DNA from: Nannochloropsis oceanica
Lineage: Eukaryota; Sar; Eustigmatophyceae; Eustigmatales; Monodopsidaceae
Assembly: GCA_004519485.1 (NCBI GenBank)
Contig: CP038131.1
Location: 1,347,108 to 1,411,107, forward strand
Length of the DNA: 64,000 nucleotides
Direction of reading: 5' to 3'
Shown here: one piece after another, positions 1 through 64,000 of the stretch
How positions within the stretch are numbered: position 1 is the first letter of the stretch
How the letters are laid out: every line of letters begins with the position of its first letter
Notes under the pieces: generated by a model
Database searches by the model: none
Told to the model about the DNA's origin: nothing
Seen by the model: the letters and a program-made list of their open reading frames with translations, nothing else
Translations under genes and position numbers: made by a program

Positions 1-1150
1 CCGTCTTACCTCCCTCCTCCTCCCCCTTCGTCTCATTCCTCACGAAGCTCATGACCAATGGCGCCTGCCAATGCGACGAGCCTGGCTCAGCTTTTGCCGC
101 GGTCGATGTCACCTTCTCCCCTGCACCTTCCTCCTTCCTTTCCTCGCTCCCTCCCTCCTCGTCATCCAGGTAGTACAGGCGTTGCTCGCCCCAAACCTCC
201 GGCAGGCCCATTGGATACTGGCCCACCCCTCCCTCCTTCCCTCCCTCCTTCCACAGGGATATGACGGCGTAAAAATTGAGGAGGGAGCGATAGAGGAAGT
301 AGTAGGTGCCTCGCTCGTGGTCGGAGATATTTTGGGGGATGGTGGGAGGGAGGGGGCGAAGGTCCTGCAACGGCTCCGGGAAGAGACCTTGCGGGTCGAC
401 AGGGCGTTTGGCGGCGCTGCCTCGTCCAAGCTGGGGGGGCATGGATTTCGTGACTGGTGGAGGATAGGGAGGGAGAGTGGAAGAGAGGGATGGATGGAGG
501 GAGGGAGGGATGGAGGAAGGGAGGGAAGTGAGGAAAGAGAGTACTTGGATGCCTCCGAGTGTTCGAGAAGACTATGATCAAGCGAGCGATATGGTCATTG
601 CAGTTTCGCCACAAACACTTACACTTTCGTCATTCCTAATCCTGTCAAGCTTTATCCCTTGCATTGAATTCCTCCCCTCCCTCCTCCCCTTCTCGTTACG
701 AGGACTTACTCGCGACCCAGGAAGCGCCTGAGGCACACAACACTCCCTCGGCGTCCATACTTCTCTGCATGGGGCAGGATGGATATTCGTTCCCTTGTGG
801 TGCCTATTTAAGAAAGTAGCATAAGTCCTCTGTGCGTGGTGAACATCATGAATGACCTATACCATCCCTCGATCACTCCCTCCCGCCTTCCCTTCCCCAT
901 CTCTTGTTTCTTACCACTCCATGCTCATGCACATACGCCCCATAGTCGATCCTATCCTGGTCAAGTTTAGAGTATGTCGGAGAAGGGGTGGGTACGGCCG
1001 TCACGCTCCCTGTAGACGCAGGAGAGGAGGAAGCGGTTGTGGTGGAAGTGGGCCAGCTCCAGCGTTCGGGCCACAACGAAGAAGACCATGATGACCAGGA
1101 AGAAGAAGAAGTAGGCCCCGTCGCGAAGGTAATGGAAGGATCATCGAAAG
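1..1150 (-). CDS. Unidentified membrane protein, 3' part, exons only partly resolved
   Basis: Minus-strand reading gives three protein-like blocks separated by low-complexity sequence. About 1130-985 encodes a hydrophobic helix with many Phe/Val residues followed by a His/Arg-rich flank (AYFFFLVIMVFFVVARTLEL). About 445-245 follows a polypyrimidine-CAG acceptor and encodes GTYYFLYRSLLNFYAVISLW, again membrane-like. About 225-15 encodes YPMGLPEVWGEQRLYYLDDE and ends in HWQAPLVMSFVRNE before a GGTAAG donor, so the gene continues beyond the left edge. An in-frame TGA just upstream of the first block means the exon start there is not settled. I do not recognise the family. It could be a polytopic receptor-like membrane protein. 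Exon joins are inference and the block boundaries are approximate. Confidence 0.4.
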
Positions 1151-1832
1151 TATGCCTTCTTATTCTCCTTGTCATATTCGTGATTGTGGTGGCGGGGGCA
1201 GGGGAAGCGGCAGCGGCGCCGAGGATGCAGACCCATATGATGCTGGTGCTCTGGGAGGCGCCTAGTGCTCGCCGTCGTTTGTGTTTGTGCGAAGCCAGTG
1301 ATGGTGGCATCTGGGTTATATTGTGTGCCAAAGCCTACTTGTGTGATAATCATGACGAAGTCTATGCGTGAGAGGGACAAAGATGACCGCGAGAAGCTTA
1401 GGGACACAGACAGAGGGTTGGTTGGTGTCATTTCCGTTATCCGCTTTACTGGTTGAAGCAAAGCAGTTTGAAAAAGCTCCATAAATAAGCTGCAAACAAT
1501 GAGATGTGGCCCTGGTAGCACGATTGGTTTTCATGCACGCACAGAGGACCTGCTTGTAGTGTGTATGGTCGCGACACATTTTGTGCGTTGGGAAAATAAA
1601 CACTTTGTTCGCAGACTCCATAAAATATGCCCATCGATTTCATTGTCCTTTGCATCTTTCTTCTTTTTCCATTCAGTTTCCTTGTCACGCTCCTGCACAT
1701 TCATCATCTTTTAAAATGAGGATCAATTTCTCCATCCTACCTGTCCATTTCCCTGCTATCTGCGATCCCCTCTCTTTCTTTGGTATGAACAAGTCTATCG
1801 GACGCTATCTCATTCTCTCTTTCCTTCCCACT
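1151..1832. other. Intergenic or unresolved stretch
   Basis: No ORF here resembles a protein. It should hold the 3' flank of the K+ channel gene and possibly 5' exons of the left-edge membrane gene; neither could be shown. Confidence 0.4.
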
Positions 1833-4030
1833 CTACACAGATTGCGTTCCGTCCCGCATCGGTTGTCTTTCATATTCCTGCAAGCGTTCCAGTAAGTGCT
1901 TGGCAACAAATTCCTCCCACATCGTCTCGAAAAGCGGGGTTGCCTGCTTCATTTGTTCGTGAATAAACTCCCGCATTTCCATTAATTTCCGCACGTGTTT
2001 CCTCTTCCACTTCGCTTCTGCAGCACTCACAGCGGTAGGGCGCTCGTTCGCCTTTTGCTTCTCGATCTCCTCTTTTCTTAGTTGCTCTTCGACGGCCTTC
2101 TCGTCTTCATCCTTGTCGTAAGCGATGTTAAACTGTTTGACCACGATGGCGATGGGCAACGAGAGGAATACGATGCCGCAGTAGGCCGAAGCTGCAGCCA
2201 CGAATTGTCCTGGGCCCGAAGTAGGATAGAGATCACCGTATCCGACGGTAGTAGCAGTGACAATAACCCAATAAGCTGACACAGGGACAGACGTGAAAGG
2301 GGTGACTTCTTCGCCTCCCTCTAAGGCCGGGCGATAAAACGCGCCCTCAGGGTGTTCGGGCGTGACCCGGTAGACGCCGCCTTCGAAATAAAACACCAAC
2401 GCACCCATCACAAAGCAAAGAACAAGCGTAAAGAGAGTCAGCAGTATCAGCGATGGACCTGAGTTCTTGAGTGTGTTCCACACTAGTTCGCCCCCGGACG
2501 AATACCGGCTTAGTTTCAGCACTCGCAATACCCTGATTGTTTCGTGTGATATCCAATATATCCATTAGTGGTGTCTGAATAATCCTTCCTTTCTTTAATT
2601 CATTTGTCTCTTCTCGTATTCGCTCCCCTAATTCACCCCAATTTCATCACAGAAAGTAGACATTTATTCCTTGCTCCGTCTCCCCTTCCTCCCTTCCCTC
2701 CCTCCCTCCCTCGCTCCTTACCGCGTAATCCGGAGGAGTCGCCAGTGGACCACGTCTACCGACGAGATGAAGTATGTGAGGAAGAAGGGGAGGATGACGA
2801 GCAGGTCGATGACTTGGTGCGAGTGCATCAAGTAGTGAAAAGTCTTGCTTGCCGCGGAGGGTTGAGGCTTTCCCCGCTGAACAAGTAAACGAGGAAGGGA
2901 GAGAGGGAGATTTTCAGATGTGGTGAGCAGCAGGTCAATAATTCAGTCTTAGGCATGCCTCGAGATAATGGGGTGGTCGTGGTTTCCCCACTCCGCAGTA
3001 AGTAGTGTGGGGAAAGAGAAAAGGAGGGAGGGAGGGGTGTTGAAGAATCCAATGAGATAAAGAGAGAGGGCCAGCAGGAGGGTGATGGACGTACCGTAGT
3101 GTCCTCGTTGATACGGCGGCCATCCCAGTAAATGAGGCGCTGAGGGACGGCGTGGACGGTGCACACTCGAAGGAGGTAGTCGAATATGAAAAGGCAGAGG
3201 GTTATCGTCTCGGTCTTGTCAAGGTAGGGGAGAGGCTCCGGGAAGCAAATTACTTGGTCGCAGACCGCACCTGGAGCACCCGGGACACAAATAGGGTGTT
3301 TGCAGTTGTGCGGGATGTAAGTGAACTCGGGCATGGTGGAGAGGACGAAAGCGATGCAGGAGATGGCCGTGGCTGCGCACATGACGAACCCATAGAGCCA
3401 GGCCTGATAAGAGGGACAGGAAAGACGGGACGAGGTGAGGCAAATCAGGTAAATTGTCCGGGAGGACAAACAGTCCCAACAATCCCGCTTCTCGCTTCCA
3501 CTTCCTCCCCCTGACACGCACATAGAACGAGTAATACATGTGGTCTGAGGTCATGAAGATGATCGTGCGGTAGGAATGCTCCGCGCGCCAGTCGGCCAGG
3601 TCCTCCTGCGAAAAAAGAAAAAAAGAAAGGAGGAAGAGGAAAGCGTAAAACATTTCTGTTGTCAGTTTTAATTCACTCATATTTTATCGACGCGTATGTT
3701 TACTTCTATTTCAAAGGCTTGGTCTCCAATCCCCCCTTCCCCCCTTTTCCCCTTCCACTTTCCCTTCCTATCTCCTTCCCTACGTACCGGTGTCAAAACT
3801 CGTGACAGTGATCGTGTCATCTGCTGCACAAAGCTCGGTCGTCGTTTTCTAACCCCATTGCCCACCTCGCCTTGTTGCCCTCCCTCCTCGCCTTCGGCGG
3901 GCAGCCGCACATGCTTCTCGCTGTGCTTCCCGCCGGACAATGCACCCAGCTTTGATGTGCCGTTTAAAATATGGACGAAATGAGTAAATGGGGGGGAGGA
4001 AAGTATGATGCCATGGCTTACACTTCTCAT
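1833..4030 (-). CDS. Voltage-gated potassium channel (Kv/Shaker-like)
   Basis: Forms a K+-selective, voltage-gated pore in a membrane. Exons (minus): 4030-4022, 3949-3788, 3605-3522, 3403-3095, 2843-2722, 2532-1833; the sum is in frame, 461 aa. S1 lies near residues 88-113, S2 147-172, S3 195-212. S4 spans the 2722/2532 intron and carries the expected repeated arginines (RLLRITRVLRVLKLSR). S5 is about 257-278, the selectivity filter TTVGYGD ends at residue 329, S6 follows at about 340-363, and a charged coiled C-terminal tail ends the protein. No T1 tetramerisation domain is visible. The S1-S2 loop has several Cys and is unusually long. The extreme 5' end is uncertain: the tiny first exon could be replaced by one at about 4297-4135 with a GAG/GTGAGC donor. 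Family assignment is firm; subfamily is not. Confidence 0.88.
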
Positions 4031-4299
4031 TTTAACACAGGCAGATTAAGACACACAGGGAGCACGTGGATGTAACGGTGGCGGTCATTTTCATCTATAC
4101 TGCGCATTTCCAACTGTCGCCCTCTTACTCTCCATGCTCACCTCTGCACGCTCTTCTTCATCATCCCGCACACTGCCGGGGGGGGAACGCTGCGATGACA
4201 CCCCGCCGATGTAGGAAGAGGTGGCCGCGTGCAGGATTAGGCTAATAAAGTGGAGGGGGGGATAGGAGAGGCTCACATAATGGTGGGGACAAAACAAAG

Positions 4300-6160
4300 A
4301 AGCAGAAAGAGAACTTACGGGTGTTTTTCTCTAGGATCCCCAAGCGTGGCGTACATTCCTACTATTAGTTGGTTGTGTGAGGTAAGGGTAATTGTGGGTC
4401 GGTTAATTAATTAACAACACTTGATCTTGATCTTGACCTTGTCGAATTTGGTCTCGGAGAAGTGGGGCTGGCGGCATGATTGCTCAAGAGGATTTCGGTT
4501 GACGCAGGACAGGAAGCGGCGACATAAAAAAAGCGTATAATGCGTATGTTTTCTTGGAGGTAGTTGCCCGCGGTGCTTTTTCCATTTGGCTCTCTTATAC
4601 TGCTCAATCAAATGACCGCGCTCTCAGCTGCTTCACTTCGCCTGCCAGGGTGTTCTCTGCTACGTCACACATGTGTGTGTGTGTGTGTACGCGCGCGCAT
4701 TTAAAGCAGGCTTTGATGCTCATTAGCTCTCTTCAATACCCCATTTTGTCCTTTAATATGTCTAGTTTGACCAGTCGGGCATATTCGGATGTGAACACAT
4801 GTATTCATTCTAGCGTACTGTCCCCATCATATGCTTTTAGATTGTAAAGATTTCCTACACTCTTTCTATATATCGACGACGACGAATTTTAGTGATAATT
4901 CCCTTAATATGAGTACTTCATCTCCTCCTCCCTTGGATGACTTTGTCGGCCCGTGGATATCCTAGGTAATCACAGCAAAAGACAACCACCCTTACCCTTG
5001 GCGCTCTTTGTCGAATTATCACTTCTGTTGCTGCTGCAGCAGCAGCTGCTTCTGCTGATGTAGATGACGATGTTCCTATTGCTTTTGCTTTATTTATCGT
5101 GATGGTGGTGAATACCTTTATATTGCTGCTGCCGCAGGTGCTGCTCCTGCTGCTCCTGCTATCGCTTTTGCGTCTCGGTGGCCTCTGTCGTCGTTCCAGA
5201 AGTGGTCTGGTGGGTGTGTGGTTGAAGAGAATCGTGAGCTTTTTCATTCACCCCCTTCGCAAATTTGTCAAGACATTGCACACTCAATTTTACACATCTA
5301 CGACTGCACATCTTCCGAACACATACAAGCCCAACCCCGAACCCTCCTCTCCTTTCTATCCTCCCACCTCATTCGGACCTCGACAGTCCATCTCTTATTG
5401 CTTACACTCCCGTCGTAACGATATGATACAACTTATATTTATCATTCCTGATGCTGATGTTGGACATTTTCCCCCTCCCTTCTTTTCCCTCCTCCCTCCA
5501 TCGTAGCGTCTGAACCAAGTGTGGGTGAGCATGTAGTTGATATCTTCCCTCCCTTGTCCCTTCCATCATTTCCTTTGTTCCCCTTTTTTCCCTTTCTCCT
5601 TATTTAACATTTTCAATTACTTTCCGTTCCTGGCATCCTTCGTTTCTGACGGCAGGGTCAGTCATCCTCGTAGTGTTGCGTGTGTGGTGTGTGTTTGCGG
5701 TAGGATGAGAGAGCCTCGCCATAGCACGAGCATCGAGGGTTAAGGGCTTACCACCCACTGCTACTATTTGAGGCCAAATATTTCCTTCTGCCGAGTATGT
5801 CGAAGTGGCGGGGTTCCCACCGCTGGGAGTTTTGGGGTTGAGTGATAGAGGTCGTCTTGGGGTGGTATAATCTGTACGGGTTTGAGGTAGACATTTTGGA
5901 TAACATCGTTGCTGCTGGGCTGGGGTTTGGTGCGGATGCGAGGGCCAGCAAATGGTGCATTTGACTAGGTTCGGTGGGTTTCCTGGGAGGGGCAGGATGG
6001 CGGTGTGGATTTTTGATCATTGTCAGGGTTTACATTACACCCACGGGGCGTGTCCACTTCCGAGCGACGCCATGCTTCAACTCTCTCGCATTCCCCTCAT
6101 CGCTTGCAACACCTCTAACGCTATCCGCTTACTATACACGCTACTAACACAGAGACGAGC
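4300..6160. other. Long intergenic region with TG and CTG/CAG microsatellites
   Basis: About 1.9 kb without a convincing gene. It holds a short (TG)n run near 4674-4690, a GCTGCTGCAGCAGCAGCTGC-type trinucleotide stretch at about 5027-5160, and the upstream region of the methyltransferase gene. ORFs around 5099-5506 and 5748-6020 are low-complexity or random-looking. Confidence 0.5.
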
Positions 6161-7810
6161 ATGGAATCAGCCCTAACAATGCAAATACCACCGCTTGGGC
6201 GACGCCTTCCGGCCGTGGTGCACGATTTTGCCAGCTATCTGCCACCCATCGACGCGGCGCTTGACAGCCGCATGGTCCAGCATTATGGCCTTGAGGAATG
6301 GAGTCGCATGCGCCGAGCACTCGTCACGCCCCCCTCGCATACGTGCCTCCGCGTCAATACCCTGAAGGCTGAGGCAAAAGGGGTGCTAAAGGAGGTGGAT
6401 GCATGGATTGACGATTACTACCGCGAGCGTTTTTCCAGCACCAACAACGACGACGCCCAGACTGAGGCCGAAGTCCGTTCACCGCCACCACCGCCACGGC
6501 CCTATTTGCACCCCATGCCTCCGCTTTCATTCGATACCATTATTATCCCCTCCCTCCCTCCACAAACCTCGCACTCCTTTCCACTCCTTTCCTCGTCCTC
6601 CTCGTCCTCCACTTCCCATCCCAAGCCCTTCACAGTGGTCGTCGACCGCCTGTGTGGCGAAGCCGTCTTGCGTGGCGCCGATGTATTTGTCCGCGGAGCC
6701 TGGAGCGCCAGCCCCGGGATCCATCCGGGATGCCGAGTCCTCCTGCTGATGGACCTACACCGCCAATCCCAACGGGGTTGTCTCTACAGCGACTACGAAG
6801 GAGAAGCCCTCTTAATCGGACAAGGCACCGCCGTCGTCTCCCGGACCGAACTTTTCACAGCCACCAAAGGCCTGGGCATCCGTGTCACCCATCGCGTGGG
6901 TTTTCAAGCACCCCCTTTCAACGGCCTACTGCCCGGCGTCATCTTTCCCCAAAACCTCCCATCGCTCCTCGTCGGCCACGTCCTCTCCCCGTCAGCTGGA
7001 AGCAGCGTCATCGACCTCTGTGCCTGTCCCGGGGGCAAAGCCACCCATCTTGTCAGCCTCATGCGAGGAAAAGGCCTGGTTGTCGCCTGTGATCGGAGCC
7101 GGAAAAAAGTCAAGGAGCTCAAGGCTTTAAGTGAGGTGATGGGCATGTCCTCTTGCCTCTGCCCCCTCGTCCTTGACTCCACCCACGCCGTCCTCCCCAA
7201 AACCCTCCGCCGTGCCCGAACCCTTCCTTCCTCCCAACCGCCTGCTCTCGTCGCCGCTACGCCCCGCGACAAAGATGACCTCCATGCCGTGGAAGGTTTT
7301 TACCCCGAGACGTTCGACCACGTTTTGCTAGACCCTCCTTGCTCGGCGCTTGGCCTTCGTCCTCGCCTTTCCGTCCCCACCACCGCCTCCGATCTGGACG
7401 CCTTTGTCTTATTCCAACAGCAATTTTGGTGGTCGGCGGTGTTTCTGCTTAAGGTAGGTGGAAGCATGACGTATTCCACATGTACCATAAACCCGGCGGA
7501 GAACGAGGGCATGGTCAGGTTCGCCTTAGACACTTACCCCTGCATGAGGCTGGTGCCGGCCGAGCCCCGCTTGGGGAAGGCGGGCAGTAAGGGGGTGGAG
7601 GGAGAGGGACTGACAGAGGGGGAGAGAGGGATGGTGCAGGTGTTTTTGCCGGGGGAGGGAAGGAGGGAGGGCGAGGACAGGTTAGATATGAGTGGATTTT
7701 TTGTGGCCAAATTTGAGAAAGTGAAGAGCGTGTTTGAGGAAGAGGAGGGGAAAGAAGAAAAAGAGGAAGAGCGGGAAAATATGGGGGAAGGAGAGCAAGG
7801 TAAAAGGTAA
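6161..7810 (+). CDS. NSUN6: NSUN6-type tRNA/RNA cytosine-5 methyltransferase
   Basis: Predicted to transfer a methyl group from S-adenosylmethionine to C5 of cytosine in RNA; animal NSUN6 acts on C72 of tRNA-Cys and tRNA-Thr and on some mRNAs. Single exon, 549 aa. Residues 62-68 (LRVNTLK) match the N-terminal NSUN signature. About 155-230 looks like the PUA domain that separates NSUN6 from other NSUN proteins. The SAM-binding motif is DLCACPGGK at 285-293. Motif IV is DPPCSALGLRPRL with Cys394, and motif VI is YSTCTINPAENE with the catalytic Cys441. The linker at about 100-155 is Pro/Ser-rich and not found in animal NSUN6. The last 50 residues are an acidic Glu/Lys tail. No presequence is obvious, so a cytosolic or nuclear location is likely. 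No intron, unlike nearly all neighbours. Confidence 0.9.
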   Translation: MESALTMQIPPLGRRLPAVVHDFASYLPPIDAALDSRMVQHYGLEEWSRMRRALVTPPSHTCLRVNTLKAEAKGVLKEVDAWIDDYYRERFSSTNNDDAQTEAEVRSPPPPPRPYLHPMPPLSFDTIIIPSLPPQTSHSFPLLSSSSSSSTSHPKPFTVVVDRLCGEAVLRGADVFVRGAWSASPGIHPGCRVLLLMDLHRQSQRGCLYSDYEGEALLIGQGTAVVSRTELFTATKGLGIRVTHRVGFQAPPFNGLLPGVIFPQNLPSLLVGHVLSPSAGSSVIDLCACPGGKATHLVSLMRGKGLVVACDRSRKKVKELKALSEVMGMSSCLCPLVLDSTHAVLPKTLRRARTLPSSQPPALVAATPRDKDDLHAVEGFYPETFDHVLLDPPCSALGLRPRLSVPTTASDLDAFVLFQQQFWWSAVFLLKVGGSMTYSTCTINPAENEGMVRFALDTYPCMRLVPAEPRLGKAGSKGVEGEGLTEGERGMVQVFLPGEGRREGEDRLDMSGFFVAKFEKVKSVFEEEEGKEEKEEERENMGEGEQGKR

Positions 7811-8770
7811 AACAAATACGTCGGAGAAGATCGGAAAGCGTATCACAAGGCGGGGCAGGAATCCCAAGCACGGGTGGACCATGGCGGCTTTGTCACGCAT
7901 CTTGTGGGTGTCCCTTCTTTCCTTCGCCCGACCATCTTCGATCTGTATCTTTTGCCATTCATTGATAGTATGAAGGCGCTGGCAGCTGCAGATGTAACCA
8001 CTACTCTTGAATCATTCCCCTGTACAAGATTACCATTCACTCTAAGCCCTTTCCCCTTCTTCCTCTCTTTCTGCCCCTCATCCCTCTCTACCCTTCTCTT
8101 CCTCTGTTCTCTTCCCTTGCTGTGGTCTGAGGGTAGTCGGACTTGTGCTCCCATTCCTCATGTCTCTTTTTCTCTCCCTTCATTTGTGGCTGAGTCTTAT
8201 TATAGTCACATTTCTTTCACCTTATTCCTTCCCTTCCACATACGCCTTCCATCTCCTAACTTCTTCGTCTGTCTCCCCATTCTTCGTTTGCCCTTCTCCT
8301 GTTTACATGCATGCTTCATTACAACGACTTTTTGGCTCCTACTACCTTTATCGGACTCTTTCGCTCCTTTCGTACGACGGCCGTACCACTCCGGGAGTTA
8401 GCGACATCCGCTTCCCACACACCGCCCTACAAACACCCACGCAATCTCCTCCTTCGCTTCTTCTTCATTCTCTCTTAAACTTGTTTCTATACACGATATG
8501 ATTAAATCCTAATGACCCACTCCTCCTTTCTTTCTTTCTTTCTTCCCTCCCCTCTTCTCTACGCACCCTCGCTCACTTACAAGCCTCACGAGCAAGCGTC
8601 CTTATCTTCTCTTTTTCCTTCCCATGCACATGCATACATTATATATGCACACGCATACATTATAGATGTTAAAAAACACGACGGCCACAAAACAAATAAC
8701 TACACCAATTCTTCTCTCTCTTCCTCCCCCCTATCCTCTCATCCATCCGTTCCCCCTAACGGGAGGGGCT
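7811..8770. other. Convergent intergenic region, pyrimidine-rich
   Basis: Lies between two converging genes. Strongly T/C-rich on the plus strand with the repeated phrase ACATGCATACATTATA-like at 8630-8665. No convincing gene. Confidence 0.5.
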
Positions 8771-11700
8771 CTAGTATTCCAACGCCACGCTTTTCTTCAC
8801 ATCAATCTTACAGAACTTGCCTAAGCCCATGACCACCTCCGGCAGCTCCTCGTCCGTGCGTCCCTCCACGGTGAAGGCGCATTCAAATGCCACGAGCCTA
8901 TGCCATGGAGAGAGGAAGGAAGGAAGGGAGGGAGGGAGGGAGGGAGGGAGGGTAAGAGATAGTGGTCAATGATCAGAGCACCTTGAGACGGGCGAATGTC
9001 CCTCCCTCCTTCCCTTCTTCCCTCTCTCCTTCTATCCCGCTTTCCGCCCCTCGCCCCGACTCTCCCTCTCAACTCGTACTTGAGCTTGTCCTGGAGAATC
9101 TGGATGCCTATTGACAGGAAATAAGATGGAAGAAAACAGGAAAAAAAAACGCGTGAGTGTCTACCGCTCCTGCAGAAAAAGAAGGGGGGCAGGGAGGAAA
9201 GGAAGAGAGGGAGGGAAAGAGGGAGGGAGGGAGATACCTTTGCGGGCCAAATAGGCAAATTTGTGCATGTTGATGTCAATCTCGACGTAATCCTTGCCCC
9301 TGTAGTACTTGGCCGTGTGCTTCACCAGGATGGGCTTGCCGTTGCACTGGAGGAGAGGAGGGAGGAGGGGGGAGATGAAGGGGGGGAAGGGTAAATAGCA
9401 TGAAAGATGCAAACGACTATACAATACCCGTGCGCTCTTTGCACCCACTCTCTCCTTTCCTCCCTCCTTCTCTCTTTCCCAACCTCTCTTATTGCGCGAA
9501 AATCAAGGAAAATTTCAATTCCTTCCGAATCTCACACACTCCAACACCTTTCCCTCCTTCTCTCCCTCCTTGTGTACCTGCGCTATAAACGACGGCAATC
9601 CAAGCTCATCCATGTTTTTACACAAGCAAATTGCCTTGAAGCGCTCGCGCCATTCCAAAGCGAGAGGGGATGGGGTGGCGCCTGGTTGGGGAGGGAGGGA
9701 GGGAGGGAGGGAGGGAGGGAGGGTGAGGTACAGGGACATAGAAGATGTGAATGATTCTGCTTGCCACTGAAGACCTCTAATTCATCGCCTCGCGCCCGCC
9801 CTCACTCCCTCCCTCCCTTCCTCCCTCCCCTCCTCACCTCCATCCACCGGCACTGCATTCCGCATGAACTCGCCGAAGAGCTTCATCCCCGCCGTCATCG
9901 CCACCCCTCCCTCCTTCCCTCCCTCCTCCTCGCCCTTGATGTACGCAAGGGCGGTGTCAGGCTTGATGACGAAGTAGAGTATACAAGACCAGCCGGGACC
10001 GTCCTCTTGCGCGAGGAGGGAGGGCTTCTCCGAGGGAGCCTGAGAAGGGAGGGCGGGAGGGAGGGTTGGGTGAGAGGGAAGGTAGAGGACAAAGGAAAAA
10101 CGGATAAGCACGAGAAAGCAGTTGGACAACCGAAGGCAAACTACAGATTCCTCCCATCCTTCCCTCCCTCTTTCCCCCCCTATTCACCTGCCACGTGACG
10201 ATCAGAGTTTTTGGGATGTGAGCAGGCAGGCCTTCCAATCCCTTCACCTCCGGAAGATCCTGGGGAGGGGGGGAGAAGGAAACGAGTTTGAGGCATGGCA
10301 TGGCATGGCACACAGCCATTATGTATCCCAGGCTGCTTGCGCCCTCCCTCCCTCCCTCCCTCCCTCCCTCCCTCCCTCCCTCCCTCCCTCCCTCCCTCCC
10401 TCCCTTACCTGCACCAAACTTGCGACATGCGAGACCCGGGATGGGGAGCGGACAAAGTCGAAGTTGACGAGCTTGTAGAGAGACGCCGCCGACGGCTCCT
10501 TTTTGCCGCTTTGCTTGTAACCCCGAGCGCGGACCTGGATGGGTAGAGGGAGGGAGGGAGGGAGGGAGGGAGGGAGGGAGGGAGGGAGGGAGGAAAGGGG
10601 GTGGTCAATTAAGCTTGTCCACACGCCACGGACGAGCCAAAAAAAGATCTGCCCTCGCACCCTCCCTCCTTTTCTCCCTCCTTCGTTTCCTCCCTCCTTC
10701 CCTCCCTCCTTCCTTCTCTCCCTCCTTCCCTCCCTCCCCCCTTCCTCACCCTGATATTGCTCGCTAGGCCCGTCGTCCACGTGTGGGGAGGCATCTCGTA
10801 CCCCTCCCCCTCACCCGCCACCTCGGCAGGACAGCGAGGGATGGTGGAGCCCACGGGCGGCATGCGGGAGGGAGGAGGGGCAGCCGTCTTTAGAGGGAGG
10901 GAAGAATGGAAGAATAAAAGGAGGAAGAGGTGAGTCCATGCATTTTGAGTTTACCTTTTCTCCCCTTATTCCTCCCCTCCCCCCCTCCCTCCCTCCCTTC
11001 CTTCCTCCCTCCCTCCTCCCCTCCCTTCTATCTACCATGGTATTCCTCCTCTCCAGCACCGCCGTCCCTCCCTCCTTTTCCTTCATCCATCTCCCTCCCA
11101 TTCCCCCTCCATCTGCGCCTGCGACTGATGCGGCTCCGCCCCTGCTGCGGGCCATTGCCCTCTCTTCCCGTCCTCCGATGAGAGCGACCAGGAAAATGAG
11201 GGGAGACACACACATCCACTGGAGCAGGCTTGATACAGGGCCGGTCAAGGCGCCTTTGAAAGGGGGAGGGGGAGGGAGGGAGGGAGGGAGGGAGGGAGGG
11301 AGGGAGGGAGGGAGGGAGGGAGGGAGGAAAAGAGGATGAGCGTTAAAATGCTGTTTCTTATCGCGAAAATAAAGGAGAGGAAATATTCCTCCTTCCCTCC
11401 CGCCTTACCAGTATACAGAGACTTTGATAATGCCTCTGCAAGAATGAAGTTAATCCCGAGGGTGAGGACGAGGAAGAGGTAGAACGAAGGGGCAACCCGG
11501 AGGAGAAGGAGGAGAAAATTGCACGTTACGAGGATGGCGACGGTTTCTGAAGGGAGTGAGGGAGGGAGGGCGGGAGGGAGGGGCGGAGGGAGAGTGATGG
11601 TAAAAGGACGGTTCTTCAACTTTTGAAGTTATTTTCACTCAGATCCCCGTCTGTCGTCCCTCTCTCATTCTTTCCCTCTTTCCCTTCCCCCCCTCCGGCC

Positions 11701-14392
11701 TTCTCCTTCCCCTTTCTCTCCTCACCTGTCTTGTTCAAGGAGTGCATCATGACGGGAGAAGAGGGAGTAGGATCCGTCTTGGCCTCCACCGCCGCCACCG
11801 CCGCCATCGGGGGATGAAGGGCTGTGCGTGGTGGGACTAGCACTCCCTGCCTCCCTCCTTTACCTCCTCCACCCTCCCTTTTGCCTTCCTTCCCGTCACG
11901 CCGAGAGAGGAAGCCGCTGAGGCTCCGTCGGTTGTGGCCGTGCTTGGAGACATGGCGAGTCGAGGAGGAGGAGGAGGAGGAGGATTCGACGGCAGGGGCA
12001 ATGCCAGAGGTAGCGTCGGTGATTGCCTTAATGGCTTCATCAAGACTGAGCTTGCGGCGGTGGCCTTGAGGGAGGGAGGTAAGGGAGCAGGGCGGGAGGG
12101 AGGAGGGGAGGGAAACAAGATTATGAGGATATGGGTCGGTACTCCGCGTTTTCTCTTCCCCCTCTTCCTCTCTCTCCCTCCCTCCCTCCCTCCCTCCCTC
12201 CCTCCCTCCCTCCTTCCGCCCACCTCCTCCCCCATGGCGCGACCACCCCGAAGAGTCCGTGTCGACGACTCCCTGCACTCCCTGGACATCGCCTGGAACG
12301 ATGGGCTCGCCCAGGTAGGGATAGAGGGCCTTGCACCAATCAATCAGGTCCTCCTGTGTGAAACAAGAGAAACGAGAGCGAGAGAAGGAGGGAGGGCGGG
12401 GGAGAGGGAGAGGGAAAGGAGACGAGAGGATGAAGCAGTGAGTATGAGTGGAAGAAACACCTGTTCATATCCTTCCTCCTTTCCTCCCTCCCTTCCTCCC
12501 TCCCTCCCTCCCTCCCTTCTTTCGTACCTTGGAAGCCGCGCACATCCTCCATTTCTGATCATCCTCCGCGCCATAGACCGAGAAAAAATATTCACTGGGG
12601 GGCTTATCCTGCTTGGAGATGTTGGTCTCGTGCAGCTCGAAGGAAACACCGCGGACGGTCAGGTCAAACACGCCCCTGGAAGGAGGGAGGGAGGGGGGGA
12701 GGGAGAAATGGAGGGAGGGACGGTCCACGGTCCAGTAGGTGGAATGAGTCGCTTCATTGGCATGGAAATCGCAGCCGGAGAGGGAGGAAGGGAGGGAGGA
12801 AGGGAGGGAGGAAGGGAGGGAGGGAAGGCCTTTACCTGGGTTTGCTGCGGTTGTCCACCTCCTCCAGGATCTCCGCCTCGTAGTAACAGAGCTTGCCTTT
12901 GTACAGCGTGAACAACCGCGGCTTCCATCCTAAGAGCCGGCCAATGCCTCCCCTCCGCTTGAAGAGGGTCCCCACCAATTCGTATCCCCCGCCATCCCCC
13001 TGTGCTGGTAACTCCACCACCGCCAGCCGCCCCCCCTCCCGCGGCGACGACGGCAAGAGCCACGGCAATGCCCCATTCCCCACTTCCAGCTGCTCCTCCT
13101 GCTCCTTCTTCTCTCTCTCGCCGTCCTTCCCGCCGCTTTCCACTATCAGCCTCCCACTCCCTCCCCAGCTCCTCGTCTTGGCGTGGTGGCGGTGCCCCTT
13201 CCCTCCCTCCTTATGGCCATTCCCCCTCCTCCCCCTCCTCCTGCGTGATCCCCCCTCGCCCCCACTGCCGTTTCCTTCTCCTCCTCCTCCCACTTTCCTC
13301 CCTATTTCCGTAGCCTCGGCAGTGGAAGCCACCGACTCCGAAATCCCCGACGCGGCGGCGTTCGGAAAGGCCGACGAGGCGAACGCGGCACCAGACATGT
13401 CAATCGAGCCGAAGGGCAGCCCATTGCCCCCTTGAAGCATCCCTACTCCTTCTCCTCCTCCTTGCCCCTCGTACTGTGACTGCTGCTGCGCGATGACATC
13501 ATTGTTGGTCGTGATGGTGTTTTGGTGGTGATGGAGGCCGGCGCTGCCTGTATCAAACGTGTCCGTCCCTTCCCCGTCCTCGCCCTCGTCCTCGTCCTCC
13601 ATTTTTTTCTGTGCGATCGGGTGGACAAGATTGAGCGGTATCAGATTGCGTTTATTGCTGCTACTGTTGCTGCTGCTGCTGCCGTTGTCACCGCTAGCTC
13701 CAAGCCGCGTTGTTTGAATGGGGGCGGGCGAGGGGGAGGCGGAGGAGGCGCGGGATGGGGCGGGGGATGCGGAGGAAGAGGAGAACGCACGCCCCCTACG
13801 ACCATCAGAAATAGCAATAGCTATAGCACTGGCAGCGGCGCATTGGGTATCGTTGATGGAAGGCAGAAAGGTGGGGCTGGTGCTGCCGGTGGTGGTGTTC
13901 TGAGGGGAAGAGGGCAGCGATTCCCATCCGTTCTGTCGACGCCCTGGTCCGCCAATGCTGCTGTTGTCGCTGTTGCTACTGTTAATACTATTGTTGCTGC
14001 TATTACTGCTGTTGCTACTGGTGCTACTGATATTGGTATTGAGGTACGGGGGAGTCAGCATGTGCTCGGCGTCACTGGCCGGGGAGGTGGCGGCACTGCC
14101 GCTGCTTGTGTTGGCGGCCTGTTGGGCATGGATGGTATGTGGGAAGAAGGAAATGGATGATGAAAAGAGAAGATTAGACATCTCGTGTCTCGCAGCGGGA
14201 AGGGTGGGGTCGCGGCGAATTGGTCACAAGCCCGACAGCGTGACAAGACGATCGAGAGGATGAGGGAAGCGACCGAAGGTAACGTAGATGATCAGCAAGG
14301 GCATTCCAATAAGAATTTGAGACGCATTTACATACCTCAGGACTGCCTTGACTGGTAGAACGACTAATCAGGTGCGTCGGGGAGCGAGGCAT
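8771..14392 (-). CDS. PH - transmembrane - EDR2_C (DUF1336) protein
   Basis: A lipid-binding membrane protein related to plant ENHANCED DISEASE RESISTANCE 2. Fifteen exons (14392-14336, 14118-12836, 12675-12528, 12353-12224, 12064-11726, 11546-11409, 11253-11036, 10887-10750, 10534-10405, 10259-10188, 10039-9838, 9681-9576, 9346-9238, 9107-9080, 8897-8771) sum to 1074 aa in frame. Residues 1-400 are Ser/Asn/Gly-rich. A PH domain (GTLFKRRGGIGRLLGWKPRL to DLIDWCKALYPYLG) covers about 400-513 and is split over three exons. Hydrophobic helices lie at about 652-725. The C-terminal third is EDR2_C, with GKPILVKHTAKYYRGKDYVE and the closing FECAFTVEGRTDEELPEVVM. Plant EDR2 has a START domain between PH and DUF1336; here membrane helices occupy that place. 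The ATG at 14392 is chosen because exon 1 is exactly 19 codons with a good GTATGT donor. Confidence 0.88.
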
Positions 14393-16009
14393 GGCGCTGT
14401 GTACCAAACCAGAGTCTCGTGCCTGCCTCGACAGAGATCGGTTCAGCCCGACGCAAGTGAGACCGGGGAAGCAGATGTCCCGTAATTGGGTTGTTGGGCA
14501 AAGACTTGATTTCGCTTTAGGCGTGTGAGAGTGTAAGAAGCCTGTGCGCACGTGTGTGGGCGTGTGCATACATATATGTAAGTGTGTCAAAGTAGTCCTG
14601 AGATCAGAGGCTGGTGAATGTAGTGGCGTCAGGGCAAGCGTGTAGAGAGGGGAGGATGTGGGATGCGACACCACACGTGAACGAATGCGGCCCCCGTCGA
14701 AGGCACAAATACCATTTCTCAGGTGTGATAAGGAACGCACACATTACAGGAGCTTGTGCTCGGGACCTTATCCGTGTTCAGTGCGTGCCCAAATGGAAGG
14801 AATCTCGATACCTTCGGCCCACAGAGGATGAGCTAACTGCCGTTTGCGCAAGGAGAGGAGTCGGCGATGCTTGCAGTCTTCCCAAGACAGCCTTGTTTTG
14901 TGAGCCACAAAGCATGGAAATGCACCGAAGGATATTCATAGCCTTGACATGCCGACACTCTGCGGGTTTCAGTGCTATTGAATGTCTCCGTGTTGCGACG
15001 GTAAAGAGCTCTCCCTCAGCACTCGTTCACATGGCCCATTCTCAAACCAAGACACGCAGCTGCAGCATCGACAGAGGCAGCAGCAGCATCAGCAGATGCA
15101 GTAGCAGCAGCAGCAGCCAGAGAACTGATATCCTATGAAAGAGGAGCATCCTCTTTTCGCAACTTTATCAAAATGTCTTCGTGTAGTACACTCAGAGGCA
15201 CAAAGATACATAATTCGTTCGCGCAACTTATGGGCCTTGCCTGTCACTGGGTGGCCACACGTAGACATTGTAGATGCAAAAATCATAGGAAACGACATCA
15301 TTCAGTGTGATTTCCTTGCTGCTGAAGGAGGTCACGACGACAATCTGATGAACACCCAAACACAGGCGTGCCAGCACGACTGAGAACGTCAATGCACGCC
15401 CAGATGCAACAAAAGCAACAGCAACAGCGGTGGCCGTCACCACACCAGCAAGGGGGTATGCAGTACATGTTGGCAATGAGAGACACGGTATTAACAGTAG
15501 CAAAAATAGCAACTGCAGCAACAGCAGCAACGGAATGGAGGTTGGCGAGGGAGGTAGGAAGTGGAAATTTGGCGGTCTTAGATGAGTGAGGAAGAATGTG
15601 GAGGATGGATGGATTGGAGGATGTGGGAAGAGATGGAATTGGAGAGAAAAGACAACTATTCTTAATTTTTGGCCTCATGTTTGGGTAGAATGCCGAGAAA
15701 GAGAAATGGAGGAGGGCGAGGGAGATTCGACCAGAGAAGGTCAGGGAAACTTCTTGGTCAGGAAAAGGATGGGGCATACAATTCTCGCTCATGTGGGTAG
15801 CGGATTCTTACGGAGATAAGACTTAGGGTAAAAAAAAAACCGTGACTTCGACGATAGGTTGGCATTCATTTATAATGTAAGGGTCTATGTCTTGCATGCG
15901 TGTGGGAGTTTTCTTTTTGAGGGGGGTTTGAGGGGGACGTAAAAACCTGCTTCGACTTTCGTTCATCTATAATTCATCGCACAACCCTCCGCATGCACAG
16001 AGTACTGCC
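14393..16009. other. Divergent intergenic region with CAG repeats
   Basis: Upstream region shared by the EDR2-like gene (minus) and the plastid protein gene (plus). It holds an imperfect CAG array at about 15057-15118 and another at 15405-15430. A 174-codon ORF at 14614-15138 has no recognisable feature and is not annotated as a gene. Confidence 0.5.
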
Positions 16010-16705
16010 ATGCCACCACCATCGCCACCACCCTGGCTTCACCATCTTATCCTCTGCGTCGTCGTTGTCCTTTCCCTGCTTCTCCTCCCCCCTGCTGATG
16101 GCTTCTTTCCCCGCTCTCCCTTTTCGTCGTCCCCTACTACAATCTCTTTCCTTCCCTTCCCCCAGCTTGGCCTTGGCGTCCGCTTGACCACGCCCACGTA
16201 CACAACCTTTCTCAACCCTCATGCTGGCGTCCATAGCTTCTTCATGGCTGCCATGGACAGTGTATCCGCCGATACAGATGACGGCTGCGAAGATGAGTGG
16301 GTCGAGTCTCCATGTCCCTGTACGGAATTGGGCCTGGGCTCTGGCGCTGCCGGTCCTTTGACCGACAGATGTAATGTAGGAGATGTCGTCGTCCTCGTTC
16401 ATTCGCCCTCTTTCCCGGGTGTTCCTTCTCCCCTAGTTCTTGCCGTGGTTGACGGGCCCAACGAAGTGTGCCTGTTGTGTATGCGAGGTCTGAAATGGTA
16501 CAGGGACTGTCGAGACGAGGTCAATGTCTTGACAAACGTATCGTCTACGGCGTTGGTGCGTGTGCTTAGTGATGCCCATTACAGCCCCAGAAATATGTCC
16601 TCGAATGGAGGAGCGATACAAATGGGGTATGAAGCCAGTGCTGTAGATTGTTGGTTAATAGATGAGGAGGATCTGCCGGATGGGCTGGGACGATCCCTCG
16701 ACTGA
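16010..16705 (+). CDS. Plastid-targeted protein of unknown function
   Basis: Single-exon ORF, 231 aa, product not recognised. The N-terminus has a hydrophobic core (LILCVVVVLSLLLL) followed by PADG/FFPRSPFSSS: a signal peptide ending right before Phe, then a Ser/Pro/Arg-rich transit-like segment. That is the heterokont bipartite plastid presequence, so import across the plastid membranes is inferred. The mature part has Cys pairs (ESPCPCTELG, VCLLCMRGLKW, CWLIDEEDLPD) and a stretch VGDVVVLVHSPSFPG followed by SPLVLAVVDGPNEVCLL, which could be a small beta-barrel. It could instead be a secreted protein. Existence is supported by length and the presequence; function is open. Confidence 0.55.
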   Translation: MPPPSPPPWLHHLILCVVVVLSLLLLPPADGFFPRSPFSSSPTTISFLPFPQLGLGVRLTTPTYTTFLNPHAGVHSFFMAAMDSVSADTDDGCEDEWVESPCPCTELGLGSGAAGPLTDRCNVGDVVVLVHSPSFPGVPSPLVLAVVDGPNEVCLLCMRGLKWYRDCRDEVNVLTNVSSTALVRVLSDAHYSPRNMSSNGGAIQMGYEASAVDCWLIDEEDLPDGLGRSLD

Positions 16706-16976
16706 CTTGGCGCAGAGCGCTAGCACCGTGAAGTGAGGTCTTCTTCGGGGCAGGGAAGCAGGGATGTAAAGAGAGAGAAGCTTAAACGCGGTATTGAAGT
16801 CCGGGAAAACTGTGGTGAAGTCTGCAACCTTGTCTTGAAAGAAACAAAGTAATTCTGCGACACGTAAAAGCATCCAGGGATTGGACCGTGGTCGATTACG
16901 ACTCAGTATGGTAATGCTGCTTTGTACAGTCAACCCCCTCTCCCTCCTTTCCTCCCTCTTTCTGTCCCTCCCTACC

Positions 16977-18489
16977 TCAGTCCGTGCCCTCATCATTCGC
17001 CTCCTCCACCCACGCCGCCCCCTCCCCCTCCCGCCACACCACAAAGGGAAAAGCCGGTCTTCCTCTATGCTCATTGTTCTCGCCCAGCGTGGACGCCGCC
17101 CCCACCCTCCCCTCCTTATCCATCGCCAGCACTGCCACGGTCAAGGCCTCATGCATCCCCGTCTTCCTCCCTCCCTCTCCCTCCCTCACTCCCTCCACCA
17201 CCTCCTTCAACCGTTTGATGCCGGCTTGACAGGCAACGGCGGGGGGGAGGCCCTCCCGCATTTTTTCGACAACGAGGAAGGAGAGACAGACTCGCATGAT
17301 CTCTTCACCGTCTCCCGTGGCAACGGCAGCACCAACAGAATTGTCGGCGTACAAGCCACTACCCACCAAGGGAGAATCGCCAACGCGCCCTGAGACGAGA
17401 GGGAGAGAGGGAGGGAGGGAGGGGGGAAGGAAGGGCAAGACAGGAAGTAACCCCAACTGAATCCACTGTCGATCATGACAACGGTAAAATGAAATAATGA
17501 CGGGAAAGAGGGAGGGAGGGAGGGAGGGAGGGAGGGAGGGAGGGAGGGAGACTGATCCACGCACATACCAGGGTGCTTAAAGCGCCACCCGGAGGTAGAG
17601 GTGCCCGCGGCCAGGTGTCCTTGAGCATCCATGACCAGGAGGCCTATGGTATCATGCTGAGGAGTGTCCTGTGAGCTATCGTCGATGGGAGCAGCTGATA
17701 CTGCGGCTGTTGGTGCGGCTGTGGGCATGGCTGCAGACCCGTCGTCTCCTTTTCCACCCAATCTGTTCTTCGCTGCCTCCTCCTCTTCCTCCTTCCACTT
17801 CATCCACCCCTCCCGGGCCTCGGGGCTCAACACCTCCTCCCATTCAAATTCTCCTTGCTCTCTGGCAAAGGTACTGGCACCCTTGCCCACCAAGACGCTG
17901 TGCACCGACTTCTCCATGACCCGGCGGGCGACAGAGATGGCTTTGATTGTGCCCTGCACAACAAGAAAGGGAGGAGGGAGAAAAGAAAGGAAGGAGGAAA
18001 GGTGGACATGGTTATCACAAAATCCAAGAGGTAGGGAGAAAAGACATTGGCAGATGTCAGACACGGCTTTGACTATTGCGTCGCTGCAACGTCCGGCCGC
18101 TCCTCCCTCGTTCCCCCCATCCGTCACCCCCTCACCTGCAAGGCACAGACTGCGCCATAGGTCCTTTTCGTTCCGCACATGATGGCAGCGTCGAGCTCCA
18201 TGTCCCCTTCAGAATTGGGAAATCCACCGTATCCCACGTAGTACTGCTCTTGATTATCCGTTTCTACTCGGTTGACACCGGCCTCGACGGCGTCGAGGGC
18301 GAGGGAGGGAGGAGAGAGGGAGGGAGAGGAGGAGGAAAGGACCCGCGCGGCCTCCTCGACGGCAAGCTTACCAAAATGCCAAGTGGCCGCTGCCACAGCG
18401 CGTTTGGGAGCAGTAGTAGGGCTGTATGTATGACTCATCGGAATCAGGATGGGCAGCAGCAGAATCAGGATGCGTGAGGAACGGGGCAT
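16977..18489 (-). CDS. AGA: Glycosylasparaginase (N4-(beta-N-acetylglucosaminyl)-L-asparaginase)
   Basis: Cleaves the GlcNAc-Asn bond during breakdown of N-glycoproteins in lysosome/vacuole; an Ntn hydrolase that activates itself by autoproteolysis. Three exons (18489-18136, 17953-17569, 17389-16977) sum to 383 aa. A signal peptide is seen at the start (MPRSSRILILLLPILIPMSH). The autocleavage site is HD/TIGLLV, so Thr220 becomes the nucleophile of the beta chain. HLAAGTSTSGWRFKHPGRVG and DSPLVGSGLYADNSVGAAVATGDGEE closely follow the animal AGA pattern, including the GDSP and ATG substrate-site loops. Residues 155-217, just before the cleavage site, are an unusual Glu/Ala-rich insertion. An upstream in-frame ATG at 18540 exists; 18489 is preferred because it puts the hydrophobic core at the N-terminus. 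The 17390-17568 intron has GGGA/CCCT arrays. Confidence 0.92.
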
Positions 18490-19157
18490 GCGAATTGGAG
18501 ACACTGTCGTACATATGGAGAGGGGAAGGAAAGTTACCACCAGAGCAATCGAAATAAAGGGACAGTGGCTGATCCGCTGAGACCAGAAAGAAAGTTCATA
18601 AAAGCGGGGACATCAAAATGGGCGGGCATGGTGCACTCTGGAGGAAATCTGTCGTGCTTATAACGGAGAGAGGGAGGGAGGAATGGTGGTAGGAGGAGGG
18701 AAGGGAAGAAATGGAATGAAGGGGAAGGGACTGCGCAAGGCCACCACTGAGAACAATGTATTGCATCTTTTCTTTGCGACGCATTTCAAGCCCAGCCGTC
18801 CCCTGAACAGAGGCCAATGGTCTGTGGCCTTGGACGACAGGAAAAGGCAGGAGGTTTGAGGAACAACGGCCACGCACACATCTTATATGCCCTAACCCAC
18901 TCAAATGGTGGGCTAATTTACCGGGAAAAAAAATACAGCACAAGCGAGTTCGGACATCTCCACGAGGCGTGGCTTTGATGACTGGAAATGCGCTGGTTTG
19001 GGTGGACCGGGACTATAACGCATGCGCATGCGTCTCGACTTCGTCGTCCCCCGTCTATGGTCTATAGCCCTCCTTTCTCATTCTCACCCCACTCTTTCTG
19101 CATGGACACACAGACACACGCAGCCAGCAAGCCACAAGCAAGCACTACATACTCGCC
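18490..19157. other. Divergent promoter region between AGA and the DEAH helicase
   Basis: 670 bp separating two genes transcribed away from each other. No TATA-like element or ORF of note; a minus-strand ORF inside it looks random. Confidence 0.4.
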
Positions 19158-22100
19158 ATGTCGTATTACGGCCCGGCAAGCGGATTTTCGCCCCCGCCCA
19201 GGGGTGGTGGGGTGGGTGGGGGAGGAGGTGGGGGAGGAGGTGGGGGAGGAGGTGGCAAAAAGAAGAATAAGGGAAGGAAGAAGGGCAAGGGAGGCGGCGG
19301 CGGCGGCGGAGGAGGAGACCAGGGGTGGATGCGGCATTTGCCATCGCATGTTCGCGAGCGGATGGAGTATCAGCACCAGCACCCGCAGTTTGCGCCGTAC
19401 ATGCTCCCGGAGGACAAGGCGGTAGGTGGAGCACAGGAAGGAGGGGAGGCAGAGGTTGGAGGCGGCGACAATTTTTTCCCCTTACGTTCGTAATTCATCA
19501 TCTTCTTCTAAATACACCTACGCAGGCCCGCCGTGAGCAGGAGAAGAAGAACCGGCAGCTGTTCGACGAGAACCCTGGCATTTTGGACATCCCCCTTCGA
19601 GAGGGCGAGGCCTTAAACGCCGCCACCCAGGTAGACAGCCGATTGTCTCTCCTCCTGCATCTTCCCTCTCTTCCTCTCTTCCTCCCTCTCTTCCTCCCTG
19701 CCTCCCTCCCTCCCTCCCTCCTTTCCTCTCTCTCTTCCTCTTTCCCTCCCTCACTCCCTTGCTCCCTCGCTTCCTCTTCCCCTCTCTCCCCCTCTTCCTC
19801 GCTCGGACACGACGGATGCGCTTCTATATCTCGATATCCCCGCCCACCCTTCCTCCCCCCTTCCTTCCTTCTCTCCCTTTTTCCCTCTCACAGGTGGTAT
19901 CGGCCGATATGCATGGACGAGGGCGCTTCATTGATTTTTATGACCCTGCCGAGGAGGACCGGAAGGAGAGTCTGAGGGAGGGCGCGAAGGGAGGAGTGAA
20001 GAAGGCCGCCGAGCTGGACAAGGAGGGAGATGTCGTCATGGGCGATGAGGAGGAGGAGGAGGAGGTAGATAGGGAAGGAGGGAGGAGGGAGGGGTAGAGG
20101 TCTCATCTGGTAGCCTCGGAAGAAGGGGGATATGAATTTTGCCACAAAGAAAACGGACACTCAACCCCCTCCCTCCCTCCCTCCCTCCCTCCCTCCCTCC
20201 CTCCCTCCCTCCCTCCGTCCCCGTCCCTCTGCCTGCAGGTGGAAGATGGCTACGAGGAACGCGAGGGCCTGCACCCGCTGGCCGAGGCGATGCTGCGGCA
20301 CCACCAGGCCAAGCAGGGACGGGAGGAGTACGAGCGGATGCAGGTAGGTAGGGAGGGAGGGAGGGAGGGAGGACGAGAGGGGGAAGATCGAGTGATTTTC
20401 AACCTTCCAGTCCAGCCACCTTCTAATGCTGCCATCTGCTCACATCTCGCTTCCTCCCTCCCTCCCTCCCTCCCTCCGTCCCTCTAGACGTCCCGGCGGA
20501 AGCTCCCCGCCTGGTCTCTGCGGGAGAGTATTATTTCCACCGTGAGGAAGCATCAGCTCGTCGTCATTTCCGGGGAGACGGGCTGCGGCAAAACCACGCA
20601 GGTTCGTCTCTTCCCTCCCTCCCTCCCTCCCTCCCTCCTAGCCCCTTTGGTGAGCACCCAACCGTATTTCCTCCCTCCCTCCCTCCCTCCCTCCCTCCCT
20701 CCCTCCCTCCCTCCCTCCCTCCCTCCCTCCCTCCCCCAGGTCCCCCAATTCCTGCTGGACGACGCCATCCACGCGGGCAAGGGCCATGAGACGCACATCA
20801 TCTGCACGCAACCGAGGCGCATCTCCGCCATCGGTAGGGAGGGAGGGAGGGAGGGAGGGAGGGAGGGAGGGAGGGAGTGTGTGGTCGAGGCCATGAAAGA
20901 CGGGCTGAGGAGGGAGGGAGGGCGGGCGGGAGGGAGGGAGGGAGGGAAAAGCAACGAATGAATCACCACGCACACACGCTAACTTCCCTCTCTCCCTCCC
21001 TCCTTCCTTCCTTCTCTCCAGGCGTGGCGGAGCGTGTGGCCAGCGAGCGGGCGGAGGCTGTGGGGGAGATGGTCGGCTACCAGATTCGGCTGGAGAAGGT
21101 GGGGAGGGAGGGAGGGAGGGAGGGGGGAGAAGGATGGCCTTTTGACAATCCACTTACCGTCCACGCCGCCTCCTTGCGCCCCTTCCTCCCTCCCTCCCTC
21201 CCTCCCTCCCTCCCTCCCTCCCTCCCTCCAGATGGCGCGCGAGGAGACGACGAAGCTCTTATTCTGCACCACGGGTATTCTCCTCCGGAAGCTGCAGCTC
21301 AACCCCCTCCTCAACGGCATCAGTCACATCATCCTCGATGAGGTTCGGTCCCTCCCTCCCTCCCTCCCTCCCTCTCTCCCTCCTTCGTTACCTCTTTCTT
21401 CGAATGCTTCGGACGGCACTATCCCTCCCCTACTTATGTCTCGATTTATGACCCCATACACCTCTCCCTCCCTCCCTCCCTCCCTCCCTCCCTCCCTCCC
21501 TCCCTCAGGTCCACGAGCGCTCCTTAGAGAGTGACTTCCTCCTCATCATTCTCAGGGACGTGCTTCCTTCCCGCCCCGACCTTAAGGTGAGAAATGGAGG
21601 GAGGGAGGGAGGGAGGGAGGGAGGGAGGGAGGGAAGGAAGGAAGAAGAAAGATGCCGAGGCCGATGGTTTGATTTATTGTAGACACACTCACATTCCCTC
21701 CCTCCCTCCTTCCTTCCCTCCCTCTTTCCCTCCCTCTCTCCATCAGGTCATTCTGATGTCTGCGACTATGAACAGCCACATGTTCGCCTCGTACTTCACC
21801 TCCTCTTCCTACCATCAAGACCTACGGACGGCGGGGTAAGATCCGAGGGAGGGAGGGAGGGAGGGTGGGAAGGAAGTGAAGATGGCACATAACGTAATTT
21901 CAGTCGCTTATGGCTACTCTTCCCTCCCTCCCTCCCTCCCTACCTCATATCAGCGCGCACCTCCCAGCCCGACCTCCCTCCCTCCCCCCTCCTCCTCCTC
22001 CCTCGGGGAAAGACGCTTGGAGCGACGAGGACGATCCTCCCTCCTTCTCCTCCCTCGGCCCTCCCTCCTCCTCTTCCTCCTCCTCCTCCCGCTCCTCCCG

Positions 22101-25100
22101 TTGGTCTCCCTCCCCGGCCTCCTCCACCCGCCCCAGCGCCCCTCCCTCCCTCCCTCCCCCCCGTCCCCCCTCCATCGTCAAGAGCAAGGGAGGGGGCGTA
22201 GTTGACGCGGTGCCCATCGTGGAGATACCCGGATTTACACACCCCGTGCAGCAGTTCTTCCTAGAGGATGCCTTAGAATGGACTGGTAGGAGGGAAGGAG
22301 GGAGGGAGGGTGGATGTGCTTCTTTTCTACTCATCCTGTGCAGCAATGGACTGATTCGGACCTGGCTTCCCTCCCTCCCTCCCTCCCTCCCTCCCTCCGA
22401 CGCCACCTCAGCTTACCTCCCTCCCTCCCTTCTTCCCTCCCTCCTCCCTCCTTCCCTCCGACGCCCTTTCAGTTTACATATGCCCTTGCTCACCTCTTCC
22501 TCCCTCCCTCCCTCCCCCCCTCCCTCCCTCCCTTCCTCCCTCCCTCCAGGCGTGGACCTGAAGGCCGAAATCATCGCCGCCGCCATCGGGGGACGAGGTG
22601 GGGGCTACTCCTCCTTCTCCTCCTCCTCCTCCTCCTCCTATCCTTTCTCCTCCTCCTCCTCCTCCTCCTCCTACCCTTCCTCCAACGGGCGTGGGTCCGC
22701 GGCGGATTTTGCGGCTCAGCGGCGGAAGAAGATGAAGCTGGCCAAGATGGAGGACGGATATCAAGAACGCTTGGCAGTGATGAGGAGCGAGCAGGGACGA
22801 GGCTACAGGTAGGGAGGGAGAGAGGGAGGGAGGGAGGGAGGGAGGGAAGCAGAGTGTCTAAGCAGACTCATACGCGTCCGATGTTTCTCGCTCTACTACT
22901 CGCATCATCATAAACCTGACGTTTCTCACTTTACCACTCGTATCACTCACAACCCTTCTCCTCGATGTTTCTCGCTCTACTCCTCTCAGTCTTCGCACCC
23001 TCGAGTCCATGGCCGCCTTCGACGAGGACGAGATCCCCCACGTCTTGATCGAAGGTTAGCAGCCAGCCCTTCCTCCCTCCCTCCCTCCCTCCCTCCCCCC
23101 CTCCCTCCCTCGCTTCCTCCAGTAGTAAGCCATCCTCATGCTCCTTTCATACACCTGGAAACCCCACCCCACCTTTCTCTCCCTCCCTCCCTCCCTCCCT
23201 CCCTCCTTGCAGCCCTCGTCCGCAAGATCGACCATGAGGAAGGTCCAGGCGCCATCCTCATCTTCTTGCCCGGGTGGGAAGACATAAGCAAGCTCCACGA
23301 ATCCCTCCAGCGGCTCCCACAGGTAGGCAAAGAGAGAGGGAAGGAAGGAAGGAGGGGGGGAGGAAGAAAGGGTGAGAGGAGGGGATTCTTCAAGTGACCT
23401 TACCCACCTTCTTTCACCACGCTCCCCCTCCCTCCCTCCCTCCCTCCCTCCCTCCCTCCCTCCCTCCCGCAGGCCCGTAACTGGCGTCTCTATCCCCTTC
23501 ATTCCCAGCTTCCCATGGACCAGCAAAGGGAGATCTTTGCCCCTCCCCCTCCAGGCCTCCGGAAAATCGTCCTCGCGACCAACGTGGCAGGTGCATGCCC
23601 CCCCTCCCTCCCTCCCTCCCTCCCTCCCTTTCTTTGTTTTTTCCTTTCTTTCTTCCTTTCCTTCTTTCTTTTATGCCTCCTCCCTACCCCTTTGAATCGC
23701 TCCTGTTCCGAGATCCACCTTCTGTCTGTTCTCAAGCCCTCTCTTTACGTTTCCTCCCTCCCTCCCCCTCTCCCCATCCCCTTACCTCAGAATCCTCCAT
23801 CACCACGTCTCCTCATCTTGTTTCCTCCCTCCCTCCCCCTCCCTCCCTCCCTCCCCCTCCCTCACCCTCTCTCCCCGTCCCCTTCAGAGTCCTCCATCAC
23901 CATCGACGACGTCGTGTTCGTCCTGGATGGGGGCAAGCACAAGGAGAAGACCTACGACGCCGAGAAGAAGGTCAGGAAGGGAGGGAGGGTGAAAAGGCGG
24001 GCGGGATGCCATACAACGGTCTATCTTCCGGGTATCCTCCCTCACACATTCTTCCTGCCTTACAGCTGTGCATGCTCCTCCCCGCCTGGGTCTCTCGTGC
24101 TAGCGCCATCCAACGGAAAGGTACCTCCCTCCCTCCCTCCCTCCATCCATCCCTCCCTTCCTTCCTTCCTCCCTCCCTTCCTCCCTTCCTCCCTTCCTCC
24201 CTCCTTCTCCCCCTTCTTCCCTCCCTCCCTCCGGCCGTCCCGTTTACGCGCAGTCCTGCATACGGTCGAGCCGTTTAAATCCCTGGTCATTCTCCCCCTT
24301 CCTCCCTCCCTCCCTCCCTCCCTCCCTCCCTCCCTCCCTCCCTCCCTCCCTCCCTCCCTCCCTCAGGCCGAGCGGGTCGAGTGCAGCCCGGCAAGTGCTG
24401 GCACTTGTTCCCTCGGAGGAAGTTCGAGCTGGACCTGCCGCCTTTCCAGCTCCCGGAGATTGTGCGCACGCCCCTGGAGAGTCTGTGTTTGTCGGTACGG
24501 AGGAGGGAGGGAGGGAGGCATGGAGGGAGGCACGGAGGGAGGCACGGAGGGAGGGAGGGAGGGAGGGAGGGAGGGTGCGACATGGCTTGGCAGTGATGTT
24601 TCTCAACTCCCTCCTCCACGACGCACCGACCTGCCCGCGCTCATCCTCCCCTTCTCGCCCCCTCCCTCCCTCCCTCCCTCCCTCCTTCCCTTTGTCAGGT
24701 GCGTGCCCTGGGCGTGGCTCGCAAGGGCCGCGGGGGCATCGTCGAATTTCTCCAAAAGGCGGTGACTCCTCCCACCGACACGGCCATGTCCAACGCCCTC
24801 GAGCTCTTGCTGCATATTGGTACGCACCCCTCCCTCCCTCCCTCCCTCCCTCCCTCCCTCCCTCCCTCCCTCCCTCCCTCCCTCCCTCCCTCCCTCCTTC
24901 CCTCCCTCCCTCCCTCTTTGCCCTTGCTCTATCTGCGCGCCTCGCTTTCGTCCGTTTTGAGGATCGGAGGTTTCCTCTCTCCTCTCTCCCTCTTTCTTTC
25001 TTTCTTCCCTCCTCTATTCCTTCGTTCGTTGAGACGCAGAATTCTACGGCTTCTCCCTCTAATTTCTTTCTTCCCCACCTCCCTCCCTCCTTTCCTCCCG

Positions 25101-28100
25101 CCCAGGCGCCATCCAGCCCGACGAGCACCTGACGGCCCTCGGAAAGTGCTTGGCCACCCTCCCCGTCGAACCAACCATCGGCAAGGCCCTCATCTACGCC
25201 GTTCTCCTACGGTATGCCCACCCCTCCCTCCCTCCCTCCCTCCCTCCCTCCCTCTATCCCTCCCTTAAGTTTTCAACTTCTTACGCATCCCTCCCTCCCT
25301 CCCTCCCTCCCTCCCTCCCTCCATGACAACAGCTGCCTGGAGCCTGTACTGACCATCGTTTCCCTGCTCTCTACTAAGAGCCCTTTCGTCCTTCCTCTAG
25401 GTGCCTCCCTCCCTCCCTCCCTCCCTCCCTCCCTCACTCCCTCACTCCCTCCCTTCCTTCCCCGGTCTTGAGCTTCAACCATTTCTGAATTCCTTTCCTC
25501 CCTCCCTCCCTCCCTCCCTCCCTCCCTCCCTCCCTCCCTCCCTCCCTCAGAACGGAAAGAGGAGGCAAATCGTTCCAAGATCCAGCTGGCGGGTGGAGAA
25601 GCCTCAGACCACAAAGTAAAGAGGGAGGGAGGGAGGGAGGGAAAGAAGGAGAAAAGAAAGGCTATCCCAGACTGCTCAACCTCCCTCCCTCCCTCCTTCC
25701 CTCCCTCCCCTCCCTCCCTCCTTCAGGCCCTCCTCGCTGCCTACGAGGGCTGGCAGGACGCAGAGGTCAGGGGGCAGGGCCGGGATTTTGCTTGGCGCAA
25801 TTTTTTGTCCGGGCCCACGCTTGTGATGGTGAGGGGGAGGACCAAAAGGGAGGAAGGGAAGGAAGGAGAGAGGAAGTCTTTTTTCTTGGTCTCGTGTCCT
25901 CATGATCGGTATCTCATCCTCCCCGTCCTGCCTGTCTTCTCGTGTATTGCCAATCTAATCCCAATCCCAGGCAGTATATCCAATCCTAGGTATCGTAAAT
26001 TAAATCTAATCCCAGGATCTCGCATTCCCGCCTTTTCTAATACGAATCTAATCCCAGGTGGCCGACATGCGAAAGCAATTTTTTAATCTCCTCAAAGACG
26101 CCGGCCTTCTCCCCCAATTCGACTCGCGAACCGGTACGCCCCTCCTTCCTTCCTTTTCCCCCACCCACCCTCCCTCCCACCCACCCTCCCTCCCTCCCTC
26201 CCTCCCTCCCCCGCTCCCTCCCTCCCTCTCTCCGACGCAGGCGTCGGACGGGAGTACTACAATGCACACGCTCGGTCGTGGCCCGTGGTGAAGGCAGCCT
26301 TGCTAGCCGGGCTCTACCCTAATGTGGTGAGGAGGGAGGGAGGGAGGGAGGAAGGGAGGGAGGGAGGGAGGGAGGATGTGGTGTAGTTGTTGGCCATTGC
26401 GCGGGGGGTTCTCCACCGCCCTGACTATCCCTCCCCTTATCCTCCCTCCCTCCCTCCCTCCCTCCCTCCCTCCCTCCCTCCCTAGATCCGCGTGGACTAC
26501 GGCAAGAAGCGACCGACTTTCTTCACCCAAACGGACGGCACCCTCAAGCTGCACCCCTCTTCCATCAACGCCCCTCCTGAAGGAGACAGGGGCCCGCCTT
26601 CACCGGTGCTCTTCCACCGGTAACAGGAGGAGGGAGGGAGGGAGGGAGGGAGGGAGGGAGAGAGCAGGGCAGCATGAGGTCTTTCCGTGGTAGTTTACAT
26701 CGCGAGGTTCACATCACTGACCCCCCCCCCCCCTCCCTCGCTCCTTCCCTCCTTTCCGCCCTCCCTCCAGGTGGATGATGTTCTTCCAAAAGCTCAAGAC
26801 TCCGGCGGGGCTCTTCATTTTCGACACTTCCGAGGTCTCGCCCCTCGCAGTCCTCCTCCTTGGAGCGGGTTTACCCGAAAAGCACGGCCGACTCATTCCC
26901 ATTAGCTCCCTAGGTGCGCCCCTCCCTTTCTCCCTCCCTCCCTCCCTCCCTCCCTCCCTCCCTCCCTTCCTCCCTCCCTCCCTTCTCTCTCCCTCCCTCC
27001 CTCCCTCCCTCCCTCCCTCCCTCCCTCCCTCCCTCCCTTCCTTCCTTTCTCCCTCCCTCCCCGTCCTTCTTTTTGGTGCATTTTTTTGTGAGAAAAGACG
27101 ACGACTCAATCTTGTCAATCTTCTCGGTATGTCCCTCCCTCCCTCTCTCCCCTCCTCCCTCTTTCCCTCCTATACCTTTCCTTCAACCATCCCTCCCTCC
27201 CACCTGCAGACTTCCCCTTCGACAATTACATTAAGGCAAAGCAAAGCAAAAAGGCTCACGTCCACTACGCCAATGCCAAGACCTTCCTCGGCGTCGAACC
27301 CTGGGTTTACTTCGAGGTACAACCTCCCCTCCCTCCCTCCCTCCCTCCCTCCCTTTCCACCAGCCCCTCTCCTTTATCCGCCCTTACCGTGTCTTTCCCA
27401 TCTATCTTGCCGGCCACCCATTCTCCCCCCTCCCTCCCTCCCTCCCTCTCTCACTCCCAGATCGCCGGCGGCCCCCAAGCCACAGCCCTCATCGAAGACG
27501 CCCGACAGACTCTCATCTATCTCCTGGCCTGCATGTTGGAGAGCGGCCGACGCAAGCGCGTACGTCCTCCGTCCCTCCCTCCCTCCCTCTCTCCCTCCCT
27601 CCCTCCCTCCCTCCTACCCCTCAAAAGTATTTGCTTTTTACTTAACTCTCCCTCCCCCCCTCCCTCCCTCCCTCCCTCCCTCAGGATCTGATGCCCCAGG
27701 GCCACGAAGAATTCATTGCTGCCCTCTGTCGGTGCTTGGAGGCAGTGGAAGGGGAAACGGAAAAAATCGATGTGCGTAGGGAGGGAGGGAGGGTGGGAGG
27801 GAGCGGACGTTTACATGAATACAGTGTGAGAATGCGAAGGGAGGGAAGGGAGAGTAGGGACAAACAACCATCATTCATTGCTCGTCACTTCTCACTCCCT
27901 CACATCAATTTACACACCCACACCGACTTGATACAGGTGCATCCGTCTATGCAGGCCCTGCGCGACCGCATAGCACCCTATGTCCAGGCCGAAGCCAGGG
28001 CGCAGGACGGAAGCGGTAACGCCGGGGGGGGAGGGGGAGGGAAGGCGGGAAGTCGGTGGGAAAGGGGGGGGGAAGGAGGAGGAGGGAATGGAGATTATTA

Positions 28101-28454
28101 CACGTCCTCGTCCTCGTCCTCGTCCTCGAGGGGGATGGTGACGAGGAGTGGGGGAGGAGTAGGCAGCTTGGGAGGAGGAGGAGGCGGAGGAGGGGGAGGG
28201 GTGTCAAATGGAAGATCGGCGTACGAGGCACCGAGCACTATAAGCGCTGCGCCCGTGTTGAACCCGGCGGTTGTGGCGGCCAAGGCCGCAGCAGTAACAG
28301 CAGCAGCTGCCGTGTCGAGCCGGAGCAGCAGAAGTAGGGAGGGGGGGAGGGAGGACGAGGACCGTTACAGACCAACCTCTTCGGTTTCCTCGTCCTACGA
28401 CCGAGGAAGGGGGGGGAGCAGCAGTGGTGATTACCGGAGGTACGAGAGGAGCAG

Positions 28455-28488
<34 letters not shown>

Positions 28489-28641
28489 TACCGGCGGGGG
28501 GAAGCGCGGGATGAGGATAGGGACAGGAGGTTTCGGCCTAGGTCCCCCTCGCGCTCTCGTTCACGCTCCCCGGATTACATGAGGGAGAGGCCGAGCAGCA
28601 GGAGTGGAGGGGGGAGGAGCAACTACAGCCGATACCGCTGA
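19158..28641 (+). CDS. DEAH-box RNA helicase, DHX36/DHX29/DHX57 class
   Basis: ATP-dependent RNA helicase of about 1,400 aa in roughly 31 exons: about 19158-19421, 19525-19629, 19894-20064, 20239-20343, 20487-20600, 20740-20834, 21022-21098, 21231-21341, 21510-21586, 21747-21835, 21995-22286, 22550-22808, 22989-23054, 23213-23321, 23473-23588, 23887-23970, 24066-24122, 24367-24494, 24699-24820, 25106-25212, 25331-25401, 25550-25616, 25726-25827, 26058-26133, 26241-26325, 26485-26621, 26771-26911, 27209-27315, 27461-27558, 27685-27772, 27937-28641 (ends approximate). Motif [11 protein letters not shown], Ia [33 protein letters not shown] and [14 protein letters not shown] are all present, each in a different exon. 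Winged-helix/ratchet and OB-fold regions follow ([18 protein letters not shown]). The N-terminus is Gly/Lys-rich; a Ser-rich insertion precedes [20 protein letters not shown]; the C-terminus is Gly/Ser then RS/RG-rich, suggesting RNA binding in the nucleus. DEVH rather than DEAH is usual in this class. Confidence 0.9.
25952..26057 (+). repeat. Three repeats of a branch-point/3'-splice-site-like module
   Basis: AATCTAATCCCA(ATCCC)AG occurs at 25952-25970, 26003-26015 and 26045-26057 in one helicase intron; the last ends in the AG used to enter the VADMRKQFF exon. Confidence 0.8.
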
Positions 28642-29177
28642 GGAAGGGAGAGAGGGAGGGAAAAGACAATTTTGGGTGTGCGTATGAAGAGATGACGGGG
28701 AGAGGAGGAGAGGGGGAAAAGGAAAGATTAAAGCGGGTAAAGAAATGTAGGTCTGGGGCGAAAAAGATGCATTCAAAAATTTAAAAAATCGAATGAAGCG
28801 TTGGTGGTTGCCGTTGCATCTGTTCGCACAACAGTCGCAGTGTGATTGTGTCAACCTTTCGTCTCCCTTCCCACCTGAAAGGTTCTGGGGATTTCTGGAA
28901 AGTTGCCTTTAATGTCCTCCTTCTTTTCTCTATTTTTCTTCTGTTATGATAACGATTTGATTTTATCTCGCTCGGTACATCGATTAAAACAACATAAAGT
29001 ACAATACAAAAATGGCAGAAGAGTCCCTCCTTCTCTTTTCCTATATCTTTCTCCCCTCCATCCACTTTTTCTTCCATGTCTCCTCTACATCCACCAGCAT
29101 CGCCAATCGCTGGTGGAGGTGAAACACCAACAGCCACCGTCGGCTAAGGATGAGAAGGAGGAGGAAGAGGGGAGGTG
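28642..29177. other. Convergent intergenic region
   Basis: 3' flanks of the helicase and expansin genes. AT-richer than surroundings. No gene seen. Confidence 0.4.
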
Positions 29178-31810
29178 TTAGGGATGCACATCATCGCTTT
29201 CCTTGACGGTAGTAATGCATTTGGTGATACTGAGCTGGTGGCCCGTGATGGAATTGTGGACCGAGGAGTAGCTCTCGATTACAGGGCCCTTGGCGACGGG
29301 CTTGGGGAGGACTTTGACCTCATGCTGCTGTTGTGGCTGCTGCTGCTTCTGCTGTTGCTGTTGTGGCTGCTGCTGTGGCTGCTGCTGCTGCTGCTGCGGT
29401 GGCTGCTGCTTCTGCTGCTGCTTCTGCTGCTGCTGCTGCTGCTGCAGCTTCCGATGTTGTCCTTGTGCAGCCAACGAGGCGAGGGGGTCGTCGTCTGCAG
29501 GTTTGGTACTTGTGGCTGTGTGGGTGGGAGAAACGGAGAGGAGGGAGAGAAGAGAAATATTTTCAGACGACAGGCATAGGAAGGAAGGGGCGGAGGAAGG
29601 GATGGAGGAAGGGAGGGAAGGACGTACCATTCCCGCCTTTGATGTTGGCATCCGGCAGTTCCACGATGGTAACGATGCAAGATGTGCTGATCTCGTGCGT
29701 GCCGTTATTCGTCTAAAACACCGACATATGTACATATATATAAATATATTTGTGTGTAGAGAGAGAAAGATGGAGAAAGAATGAGTTCAAACTTATTGAT
29801 TCCAGCCATCCTCCGTTATGTCCATCCTTGTAACCCCCCTCCCTCTTCCTGTCGTTCATGGAGAATATTCACGGCAACTCTCCCTTACTCCATCCTTCCT
29901 TCCCGCCCCTGTTTCCTCCCTCCCTTTCTCCCTCCTTGCATGCGGTACTTACGATGTGAGTGGATGATGCGTTCTGCAAGACAACTCCCGTTGTCGGCGC
30001 AGGAAGATCCGCTGTGGGCACAGGGATCTGGGGAGAGGGAGGGAGGGAGGGAGGGAGGGAGGGAGGGAGGGAGGGAGGGAGGGAGGGAGGGAAGGCATGT
30101 TTAATGGGCGACGGCAGTCCAAGATGGATGTGCAACCTCCCTCCCTCCTTCCCTCCCTCCTTCCCTCCCTCCTTTTGTTCTAGCATAACTCATAACCTCC
30201 TCACTTACCCACGGTTGTGTAGCCGCTACGGCCGCGGCCGTATCATTGTCGGAAGAGGGAGGAGGGAGGGTGGAGGGGATGGCAGGGACGGGCGCGGAGG
30301 GAGCAGGCACCGCTGGCTGCTGGACGGGCGAAGAGGGAGGGCCACAGTCACGGAAATTCATGGTTCCCGATTGGATATTGTTCGTAATGGCTGGGAGAGA
30401 GTCGGTGACTGAAGGAGGAGGATGGGTGGGAGGGTGAGGAAGTGGTTGTGGACAGGAGGGAGGGGGGGGGAAGGGGGAAGGTAGAGAACGGTACGTACTT
30501 TCTTCTCCGAAGATGGAGGTAAGCTTGACTTGAAGAGGTGTCTTGAGGGGCGCCGTCTGTGGAGTGAGATATATGCCCGAAATAAGTAAACATTTCTTTC
30601 TCCGTTCCCTCTCTACCTTCCACCCTCCCTCCCCCCCTCCCTCCCTCCCTCCCTCCTTACCGGTCTGAACTGCCAGTGATCATCAGGGGTGGCAACGCCC
30701 TCCATCCATGCACCATTTGCGCCCTGCACGCGCATCTGCCCTACCGGACACTTCGTCAGGCGAGCCTGAATCTTGAGAAACCATTCGTTGGAGTCCTGGG
30801 TAGGAGGAAGGAAGGAAGGGAGGGAGGGCGGGCGGGAGGGAGGGAGGGATGTGATGGTTAGCCTATGACCGACGATCTCAGAGGTACGATGGATACAGCC
30901 CTCATCCTCCCCTTCCAGCCTTTCCCCCGTCGTCCCTCGTCTCTTCCCTCCCTCATGTCTTACCACCATGAGATATGAGATGGGAGTGCCTCCAGTCGCA
31001 CAGGGGATGGCCATCCAGGAGACGGGGACTCGACCCTCCCCATTCTGGCCCACGTTCAGTGTGCCCCACTCGCACTCTTTGCACTCGTCTAGAGAGGGAG
31101 ATAGAGACAGAGGAAAAGGAGAACGGTAGGGAATTTTGATTAAGAATTAAGTCCATCGTCCTCCCTCCCTCTCATTCCCCTTTTCCTCCACATTCCTCGT
31201 CCCTGCTCCATGTCATATCACACGCACCGTTTACAATCACGTCCATGGTCTCGTCGCCTGGAAGGAAGACCCGCAAGCACGTGCCACAGGGCGCAAATGC
31301 ATACAGCTGGGAGCTGACGCCGACGGTAGCTTTAATGTTGGATATCTCAGAGGGGACGCCTGCAGGAGTAGGCGGGCCCAGGGCGCAGTGGCCCTGCGCG
31401 GGCGCGTGCTGTAGATCGTTGTACACGAGCTAGAGGAGAGAAGAAGGGAGAGGGCGGAAGATGACGAGGCGAAGGGACAGGGAGCGTGAGTGTGGTGAGG
31501 AAAAAGGGACGCCCAACGGCGCTGAAAGACACCGCCCCTTAGTGGGGAGGTTTCACCCACCACACTCACTGAAAAGACACCCTCCCTTAGTGGGGAGGTT
31601 TCACCCACCACACACAATGTAAAAAAACATACCGTGCCGTATATTTTCCCCCTCTCCTTTCTTTCCTCCCCCCTTCTCCCTCAAACTTACCGAGCCCTGG
31701 ACGGGCTTGCCATAAAGCTCACGGATGTCGAACCCCAACCCCTGGTTCATGCTCATGGCCACGGCCAAGGCGACGGCGAAGATGCGGAAAGACACCAACC
31801 GCTCCATCAT
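29178..31810 (-). CDS. Expansin-like secreted protein with C-terminal poly-Gln region
   Basis: Expansins loosen cellulose-containing walls without hydrolysis. Nine exons (31810-31691, 31429-31228, 31088-30964, 30795-30661, 30556-30499, 30390-30209, 30027-29953, 29712-29628, 29515-29178) sum to 439 aa in frame. A signal peptide is seen (MMERLVSFRIFAVALAVAMS, cleavage near residue 26). The first domain resembles the double-psi beta-barrel: GHCALG, SSQLYAFAPCGTCLRVFLPG, MDVIVNDECKEC, GEGRVPVSWMAIPC. The second resembles the expansin cellulose-binding domain (CBM63): NEWFLKIQARLTKCPVGQMR, TPLQVKLTSIFGEETITNNI. A Pro/Ala/Ser linker follows, then a short second unit (THEISTSCIVTIVELPDANI) and a Gln-rich segment at about 345-395 encoded by a CTG/CAG array. 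The glutamine tail is not typical of expansins. Acts on the wall or during its remodelling by inference. Confidence 0.82.
29320..29450 (-). repeat. CTG/CAG array coding for poly-Gln in the expansin-like gene
   Basis: Imperfect CTG (plus strand) repeats read as CAG on the coding strand, giving runs of Gln broken by Lys and Pro. Confidence 0.92.
31524..31615. repeat. Two tandem copies of a ~46-bp unit inside expansin intron 1
   Basis: Units at about 31524-31569 and 31571-31615 share GAAAGACACC..CCTTAGTGGGGAGGTTTCACCCACCACAC with few differences. Each contains the small inverted repeat CCCCTTAGTGGGG. Confidence 0.85.
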
Positions 31811-32424
31811 GGCTGGTCTACTGGGACATGTGGGAAATGTATGTCGGGAGGGGTTGAATGAGAACAAAAACATGAACATGCACATGGGATGGTGTAGGCT
31901 CACACAGCTCACGAAGCGAAGTATATGATGAGGATATGGTGGGCATGCCGGGCAAGCTGATGCACAAAATTGTACCAGCTAGGACTAAAATACCGATATA
32001 AGGCACGCGGCATGCAAGATTGAAGGATGGCCTTCTCGAAAGACACCCTGCTCACTTCTGCTGATGGCTGATAAGATATGACGCCGTGCAACCGTGTTCT
32101 GACTGCCCACTGCCGTGTCATAGGGCGGTTGCTTGAAAATTGCGCAATGCTGCAATTGTTACGAGCACGCTCCGCAGCATGAGCACAGTGGAGTGTGCAG
32201 CAGTCTTGTCATATCAACAATTACGCACCGCCTTATTTTGCCTCACTTTCCTAGCCAGTCAAAAAGTTAAGAAGTTAACCTCCTCACCCTTTTCCAGAAC
32301 AAAAGCAACAGCTCCGGGCGATGTCTCGCGAAAACCATCACCAACCAAATGAACGGGTCACATGTGTTTATTTATGACTAACAAATGTTTTCCTCACATA
32401 TTGCCTCTTGCCATCTCGTTACCA
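31811..32424. other. Upstream region of expansin gene / 3' flank of MYND gene
   Basis: About 610 bp, no ORF with protein character. Confidence 0.4.
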
Positions 32425-34415
32425 TCACTTTCCCCCCCCCTTCCCTTTTCCCCCCCCCTCCTTATCCTTTTCCCCCTGCACTCCAATCCAAAACCGCGAG
32501 TTGCCGGCCGTGCGATTACATAGTGACAAGTCCAACTTCGCTAGTTCTCTGTCTTCTGGTTCCTCCTCCCCCGCCGCCATCACGCCATCCATGACCATCT
32601 TGGCATATCGCTGCAAGGCAGGCGGTTCTGTCTCCTCCAACACCAAGGAACGCATCGGATTAAGCTCAGGCCCCCAGATAATGTTGGCGCAGAAGTCCTC
32701 TTTGTAATTAGCTTGAAGGACATCCACTGTCTTCTTCCCTTCGAGGGCATCGTACATAGTCAAAAGTAAAGGGAGGCGGGCTTTTATGATGTAGGCGAGG
32801 GTAGGCAACCACATGGAGCCGTCGATTTCCTGGTGGTCGTTCCCTTGAAAGAGGGACGGTAAAGAAAGAGGGAAAAGGAGGGGGGGACAAGTAAATGAGG
32901 AATTACGACACTTCTGAGAACGTCATAAACTTTCCCATGCAAAGAAAGGAGAGACAAACTCAACCAGGCAGACTACATCATTCTCACATCCCTCCCAGCC
33001 TTCATCCTTCCATTCCTCCCTCTCTCCTTCCCTCCCTCCCCGCCCTCCTTCCCACCTGTATACGCTCCACTGTTGAACGCCACCACCAAATCAGGCTTAG
33101 GCGCCGTCCCTCCTCCATGCCGCAGCACCCAATCATGGTACAGCAAATTGCTCTTCTCCACGGTTACCCTCCCGCCTTCCTCCCCGCCCTCCTTCCCACC
33201 CTCGAACCCTTTAAGAGGCACGCGGAAAGTGGTGAGGGACGTGAGCTGGGGACCGAAGAGAGAGACCTCCAATCCTGAAAAGGGAGGAAGGAAGCTTTGA
33301 GTGAGGGCGGTCAGACCATGGACATATCATTGGAAGGGAGTGGGATAGGAGGTTGAGGAAAATATTGAAGGGGAGGGGAAAATGTGAGGGAGGGAGGGAA
33401 GGAGGGAAGGAGGGAAGGAGAGAGAGAAGGCAGAAAGAGGAGACTTGCCTTCATAGTAGTAGGGATACAGCAGCTTATAGAGCTCTCCCATGGTCAAATG
33501 CAGGCGCCGCGCCTCCTCCGTCTCCGTCGCCCCCAACACATGCAGTCGAAATGGCCGCTTTTTCGTCTCCCATCCCTCCTTCCCTCCCTCCCTGCCCAGC
33601 AAGCCGAACTTTTTCGCCGCCAAGGCAATGGTCAGGCCCTCGTGTAACACCTCACTCAAGGCCATGCCACTGCTATTGTTCGCGCTCGCCTGCTGTGAGA
33701 TGCCCCGCGTCTCGAAGAAGGCCGTCCATCCCTCCGGGATATGTCCCTCAGGCCAAGTCATGATCGACTCTCGGTGCAGACCGACCAGATATTTGTTCAA
33801 CCATTGCTCCTCGTATTGTGAGCGGATTCCCTCATTTTCACGGCAGATCCGCGCGATTTTGAGGGCAGTACAGGCTTGTTTGTGGACGCCGGAGTGGAAG
33901 TTGGCAAGTTGACAGTCGCGGGAACAATACCTTGTGGGAGGAAGAGGAGGGAGGGAGGGAGGGAGGGAGGGAAGAAGGAGAGTCAAAGGTACAGTCAGGA
34001 AATAAGCATACAGAAAGGAAATAACTATAACTATAACCTATGTGTATACGGAGGAGGGCATGCTTTCAAAAGGGCTTTTTTATCAATGCAATAAATCCCT
34101 ATGTTCACTCCCTGACATCATCCCTTATTTGCTCTCCCCCTCTTTCCCTCCAGCACGCTCGCCTTACCAGATGTTGGCACATTTCCCGCATTGCTTGAGT
34201 TTTCCCATGCCCTGCTCTCCTTCTCGTTTTCCACACTCAGCACAAATCCGCCGCATTGCTTCTCGCGTCTGGTAGGCTTCGGCAATCAGCATCTGATAAA
34301 GGTCCCCGCGCCGGGCAAGGGGGGCCTTGAGCATGGATGCCACTTGTCGCGTCTTTAATACGCCCAAACTCAGAAACGGGGCCAATGTTTGCCATGCCTC
34401 CTCGTCCGTCAACAT
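32425..34415 (-). CDS. MYND zinc-finger protein (MSS51-like C-terminal region)
   Basis: Four exons (34415-34168, 33930-33449, 33274-33056, 32843-32425) sum to 455 aa. An MYND zinc finger lies at about residues 58-103: Cys58, Cys61, Cys76, Cys79, Cys85, Cys89, His99, Cys103. It is split exactly by the first intron (ANIW/YCSRDCQ). The remainder (PFRLHVLGATETEE, KPDLVVAFNSGAYTG, EIDGSMWLPTLAYIIKARLP, LLLTMYDALEGKKT) resembles the C-terminal domain of MSS51/ZMYND15-type proteins. MYND fingers mediate protein-protein contacts; MSS51 acts in mitochondria in yeast, but no mitochondrial presequence is evident here. The intron at 33275-33448 begins with GCAAGT, a GC-AG intron. The tail is Gly/Lys-rich. 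Confidence 0.82.
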
Positions 34416-35217
34416 CTGTCCCTAGTCCGTGGTGGAGGGTGGGTGGAGAGGAGAGGGGTTGAAGATTTTTTTATGGTCCCAGAGAGAGACACACACCGGC
34501 GAGAGTTATCGAGCTGGGGGACGTATGTCTCCTGGCGCTCTGTCTTTGTCTCCACATTGCGCCTGTACCCTGCCAAACTATTCCACACACTGAGACACAC
34601 ACTCACAGATATGAGGCATGAAGACTGCCCTTAAGTCAAGCGGACATCGCCTGGGATAACTCGCTGTCGCTCGCCAACCCAACAGCACATTAGGGGGTGT
34701 GTTCAACTCTCCCCAAAACCCTTAAATAGGCTATTAAATGGGGTTTTAGAAGTCTCATCTGACACACCCCGCAGACATCCAGCCCGGCTTTCCAAAGGCC
34801 AGAAGGCTACAATCTGTAATAGAATATGGATCAAGATCTTCGGGCATCCCAACATGACTTATTCGCCCCACTAGTATGTTGTGTATGGTGAGCTAGTCCG
34901 AACCGTCGACATGTCTGACTGGTGCACAGATAACGTAATTTCCTCGAGGAAGGGAAGTTATAAATGTGTGGAGCACAGGGAATGATAGTTCAAAGGCGGG
35001 CATTATGATGAGAGATTTACCACTGAAGGAATGCACTGAAGGCGTAAAAGCACAAAAAAGCGAGATTGAAGTCACTGTCATTTCGAAGCTATTGCTGCAA
35101 TGTTTTGCTGGAGTCTAGAGTCTAATTAATTTGGATAAATTTAAGGCATTACGTTACGCGTATGTCTAGATTTCGTTTCTCACGGCACTTGGTCATCTGC
35201 CTTCACCAACCAAACGA
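34416..35217. other. Intergenic region
   Basis: Between the 3' end of PRORP and the 5' end of the MYND gene, both minus. AT-richer. No gene seen. Confidence 0.4.
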
Positions 35218-38200
35218 TTATCTAACCCCTTCCTCTCCCCCTCCCCCTGCTCCTCCTTCATGCCCATCCTTCCCTTTCCTCTTCTTTGTCCCACCCCATC
35301 CCGCATACAGCCCTCCTGGACGAGGACGGACGAAGAAGCCGACGCCCCTCGTGGTACTTGCATCTTTACTGCCCTTTTTCGAGGCCTTTCCTTCTGCTGC
35401 TATCAGAGCATCTAGCTCTTTCCGTGCTTGCCCGAAGTCGAGACACAGCCATTCGTCTTCCGCCTTGTCTGAAGGGAGGTGTAGACAGTCCCCTCCGGAT
35501 GTAACTATTGTTGCAGCATCCGATGATGGAGCGATCGAGGAGGAGGAGGAGAAGGAGGAGGAGGAGAAGGAGGATGAGGCAGTGCGTTGTGCCTCCCGCG
35601 AGAATCCCATCTCGCTGAAGGTCACTCGGAGGGGCATGTTGTCTTCGACTGAGTAATCGAAACGGTAAGATTGCACCTGAGGGAGGGGCGGAGAAAGGGA
35701 GGGAGGAAGGGGTCATCTTTAGTCACAAGGCGAGGAAAGAGAAGAGGGGAGGGAGGACGAAAGTACCTGGGTGGTTTTCCAGCGAAGGAAGGGCCGGGCT
35801 TCTAGAAGGTCAAGCCAGTGATCGCGCATGCAGTCGTTAGAGATGGCGATCATAGGGGAGGAGGCCGTGTCGCTCCTGAGGGATAAATGGAGGGAGGGAT
35901 GGAGTGAGGGAGGGAGGATAAGCCTGTGGACAGGTCAAAGGCCAGCTTCAGGGAGCAGCCATGTGTTTCCTCCCTCCCTCCCTCCCTCTCTCCTTCCCTC
36001 CCTCCCTCGCTCCCTCCCTCCGAACATACCGCGCGGCCACCGTGGCATACATCCAGTAGAGGTCATCGAGTTGTCCCCGTGGGATGCGGTACACAATGCC
36101 TTCATCGGTCCAACGCTGGGAGGGAGGGAAGGGGGGAGGTAAATGGGAGCAAGGCTCGATGTACGCCGGTACTCCTCGTGATCTAAATAAGACGCCTATA
36201 GATATGGTGTGGTTCCCTCATTTCCTCCCTCCCTCCCTCCCTCCCTCCCTCCCTCCCTCCCCCTCTACCTCGAGCATGGCGGTCTCTTCATCGTCCAGTG
36301 CCCGTACCCTCCCCCCTCCCCTTCCCTGCCCTTCTTCCCGATGAACGTGGTCCCGGATCCGGCGACTCGTGTACTTGACAGGGATGACCAGGAAGGCACG
36401 TTTGCCCTGCGGAGGGAGGGAGGGAAGGAGGGAGGGAGGGAGGGAGGGGAGGAAGGGGTGAAACAGGGCATTCATTACATATTTCCAAATGATCGCTGGT
36501 TGGAAGGAGGGAGGGAGGAAGGGAGGGAGAGAGGGAGGGCGCCGTCGCACGCTACACACCTACCTGTGCTTTCAAGGCTTTCAGCACTATATCGATCTGG
36601 TTGAAATTAAAGCGCCCGTCCCCGAAGTTCTGTCCGTAATAAGCAATGTTGGGGGCGTCGAGGACCACGTCAAAAGGGGGGCGGGCATTCAGCCAGGCCT
36701 GAGGGATAAAAGAGGGAGGGAGGGAAGGAGGGAGGGAGGGAGGGAGGGAGGGGAAGGTGATGAGAGATGCTCAGTCTTGTCTCTAGGGCTCGTTCTTGCT
36801 TGTATTCACCCACCTCTAATGCCCTCAACGAGATGATTTTCGAGGGGGACGGCCCGTTATTGTCACTGCCACTAGCGCCGTTGGAGGAGCCGTTGGAGGA
36901 GCCGTTGGTGCCGCTACCAGGGGAGGCCAGAGAGGAGAGGACGAGTTTCCCCGCGCTCTTCCAGGCTGCTTGTTTCTCCTCCGCCAGGACAAGGAGCCTG
37001 GGGTTATGATGAAGGAGAGAATTAAATGAAGGAGGAAAGGAGAGAGTTAGGGAAGGGAGGGAAGCACCGAGCAAGGCTTCTGTCGACGTGATGTTTATGA
37101 CCCTCTTCGCCACCTTGCCATCCTCCCTCCTTCCCCCCGTCCTCACCTCTCCCTCAGCTCCTTCCTCTCCTCCTGGTCTAATCGTAACGGCCGCAACTGT
37201 CCCTGGCAATGCGGACACACCCCACTTCCGGGTATGCGCACGCGGGCTGCGGCTACCTTTCCACCACCACGACCGCCGGACGGGAACGCGTTCAGGAGGG
37301 TCTCAATGCCTGGAGGGAGAGAGGGAGGGGAAGAGGGAGGAAAGGAAGGCATCAGTGATGATTCGTGGACAATATCGCACGGTTGGAGGGAAGAAAGGTA
37401 TCAGTGGCATGGGCACGCCAATCAGCAGCTGCCCAGGTCGGTGTCATCTCATACCCACACGAAAGATCTCCTTCCCCTCCTTCTTCCCTCCCTCCCTTCC
37501 TCCCTCCCTACCCACCTACCTACCTACCTGCATCCGTCACGTTCAGCACGAGCTTGTTGCCCAACAAATTCAAGAGGCACGAGATGTCGTCGAGGTGCTG
37601 CCGAAAGACGGTCGGTCCTTGAGACGCGTAGCACTCCACCTTGGAGGAAGAGAGGGAGGGACGGAGGGGGGAAAGGGAGGAAAACATCATGGGCAAGCGT
37701 GCATACGTTCTCAAGGCGCCCATTCTATCATGTCGATTCGATTCGCTCCTCCTCTCCCTCCCTCCCTCCCTCCCTCCCTCCCTTCATACCATGGACACCA
37801 CGTGCTCTTCATTCGGCACCGCCCCCCTTTCCATCATACCCTCCCACACCTCCTTGGCAGCTGTCACATTTCCCGCCTTCCACAGCCGGGTCAGGACGGG
37901 CGTGTACATCCTCAGCTTGGGAGGGGCTTTGCCTTTGCCTGGGAGGGAGGGAGGGAGGGAAGGAAGGAGGGAGGGAGGGAGGGAGGGAAGGAGGGAGGGC
38001 ATGAAAAGCAAGACGACACACCTCTTCGAGTCTAGGGAGGGAGAGAGGGAGGGAGAGAGGGAGGGAGGGACACGAGGGGAGTGAGCAGTAGCATCGCTTC
38101 CACTCCGAGCTCCTTCGGTCACCTCGAGCGTACAGGCGGCCGGGGATGGAAACCATCAGCTGGCCCCCTCCCCTTTCTCTCCACCTACTCATCCTCCCCT

Positions 38201-39440
38201 GCCTACCTCCCCTTCCTCCTCTTACCGACTTTGTCGTTCTTCCCCTCTATCATCGCCAGCGCCTCCTCCAGCCTCCCCTGCTCGGCCAGAGAGCGAATGA
38301 GGACGACGGCCGTGTTCTCGTCCTCCTCGAAAGCGCCTTTAAGACCCTTGTAGACATTCCACGTCGTCTGATAGAGAGGGAGGGAGGGAGGGAGGAAGGG
38401 AGGGTATAGGTATGCATGCATGGGATAGGTTGCTCCTCTTACCCGCCCTCCCTCCCTCCCTCCCTCCCTCCCTCCCTCCCTCGCCTCGAGTGGTTCTCAC
38501 CTCGGGACCTCCTGCCTCCTGACAAACATAGAGCAATGTGTTGCACTCGTCCCGCGTCAAAGTCCGCCCTCGCTTTTTCATCTCCTGTTTAGATTAGACG
38601 GATGTGCATTTTTATAAGAGGTGTGTATTAGAGATGTGCGAATATTTATTAAGGGTATGAGCAAGGCGTGTGTTGTGTAGGAAACTAGTGAGCAGATAAC
38701 CACGTGTCATACTCAATACTCACTCCCTCTCTCCCTCTCTTCCTCCCTCCCTCCCTCGTGACTCGATCGCTGACCTTCTCCATCCCCACCTTCCCTCATT
38801 CCTTCTTCTCCTTCCTCCCTGCCTCCTTACCTCATAAGTATCCAAAGCACGCGTTAGGTTCAAGACCTTTGCGGAAAGGAAGAGGGACTTGCGGAGATTT
38901 GACGTCTTCATAACGTCGAGGGGCTGGATCTACGGGATAATGGGGCCAAGAAGAAAGGGAAGGAAGGAAGGAGGGATGGAGGGAGGGAGGGAGGGAGGGA
39001 GGGAGGAATGAGCAGGCGAGGGGGATGGTGATTAACAAGTAAGTGCGCACGTGTCGCACGATACATCAAACGAACATTCCAAAGCACTAATTCAAATCCA
39101 AGAATTAATGCAACACACTTTCACTCACACATTTGTTAATGCATGCACTTACCAGTGGCGCCATCTTGTCTCGTTTCCCCGGCGTTGAAGGCGCAGGCTG
39201 CGATGGTGGTGATGATGGAATTGATGCTGGTGACGAAATATTAGAAAGGAATGGCAATGCGGTAACACTTTTTCTTTCATGCCACTCGTGATGCGATGAT
39301 ACTGCTCCTGGTGCTGGTATGGGAGTTGTGGGGTAGGGAAGGAGTAGGAAGGCATGGCTCCTTAAGCAGCATCCGAGGAGGACGAGGACTAGTGCCGGTG
39401 GTGGTCGCCCGCGGCCGTGCCACCTTCTTCTCTCTAGCAT
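35218..39440 (-). CDS. PRORP: Protein-only RNase P (PRORP), plastid-directed
   Basis: Removes 5' leaders from precursor tRNAs. Thirteen exons (39440-39153, 38929-38831, 38584-38501, 38367-38226, 37938-37790, 37639-37528, 37309-37147, 36997-36814, 36698-36564, 36406-36269, 36115-36030, 35875-35767, 35676-35218) sum to 715 aa. The N-terminus has a Leu/Val-rich signal core (ALVLVLLGCCLRSHAF) with the SHA/F junction of heterokont plastid presequences. PPR-like helices cover about 100-290 (TRALDTYEEMKKRGRTLTRD). A zinc site is formed by Cys323/Cys326 (CPHC) and probably His629 and Cys641 (EWLC). The NYN nuclease domain keeps the aspartates: Asp421 (FDVVLDAPN), Asp515/Asp516 (QLDDLYWMYA) and Asp540 (SNDCMRDHW). 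The DAPN motif replaces the DGAN of plants. A Ser tract lies at about 596-611. Mitochondrial dual targeting cannot be excluded. Confidence 0.88.
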
Positions 39441-40734
39441 GACTGACGCAAATTGTGTTCACTTATAATATTTTTGAAGGCGGGACTTCATCTGGTTAAC
39501 AAAAGGGAGTGATTGGGAAGGTGGAGGTGGGAGGGCATAAGCAGGGGCAAGAGGCGGTTGAGGGAGGGCCGGAAAAAGGAAGGGGAGAAAACATGCCGAC
39601 CTGTCAGGGCCTTTCCAACCTCTTTGCCTCGCTTGTGCAAGCTTCTTGGCCAGTTGATGTGCTGTCGATTGTGTGCCTGTGTGCAATGTAGTGGATGGAT
39701 AATAGCGGGCGGATGGGAATATGGGACTGGCGAGGCCTACGATTGGATGATACCCATGCATGCATGGTGCTTGCTCGAAGGCCGAGGCGGACTGTGACTT
39801 CGACCAGGGCATTGGTACAGCCATCTGCATCATCCCCTTACGTGGCAGACTACAAGCAAGCAAAGCTACGTATAATAATGCTAGGTGACCATCAAATGGA
39901 TGCCGTGAAAGGCAAGCTGAAGTTGCCTCTGGCTCGCTGATGAGCGTTGGTGTGGGCCATTTATGGAGGTCGGAGGTCGGCATACGTCCCTGGTTTCTTT
40001 TCAAATAGGACGGATATGGATGTATCACAGCCATACAAGCCCCAGACATCTCAAAAGCGCATGATCTGAGTATCCTACCTATGTGAGTGCGATCATCTGC
40101 ACGGCAAAGTGTCGGCCTGCTTCGGCACGCGCAATTAATGTGAGGGTGCACTCAAATGACACAAAGCAAGTCAACAATGATACAAAGTACGCCAAAAGGC
40201 ACGGATAAGGAGAGCAGAAAGAAACACGAGGGGAAATCTAATGGAATTAAAGCAGCGTATCTCTTCATTCGGTAAAATTTCCTTCTCCCTCTTCCTCCAT
40301 CCCCGTCTCTAAGTCTATCCCTTCTTTTTTTCTCTATGGCTGTCTGCTCACATCACTTCGCTTCACTTTCTCATCATCTTATGCGGGTGTCTGTAGTTGC
40401 ATCTTTACCCCACTGTCGGTTTTGGTCCTTGCCTTATTTTATGTAAGCGTGCATCGATAGGGTACTCTCCCTCCCTCCCTTCCTCTCCTATCTATCTACC
40501 TACATCTCTAATCATGTTCCTGCTGTACGTGAACGTGGCTGCTGCTGCTGCTGCTGCCACTATTTTTATCCTCCCAAGACGACGCTTGACTACAGTGTAC
40601 ACACCGTGACCAAGCAGTCCAGGTGCCATACTCTTCCTCCCTCCTTCCATCTTTCCCTCCCCAGTCGCCCTCATCTCCGTCCTTTGGAAAATCGTTTTTC
40701 ACCACACTTCCTGCTTATCTTCATCTTATCCCTC
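39441..40734. other. Intergenic region upstream of PRORP
   Basis: About 1.3 kb. A 230-codon minus-strand ORF (39459-40151) starts outside and reads to the PRORP promoter but looks compositionally random; not called. Contains a short CTG run at 40540-40557. Confidence 0.4.
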
Positions 40735-41781
40735 TTATCCCTGCACAAGCCTCTCCCTCACTGCCGGCTCCACCCTCTCCTCCCTTCCCTCCGCCCCTCC
40801 CTCTACCACCGCATACGGAATCCAGGTTGGGAAGAGGGAGAGGAAGAAGGAGGCCCCGAGCACGAAACCCTCTATCCACCACCTCTGTTCCCCTCCCGGC
40901 AGTGCTCCCGTGTAGCACATCTTCTTCGCCTTGTCCCAAAACGTCATAGCTGCCCCTCCCTCCCTTCCTCCCTCCCCTCCTGCCTCCTGTGGCGGCTGCT
41001 GCTGTGGTGGTTGCCCGTCGGCTGCGGCTGCTGCTCCATCGACTGGCCAGCGGAACGGAGAGCCCAAGACCAAGGCGAGGATGCCCGTCTGTGGGGAGAA
41101 ACGTGAGAGAAAGGGAGGGAGGGAGGGAGGGAGGGAGGGAGGGAGGGGATTAGGACAAGTACGGAGCGTAAAAAGCGATTGGCGAATGCAAAAGACAGGA
41201 AGGAGGGACATGCCGAGGAAATAATTCTACGTACAGGTCATGACTCATATTAAACTAGAGACTAACTCAGTATAATATATAATCAAGCTCTCACAAGACC
41301 TAAGGAACCCCCTACTCTGTCATGGGTATGAATGTATCTCCCTCCCTCCCTCCCTCCCTCCCTCCCTTCCTCCCTCCCTCCCTCCCTTCCTCCCTTCCTC
41401 CCTCCCTCCCTCCCTCCCTCCCTACCTGGTACATGTACGCGACAGCTGCCACTCCGCACAGAGTCATGAGACGACGGGGATCGCCTGGATTAAGGAGGAA
41501 GATGAGCATCACCATCTTGGCCGCTAGTTGCCAGTCACAGAGGCCGAGGACAGCGCGCCCACCCTAGAGGAAGGAAGGGAGGAAGGGAGGGAGAAAGGGA
41601 AGGAGGGAGGGAAGGAGGGTGTGGTTCAATGACTTTGGGAGAAGTATCGAGATGATTCGAGGAGGAAGAAGAGAAGAAAGGAGGGAGAGAGAAAGGGTGG
41701 AATGGACGCAAGGAGGACGTACCTCCACAATCCGTGGCCAAGCAGGGAGGATGAGGGCATTCGCATCGGCTGCTTGTTCCG

Positions 41782-41812
<31 letters not shown>

Positions 41813-42366
41813 TTGCTGCTGGAAGAGCGGATTGTACTGCTGCTGCTGGTACTGCTGCTGCTGCTGGTGCAGCTGCATGTAGTAATGATAATGCTGATGC
41901 TGCTGCTGCTGCTGCTGGTGCGCGTACCAGAGGTGGTAGTGCTGGAGTGCTTGGTAGTAATGATAAGACAGCAGGTACTGCTGTTGCTGCTGCAGCTGCA
42001 GTTGCTCCTGCTCCTGCTGTTGCTCCTCCTGGTGGAGCCGTGCAAAAGCTTCCTGCTCAGAGGCTTCATAGTTTCCGGCGGTGCTGCTGGTGGGAACGCG
42101 GGTGTGGGCGGAAGAAGAGGAAAAGGAGGAGGAAACGGCGGAGGAAGGGGTGGAAGAAGGGACGGAGGGAGGGGCAGGTGGCTGCGGACCACATTCGCCT
42201 GAGGGAATGTTGATGTTCCCCTCTCCTGCAGTCCCAGGAGAGTCCCCCGGGGCCGAGGGAGGGAAGGAGGGAAGGCCTGTCTCTTCCCCTCCTGCCACTC
42301 GTCGGCCACGCCCGGCAATTAGGCGCGACAATCCCTGTCGTTGCACCCCCTCCTCCGTGACATCAT

Positions 42367-42398
<32 letters not shown>

Positions 42399-43205
42399 GC
42401 ACGAATGTTCTCCCTACCCCTCTCTTCCCCAGCTTCCACGATCATTCCATGCGGTAAAGCGCCTGCTCCTCCTCCCCCCCCCTCTCCTCCCCCTCCTCCT
42501 CCCCCCCCTCCTCCCCCTCCACCTCCTGTCACGGGGATAGGCGAGGTAGCCGTCGGTCGGGGAAACATGACAGCCGCACCATTGCTACTGCTGCCGCTCA
42601 CATTCCTTCCGTCCCTCCCATGATGACCAGCGAGGGTCGACAGGGACGATGGCCCACGCAAGGAACTAGGGGCCGAGGCAGGGAGGGAGGGCGAGGAGGA
42701 AGGGGGGGAGGAAGAGGGGGAGGAAGAGGCGTGGCTGCCGTTGATGATAAGGTGCAACGTCTTGGGCGTGCTCAGATCCAGTGGCTGAGGTGGAGGGGAG
42801 AGAGGGAGAAGGGAAACATAAGGGTGTATGGGGTAAGATTCGCCGCACACAATTACCAAGGCACTAAGCTATGCATCCGAATTGAAACCCCACCTCCTTT
42901 CCTTCCCTCCCTCCCTCCCTCCCTCCCTCCCTCCCTCCCTCCCTCCCGTCACCTACCCCGCCTTCCCCCCCGTTCCCGCCCGCCAAAACCACGGCCAACG
43001 GCACACCTTCCTCGCTGTAGACTTTGCCCAGGTAGATCAATCGCTGGCTGCTGGGTCGTGGCTTTTCCTCCAACACATCTTGGAGCTTTCTCTTGAGGCT
43101 TCCGACGGTTGTGTCATGCAAGGGCACGAGCAGCTCAACGACGGTGGAGCGGTAGACGTGTTTGATCACCAGGGAGACGTTTGGGCTGTCCGCGGTAGTC
43201 GCCAT
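40735..43205 (-). CDS. HERP-like ER membrane protein with ubiquitin-like domain
   Basis: Four exons (43205-42957, 42784-41723, 41563-41426, 41088-40735) sum to 600 aa. Residues 9-80 form a ubiquitin-like domain (VVELLVPLHDTTVGSLKRKL, SSQRLIYLGKVYSEEGVPL), ending in STPKTLHLIING as in HERPUD proteins. A long low-complexity middle (about 95-437) carries Ser, Gly and Gln/His/Tyr-rich tracts, with CTG-encoded poly-Gln at 41780-42020. Hydrophobic helices follow (MVMLIFLLNPGD.., GVAAVAYMYQTGILALVLGS) and again near the end (WWIEGFVLGASFFLSLFPTW). HERP proteins sit in the ER membrane and assist ER-associated degradation with the HRD1 ligase; that role is inferred. The Gln/His/Tyr region is prion-like and much longer than anything in animal HERPUD1. 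Confidence 0.8.
41780..42020 (-). repeat. CTG/CAG arrays coding for Gln/His/Tyr-rich region of the HERP-like gene
   Basis: Several short CTG arrays on the plus strand; translated on the coding strand they give five Gln runs interspersed with His, Tyr and Leu. Confidence 0.9.
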
Positions 43206-44900
43206 TTGACGTCGTGATCTGGTGTATTTAAGTGGGGGGGAGGGAGAGGGATGAGAGGGCGGGTTAGGATATCTCCATGCAGTGCTCGCTGTCTCCTGTG
43301 AGTATGCCGTCAGAGGCTACGGAGACCAGCGTTAAAGAGTAATGGGCGGTCTACGTATTAATGCTGTGGAGGAGCACGAGCAAGATGGCCTGAGGTGTGA
43401 GTGAGGGTGCTGGGCAGATCACGCCTGCTTGGTCTCCGTCCTTATTTGGGGAGTCTTGGCCCAGCGAGGCCGGTGCTCTTTCTTATTTTCTACCGTGACA
43501 GGCGACACGAACCACCGTCAAACACAGTTGGGCGTCAATGGTTGTGTCATCTACATAAACGGAGTGTGATGGGATAGATCGGCGTTCATTACTGCGGCCA
43601 GGCATGTGCGCTTGCGGTCGGACGTTGCTATGTGCTGTTACATTCCTCTGGAAACTTGAGAGCGCCCCTCTTGGCCTTTCCCGTCCCTTCCGCCGAAAAT
43701 GCAAGAAGACACAGCAACCGGGTGCCAGGGCTCTATTGACAAGGGTGATGGCAAGGGCGGGCTTGGAATTGCTGCGCTGCAGGCAAGAAATAGCAGCAAG
43801 TTCACAGTCATCGTGGGTCTCCTTTGCCTCTACATCTTTTACCCCGATGCCGCCGGCCCCCGTCATCCCGGGTGCGTCGCAGCGTACTGCCTGGTTCCAA
43901 AAACTGTGTAGGTGCACTGGGAAGGGAGTGTCGTACTATGGTGGTGGAGGTTCCTGCTATGGTGGTATGGTAAAAGGGATGCAAGCAAAGCAAGATGACG
44001 CTCCTTTGCCAAAATTTAACGCTCCTATGCCTCTTGCCTCTAGACCACAACACATTGCAAATCGCAGGTACGCCTTCCGTGGCAGAGAGAATATATGCAT
44101 TTAACGACTTTTCCTTACACGGGACGAATGGGTGCGATGGAGGTGTGGTGTTGCGTGTAAAGTAAGTGCAAAGACAAGGCAAACAAATGAGCACGACAAG
44201 CATCACTCGCACACTTCTTGATCCAAGCCGCGTTTCATCCTCCCGATTGGCTTTGCACTGCGTTTGCTTGTCCAAGCTTTTGTATGAAGTCCTGTAAGAA
44301 TGAAATTCATTCTCCGTTCACTTAATACCTATCACATGACCGATTTCTCCAAGTTTTGAGACAGTGTCCAGTGTATTTCATCTCCCATAAATTTATGGGC
44401 TGCCGGCCCATGCCGTAAAATGCTGCCGTCTCACCCCTACTTCCCCTCCCATCCTTTCCTGTCCTCTCCACGTGCACAGGCGCAGCTACTCCACGCAACC
44501 ACGGGAAGCCATAACTATCACCGCAGGCCACAAGGTGCGTTCAGCAGCCGCAGATTTCCTTGTCCCTTGCCTGTCATCCTACCCTCATTCCTGTCTCGGC
44601 AACCGCCGCTTCTAGGGCCCCCCCTGACTTGCTTGCCTTTGTCCCTCCCCTTTGCATCTGCTTCTCAAGCTTTCCGTCGTGGTTGCTAGATAAAGGCCAC
44701 ACCCTTCTAAAACCATGCAAACAATTTGAACTCCTCCATCTTCTTCCTCATTTGTTCGTTCGTCTTATTCAGCTGGTAATGCAATATCTCAAAACTCCAT
44801 TCTCTCATTTCTATCTTTCCCCTTCCATCACGCATACGGACACTGCTACCGCCATCGTGGACTCTGAAAGCGACATCCTCTCTCGCAGAGAGAAGGGGGC
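43206..44900. other. Divergent intergenic region
   Basis: About 1.7 kb between the HERP-like (minus) and LMBR1-PH (plus) genes. ORFs at 43483-43917, 43604-44104 and 44560-44982 overlap each other on both strands and show no domain or membrane pattern; none is called. Confidence 0.45.
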
Positions 44901-47900
44901 ATGGCCAGAGCCGCCGCCGAGAGCGGCAGTAGCACTATGGATTCATTCTCTTCCATTAATGCGCCACATGTGGGGGTGCTAAGAGGCCTTATCCGCTTGC
45001 TTCAGGAGCAGAGCATCGCGGACATTGCATATAGCTTTAGGGATCAGGTGCGTTTAGTGTTTTGTTTTTCTTTATAAGCGATACAGAGGCGGTCACCGCC
45101 ACGCTATTTCTTTTATCACTATCACTTGCGAGCACACCCTTCCTTTCTCTCCCCCCTGTTCCCCCTCCTTTCCCCCTACCAATACCACAATCCCTCACCC
45201 CACCCCTCTCTTATCTCCAACTAATAGACGGTCTATCTGGCCACACTCTACACTCTCCTCGTTTTGACTATCATTTACTTCCTCCTGCGTTACGCCAACC
45301 GGAGCCTCTTCCGTTGGCACACCTGGATAAATATCTTTGTCTCCTATTTCTGTGCGATTGGGATTCTCGTTCTCGTTCCTATAGACTTGGCTGTTACCCA
45401 GCTAAGGCGGCAAGCAACCACGCCCGAGGCGTACGAGCAGGTACAATGACGCGTGGGCCGATGATAACCCACACCTAGGCCCTGGACCTTCTCACTGACC
45501 CTTCTTTTCTCTCAACTTTATTTCTCTTCCCCCCCCCCCCTCTTGCGGCCTAGTTGTCGGTGTATTCAAATAGGCTTTTTACCCTGTATAGCTATATGTT
45601 CTGGCCGACCCAGATCTTCGCCGGGGTGCTTTTGTATTTTTTTGAGGAGTATAATGAGAGTGGGTATTTTACGGTATCCCAACGTATGTTTGATGCGTTT
45701 CGGAATATTGGTCGGTTTTTACTGTTGTGCCTGGTGGTAGGTGGAGTCGGCTTGGCCGTGTTATTGGGAGGAGGGTATGTCCCGAATGAGAAGGCGTTGC
45801 TGGTTCTGGTGGTGGCGGTCAACAACACGTATGGTTTGATGGCGATCGTCTTTCTGTTGGGTTATGGGCTCGTGGAGCTACCGAGGCAAATGTGGATGAA
45901 TGGAAACCTGGAAGGAAAGCTCCGACGGCTCAGGGGAAGGGCCGCGCACGAGTTCAGGGCCTTGGCGGACGCGTCGATGGAAATGTCTGAGGTTGTTGCG
46001 CTCTCGCTCAAGACCAAGGCGGAGATTGAGGAGCAAGCCGCGCATTCGGCAGGGGGTAGCACTGGGAAGGAGGGAGGGATGGCGAAGCTCAAGATGGCTG
46101 TATTTAGGAGAAGCAAGGAGAATTTGGCGAGTACGGCGATCAATACTGCGGCTCTGGTGGCGGCTGACAAGGAATTGTTGGAAGTATGTGTGCCGAAACT
46201 CATGAAGGAGTGTCCATTGGACGAGTTTACGTCCACTCATGGCGGGGTTGTCGAAAGGGATAGGAGCACTGGTAGGGTAAGCAGGGACTCGCTGGCTACA
46301 TTACGTAAGACGGTAAAGAAACACAAGGCCAAGTACGTTATGTGCCAAAGTCGTGTCGAGCGACTAAAGCGGGAAGTGTTTGCCTTGGAGGATATTGTTG
46401 CGGCGAGGCATCGGGATGATAAGATCCTGCGGATCCAATATGCCAACGGTGTCGAGTCCCGTGTCATCTCCTTCTACTATCAATGCTACATCCGACCTGT
46501 AATAGGACGGTTCCTCTCCATCCTCTTCATTGGCATGAGCTGCTCGGTGGTCCTGGCCCAAGTCGGCCTATTGGCTGGTCAAGCCTCACCTGTTGCGGTT
46601 CTGTCTCGCGCAAACCATAACTCGGCAATGCCTCCTTCCGACCTCATTGTACTCAATCTCTTTTACGTTGCCTTTATTGCCTATGTCATCCTCTTTGCGC
46701 TTTCTGAGTTGCGCTTGGCGGACGTGATGGAGATTGCGCCCGAGCAAAAAACAACTCCCAAGTCTCTCTCGTACAACGCGCGTCTTTCCTGTAAGCTCGC
46801 CCCCCCGTTGGCTTACAATTTCTTGACGCTTTGTTTTGAAACTGGTATGGAGACGGGAGCGTGGATGAAGAGTGCTCTGACGGGTGAGAAAGTGACAACG
46901 GCGTTTAGTCGATTCTACGGCTCGATGAACGTGGTCCCTTTTCTGGGAAATAATTTCAATAGGATCTTTCCTATGTTTGTACTGGTTTTTGCGTGTTTAC
47001 AAGTTTTCAATGTGTTTAACAGGGTGCTGAACGCGCTCCATCTGGATTTTTTGTTATTTGGTAAGTCACCAGTGAACCAAAAAGACATGGAGGAAGGCCT
47101 GAAAAAACTCCAAAAGTACCGGCAGCAGATGCAGGCATCCGTTGCGCGGGAGGAGAGGATACGAAAGATTAAAAAGGTAGGGAAGAGAGAAATGAGAAAG
47201 GTCACTCCGGCGGAAGGGAAATTCGAAGGGGAGGAGGACGATAGTGATGATGAGGTGCTGGGTGGGTGGGGAGGAGGAGGTATGGACAGTGGGCGGTGGG
47301 ATCCGGCACGCGGGCCGCCGGCCACGAAGGAAGGGTGGATCGAAAAGAAGACAGGAAGTGAGGCAAGTGGCGGAGGGTGGCAGGCGTGGTACTTTGTGTT
47401 GGGGGAAGGGAGGGAGGAAGGGGGTTTCCTTGCGCATTATAAGAAGCAACACAAGATGGGCGATGCGCATGGAACATTGGACATGGCCCAAGTGCTGACA
47501 ATTAGCAGTCAGGTAAGAGGAAATGATGGCGCAAAGGAGGGACAGGTCGCAGATGCCACGCACTTGAATCTTGAGACGACGGAAGGGATGATACGGCTCC
47601 GATGTCGGTCCGAGGACCTGGCCGGACATTGGCGGCGGGCTTTGTACGAATGGAGGGAGTATGCGTTGGCGCTGAAGATGGTGGGTGCCTCCTCCCCCTT
47701 TGCTCCCACCCTTCCACCTTTCTCTCTGGCTTCGGCCACGTCGGCTATTGGTGGCGATGGGGGTGGGATGGGCGGGCGGGAGAAACGAATGGAGCGGATG
47801 AGCACACGCTTATTACCTATCAGCACCACTTACTCCTCCTCGTCCTCTTCCTCATCCTCGCCGGCCGCTGCAGCCACGAGCCTGATGGCCCGCTTGGGAG

Positions 47901-48640
47901 CGGCAGCCACATCAGCCGCAACGACGGCTGCAGGGAAGATGGAAAGAGGAAGAATATTATTTTCTTCTTCTTCTTCTTCTTCTTCTTCTTCTTCGTCTTC
48001 TTCTTCTTCTTCTTCTTCTTCTTCTTCTTCTTCTTCTTCTTCTTCTCCTTCTTCTTCTTCTTCTTCGTCTTTTGCTTCTTCGTCTGCTGCCGCTGCTTCA
48101 GGACAGGCGGTGGGTAGACCGGGAGCGACAGTGGTGGAGAGTAAGGGGCCGGTGGAAAAGATACCTCCTGTAATACCGCGACCATTGAGGGGAAAGCTTT
48201 CGCTGCTGGGAGGGGCCTTTGGTTATTATAGCGATACGTATTTTATGGTCAGATCGACGGATGGGACCTTGAGGTGGTGCGCGGGAGAAGGGGTAGGGCG
48301 GGAGGGAGGAAGGGAGGGAGGGAATAGTCTTCTGCAGGGGTCGATGGACATGCGTGAAGTGGAAGGAGTGCGTTACGAGATACCTAAGGTGGGCGAAAAA
48401 AGGGATCCAAGGAAATTTGAGGTGTTTTGCGTGAGGGGAGGAGGGAAGATGGGGGGGGCAGGGGCGAAGGAAAGGGAGCCGACATTGCGATTGAAGGCTG
48501 AGTCGCCCGGAGAGGCAGACATGTGGATTCATGGATTGACAGAATGGAGTATATATGCTAAGGCCATGGGGAGAGGAGGGGAAAAAGGAGCAACGGGGGC
48601 AAGGGCGTCAGCAGTGTCACTGTATGGGGCTCGCCCATGA
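44901..48640 (+). CDS. LMBR1-family membrane protein fused to two PH domains
   Basis: Three exons (44901-45047, 45228-45440, 45554-48640) give 1148 aa. LMBR1/LMBD2-like multi-span part: helices in exon 2 (YLATLYTLLVLTIIYFLL, IFVSYFCAIGILVLVPIDLA), then a series in exon 3 including FRNIGRFLLLCLVVGGVGLA, a long charged cytosolic loop at about 220-400, and further helices up to about residue 630. An acidic linker (EGEEDDSDDEVLGG) leads to a first PH-like domain at about 714-820 (KEGWIEKKTGSEASGG, ending ALYEWREYA). A Ser homopolymer (about 921-960) encoded by a (TTC)n microsatellite separates it from a second PH-like domain at about 997-1130 (YYSDTYFMVRSTDGTLRW, ending MWIHGLTEWSIYAKA). LMBR1 proteins are receptor or transporter-like; PH domains suggest phosphoinositide binding. 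I know of no LMBR1-PH-PH protein in animals or plants. First ATG chosen because exon 1 is in frame and ends in CAG/GTGCGT. Confidence 0.85.
47950..48075 (+). repeat. (TTC)n trinucleotide microsatellite coding for poly-Ser
   Basis: Near-pure TTC/TCT repeat inside the LMBR1-PH coding sequence, interrupted by a few TCG and TCC units. Reads as about 40 serines between the two PH domains. Confidence 0.95.
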
Positions 48641-49087
48641 TAGGAATCGCAGAATGGAAGGGAGGAGGGGATGGAGAGGGATGAATTGAGTGAGAGAAGA
48701 TGAGAGAAGATGGGGTCTTCTTTCTCTGTAAATGTCTTAGAGTGTATGAAGAGATGTATCAGTTGTGGTGTCATTTCCTCATCAGGAATGGCATGACTGA
48801 AGTGTCAGCGGATCTGTAAGTTTTGGGCCTGTGTGGACTCAGGGCTTGTGGGAGCGGCTGAAAGCGAAAGATTGAGGCGCGAGAGGGATATCAAGATCCC
48901 TTTCCCCTTCCCTCCGCAAAAATACACACGGTTTTGCACTTGATGAACAAAATATTGTGTAGACATGTGTATCGCCTTCTTGTGAGGTTGAGGAGTTGCT
49001 TTGGCGCCTTTTTTTTTTAATCTTTGCTTGTCAATTTTGGCAACAGATTGAAACAATTTTTCCTGCCCGATAGCTTTGCCCTCCCCC

Positions 49088-49119
49088 CTAAAACCCTTAA
49101 CCCTAACCCCAGCCCTAAC
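49088..49119. repeat. Interstitial telomere-like repeat
   Basis: Plus strand reads CTAAAACCCTTAACCCTAA then CCCCAGCCCTAA: degenerate copies of CCCTAA (TTAGGG on the minus strand). It directly abuts the 49120-49287 duplication. Confidence 0.8.
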
Positions 49120-49287
49120 AGGAGGCGGACGTGGAGCTGGAGATGTCAGACTTGGTGCGACAGAAGATGCTGGTCACGAAGGCTTGCATTCTCTTATTAG
49201 GGCAGTGCGGCCAGGCGCGTAAGCGGAGCGTGCGGCTGCTTATTAATGGTGTGTGTCGGGGTTGGGAGAGTTCCCTTTTCGTAGAGG
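49120..49287 (-). pseudogene. Truncated copy of the first exon and 5' flank of the vWA gene
   Basis: 168 bp identical to 51796-51963 except one base (49264 G versus 51940 A). It contains the ATG and the first 23 codons of the vWA gene (MQAFVTSIFCRTKSDISSST and on) and about 98 bp of upstream flank, in the same orientation as the source. At its coding side it stops abruptly and joins telomere-like repeat. No splice donor or further exon follows, so it cannot make the protein. Confidence 0.92.
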
Positions 49288-49559
49288 TGTGTAAGGTGTG
49301 TCTGTTTCCTCCCTCTGCTTAACTCAATCCAGCACACTCTTTTCCCAAATGCTCGAAGAGAGATTGAAAGGCCTCGAACGAGTCGTTTGGTCCCTTATGG
49401 GTGAGGCTTATTGTTTCCTGCCATGATCAGACCGTGGGGCCATGGCAGTGACACGAGGGAGTCAGAGGCGGTAACATCGATAACGAGCAGGCCAACCTTG
49501 AGGGGGGGGAAAAAGGAGTGGAAGAGCCAGGGGAGGAAGGTGGGAGACAGGCTGCACCA

Positions 49560-51865
49560 TCACCTATACTCCCTTTGAAGGCTCTGGGCTTTGCGGACCA
49601 ACCGTCGAATTTGATCGATCGAAATCTCCTCTTCCGCCACCTCGGCCCTCCCTCCCTCCCGCCCACCAGCCCTTCCTCCTCCTCCTCCAGCACCAACCGT
49701 GGCACATGCCGTAAGCGAGTACGTATGCGTGGGGGAGAAGAGGGGGGCCGGGAGGAAGGGGGAGGAGGAGGAGGAGACGGAAGAGGAGCATGGAGTAGGA
49801 ACCACAGTCCGTGGAAATGTATCGGTCGCTTCAGTGTGGGAGGCCGAAAGCTCCTTCTCCCTGCTCCGAGGAAGACCACCTCTTTTCGGCGTGGCTTCTG
49901 CGGACGGTATCTCAGTAGCAGCAGTAGAAGTAGGGGTGGCTGCACCAACAGTAGTCGTAGTGGTAGCAGCAGCATGAGTAGGAGCAGCACGAACAGTAGG
50001 AGCGGAAATAATACCACCGCCTCCCCGTCGGGAAATGAGGTCTTGGACCATGAGTCGTCCGCAACCTCGTCCTCCGCCCTTTCCTCCCTCCCTCTCTCCT
50101 TCCCATCCTACACCTGAAGTCGGCATTGACGACGAATTGTCCGCTTCCCAACGCATGTCTACAGGGGCAACCGCCTCCGCCGCAGACACAAACGACCTAC
50201 TCGACAGGCCCGTCGATATCGATACCCTCTCCCCGTTTTCCTCCTCTACCTCCCTCGCTCTCTCGCTCCCCAACCTCCTCTTCGCCTCCTCAAGGGAAGA
50301 GCATGACGCAATCACCTCAGTTTGAACTGACGTCATCCTCCTCATGTTTGTCTTTAACTGCCTTGTTCTAGTCCCTTTCCTCCTCAACGCCTCCTTAACC
50401 CTCGCCACCCACACATCTTCATCCTCCTCTTCCCCTGCCTCCCTCCCTGCCTCCCTCATCACCTCCCTCACCTCCCTCTCCAGTTGTGTCAGCCCCACCT
50501 CCTCCTGCGCCCCCGCTAAAATAACAGAAGCCAACAGACTCGCACTCTCCAGTACCAAGGCCTGCCCTCCCGTTGCCTCCGCCATAAAGATCAATATATC
50601 CTTACAATTCTCATAGGTGGAAATGGCGGGTTCACACCCCACAGTATAGAGAGTAATGCCGCAAGCTGCGAGCTGTCGAGTCAAAGCGAGAGGGTCATGA
50701 TGGAGAGGGCAGCCATTTGGAAAACCGTCTTCACGCTCTCCCAATCCGTGAGGGGGAGCATCGGCAATGAGCACAGCGACTTTGCTTGTCTGGATCGAAG
50801 GGGAGGAGGAAGGAGAGGGAGGGAGGGAGGAGCGCCATTCAAGATGAAGGAGGTCGTACAGGGCGTCCGCCATGGCTTCGGGACCGTCACCTCCGCCTTC
50901 AGCCGTTATGCTGTTTACGTTGTCGGTGATGGTTGGTAGGTGGGAGGTGAATGGGAAGACCCGCGTCACGTAGGAAGAGTCCTAGGAAGGGAGGGAAATA
51001 AGGAGGGAGGGAGGGAGGCAGGCAGGGAGGGTGAGCAGGAAGAATAAGGACACAACAGAGGAAGAGGCTCTTTCTACAGGCGAGAGGTGGAGAATGCTGA
51101 GATACGCATATATATATACCCTCTCTCTTCTCCCAACACATTTTATTACGGACTGAAACACACACACTACCTGTGGAGCATGATCTCGGTAAGAGATAAG
51201 AGCAAAGCGGACAGAGACCCCGTCATCGCAGGCCAGGCGGGTGATGATGCCGTGGATGCTCTCTTGCGCTGCTCGGATGTAGGCATCCATTGAGCTCGTA
51301 GAGTCAACCTGTGAGTGAGGGAGAGGGGGAGGGTCGAGCGAGACGCAGGTTTCAATACAGAAGGAGGAAAGCCCTTTTTTCTGCCTTCTTCGCCAGTACC
51401 TTTTTTTGCCTGTCTTTCCTCCCTCCCCCACAAACGCACACACATGTTTATCTCAACCATGCACGTACCACAAATACCAGGTCAAGCTGCGGGACATCCT
51501 TCATTGCTTCCTTTTCCTTCGCACTTTCGGTGATGCACGCATTGCTGAGCGCTGTAGCCACAGTATCTTCGTCGTCCTCCTCGTCCTCCCCCTCCTCGTC
51601 CTCCTCCTTGTTCAACACTTTAGGAAAGGAAAAAGAATACGTATCTGTTGTTGGGAGGAAGAATAAGGTGAAAGGGATGAAAAAACGCATAAAAGGATAT
51701 ATAATAAAGGCGCATGTACTCACCTGTCGTCGAATTTACGTCTGTGACGGTGATGGGAATGGGTGGCCGAGGAGGTTTGTCAGACACGGCAGTGGAGGAG
51801 GCGGACGTGGAGCTGGAGATGTCAGACTTGGTGCGACAGAAGATGCTGGTCACGAAGGCTTGCAT
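49560..51865 (-). CDS. von Willebrand factor A (vWA) domain protein
   Basis: Four exons (51865-51724, 51617-51469, 51308-51171, 50981-49560) sum to 616 aa. After a Ser/acidic N-terminus the vWA domain starts at about residue 92 (LDLVFVVDSTSSMDAYI), with a metal-ion-dependent adhesion site of the D-x-T-x-S type: Asp99, Thr101, Ser103. It continues with VRFALISYRDHAP, PFTSHLPTITDNVNSITAEG and GGGDGPEAMADALYDLLHLE, the pattern of vWA domains in the alpha-kinase (VwkA)-like group, then SKVAVLIADAPPHG and CGITLYTVGCEP. No kinase domain follows; the rest is charged coiled-coil-like then Ser/Thr/Ala/Gly-rich. Probably cytosolic, binding a partner through a divalent metal; partner unknown. Its 5' end is duplicated at 49120-49287. 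Divergent from the 52586 gene. Confidence 0.85.
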
Positions 51866-52585
51866 TCTCTTATTAGGGCAGTGCGGCCAGGCGCGTAAGC
51901 GGAGCGTGCGGCTGCTTATTAATGGTGTGTGTCGGGGTTAGGAGAGTTCCCTTTTCGTAGAGGAGGTACGAAAGGTGTGCCAATTAAGCTTGTGTCAGTG
52001 ATATTGTTTGGAGGTAAAGCGGTGCATGGCATACAGGTGTGATATTTTTCGTTCTATGTCGCGAAGGCGACGCTGTCAAAAAGGAGCGGGATCCCGGCAA
52101 GATCCGAGTCCCCGCCCCAGCCCCGGACATACCCGGCTGAAAAGGCACGGCCTCTCTTTTTTTCTTTGCACTTACCCATTTGAAACTTGTCTTGTGCGTC
52201 TCCGTCACCTCAGCAGGCCGATAATGCCTTCGTGTACAATGGGGCATCACAATGGCACAGCCGGTATTCAGTGTTTTTGAGAACATCCTTGTCTGAGTGG
52301 GCATGTGCTTGGCGAGATGTGCCTTGCGTTGGAGAGCCTGAAGCGAGTAGGCGAGTCCCAGTCACATGCTATCTGTCCCCAAGCTGGATTGGCTGCCGTA
52401 CGGTGTTTGCACCTACGCTGGTCACATTTGTGCTCCAATCCGGAGTAATCTTGGAGTGCAGGGCTCCACCTCCCTGCTCGGGTGCCGAAGTCGCCCCTAC
52501 CCTTGATTTGACTTCATATGCATAGCAAGCATTAAGAAAGCTGATTCCTTCTCCTTCCCTCCTTTCCCCCTCCACCTTTTCCAGG
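51866..52585. other. Divergent promoter region
   Basis: 720 bp between the vWA gene and the low-complexity protein gene; its proximal 98 bp (to 51963) are the source of the duplicated 5' flank at 49190-49287. A CCTTTTCCAG acceptor-like sequence ends just before the ATG region at 52584. Confidence 0.5.
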
Positions 52586-53373
52586 ATGCCACTTCTTATT
52601 GCGGTACCGCCATCTCCAACGGATCCAATGTCAGCCGGGGGAACGCCAGAAGTCGACTCTCATGCTTCAGCCTCAGTGGCCGATGCGCCCCGACATGCAC
52701 ACTTCTCCTCGGGCAGCGGGCCCTCCTCCTCCTTCATCTCTTCTTTACACGAGGCTGGCGCCAATTATCATCCCCCACGGGAATCGAGGAGCTCATTACT
52801 CGGCAAGAGACGGCATTACTACTTTGAAAGTGATAGCGACAGCGACGACGATAGCGGGGAGGAGGAGGGAGAGGAGGAGGGAGAGGAGGAGGAGGAAGAG
52901 GATGCGGACGACGCGGGTTTGGAGGGTGAGGCACGGGAGGAGAAAGAGGGAGTGAAGGAAGACAGCGGCCTACTTCACAGCCAAAGCTCTGGGCTAGCCA
53001 GGTCGAAGAAGCGTAAAAAAGAGAGTGAAGGGGGGAAAGAGGAGGAGGAGGAGGAGGGTCACTCCCCTGCCGTTGGCTCTCGCAAGCAGCCTCGGACCTA
53101 CAAGGAATATATAAGATCCCGCACGGTGTCCACGTCCACCACCACAACCACTGCCTCCTCCTCCTCATCCTCCTCCTCGTCCTCCTCGTCCTCCTCTTCG
53201 TCCTCCTCCTCTTCTTCCTCTCCCCCGGCCTATGCGTCTCCGTCAAGTGCAAGTGCCACCAGGGTGTTCCGCCGTGGTGGCGGCCCTGGGGCATTACCCC
53301 CCCCTCTTTCCCCACCTCACCGCCTCGTTCTCCCTCCACCCCAGCATGCGACTTTGACTGGACCCGTCACTTC

Positions 53374-53414
<41 letters not shown>

Positions 53415-53753
53415 GAGGAGGAAGGGGGGGAGGAAGGAGTAGAGGATCCATGCCCTCCTCCTTATCCGCTTCCTCTTTGACACCCGGCGACGAGATGACT
53501 ACCACCAGCAACAACTTGAGCAGCGGAGCTGCTGCTGCTGTTACTGGAACTGCTGGTACTGCTTCTACTAAAACCCGCCGCCTGAGAGTGTTCGAACCGC
53601 CCTCCTCCTCCGCCTCCCTTCGTCTGCGTCAACTCCGAGAGCAACGAGGCAGTACCTCCACCACCACCACCACCACTGCTGCTGCCACGGCTGCTGCCAG
53701 CACTGCGGGTGCAGCGTCGTTGGCGGAAATGTCAACGCGCACTGATCCCACTA

Positions 53754-53796
<43 letters not shown>

Positions 53797-54286
53797 AGGC
53801 GCATCTTTTCGAGCTGCCGGGGGCACGCGTGAATCCCTTTCCTCCTTTTCCCGCATTGGTCCTGCTGCAGCAGCTGCTTCTGCTGACCGTCGGTTGGTGA
53901 GGAGCACAGTTGTAGGGGTTTCCTCGGGTTCATCCACTCCCTCTGAAGAGGAGGAGGAAGAGGATGATAGTGATGGTGACGAGGACGAGGACGAGGACGA
54001 CTGGAGACAAGGGCCGGCACGCAGTTTACACGATCCTGCTTTGTTTTTGTCCTTGGGAAGAGGAGGGCGGCGTTTGCCCCCTCCTTCCCAGTCGCGCCTG
54101 CTGCTACAGCAGCAACAGCAGCAGCAGCTGCAGCAGTTACGGCGGGCGAGGCGTCATCGTTACTGGCCTAACGATGATGATGATGAAGGAGATGATCTGG
54201 AAGGGATGCGAAGAGAGGTGGACGAGGAGGAGGAAGAGGAGGACTTGTGGGCTATGGCCGTCGGTCGCAGTCGCCACAACAACAGC

Positions 54287-54319
<33 letters not shown>

Positions 54320-54877
54320 AACAATAATACCAACAGCAGCAGAACAAGCCGCAGAGGCAGCAGCAGCAGCAGCAGCAGTAGCAATAGCAGCTTCCTGCTT
54401 CGACAGCCGGCACGTCGGATCCCTGCCCCTGCCCCTTCCGCAGCCCCGCCCTCTCTCCCGCCCTCCCACCCTTCCTCGTACCGCCCTCCCTCGTCCCCTC
54501 CCACGGCATCCTCTCTCTTGGGGATTGACATGCGTCTGCCCCCACCGACGAGGAGGAGGGAGGAAGAGAGGGAGGGAGGGGAAGAGGGGGAGGAGTCCAT
54601 GGTGATGGACGATGTTGTCTCGCGATTGTTGGGGTATGGAAATGGGCTACTGAGTTTCGGCGGTCGATCCCTCGCCTCTCACAATCGGCATCACCATCAG
54701 CAGCTGCAGCAGCAGCAGTCCTCCTTCTTCTCCTCTTCTTCATCGTCCTTGTCTTTGCCCTCGTTGTTGGAGTCCTCCAGGTCGTTTGGGGGGGGCGGGG
54801 GAGGGATGGGGGGAGGGGAGGGGTATGAGGCCTGCTATGCCTATCACCGTGTCAAGGTGGAGTTGCCTCCTCAGTAG
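52586..54877 (+). CDS. Low-complexity acidic protein, function unknown
   Basis: Open frame of 763 aa built largely of homopolymers. A Ser/His N-terminus (residues 1-75) is followed by a strongly acidic block at about 80-125 (SDSDSDDDSGEEEGEEEGEE), a basic stretch (ARSKKRKKESEGG, a possible nuclear localisation signal), poly-Ser at about 190-215, then Ala, Thr, Gln and Asn tracts, a second acidic block (EEEEEEDDSDGDEDEDEDDW) and a final conserved-looking tail (EACYAYHRVKVELPPQ). The least repetitive segments are RRHYYFESDSD, RKQPRTYKEYIRS, RRLRVFEPPSSSASLRLRQL and LFLSLGRGGRRLPPP. The composition suits a nuclear scaffold or transcription-related protein, but no domain is recognisable. A possible 3' splice site just upstream of the ATG means an extra 5' exon could exist. 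Confidence 0.6.
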
Positions 54878-55921
54878 CGTGAGGAGGGCGGCACGGAGTC
54901 AGGGAAAGGAGCACATATTTTGTGATAATGATGACATTTGAGGAAAGCGGGGGCGTATATTTATGAACTACAGCGATTAGCAATATGAAAACTGACTGCG
55001 ACGAAGAAATGGAAGGAAGGTGTTGGAGCCTGCCTTTCCATCGACAGATAGGATGGAGGACTGGACATGAGGATCGACAGCAGCAGGCAAGCGTGTAGAA
55101 GAATGAAATAAGAAGCAGTGGGAGCGATCAACAATGGTAAACGTTGATGCGATGTGAAAGAAAGAGAGCGGGGGGGTGGTGATTGCGGAGGAGGAAACAG
55201 CATGTATTTAGATCCACTATTAGCTTTAAGAGAGATGGCGTGAGGCATGTCGTGCTCTTTAAGAGAAGTCGGGGCGACCCACCATCATTGGCAGCGTACT
55301 TAGATGCTACTGCCAGTGTGGTAGCCTGCAATGCTGGGAACCATAGCTTGTACCATAAGAGCGTTCCCAAGGTTGCACGAAAGCGGGCTTGCAAGTGTTG
55401 GGGAAGAAAAAGTGTCCCGAGGGGACTCTTCTCGATGTTGAGGTGGACGGGCGAGGTAGGAAAAGGTTGAAATGGAACACAAATCAAACATAATGAAGCA
55501 ACAAGACACAGGAAAGGACGAGCGCACTCGTGGAGGCGTGGCGCACTAGTTTGCTTTATGATCGATCTTCGTCTCAGTCTGGCACGGGACGAACTTTCAA
55601 GTGGCACTTGTTCTTTTCTCTCTCATGGAAAGAACCCAAGGCCGGCCTGGTGTTGTCAGCGATGCCTTTGTCTTTGTGCGCGCTTACTCACTCACACCCT
55701 CAACCCAAGCCTTTCGCAACGAATGGTACCTTACACCTTCCCAGTTGTAAGCCCATTAAAATTGGCGGTCCCCGCGAATGGCAGGGGAGATCGCGTGCAA
55801 TGCCCGCGGCCTCCTGCCTCGTTCTTCCGCGTCAGGCACTCTTTTCTTCCTCATCATACCTTCTATTCCCACTCCATGCCTCCCTCCCTTGCTTTACTCT
55901 ACCCACTCAACGCAGATAATC
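54878..55921. other. Intergenic region
   Basis: About 1 kb, likely the 3' flank of the low-complexity gene and promoter of the plastid orphan. ORFs on both strands here look random. Confidence 0.4.
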
Positions 55922-58900
55922 ATGGCAGCACGTCGCTTTCTCGTGCCGCTTTCCCTATGCCTGGCGGCCGCCCGCGCCTTCCTTGTGGTGCCGCCACAGG
56001 TAAGGAGGGAGGAAGGGAAGACGGGCAGGATGATGATGGTAAAGCAGTAACGGGGAATTTAATCCCTTTAGCATTGGCATCATGTGTCCTCGTCCCTGAC
56101 CATATCCTTTTCCCTCCTCCTGCCTTACTTGTGCAGTCTGTCCTCAAGGCTGGAGATGTGGTCTCGATACCGGCACCCTTTTTTTCCTCCCCTCCCGCAA
56201 TGCAGCAAGGGGGAAGGACGAAGGGGGCTCTCTTCTCCCTTGTTATCAACCCCAAGCGACAAGGTGAGGAGGGATATTAAAATGGAAGAGGAGAAGAATG
56301 ACAACCCCACATTTATAAGCAGGAAGAAGATTAGATATGTACATGTCAATGAGGCACATATCCCTTGAATGTGTATTGCTTCTCTGTCATCGCAGTGCCA
56401 AGTAAAGGGGGAAGGAGACAAGAGAGAGAGAGAAAAGTAGGAAACAGCCGGTCGAGTCACAACACTTATAATGTGAGACACTTCCTCAAATGACGAAACT
56501 GCATGGCAGGCATCTCCCAGCTGGGGATCGAGGAGATCAAGGCCAAAAAGGCGTTGTTGATGGTAAGGCTCGGTCGGGAAGGGAGGGAGAGAGGGAGGGA
56601 GAAGGAGGGAAGGACATCATCGATCCAAGACCTGTCAGCACATTTTTCCTCTTTCTCCTCTCCGATTGCTCACCCCTCTCTCTTCCTTCCTTCCTTCCCT
56701 CCACCTCCCTCCCTCCCTCCATTTCTCCTCGCAGGCCCCGTCCGACCTGCAGGGGGCGGTGCTCGTATCCGGGTCCTTGGAGGAGGAGGTATTCACACTC
56801 TTGAACGAGCAGCGGGTGTGGAACCGGATCACGGCTTTTGCGGCCGATGCTGTTTCGGTGAGTAGGCGAAGGAGGGAGGGAGGGAGGAGGGGGGAAGGGA
56901 GGAAGGGTGAAGGGAGGGAGGGGGAAGGGAGGAAGTGAGGAAGGGAGGAGGGGAGGGAGGGAGAAGGGGAGCGAGGGAGGGGGAGCGAGGGTGGGGGAGA
57001 GGGGGGGAGGGAGAGAGTGAGGGAGGATGGGAGGTAAGAGAAAAGGCACATATATACACACGTAGACATCATGCCCACACAATCGTAACCTCTCTACACC
57101 CCCTCCACGCTATCCCTCCCTCTCCCTCTCCCTCTCCCTCCAGGCCCGGAAGCGTTTGACTTCGCGCGCGACCCGATACTCGGGTGTGTTGGACATGCTG
57201 AACCTGGAGGAAGGCGACCCGCATGACTTGGGCGTGCTGGAGGTAGGGAGGGAGGGTGGGAGGGAGGAAGAGAGGGAAGGAGGCGGCCCGCATAACTTGA
57301 GCGTGCTGGAGGGAGGGAGGGAGAGAGGGAGGGAGGGAGGGAAGGAGGGAAGGAGGGAGGGAGCATTTCTGTGAATCGGTGACGGCATTGGAGTGTCAGT
57401 GAGAGAGACCGCGTACAAACACCTCACTCACTTCCTCTTCCCGCCGACAAACACTCCACTCATTCCTCACTCTTCCTCCCTCAACTCACTCACTCTCTTC
57501 CCCTTCCCATCTCTTCCCTCCCTCCCTTCCTCCCTCCAGAGCTACCTCTCCTCCAAGCCGTATTCTGCTTGGCTCGACCTCTCGCCCGAAGACGCAGACG
57601 AGACGCGTCTGCTGGCCAAGGCCAAATTGGCAGCTGCCACAGGCATAAAGTTTTTCGTAACGGCCGTGTCCATGTCCCAGGCAAGGCTGGAGAAGCAGGA
57701 CCTGGATTTGGAGGCGGTGGAGAAGGTGAGAAGAGGGGAGGGAGGGAAGAAGGGAGGGAGGGAGAGGGGGAGGAGGGAGGGAGAGAGACTCTGGAGTCGG
57801 TCGAGGGGACATGTCCAAGAGCACCTCCTATTTTTTTTCTTTGTTCTCATTCCCGTGTTTGTCCCCTCCCTCCCTCCCTCCCTCCCTCCCTCCTTCCTCC
57901 TTCAGGTTCTCCGCGATGCCGGAATCAAATTTCGAATTCTCGTTACGGGTCAAGTCATCCCTGCCCCTGCCACAGTACGTCCCCTCCCTCCTTCCCTCAC
58001 TTTCCCCCTCCCTCCACTCCCTGTACCTTTCACGTACTTCCTTTCGTCTTCGCCCGCCCTCCCTCCCGCCCTCCCTCCCTCCCTTCTGGCCCCGTCCTTC
58101 CCTTCCTTTCACTCCCACTCCCCTCTCTCCTCCCCTTACTCCTTCCCGCCCTCCCTCCCTCCACCTCAGGGATACGTCCGCCTGAACGACACTGAGGCCC
58201 TGTTGCCCAACGCCACCATCGCCCGTGGGGACTTGGCTCGCATTGCCACCGAGCTTTTCCTCGTGGCAGACGAGAAACCGGAAGCCGGCGTCATCTACGG
58301 TACTTCCCTGCTTCCCTCCCTCCCTCCCTCCCTCCCTCTCTGTGTGGGTCCCCCACTCCCTCCCCTGCCCTCCCTTCCCCCCTTGCCTTCATTCATGACA
58401 TACTTCCTCCCGTCTCCCTCCCTCCCTCCGTCCCTTCCTCCCTCCTTCCCTCCTTGCCTCTTCCCCTCCCTCAGCCTCGGAGGGCGACGAGAGCGTGGTG
58501 GGCTACCTCAAATACTGCCGCGAGCAGGGCATGAACTACAAGACCGAAATCACGGACCAGCTCGCCGGGGGCCTCTACACGTACAAGGATAAGGTGGCGG
58601 CCACTATGCAGGTAGGGAGGGAGGGAGGGAGGGAGGGAGGGAGGGAGGGAAATATGGAGGGAGAGAGGGAGAACTGACTTGAATGCGGTCCACCGTCCGA
58701 GGAGATGCATCCTCTCAACCCTCCCTCCCTCCCTTCCCCCCTCCCTCCCTCCCTCCTCCCAAGGAAATGGCCGACAAGGCGGCGGGTGTCCTGGCCAAGG
58801 GTGCAAAAAAAGACACGGAGCTCTACGCCGCCTACCGTGTTAATGTGACCAAAGCAGCCATTGCCACCGAGTACGACAAGAAACGCCGGACTCTTGTGGT

Positions 58901-60502
58901 GCGGCCCTCCCTCCCTCCCTCCCTCCCTCCCTCCCTCCCTCCCTCCCTCCCTCCCTCCCTCCCTCCCTCCCTCCCTCCCTCCCTCCCTCCCTCCCTCCCT
59001 CCCTCCCCTCCCTCCCTCCCCTCCCTTCCTCCCTCCCTCCCGTTGGCACCCCCCTCCCCATCATTCCTCTTCTATCTCGCGCTGTTCAAAAAACGCTCAT
59101 CCCGTATCCTCCTTCCCTCCCTCCCTCCCTTCCTCCCTCTCTCCCTCCCTCCCTCCTCCCCAGGGGATGGTGAAAAAGATCGTGGGTGATATCTTAGAGG
59201 AGGAGTACGACGACATGTACTACTCCATGCGCACTAAGGAAGACCTCGACCTCTACAAGAAGGCCAACTGGTACGTCCCCCCCCCCCCTCCCTCCCTCCT
59301 TCCCTTCCTATTCTCCCTCTCTCTTCCGATGTATCTCATGTTCTTTGTTATGTTATATTTCGTATGTATTGACATCCTATCGTATCTACCTATTCAGGCA
59401 ACGGGCCGTGAATCTGGTGCTGGGAATGCTCATGGGGAAAGGCGAGGAGGCCGGGGGCCGCGACAAGGTAGGGAGAGAGAGAGGGGAGGAGGAAGGGAGG
59501 GAAGACTAGGAGAAAGAGTGAGAGTAAATAAAAGTTGAAAAGGAAAGGTCTTTTAAACTCGCTCCCCCCCTATCCCCCTTCCTCAGGCATCGCAGCGTCT
59601 GACGGGCTTTCAGGATCCGTACCTCGGTCCTCAGTGGCACATCATCCGCAGCAACGCCGCGGTCATGATCAAGATCAAGTAAGGCCCGGCCTGGGAGGAC
59701 ATGAAGGGAGGGAGGGAGGGAGGGAGGGAGGGGGGAAAAAGAGTAGAGGTACAGAGAGAATGGGAGGGAGCGGAAAGGTAGGAGGGGAATATGCATGAGG
59801 GAGGGATGGAAGGAAGGGGGGGCATGCGGCATGACGTGTACTTACTCTCTCCCTCTCTCCTCTTCCATTTTCTCTCTCCCTTTCTCTCCTTCTTTCCCAC
59901 GTACACCCACCACGACCACAGAGAGCTCCACGACGAGATCGGAGAGCGTCTTACTAAGGAGGATTGGGAGCGGTACGTGCCCCCCCCCTCTCTTTCCCCT
60001 TCTCGCTCCTCTTCTTCCTTCCTCCCCTCCCTCCCTCCCTATTGATTCGGCCAGCGGAAGAAAGGGCAAGCCTCCTTATCCTTTCCCTCCCTCCCTCCCT
60101 CTCTCCCTCCCTCCCTCCCTCCCCCCCTCCCTCCCTAGCTATGATATCCTGGAGGGCGACTTCATGGGCGACGAAGAAGCCGTCATGACCATGAAAATCG
60201 AAGAGAAGACGAAACGAAACAAGGATTATTTGCGCGAAACCCTAATTGCCCCCCCGCGACGCAAAGCCTCCCTTATCGTGGAGGTGGACGAAATCGATTC
60301 CTACCGCACGGCGTTGCTGGAGTCGGGCGCAGGGAGGAAAGGTGCTCTTCCTTCCCCGGCAGCGGACAAGGAGGAGGTGGAGGCGAGGAGCGTCGTGGTG
60401 GAGGTAGTGGACGAGGGCGGGAAGGAGGGAGAGGAATTGGCGGTAGCAGCGGCGCCGACGAAGAGAGGCAGGAAGCGCAAGACGGCCGAAGGGGAGGAGT
60501 AA
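55922..60502 (+). CDS. Plastid-targeted orphan protein, 15 exons
   Basis: About 608 aa assembled from 15 exons starting near 55922, 56137, 56510, 56735, 57145, 57541, 57906, 58170, 58475, 58764, 59164, 59399, 59587, 59922 and 60139, with phases that agree at each split codon I checked (TAC-G/CC, TG/G, AA/A, CG/C). Exon 1 is a signal peptide with the junction AARA/FLVVPPQ: a heterokont plastid presequence. The body is a soluble alpha/beta-looking protein: GIKFFVTAVSMSQARLEK, AGIKFRILVTGQVIPAPAT, VVGYLKYCREQGMNYKTEIT, TEYDKKRRTLV, DDMYYSMRTKEDLDLYKKAN, LTGFQDPYLGPQWHIIRSNA. The end is acidic/basic low complexity. No family is recognised; it is not a release factor despite a superficial resemblance. 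A start at the exon-3 ATG (56503) is possible but would lose the presequence. Confidence 0.72.
57212..57317 (+). repeat. Degenerate tandem copy of an exon 3' end and its splice donor
   Basis: 57212-57249 (end of exon 5 plus GTAGGG donor) is repeated 69 bp downstream at 57281-57317 with four substitutions. In the second copy the GT of the donor has become GA. Confidence 0.8.
58903..59040 (+). repeat. Longest (CCCT)n array in the window
   Basis: About 138 bp of almost pure CCTC tetranucleotide repeat in one intron of the plastid orphan gene, immediately after the donor GTGCGG. Confidence 0.95.
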
Positions 60503-61420
60503 GGGAAGGAAAGAGGCAGGGATGGTAGGGATAGGAGTAAGGGAAGTCAAAATGGAGGGATGATAGGAAGAATGCATGCCGGCTTTGACGCTTCTGTGAA
60601 CAGGGACGATGGGAAAAGAAGAGAGGAAAGGAGGGATGGATGGATGGAGGGAGGGAGGGAGGGGAAGGAGGCGTGTACAGATATTTTTCGAGCTTTAACG
60701 TGGGCATTAAGCAACATCATTAAGCACAAAAAGTTGAGGCGGACATGGAGAGATGAGGGAGGGAGAGACAAGAGAAAGGAGGAATGGAGCGAAAAGGGAG
60801 GAAAAAGTGGAGAGGAGAAATGGAAAGTAGCATTTGATGTTTTGGCACCGGTATATACATAATGAGGAGCGACGAACCAATTGAAGGAGGGAGGGAGGAA
60901 GGGATCGAGGGTGGGAGGGGGGAAGGGAGGGAACGAGTTGTGCGTTATTGGAAGGTGTGCTTGGAGCCTTGATTGACTCGCGTTTGTCCTGCCTGCATTT
61001 CATATAAGAGCGACAGTGAAGCACGGCCACAGCCACTCCACCCTTCCTCCCCAACTCCCATATCCCCGATAGAGCGTGGAAAAAGAAAAATGAAGCACAA
61101 AGAGATGGCGAAGAAAAATATAAAAGGAGACGAAGAAAAAAATGAGGAAGAAACGTAACAAAAGAATCAAAAAAAGAAGGGAAGAGTTATGATGAATTGT
61201 GCCCCCGCGCTCGGCCCGGCGCCCACCCTACCATAGGCACGAGAGTCGAACAATTCAATCGAGGCGTTCTTTCCCTTCTTCCAGATTCCTTTTCTTCCCA
61301 CGCAACCCTCGAACAATTCAATCGAGGCGTTCTTTCCCTTCTTCCAGAATCCTTTTCTTCCCACGCAACCCTCCTTCAATCCTCTTCTTCCTCCATCCGT
61401 CCTTTTCTCCTTCCTTGCCT
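60503..61420. other. Convergent intergenic region
   Basis: 3' flanks of the plastid orphan and ValRS genes. Purine-rich on the plus strand, with an A-rich stretch at 61075-61190 and the 63-bp tandem repeat below. Confidence 0.5.
61246..61371. repeat. Two tandem copies of a 63-bp unit downstream of ValRS
   Basis: 61246-61308 and 61309-61371 differ at one base (CCAGATTCC versus CCAGAATCC). It lies 50-175 bp beyond the ValRS stop codon. Confidence 0.92.
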
Positions 61421-64000
61421 TCACCCCTCTAACCCTTCCATACTCCCTAAAATCGTCCTCAGCTGCTCCTTCTTCTCCGCCAGTGCCTGCTTTGTCGACT
61501 CCACCAACTCGGGCGGAGCCTTGGACAGGAACGCCGTGCCCGACACTCGTTTTTCCAACCCCTCAATCTCTCCTTGCAGCTTCGATGCCTGCTTTCCCAG
61601 TCGCTCCTTCTCCTTCTTCGCATCTACAAGATCTGCCAAGGGCAAATAGCACTCCAATCCGTCCTCGACAATCAGACGGACGGCCTTCCCTCCCTCCTTC
61701 CCTCCCTCCACCTCTTCGATACCCCCCACCGAAAGCTTGCCCCCATCAATCCTTCCCAGGAGCGCCAGGACGTCTCGCTCGACCTCTAATTTGGCGCGAA
61801 AGCCGGGATCGGCGACCTGGATCATCGCGGCCACTTTCTTGCCGGGCTCCACCTTAGAAGAGGGAGGGAGGGAAGGAGGGAGGGAGGGAGGGAGAGGAGG
61901 AGGGGTATGGCGGGAGACACAGTATGAGCGCGATTATATTCCAGGCATTTCGGGTTCGAAATGGCAGTACATTCTACTTCATCCCCTTCCCTCCCTCCCT
62001 CCCTCCTTCCTTCCCTCCCTCCCTCCCTCCTTCTTTCCTTCCCTCCCTCCCTCCCTCCCTACCCTGTACTCGGCCCGAGCGTTTCGAATGGCGCGCACCA
62101 GGGCCTGCAGCTTGCGAAATTGTACGATGGCCTCCGTATCCACGTACAGTCTGTTTGTGTCGGGTCAGTAAATCAGGAAACACGAGTCGTACGACGTTGT
62201 GATTCGGTGTCAAGGCCCCACCCTCCCTCCCTCCCTCCCTCCCTCCCTCCCTCCGTTCATCCTTGCATGAAACGTCACATTCCTCCCTCCCGTTCGTTTC
62301 GTCGAGTCTCCTTCTGCTCCTCCCTTCCTACAGATCTCCCCCCCTCCCTCCCTCCCTGTATGGGCCAACCTCTCCTCCCCCTCCTGTGGCCAGGGGGCGA
62401 CCATCAACGCCTGTCCCTCGTGCGGGAGCTCTTGCCACAACACCTCAGTGATGTAAGGCATGAACGGGTGGAGCAGCCGGAGGCACGTGTCAAACACGTA
62501 GACCAGGACCCGCCGCGTCGTGGCAGGGGGCGAGGAGGAAGTGGAGGAAGAAGGGGGAGAGGAAGGGGGGGAGGACATGCGGGTTTTGCTGGCCTCGATG
62601 TACCAGTCGGCGTATTCATCCCACAAAAACTGATAGACCAACTGGCCGGCGTCACCCTGGAGGGAGGGAGGGAGGGAGGGAGGGAGGGAGGGAGGGATGG
62701 AGGGAAGGAGGGGGAGGGGGGTTGAGATTCTTCTTCGTGCATTCTTGTATCCATGTGCCTTGCCTCCTGCCACCCTTCCCTCGCTCGCTCCCTCCCTCGC
62801 TCCCTACCATGTCATAGTCCTCCAATCCGCTCGTGACCTTGGAGACGAGCTCGTGGGCCAGTGAGATGATGTACCGCTCGGGGAGAGGGAGGGCTGCAGG
62901 GAGGGAGGGCGGGAAGGAAGGGAGAAAAATTGTGTGATTCGTTCCTCTCCTTCACGCATGCTGAAGGGCTATGGAGGACTGGAGGGAGGGAGGGAGGGAG
63001 GGAGGGTGGGAGGGAGGGCGGGGTACGTGCCTTCGATCTCTTGGCGAGTCAATCTGGTCTCAGGCGTAACGGCCAATGATTTAAATTCCTCAGTCGGCAG
63101 GCCCTTGAGGTTCCTGGGAAAAGGGAGGGAGGGAGGGAGGGAGGGAGGGAGGGAGGGAGGGAGGGAGGGAGGGAGGGAGAGTCAGCGACGAGTCACATGC
63201 GCAATACCCCGAACTCCGACCCCCCCCCTTCCCTCCCTCCCTCCCTCCCTCCCTCCCTCCCTCCCTCCCTCCCTCCCTCCCTCCCTCCCTCCCTCCCTCA
63301 CCCAATCAGGAAGCGGCCGGCATTCCAGAGTTTGTTGGCGAAGTTTCTGTTGGCCTCCACCTTCTCCATCGACAGGGGCACGTCCTGCCCTGGGGTGACG
63401 CCCGTCACCAGAGAGTAGCGGAGGGCATCCGTGCCGTACCTAGGGAGGGAGGGAGGGAGGGAGGGAGGGAGGGAGGGAGGGAGGGAGGGAGGGAGGGAGG
63501 GAGGAGAGAAACGTGAGTACAACATCGATTAGTTCGGTGTGCCGAGGTCATGCCTGGCCCATACGGCAATCGTCCATGTCCCCCCTTCCCTCCCTCCTTC
63601 GCTCCCTCCCTCCCTTTCTCTCCCTCTTTCCCTCGCTCCCTCCCTCCCTTCCTGCTCACTTTTCGATCGTATCGATGGGATCGATGACATTTCCCTTCGT
63701 TTTGCTCATTTTTTGCCCCTGCCCGTCACGAACCAAGCCGTGCATGTAGATCACTTCGAAGGGGGATTTGCCTGAGGGAGGGAGGGAGGGAGGGAGGGAG
63801 GGAGGGATCGAATGGATCAGCATCTCGCTTGCTCATCCATTGCCTTGCTTTTCCAACCTGCCCCTCCCTCCCTCCCTCCCTCCCTCCCTCCCTCACCGGT
63901 AAACTGCAGGCCCATCATTACCATCCGGGCCACCCAAAAGAACAAAATGTCGTAGCCTGTTTCCAGGCACGTGGCGGGATAGAACCGTTGGAAGTCCCCC
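61421..64000 (-). CDS. VARS: Valyl-tRNA synthetase, 3' portion (partial)
   Basis: Charges tRNA-Val; class I synthetase. The gene enters from the right edge, so the HIGH motif and editing domain are outside. Visible in order: [20 protein letters not shown] (64000-63897), [20 protein letters not shown] with the KMSKT catalytic loop near 63700, [20 protein letters not shown] (63440-63301), [15 protein letters not shown], the anticodon-binding helices ([40 protein letters not shown] at 62660-62360), [18 protein letters not shown] (62160-62065) and the C-terminal tRNA-binding coiled coil (61853-61421; [20 protein letters not shown]). The order and motifs match bacterial/eukaryotic ValRS. Compartment cannot be judged without the N-terminus. 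About nine exons are seen. Confidence 0.93.
63122..63299 (-). repeat. Self-complementary intron: (GGGA)n and (CCCT)n arms
   Basis: Plus-strand (GGGA)n at about 63124-63180 and (CCCT)n at about 63230-63299, separated by roughly 48 bp, fill one ValRS intron. In the transcript the GGGA arm follows the 5' splice site and the CCCT arm precedes the 3' splice site. Confidence 0.92.

Follow-up and report, generated by a model that had tools for sequence, protein, structure and literature searches.

Oriented GGGA and CCCT microsatellite arrays at intron ends in Nannochloropsis oceanica

Array-bearing introns at a chromosome end

Nannochloropsis oceanica is an oil-making alga. The window analysed here, a 64-kb stretch of its DNA, is a chromosome end and carries genes for a DEAH helicase on the forward strand and for an EDR2-like (PH-domain) protein, PRORP, a putative HERP-like protein (the name is that of an earlier note on this sequence) and ValRS on the reverse strand. 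That note had described introns with GGGA repeats after the donor and CCCT repeats before the acceptor, and the sequence has these arrays in place. Our gene finder scores noncoding sequence strand-symmetrically and requires of a splice-site pair only GT/GC..AG; except where hand mapping or refinement is mentioned, the ends below are its own.

In the helicase gene, the intron at 20065–20238 has a GGGA-type purine tract 3′ of the donor and a CCCT array 5′ of the acceptor, and the GGGA..CCCT arrangement recurs at 20344–20487, 20834–21021 and 21099–21231; these had been placed after 20064, 20343, 20834 (20833 in the model) and 21098. CCCT arrays at both ends, which make a hairpin impossible, mark the intron at 20602–20739; CCCT also occupies both ends of 21343–21508, which separates the coding pieces IILDE and VHERS (donor modelled, acceptor by hand). 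The gene finder did not call the proposed introns after 21586 and 21835; inspection by hand of the sequence and of the translated DEAH-helicase exons confirmed their donors. The first of the two, 5′ of the ILMSAT exon, spans 21587–21746 (ends by hand) and is GGGA..CCCT. Elsewhere on the forward strand, introns at 24495–24698, 25616–25726, 57243–57539 and 58612–58763 are GGGA..CCCT, 22809–22989 has a 5′ GGGA array without a CCCT array, and 58899–59163 has CCCT arrays at both ends.

Reverse-strand introns are organized in the same way. The PRORP intron (36116–36268) is GGGA..CCCT, and the HERP-like intron (41089–41425) has GGGA at the donor and a CCCT array 23–58 nt before the acceptor; the gene finder gives exactly the ends proposed for both. 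Also GGGA..CCCT are 12065–12223 and, in the PRORP part of its gene model, 37640–37789, while 42785–42956 pairs a 5′ GGGA array with an imperfect 3′ pyrimidine tract. Two ValRS introns lie within the Anticodon_1 domain, with exon ends mapped by hand: 61853–62062 is GGGA..CCCT and 62657–62807 has imperfect GGGA at its 5′ end and CCCT at its 3′ end. A third, GGGA..CCCT, was correctly recognized earlier, but its modelled ends are 63114–63301 rather than 63122–63299. For the EDR2-like gene, the exon end at 10534 stands in the refined model (a first model had 10508), whereas the intron, with a transcript-sense CCCT array adjoining its acceptor at 10535, reaches 11035 (10535–11035) and not 10749.

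Array polarity follows transcription

We scored arrays of at least 12 nt inside 80 nt or half of the intron in the 73 confident introns of the window. GGGA is found at the 5′ end in 25, CCCT at the 3′ end in 36 and both in 14, with reversed order in 0/73, as had been claimed. By class, 14 introns are GGGA..CCCT, 11 GGGA only, 10 3′ CCCT only, 12 CCCT..CCCT, 2 5′ CCCT only and 24 without arrays; none has any 3′ GGGA. At a threshold of at least 10 nt, window counts are 31 for 5′ GGGA, 15 for 5′ CCCT, 2 for 3′ GGGA and 43 for 3′ CCCT. The sizeable class with CCCT arrays at both ends qualifies the GGGA..CCCT rule.

The wider sample covers 344 kb and 213 confident introns, 137 from array-rich and 76 from array-poor loci (117 with an array, 96 array-free), and contains a single reversed intron at 10 nt (1/213). 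Three further loci (37 introns), which include L027 and L028, each with one match from the genome-wide donor-string search, give 18, 12, 1 and 24 at 10 nt or more (5′ GGGA, 5′ CCCT, 3′ GGGA, 3′ CCCT). Whole-genome string counts agree: one donor+GGGA string occurs 131 times vs 9 for its reversal and one acceptor+CCCT string 39 times vs 1, while three spellings of donor+CCCT give 2, 3 and 20, and an acceptor+GGGA string occurs once (8 for its reversed control). Neither outcome that the note had named as a refutation occurs in the window: orientations are strongly unequal, and the 5′ GGGA enrichment is separate from the polypyrimidine tract, with GGGA covering 0.203 of the first 60 nt of introns, 0.025 of the middle and 0.004 of the last 60 nt. 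Array-poor loci show a weaker GGGA polarity (71 introns, 10 nt: 5′ GGGA 9, 5′ CCCT 4, 3′ GGGA 4, 3′ CCCT 10), and GGGA runs of 10–13 nt are nearly as frequent there at one end as at the other (3′ 6 vs 5′ 8); a first pass over 226 unfiltered sample introns, false introns included, gave 18 5′ and 15 3′ GGGA arrays at 12 nt.

Circularity in the gene finder was rejected as a source of the polarity, which persists with purine and pyrimidine tracts made uninformative: 94/137 rich-locus introns are regained with identical ends, and 93 unfiltered window introns carry 5′ GGGA in 28, 5′ CCCT in 10, 3′ GGGA in 3 and 3′ CCCT in 34, with one reversed. These data confirm that the polarity of GGGA and CCCT relative to transcription is real.

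A directional composition in array-free introns too

The same direction is present in introns that lack arrays. In the 38 array-free introns of array-poor loci, GGG occurs 99 times at the 5′ end vs 7 at the 3′ end (p 1.5e-5) and CCC 31 vs 102 times (p 8.7e-4); for GGG in all 58 array-free introns the counts are 145 vs 26. Words of 6–7 nt behave alike in array-poor loci, with GGGA at 5.6, 1.41 and 1.17 per kb (5′, middle, 3′) and CCCT at 1.4, 3.41 and 8.4. Such seed words share the polarity of the arrays, as expected if splice-proximal composition seeds short words and slippage lengthens them neutrally, without selection on the arrays and without function. Also in keeping with neutral slippage, of the common SSR classes AGGG alone is more frequent in the window (116 in 64 kb vs 88 in 250 kb; AGC 10 vs 37, AGG 6 vs 32, rare AAG 3 vs 1). 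We nonetheless regard this account as unlikely. In rich loci the arrays exceed the short words in polarity (GGGA 5′/middle 7.3–15.5 vs 3.9), which could mean selection beyond seeding, and intergenic DNA of array-rich loci holds 6 arrays in 9.1 kb vs 48 in 22.2 kb of intron middles (a small sample, in which UTR or promoter constraint is possible), so that regional slippage alone fails to explain the preference for introns. The restriction of the rise to AGGG among common SSR classes also led us to reject a general instability of microsatellites at the chromosome end.

The two ends pair readily in silico but are not matched

The arms had been proposed to pair, and folding end to end is indeed easy. 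Minimum free energy structures predicted in silico for introns of 110–500 nt in rich loci contain at least 10 end-to-end base pairs in 23/23 GGGA..CCCT, 19/21 GGGA-only and 14/17 3′ CCCT-only introns, vs 10/31 without an array. Together with the scarcity of reversed introns, and with the precedent of AC/GU repeats in fish introns as reviewed in PMC7404189 and PMC9198270, this is what a selected hairpin would predict, in which donor GGGA pairs with acceptor CCCU, joins the splice sites and defines the intron.

The arms are, however, unmatched within introns. Complementary repeats occupy opposite ends in 23/213 confident introns at 12 nt (14/73 in the window), vs 22.1 expected when ends are permuted within loci; at 14 and 16 nt the counts (18 vs 17.4, 14 vs 13.5) are likewise at chance, and at 20 nt the difference is not significant (10 vs 7.0, p 0.115). 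An excess in favour of pairing appears at 10 nt alone (pooled 40 vs 34.5, p 0.049; window 24 vs 18.7, p 0.006). Duplex energies are not significantly better for an intron's own ends than for swapped ones (−34.0 vs −32.7 kcal/mol, n 127, p 0.13), and the 3′ end of an intron pairs as well with the 5′ end of the next (−41.6 vs −39.4 for its own, 60 pairs). Arm lengths are uncorrelated (rho 0.11; −0.30 in the 25 introns that carry both arrays), a point that also favours neutral slippage. CCCT..CCCT introns are above chance at 12 nt (20 of 213 vs 13.1 expected, p 0.0016), nearly as common as GGGA..CCCT, and only 1/17 folds end to end; their frequency implies that a 5′ GGGA array is not required. 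The presence of a U2AF large-subunit gene (302.5 bits, E 2.6e-89, positions 171–510 of 510, just short of the family's 310.3 cut-off) also speaks against a hairpin that defines introns. Neither the length correlation nor partner swaps (across all introns, within genes, within loci) support a matched-arm hairpin at 12 nt or more, and we rejected it; selection for an end-to-end hairpin seems to us rather unlikely.

Donor arrays cluster near chromosome ends; introns are in excess in array-rich regions

Donor arrays are concentrated towards chromosome ends: among the matches listed, 99/99 lie within 400 kb of an end, where 69 are expected. Intron density was compared over 36 blocks in terciles from low to high, using confident introns with read-through ones removed. 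At 10 nt, array-bearing introns rise from 0.04 through 0.34 to 2.1 per coding kb (total 0.38, 0.79, 2.52), and array-free introns stay flat at 0.34, 0.45 and 0.42 (rho 0.12, p 0.49); at 12 nt the array-free densities are similar (0.46, 0.46, 0.59). At 10–12 nt, almost every additional intron of the array-rich regions carries an array, and expansion within a fixed intron set does not explain the excess.

One reading of these densities is that array-bearing introns are an extra class, gained by, or shielded from loss by, arrays in chromosome-end regions. We hold this highly doubtful, since array-free density also rises at 16 nt (0.38, 0.61, 0.81; rho 0.44, p 0.007) and its flatness may be a coincidence of more introns with a higher array fraction. 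Nor do the introns share sequence outside the tracts (just two 18–19 nt matches among 213 with tracts masked), and junction duplications of at least 6 nt are found in 1/117 array introns and 3/96 array-free ones; phase 0 shares are similar (64% vs 55%), and GT directly follows the acceptor in 22/117 vs 9/96 (p 0.078). Intron gain through introners or tandem duplication was rejected because interior similarity and junction duplication are lacking. A stronger form has the microsatellites themselves create or maintain the array-bearing introns as a distinct, younger population: polar repeat growth near chromosome ends would supply a G-run donor context and a pyrimidine tract and so turn coding sequence into intron. 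This is quite improbable; were it true, intron density would have increased about six times with array-free introns nearly unchanged (10–12 nt thresholds).

Candidate splicing signals and a favoured explanation

Sense-strand G-quadruplex (G4) motifs fall at the 5′ end in 51/137 rich-locus introns vs 2/137 at the 3′ end (21.2 in base-shuffled 5′ ends) and in 9/76 vs 4/76 in poor loci (shuffled 2.2). Donor strength is alike with 5′ GGGA and with neither array (score 3.16 vs 3.01, p 0.90), giving no sign of weak-site compensation, and compensation for weak donors was rejected. The U1 snRNA has a standard 5′ end, ATACTTACCTG.

We think it somewhat probable that a directional splicing composition was the ground on which the microsatellites grew, and that they act as putative 5′ G-run and 3′ C/U-tract signals, largely independent of one another. 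Introns across the 344 kb, array-free ones included, are rich in G and purines just downstream of the donor and in C and pyrimidines upstream of the acceptor; in intron-dense chromosome-end regions, short GGGA and CCCT words would have grown into arrays at the positions observed, and arrays may have been retained where they suited splicing. The 5′ GGGA array would be a G-run intronic splicing enhancer, able to form a one-base-loop RNA G-quadruplex, and the 3′ CCCU array a polypyrimidine tract recognized by U2AF, whose large-subunit gene is present, or by a different C/U-binding protein. Each end would be set largely independently of the other, and end-to-end hairpins, perhaps helpful, would be a by-product in many introns, matching not being the selected property. 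The earlier interpretation is thereby partly supported: slippage under selection for the pyrimidine tract fits better than pairing, but selection on the tract cannot by itself account for GGGA arrays at the 5′ end.

These introns are a natural experiment on the requirements of intron ends, with one tetranucleotide on opposite strands at the two ends of many introns in one small genome. N. oceanica can be transformed and has introns with both arrays, with a single one, with CCCT twice and with no array, which makes the choice between a hairpin and independent G-run and C/U-tract signals directly testable. Microsatellite growth is linked with intron density by the bias towards chromosome ends and by the surplus of array-bearing introns.

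Comparison with known systems

Our search of mainly open-access literature came upon no account of Nannochloropsis introns with GGGA/CCCT ends. The introner survey PMC9860276 filtered out low-complexity, microsatellite-like families and so is not expected to report array-bearing introns; if these are a separate population, such filters would conceal them. As with the introners described there, N. oceanica may have an excess of introns with common end sequences, but its array introns are without a shared interior and without target duplication.

Fish introns with complementary (AC)/(GU) dinucleotide repeats at opposite ends (Lin et al. 2016, as relayed by PMC7404189 and PMC9198270) resemble those of N. 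oceanica in that microsatellites sit at opposite ends and can pair as a hairpin. They differ in that the unit here is GGGA/CCCT, co-occurrence does not exceed chance from 12 nt upwards, and N. oceanica has a U2AF large-subunit gene and many CCCT..CCCT introns.

PMC9065059 reports a 5.56-fold enrichment of non-template-strand G4 motifs at 5′ splice sites, an association of splice-site G4s with weak splice sites, and an enrichment of sense G4s at 3′ sites too. The N. oceanica sense-strand G3 motifs likewise concentrate at the 5′ splice site, and the 5′ end is the more strand-biased; unlike the G4s described there, they are predicted motifs, nearly absent from 3′ ends and next to donors that are not weaker, and they stem from a single tetranucleotide microsatellite clustered at the chromosome ends of a stramenopile alga. 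PMC11927685 reports that mirtron splicing is inhibited when the 5′ rG4s are disrupted, and that enrichment of 5′ rG4s is confined to vertebrate mirtrons. Although the GGGA..CCCT introns of the window differ from these mirtrons in length (111–487 nt, median 174; n=25, 10 nt threshold), they share with them a G-rich 5′ end that is complementary to the 3′ end.

Array polarity at intron ends

The order that the earlier note had described, GGGA after the donor and CCCT before the acceptor, is borne out in the window. Its 73 confident introns, scored for arrays of at least 12 nt, comprise 14 with GGGA at the donor and CCCT at the acceptor, 11 with GGGA only, 12 with CCCT at both ends, 2 with 5′ CCCT only and 24 with neither unit, and none of the 73 carries a 3′ GGGA array; the pyrimidine-only introns also noted earlier are present (3′ CCCT only, 10 of 73). 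GGGA coverage is 0.203 in the first 60 nt, 0.025 in the middle and 0.004 in the last 60 nt of window introns, with corresponding CCCT values of 0.092, 0.058 and 0.263; both units summed cover 0.018 of intergenic and 0.011 of exonic sequence. AGGG is the sole raised class among common SSR classes in the window.

All introns are computational predictions, not transcript-based, from the window (C5:1347108-1411107, its right edge the contig end) and 28 ten-kilobase regions (L001-L025 and L027-L029), together 344 kb of a 29.3 Mb genome (29,264,788 bases, 32 contigs). L001-L025 lie at round coordinates 200-600 kb inside contigs; L026, a region from the U1 search, was left out of the counts. The gene finder used one noncoding model for both strands and required only GT/GC and AG for splicing; a refined version added scores for the final three bases of the upstream exon, the opening two of the downstream exon and the base preceding AG. 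Applied to the window and L001-L025, it called 283 introns; 176 were confident (good sites, with evident coding signal in either flank), and 37 of 55 from three later loci bring the total to 213. Expected Pfam domains were found in six predicted proteins or excerpts (helicase C-terminal, ValRS anticodon, PH, PRORP, asparaginase and THOC2), a DEAD domain match falling slightly under its cut-off. With purine/pyrimidine tracts of at least 12 nt rendered uninformative, array-rich loci gave back 94 of their 137 confident introns with identical ends, and the polarity was kept. Read-through without stop or frame change is possible in 20 of 117 array introns versus 5 of 96 array-free ones, so some of the array introns may in fact be coding sequence miscalled as intron. 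Several array thresholds were used, and every one is reported.

Across all 213 introns (at least 12 nt), GGGA occurs at the 5′ end of 50 and the 3′ end of 5, and CCCT at 31 and 65, respectively; the GGGA bias is weaker in array-poor loci (9 at 5′ versus 4 at 3′; 71 introns, 10 nt). Exact string counts over the whole genome, which are independent of gene models, give the same order: four GGGA units followed by four CCCT units 41-70 nt on occur 887 and 911 times per strand, versus 103 and 103 for the opposite order (overlapping registers included, and both strands largely seeing the same places). The donor string CAGGTAGGGAGGGAGGGAGGG has 131 matches versus 9 for its reversal, and the acceptor string CTCCCTCCCTCCCTCCAGGT 39 versus 1. 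A donor followed by CCCT has 2, 3 and 20 matches in three spellings, and GGGA ahead of an acceptor-like end has 1 (control, 8).

Clustering near chromosome ends

The donor-array matches listed lie close to contig ends. Position was assessed for 99 matches on C1-C22 among 100 listed of the 131, one on C23 being left out. Against 69 expected, all 99 of these listed matches lie within 400 kb of an end; 80 are no more than 250 kb away (43.8 expected) and 57 no more than 100 kb (17.5 expected, p 7e-19). When 20-kb clusters (78) are counted in place of single matches, 60 of them fall inside the 250 kb limit (34.5 expected). For the acceptor string, with 39 matches of which 32 on C1-C22 were used, 26 are within 250 kb (14.1 expected) and only 10 within 100 kb (5.7 expected, p 0.044), with one 525 kb in. 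Repeat-rich contigs put at scaffold ends could contribute to this clustering. Three extra regions were placed 35-96 kb from contig ends; two are array-rich, each containing one donor-string match from the genome list, and one is poor.

Donor-linked GGGA arrays are also denser on smaller chromosomes, at 2.6 (C1-C6), 3.9 and 5.5 (C13-C22) per Mb from large to small among the matches listed. Within the subtelomeric window, a 168-nt direct repeat, 99% identical (49120-49287 and 51796-51963, starts 2,676 nt apart), flanks a minus-strand predicted gene (~49564-51690); a duplication or a small element with terminal repeats could account for the arrangement. A short interstitial telomere-like sequence (ccctaacccc...) lies just ahead of the repeat at ~49094-49121.

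Pairing of the two arms

The two arms had been proposed to pair as a hairpin, and their ability to do so stands: minimum free energy (MFE) folding pairs the ends in 23 of 23 GGGA..CCCT introns, so that end-to-end pairing is possible and, by energy, likely. If such a hairpin were selected, introns with 5′ GGGA should tend to be those with 3′ CCCT. Permuting 3′ ends inside each locus gives co-occurrence above chance at 10 nt (40 versus 34.5 expected, p 0.049; window alone, permuted within gene, 24 versus 18.7, p 0.006), but near chance at 12 nt or more (23 versus 22.1), 14 nt (18 versus 17.4) and 16 nt (14 versus 13.5), with 10 versus 7.0 at 20 nt (p 0.115); the window alone is likewise non-significant beyond 10 nt. 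CCCT..CCCT introns, which are unable to pair, exceed chance at 12 nt (20 versus 13.1, p 0.0016), an excess to which short introns filled by long arrays may contribute. Own ends form duplexes of -34.0 on average and swapped ends of -32.7 (p 0.13, n 127), array lengths at the two ends are uncorrelated (rho 0.11; -0.30 among 25 introns with both), and neighbouring window introns pair across the exon, 3′ end to following 5′ end, as well as own ends pair with each other (-41.6 versus -39.4 kcal/mol, 60 pairs). Arm matching is thus not supported at 12 nt or more, although a modest effect might escape this sample size, and nothing here shows selection for pairing.

Composition behind the polarity

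Introns free of arrays (no run of at least 10 nt) are also polar: a set of 38 in array-poor loci has 99 GGG in the first ~60 nt versus 7 in the last, and 31 CCC at 5′ versus 102 at 3′. GGGA words of 6-7 nt fall from 5.6 through 1.41 to 1.17 per kb (5′, middle, 3′) in poor loci and from 7.65 through 1.93 to 0.38 in rich loci, and CCCT words show the opposite gradient. These seed words share the array polarity, and therefore arrays sit where such words already occur. Beyond them, GGGA arrays in rich loci show a two- to fourfold extra 5′/middle enrichment; in poor loci, GGGA runs of 10-13 nt number 8 near the donor and 6 near the acceptor. Among 137 rich-locus introns, 51 have a sense-strand G3 quadruplex (G4) motif at the 5′ end and 2 have one at the 3′ end, judged against single-base shuffling only. 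Unlike the other rich loci, L023 has nearly one-stranded GGGA (6.5 versus 0.2 16-mers per kb) and is 80% predicted coding.

A U2AF large-subunit gene match (302.5 bits; family cut-off 310.3) and a U1 snRNA with a standard 5′ end are present, and therefore normal U1/U2AF reading of intron ends is available. Around 1 kb from this U1, the single reported match, L026 (C18) holds two predicted tRNA-SeC (TCA) genes (378-464 and 552-638, starts 174 nt apart).

Polar array-free introns, seed words and U1/U2AF together lead us to prefer independent end signals over the hairpin. The 5′ GGGA would act as a G-run, possibly G4, signal on the splicing side and the 3′ CCCT as a C/U tract, with slippage lengthening both into arrays. 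The functional role of the arrays is suggested by analogy with G4 work: two papers report that non-template-strand G4s are enriched 5.56-fold around 5′ splice sites (PMC9065059) and that mirtron splicing is inhibited when a 5′ rG4 is disrupted (PMC11927685).

Intron density and known intron families

In 36 blocks ranked into terciles by array-intron density (10 nt), with read-through introns excluded, array-free introns stay flat at 0.34, 0.45 and 0.42 per coding kb and total introns climb from 0.38 through 0.79 to 2.52, a hint that introns with arrays form an added population. Alternatively, intron-rich regions may simply have more arrays; at a 16 nt threshold array-free density also climbs (0.38, 0.61, 0.81). 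Among the 213 introns, interiors have no sequence in common and junctions no duplication, and the array-bearing ones are therefore not ordinary introners. Low-complexity families were filtered out in a published survey of introners (PMC9860276).
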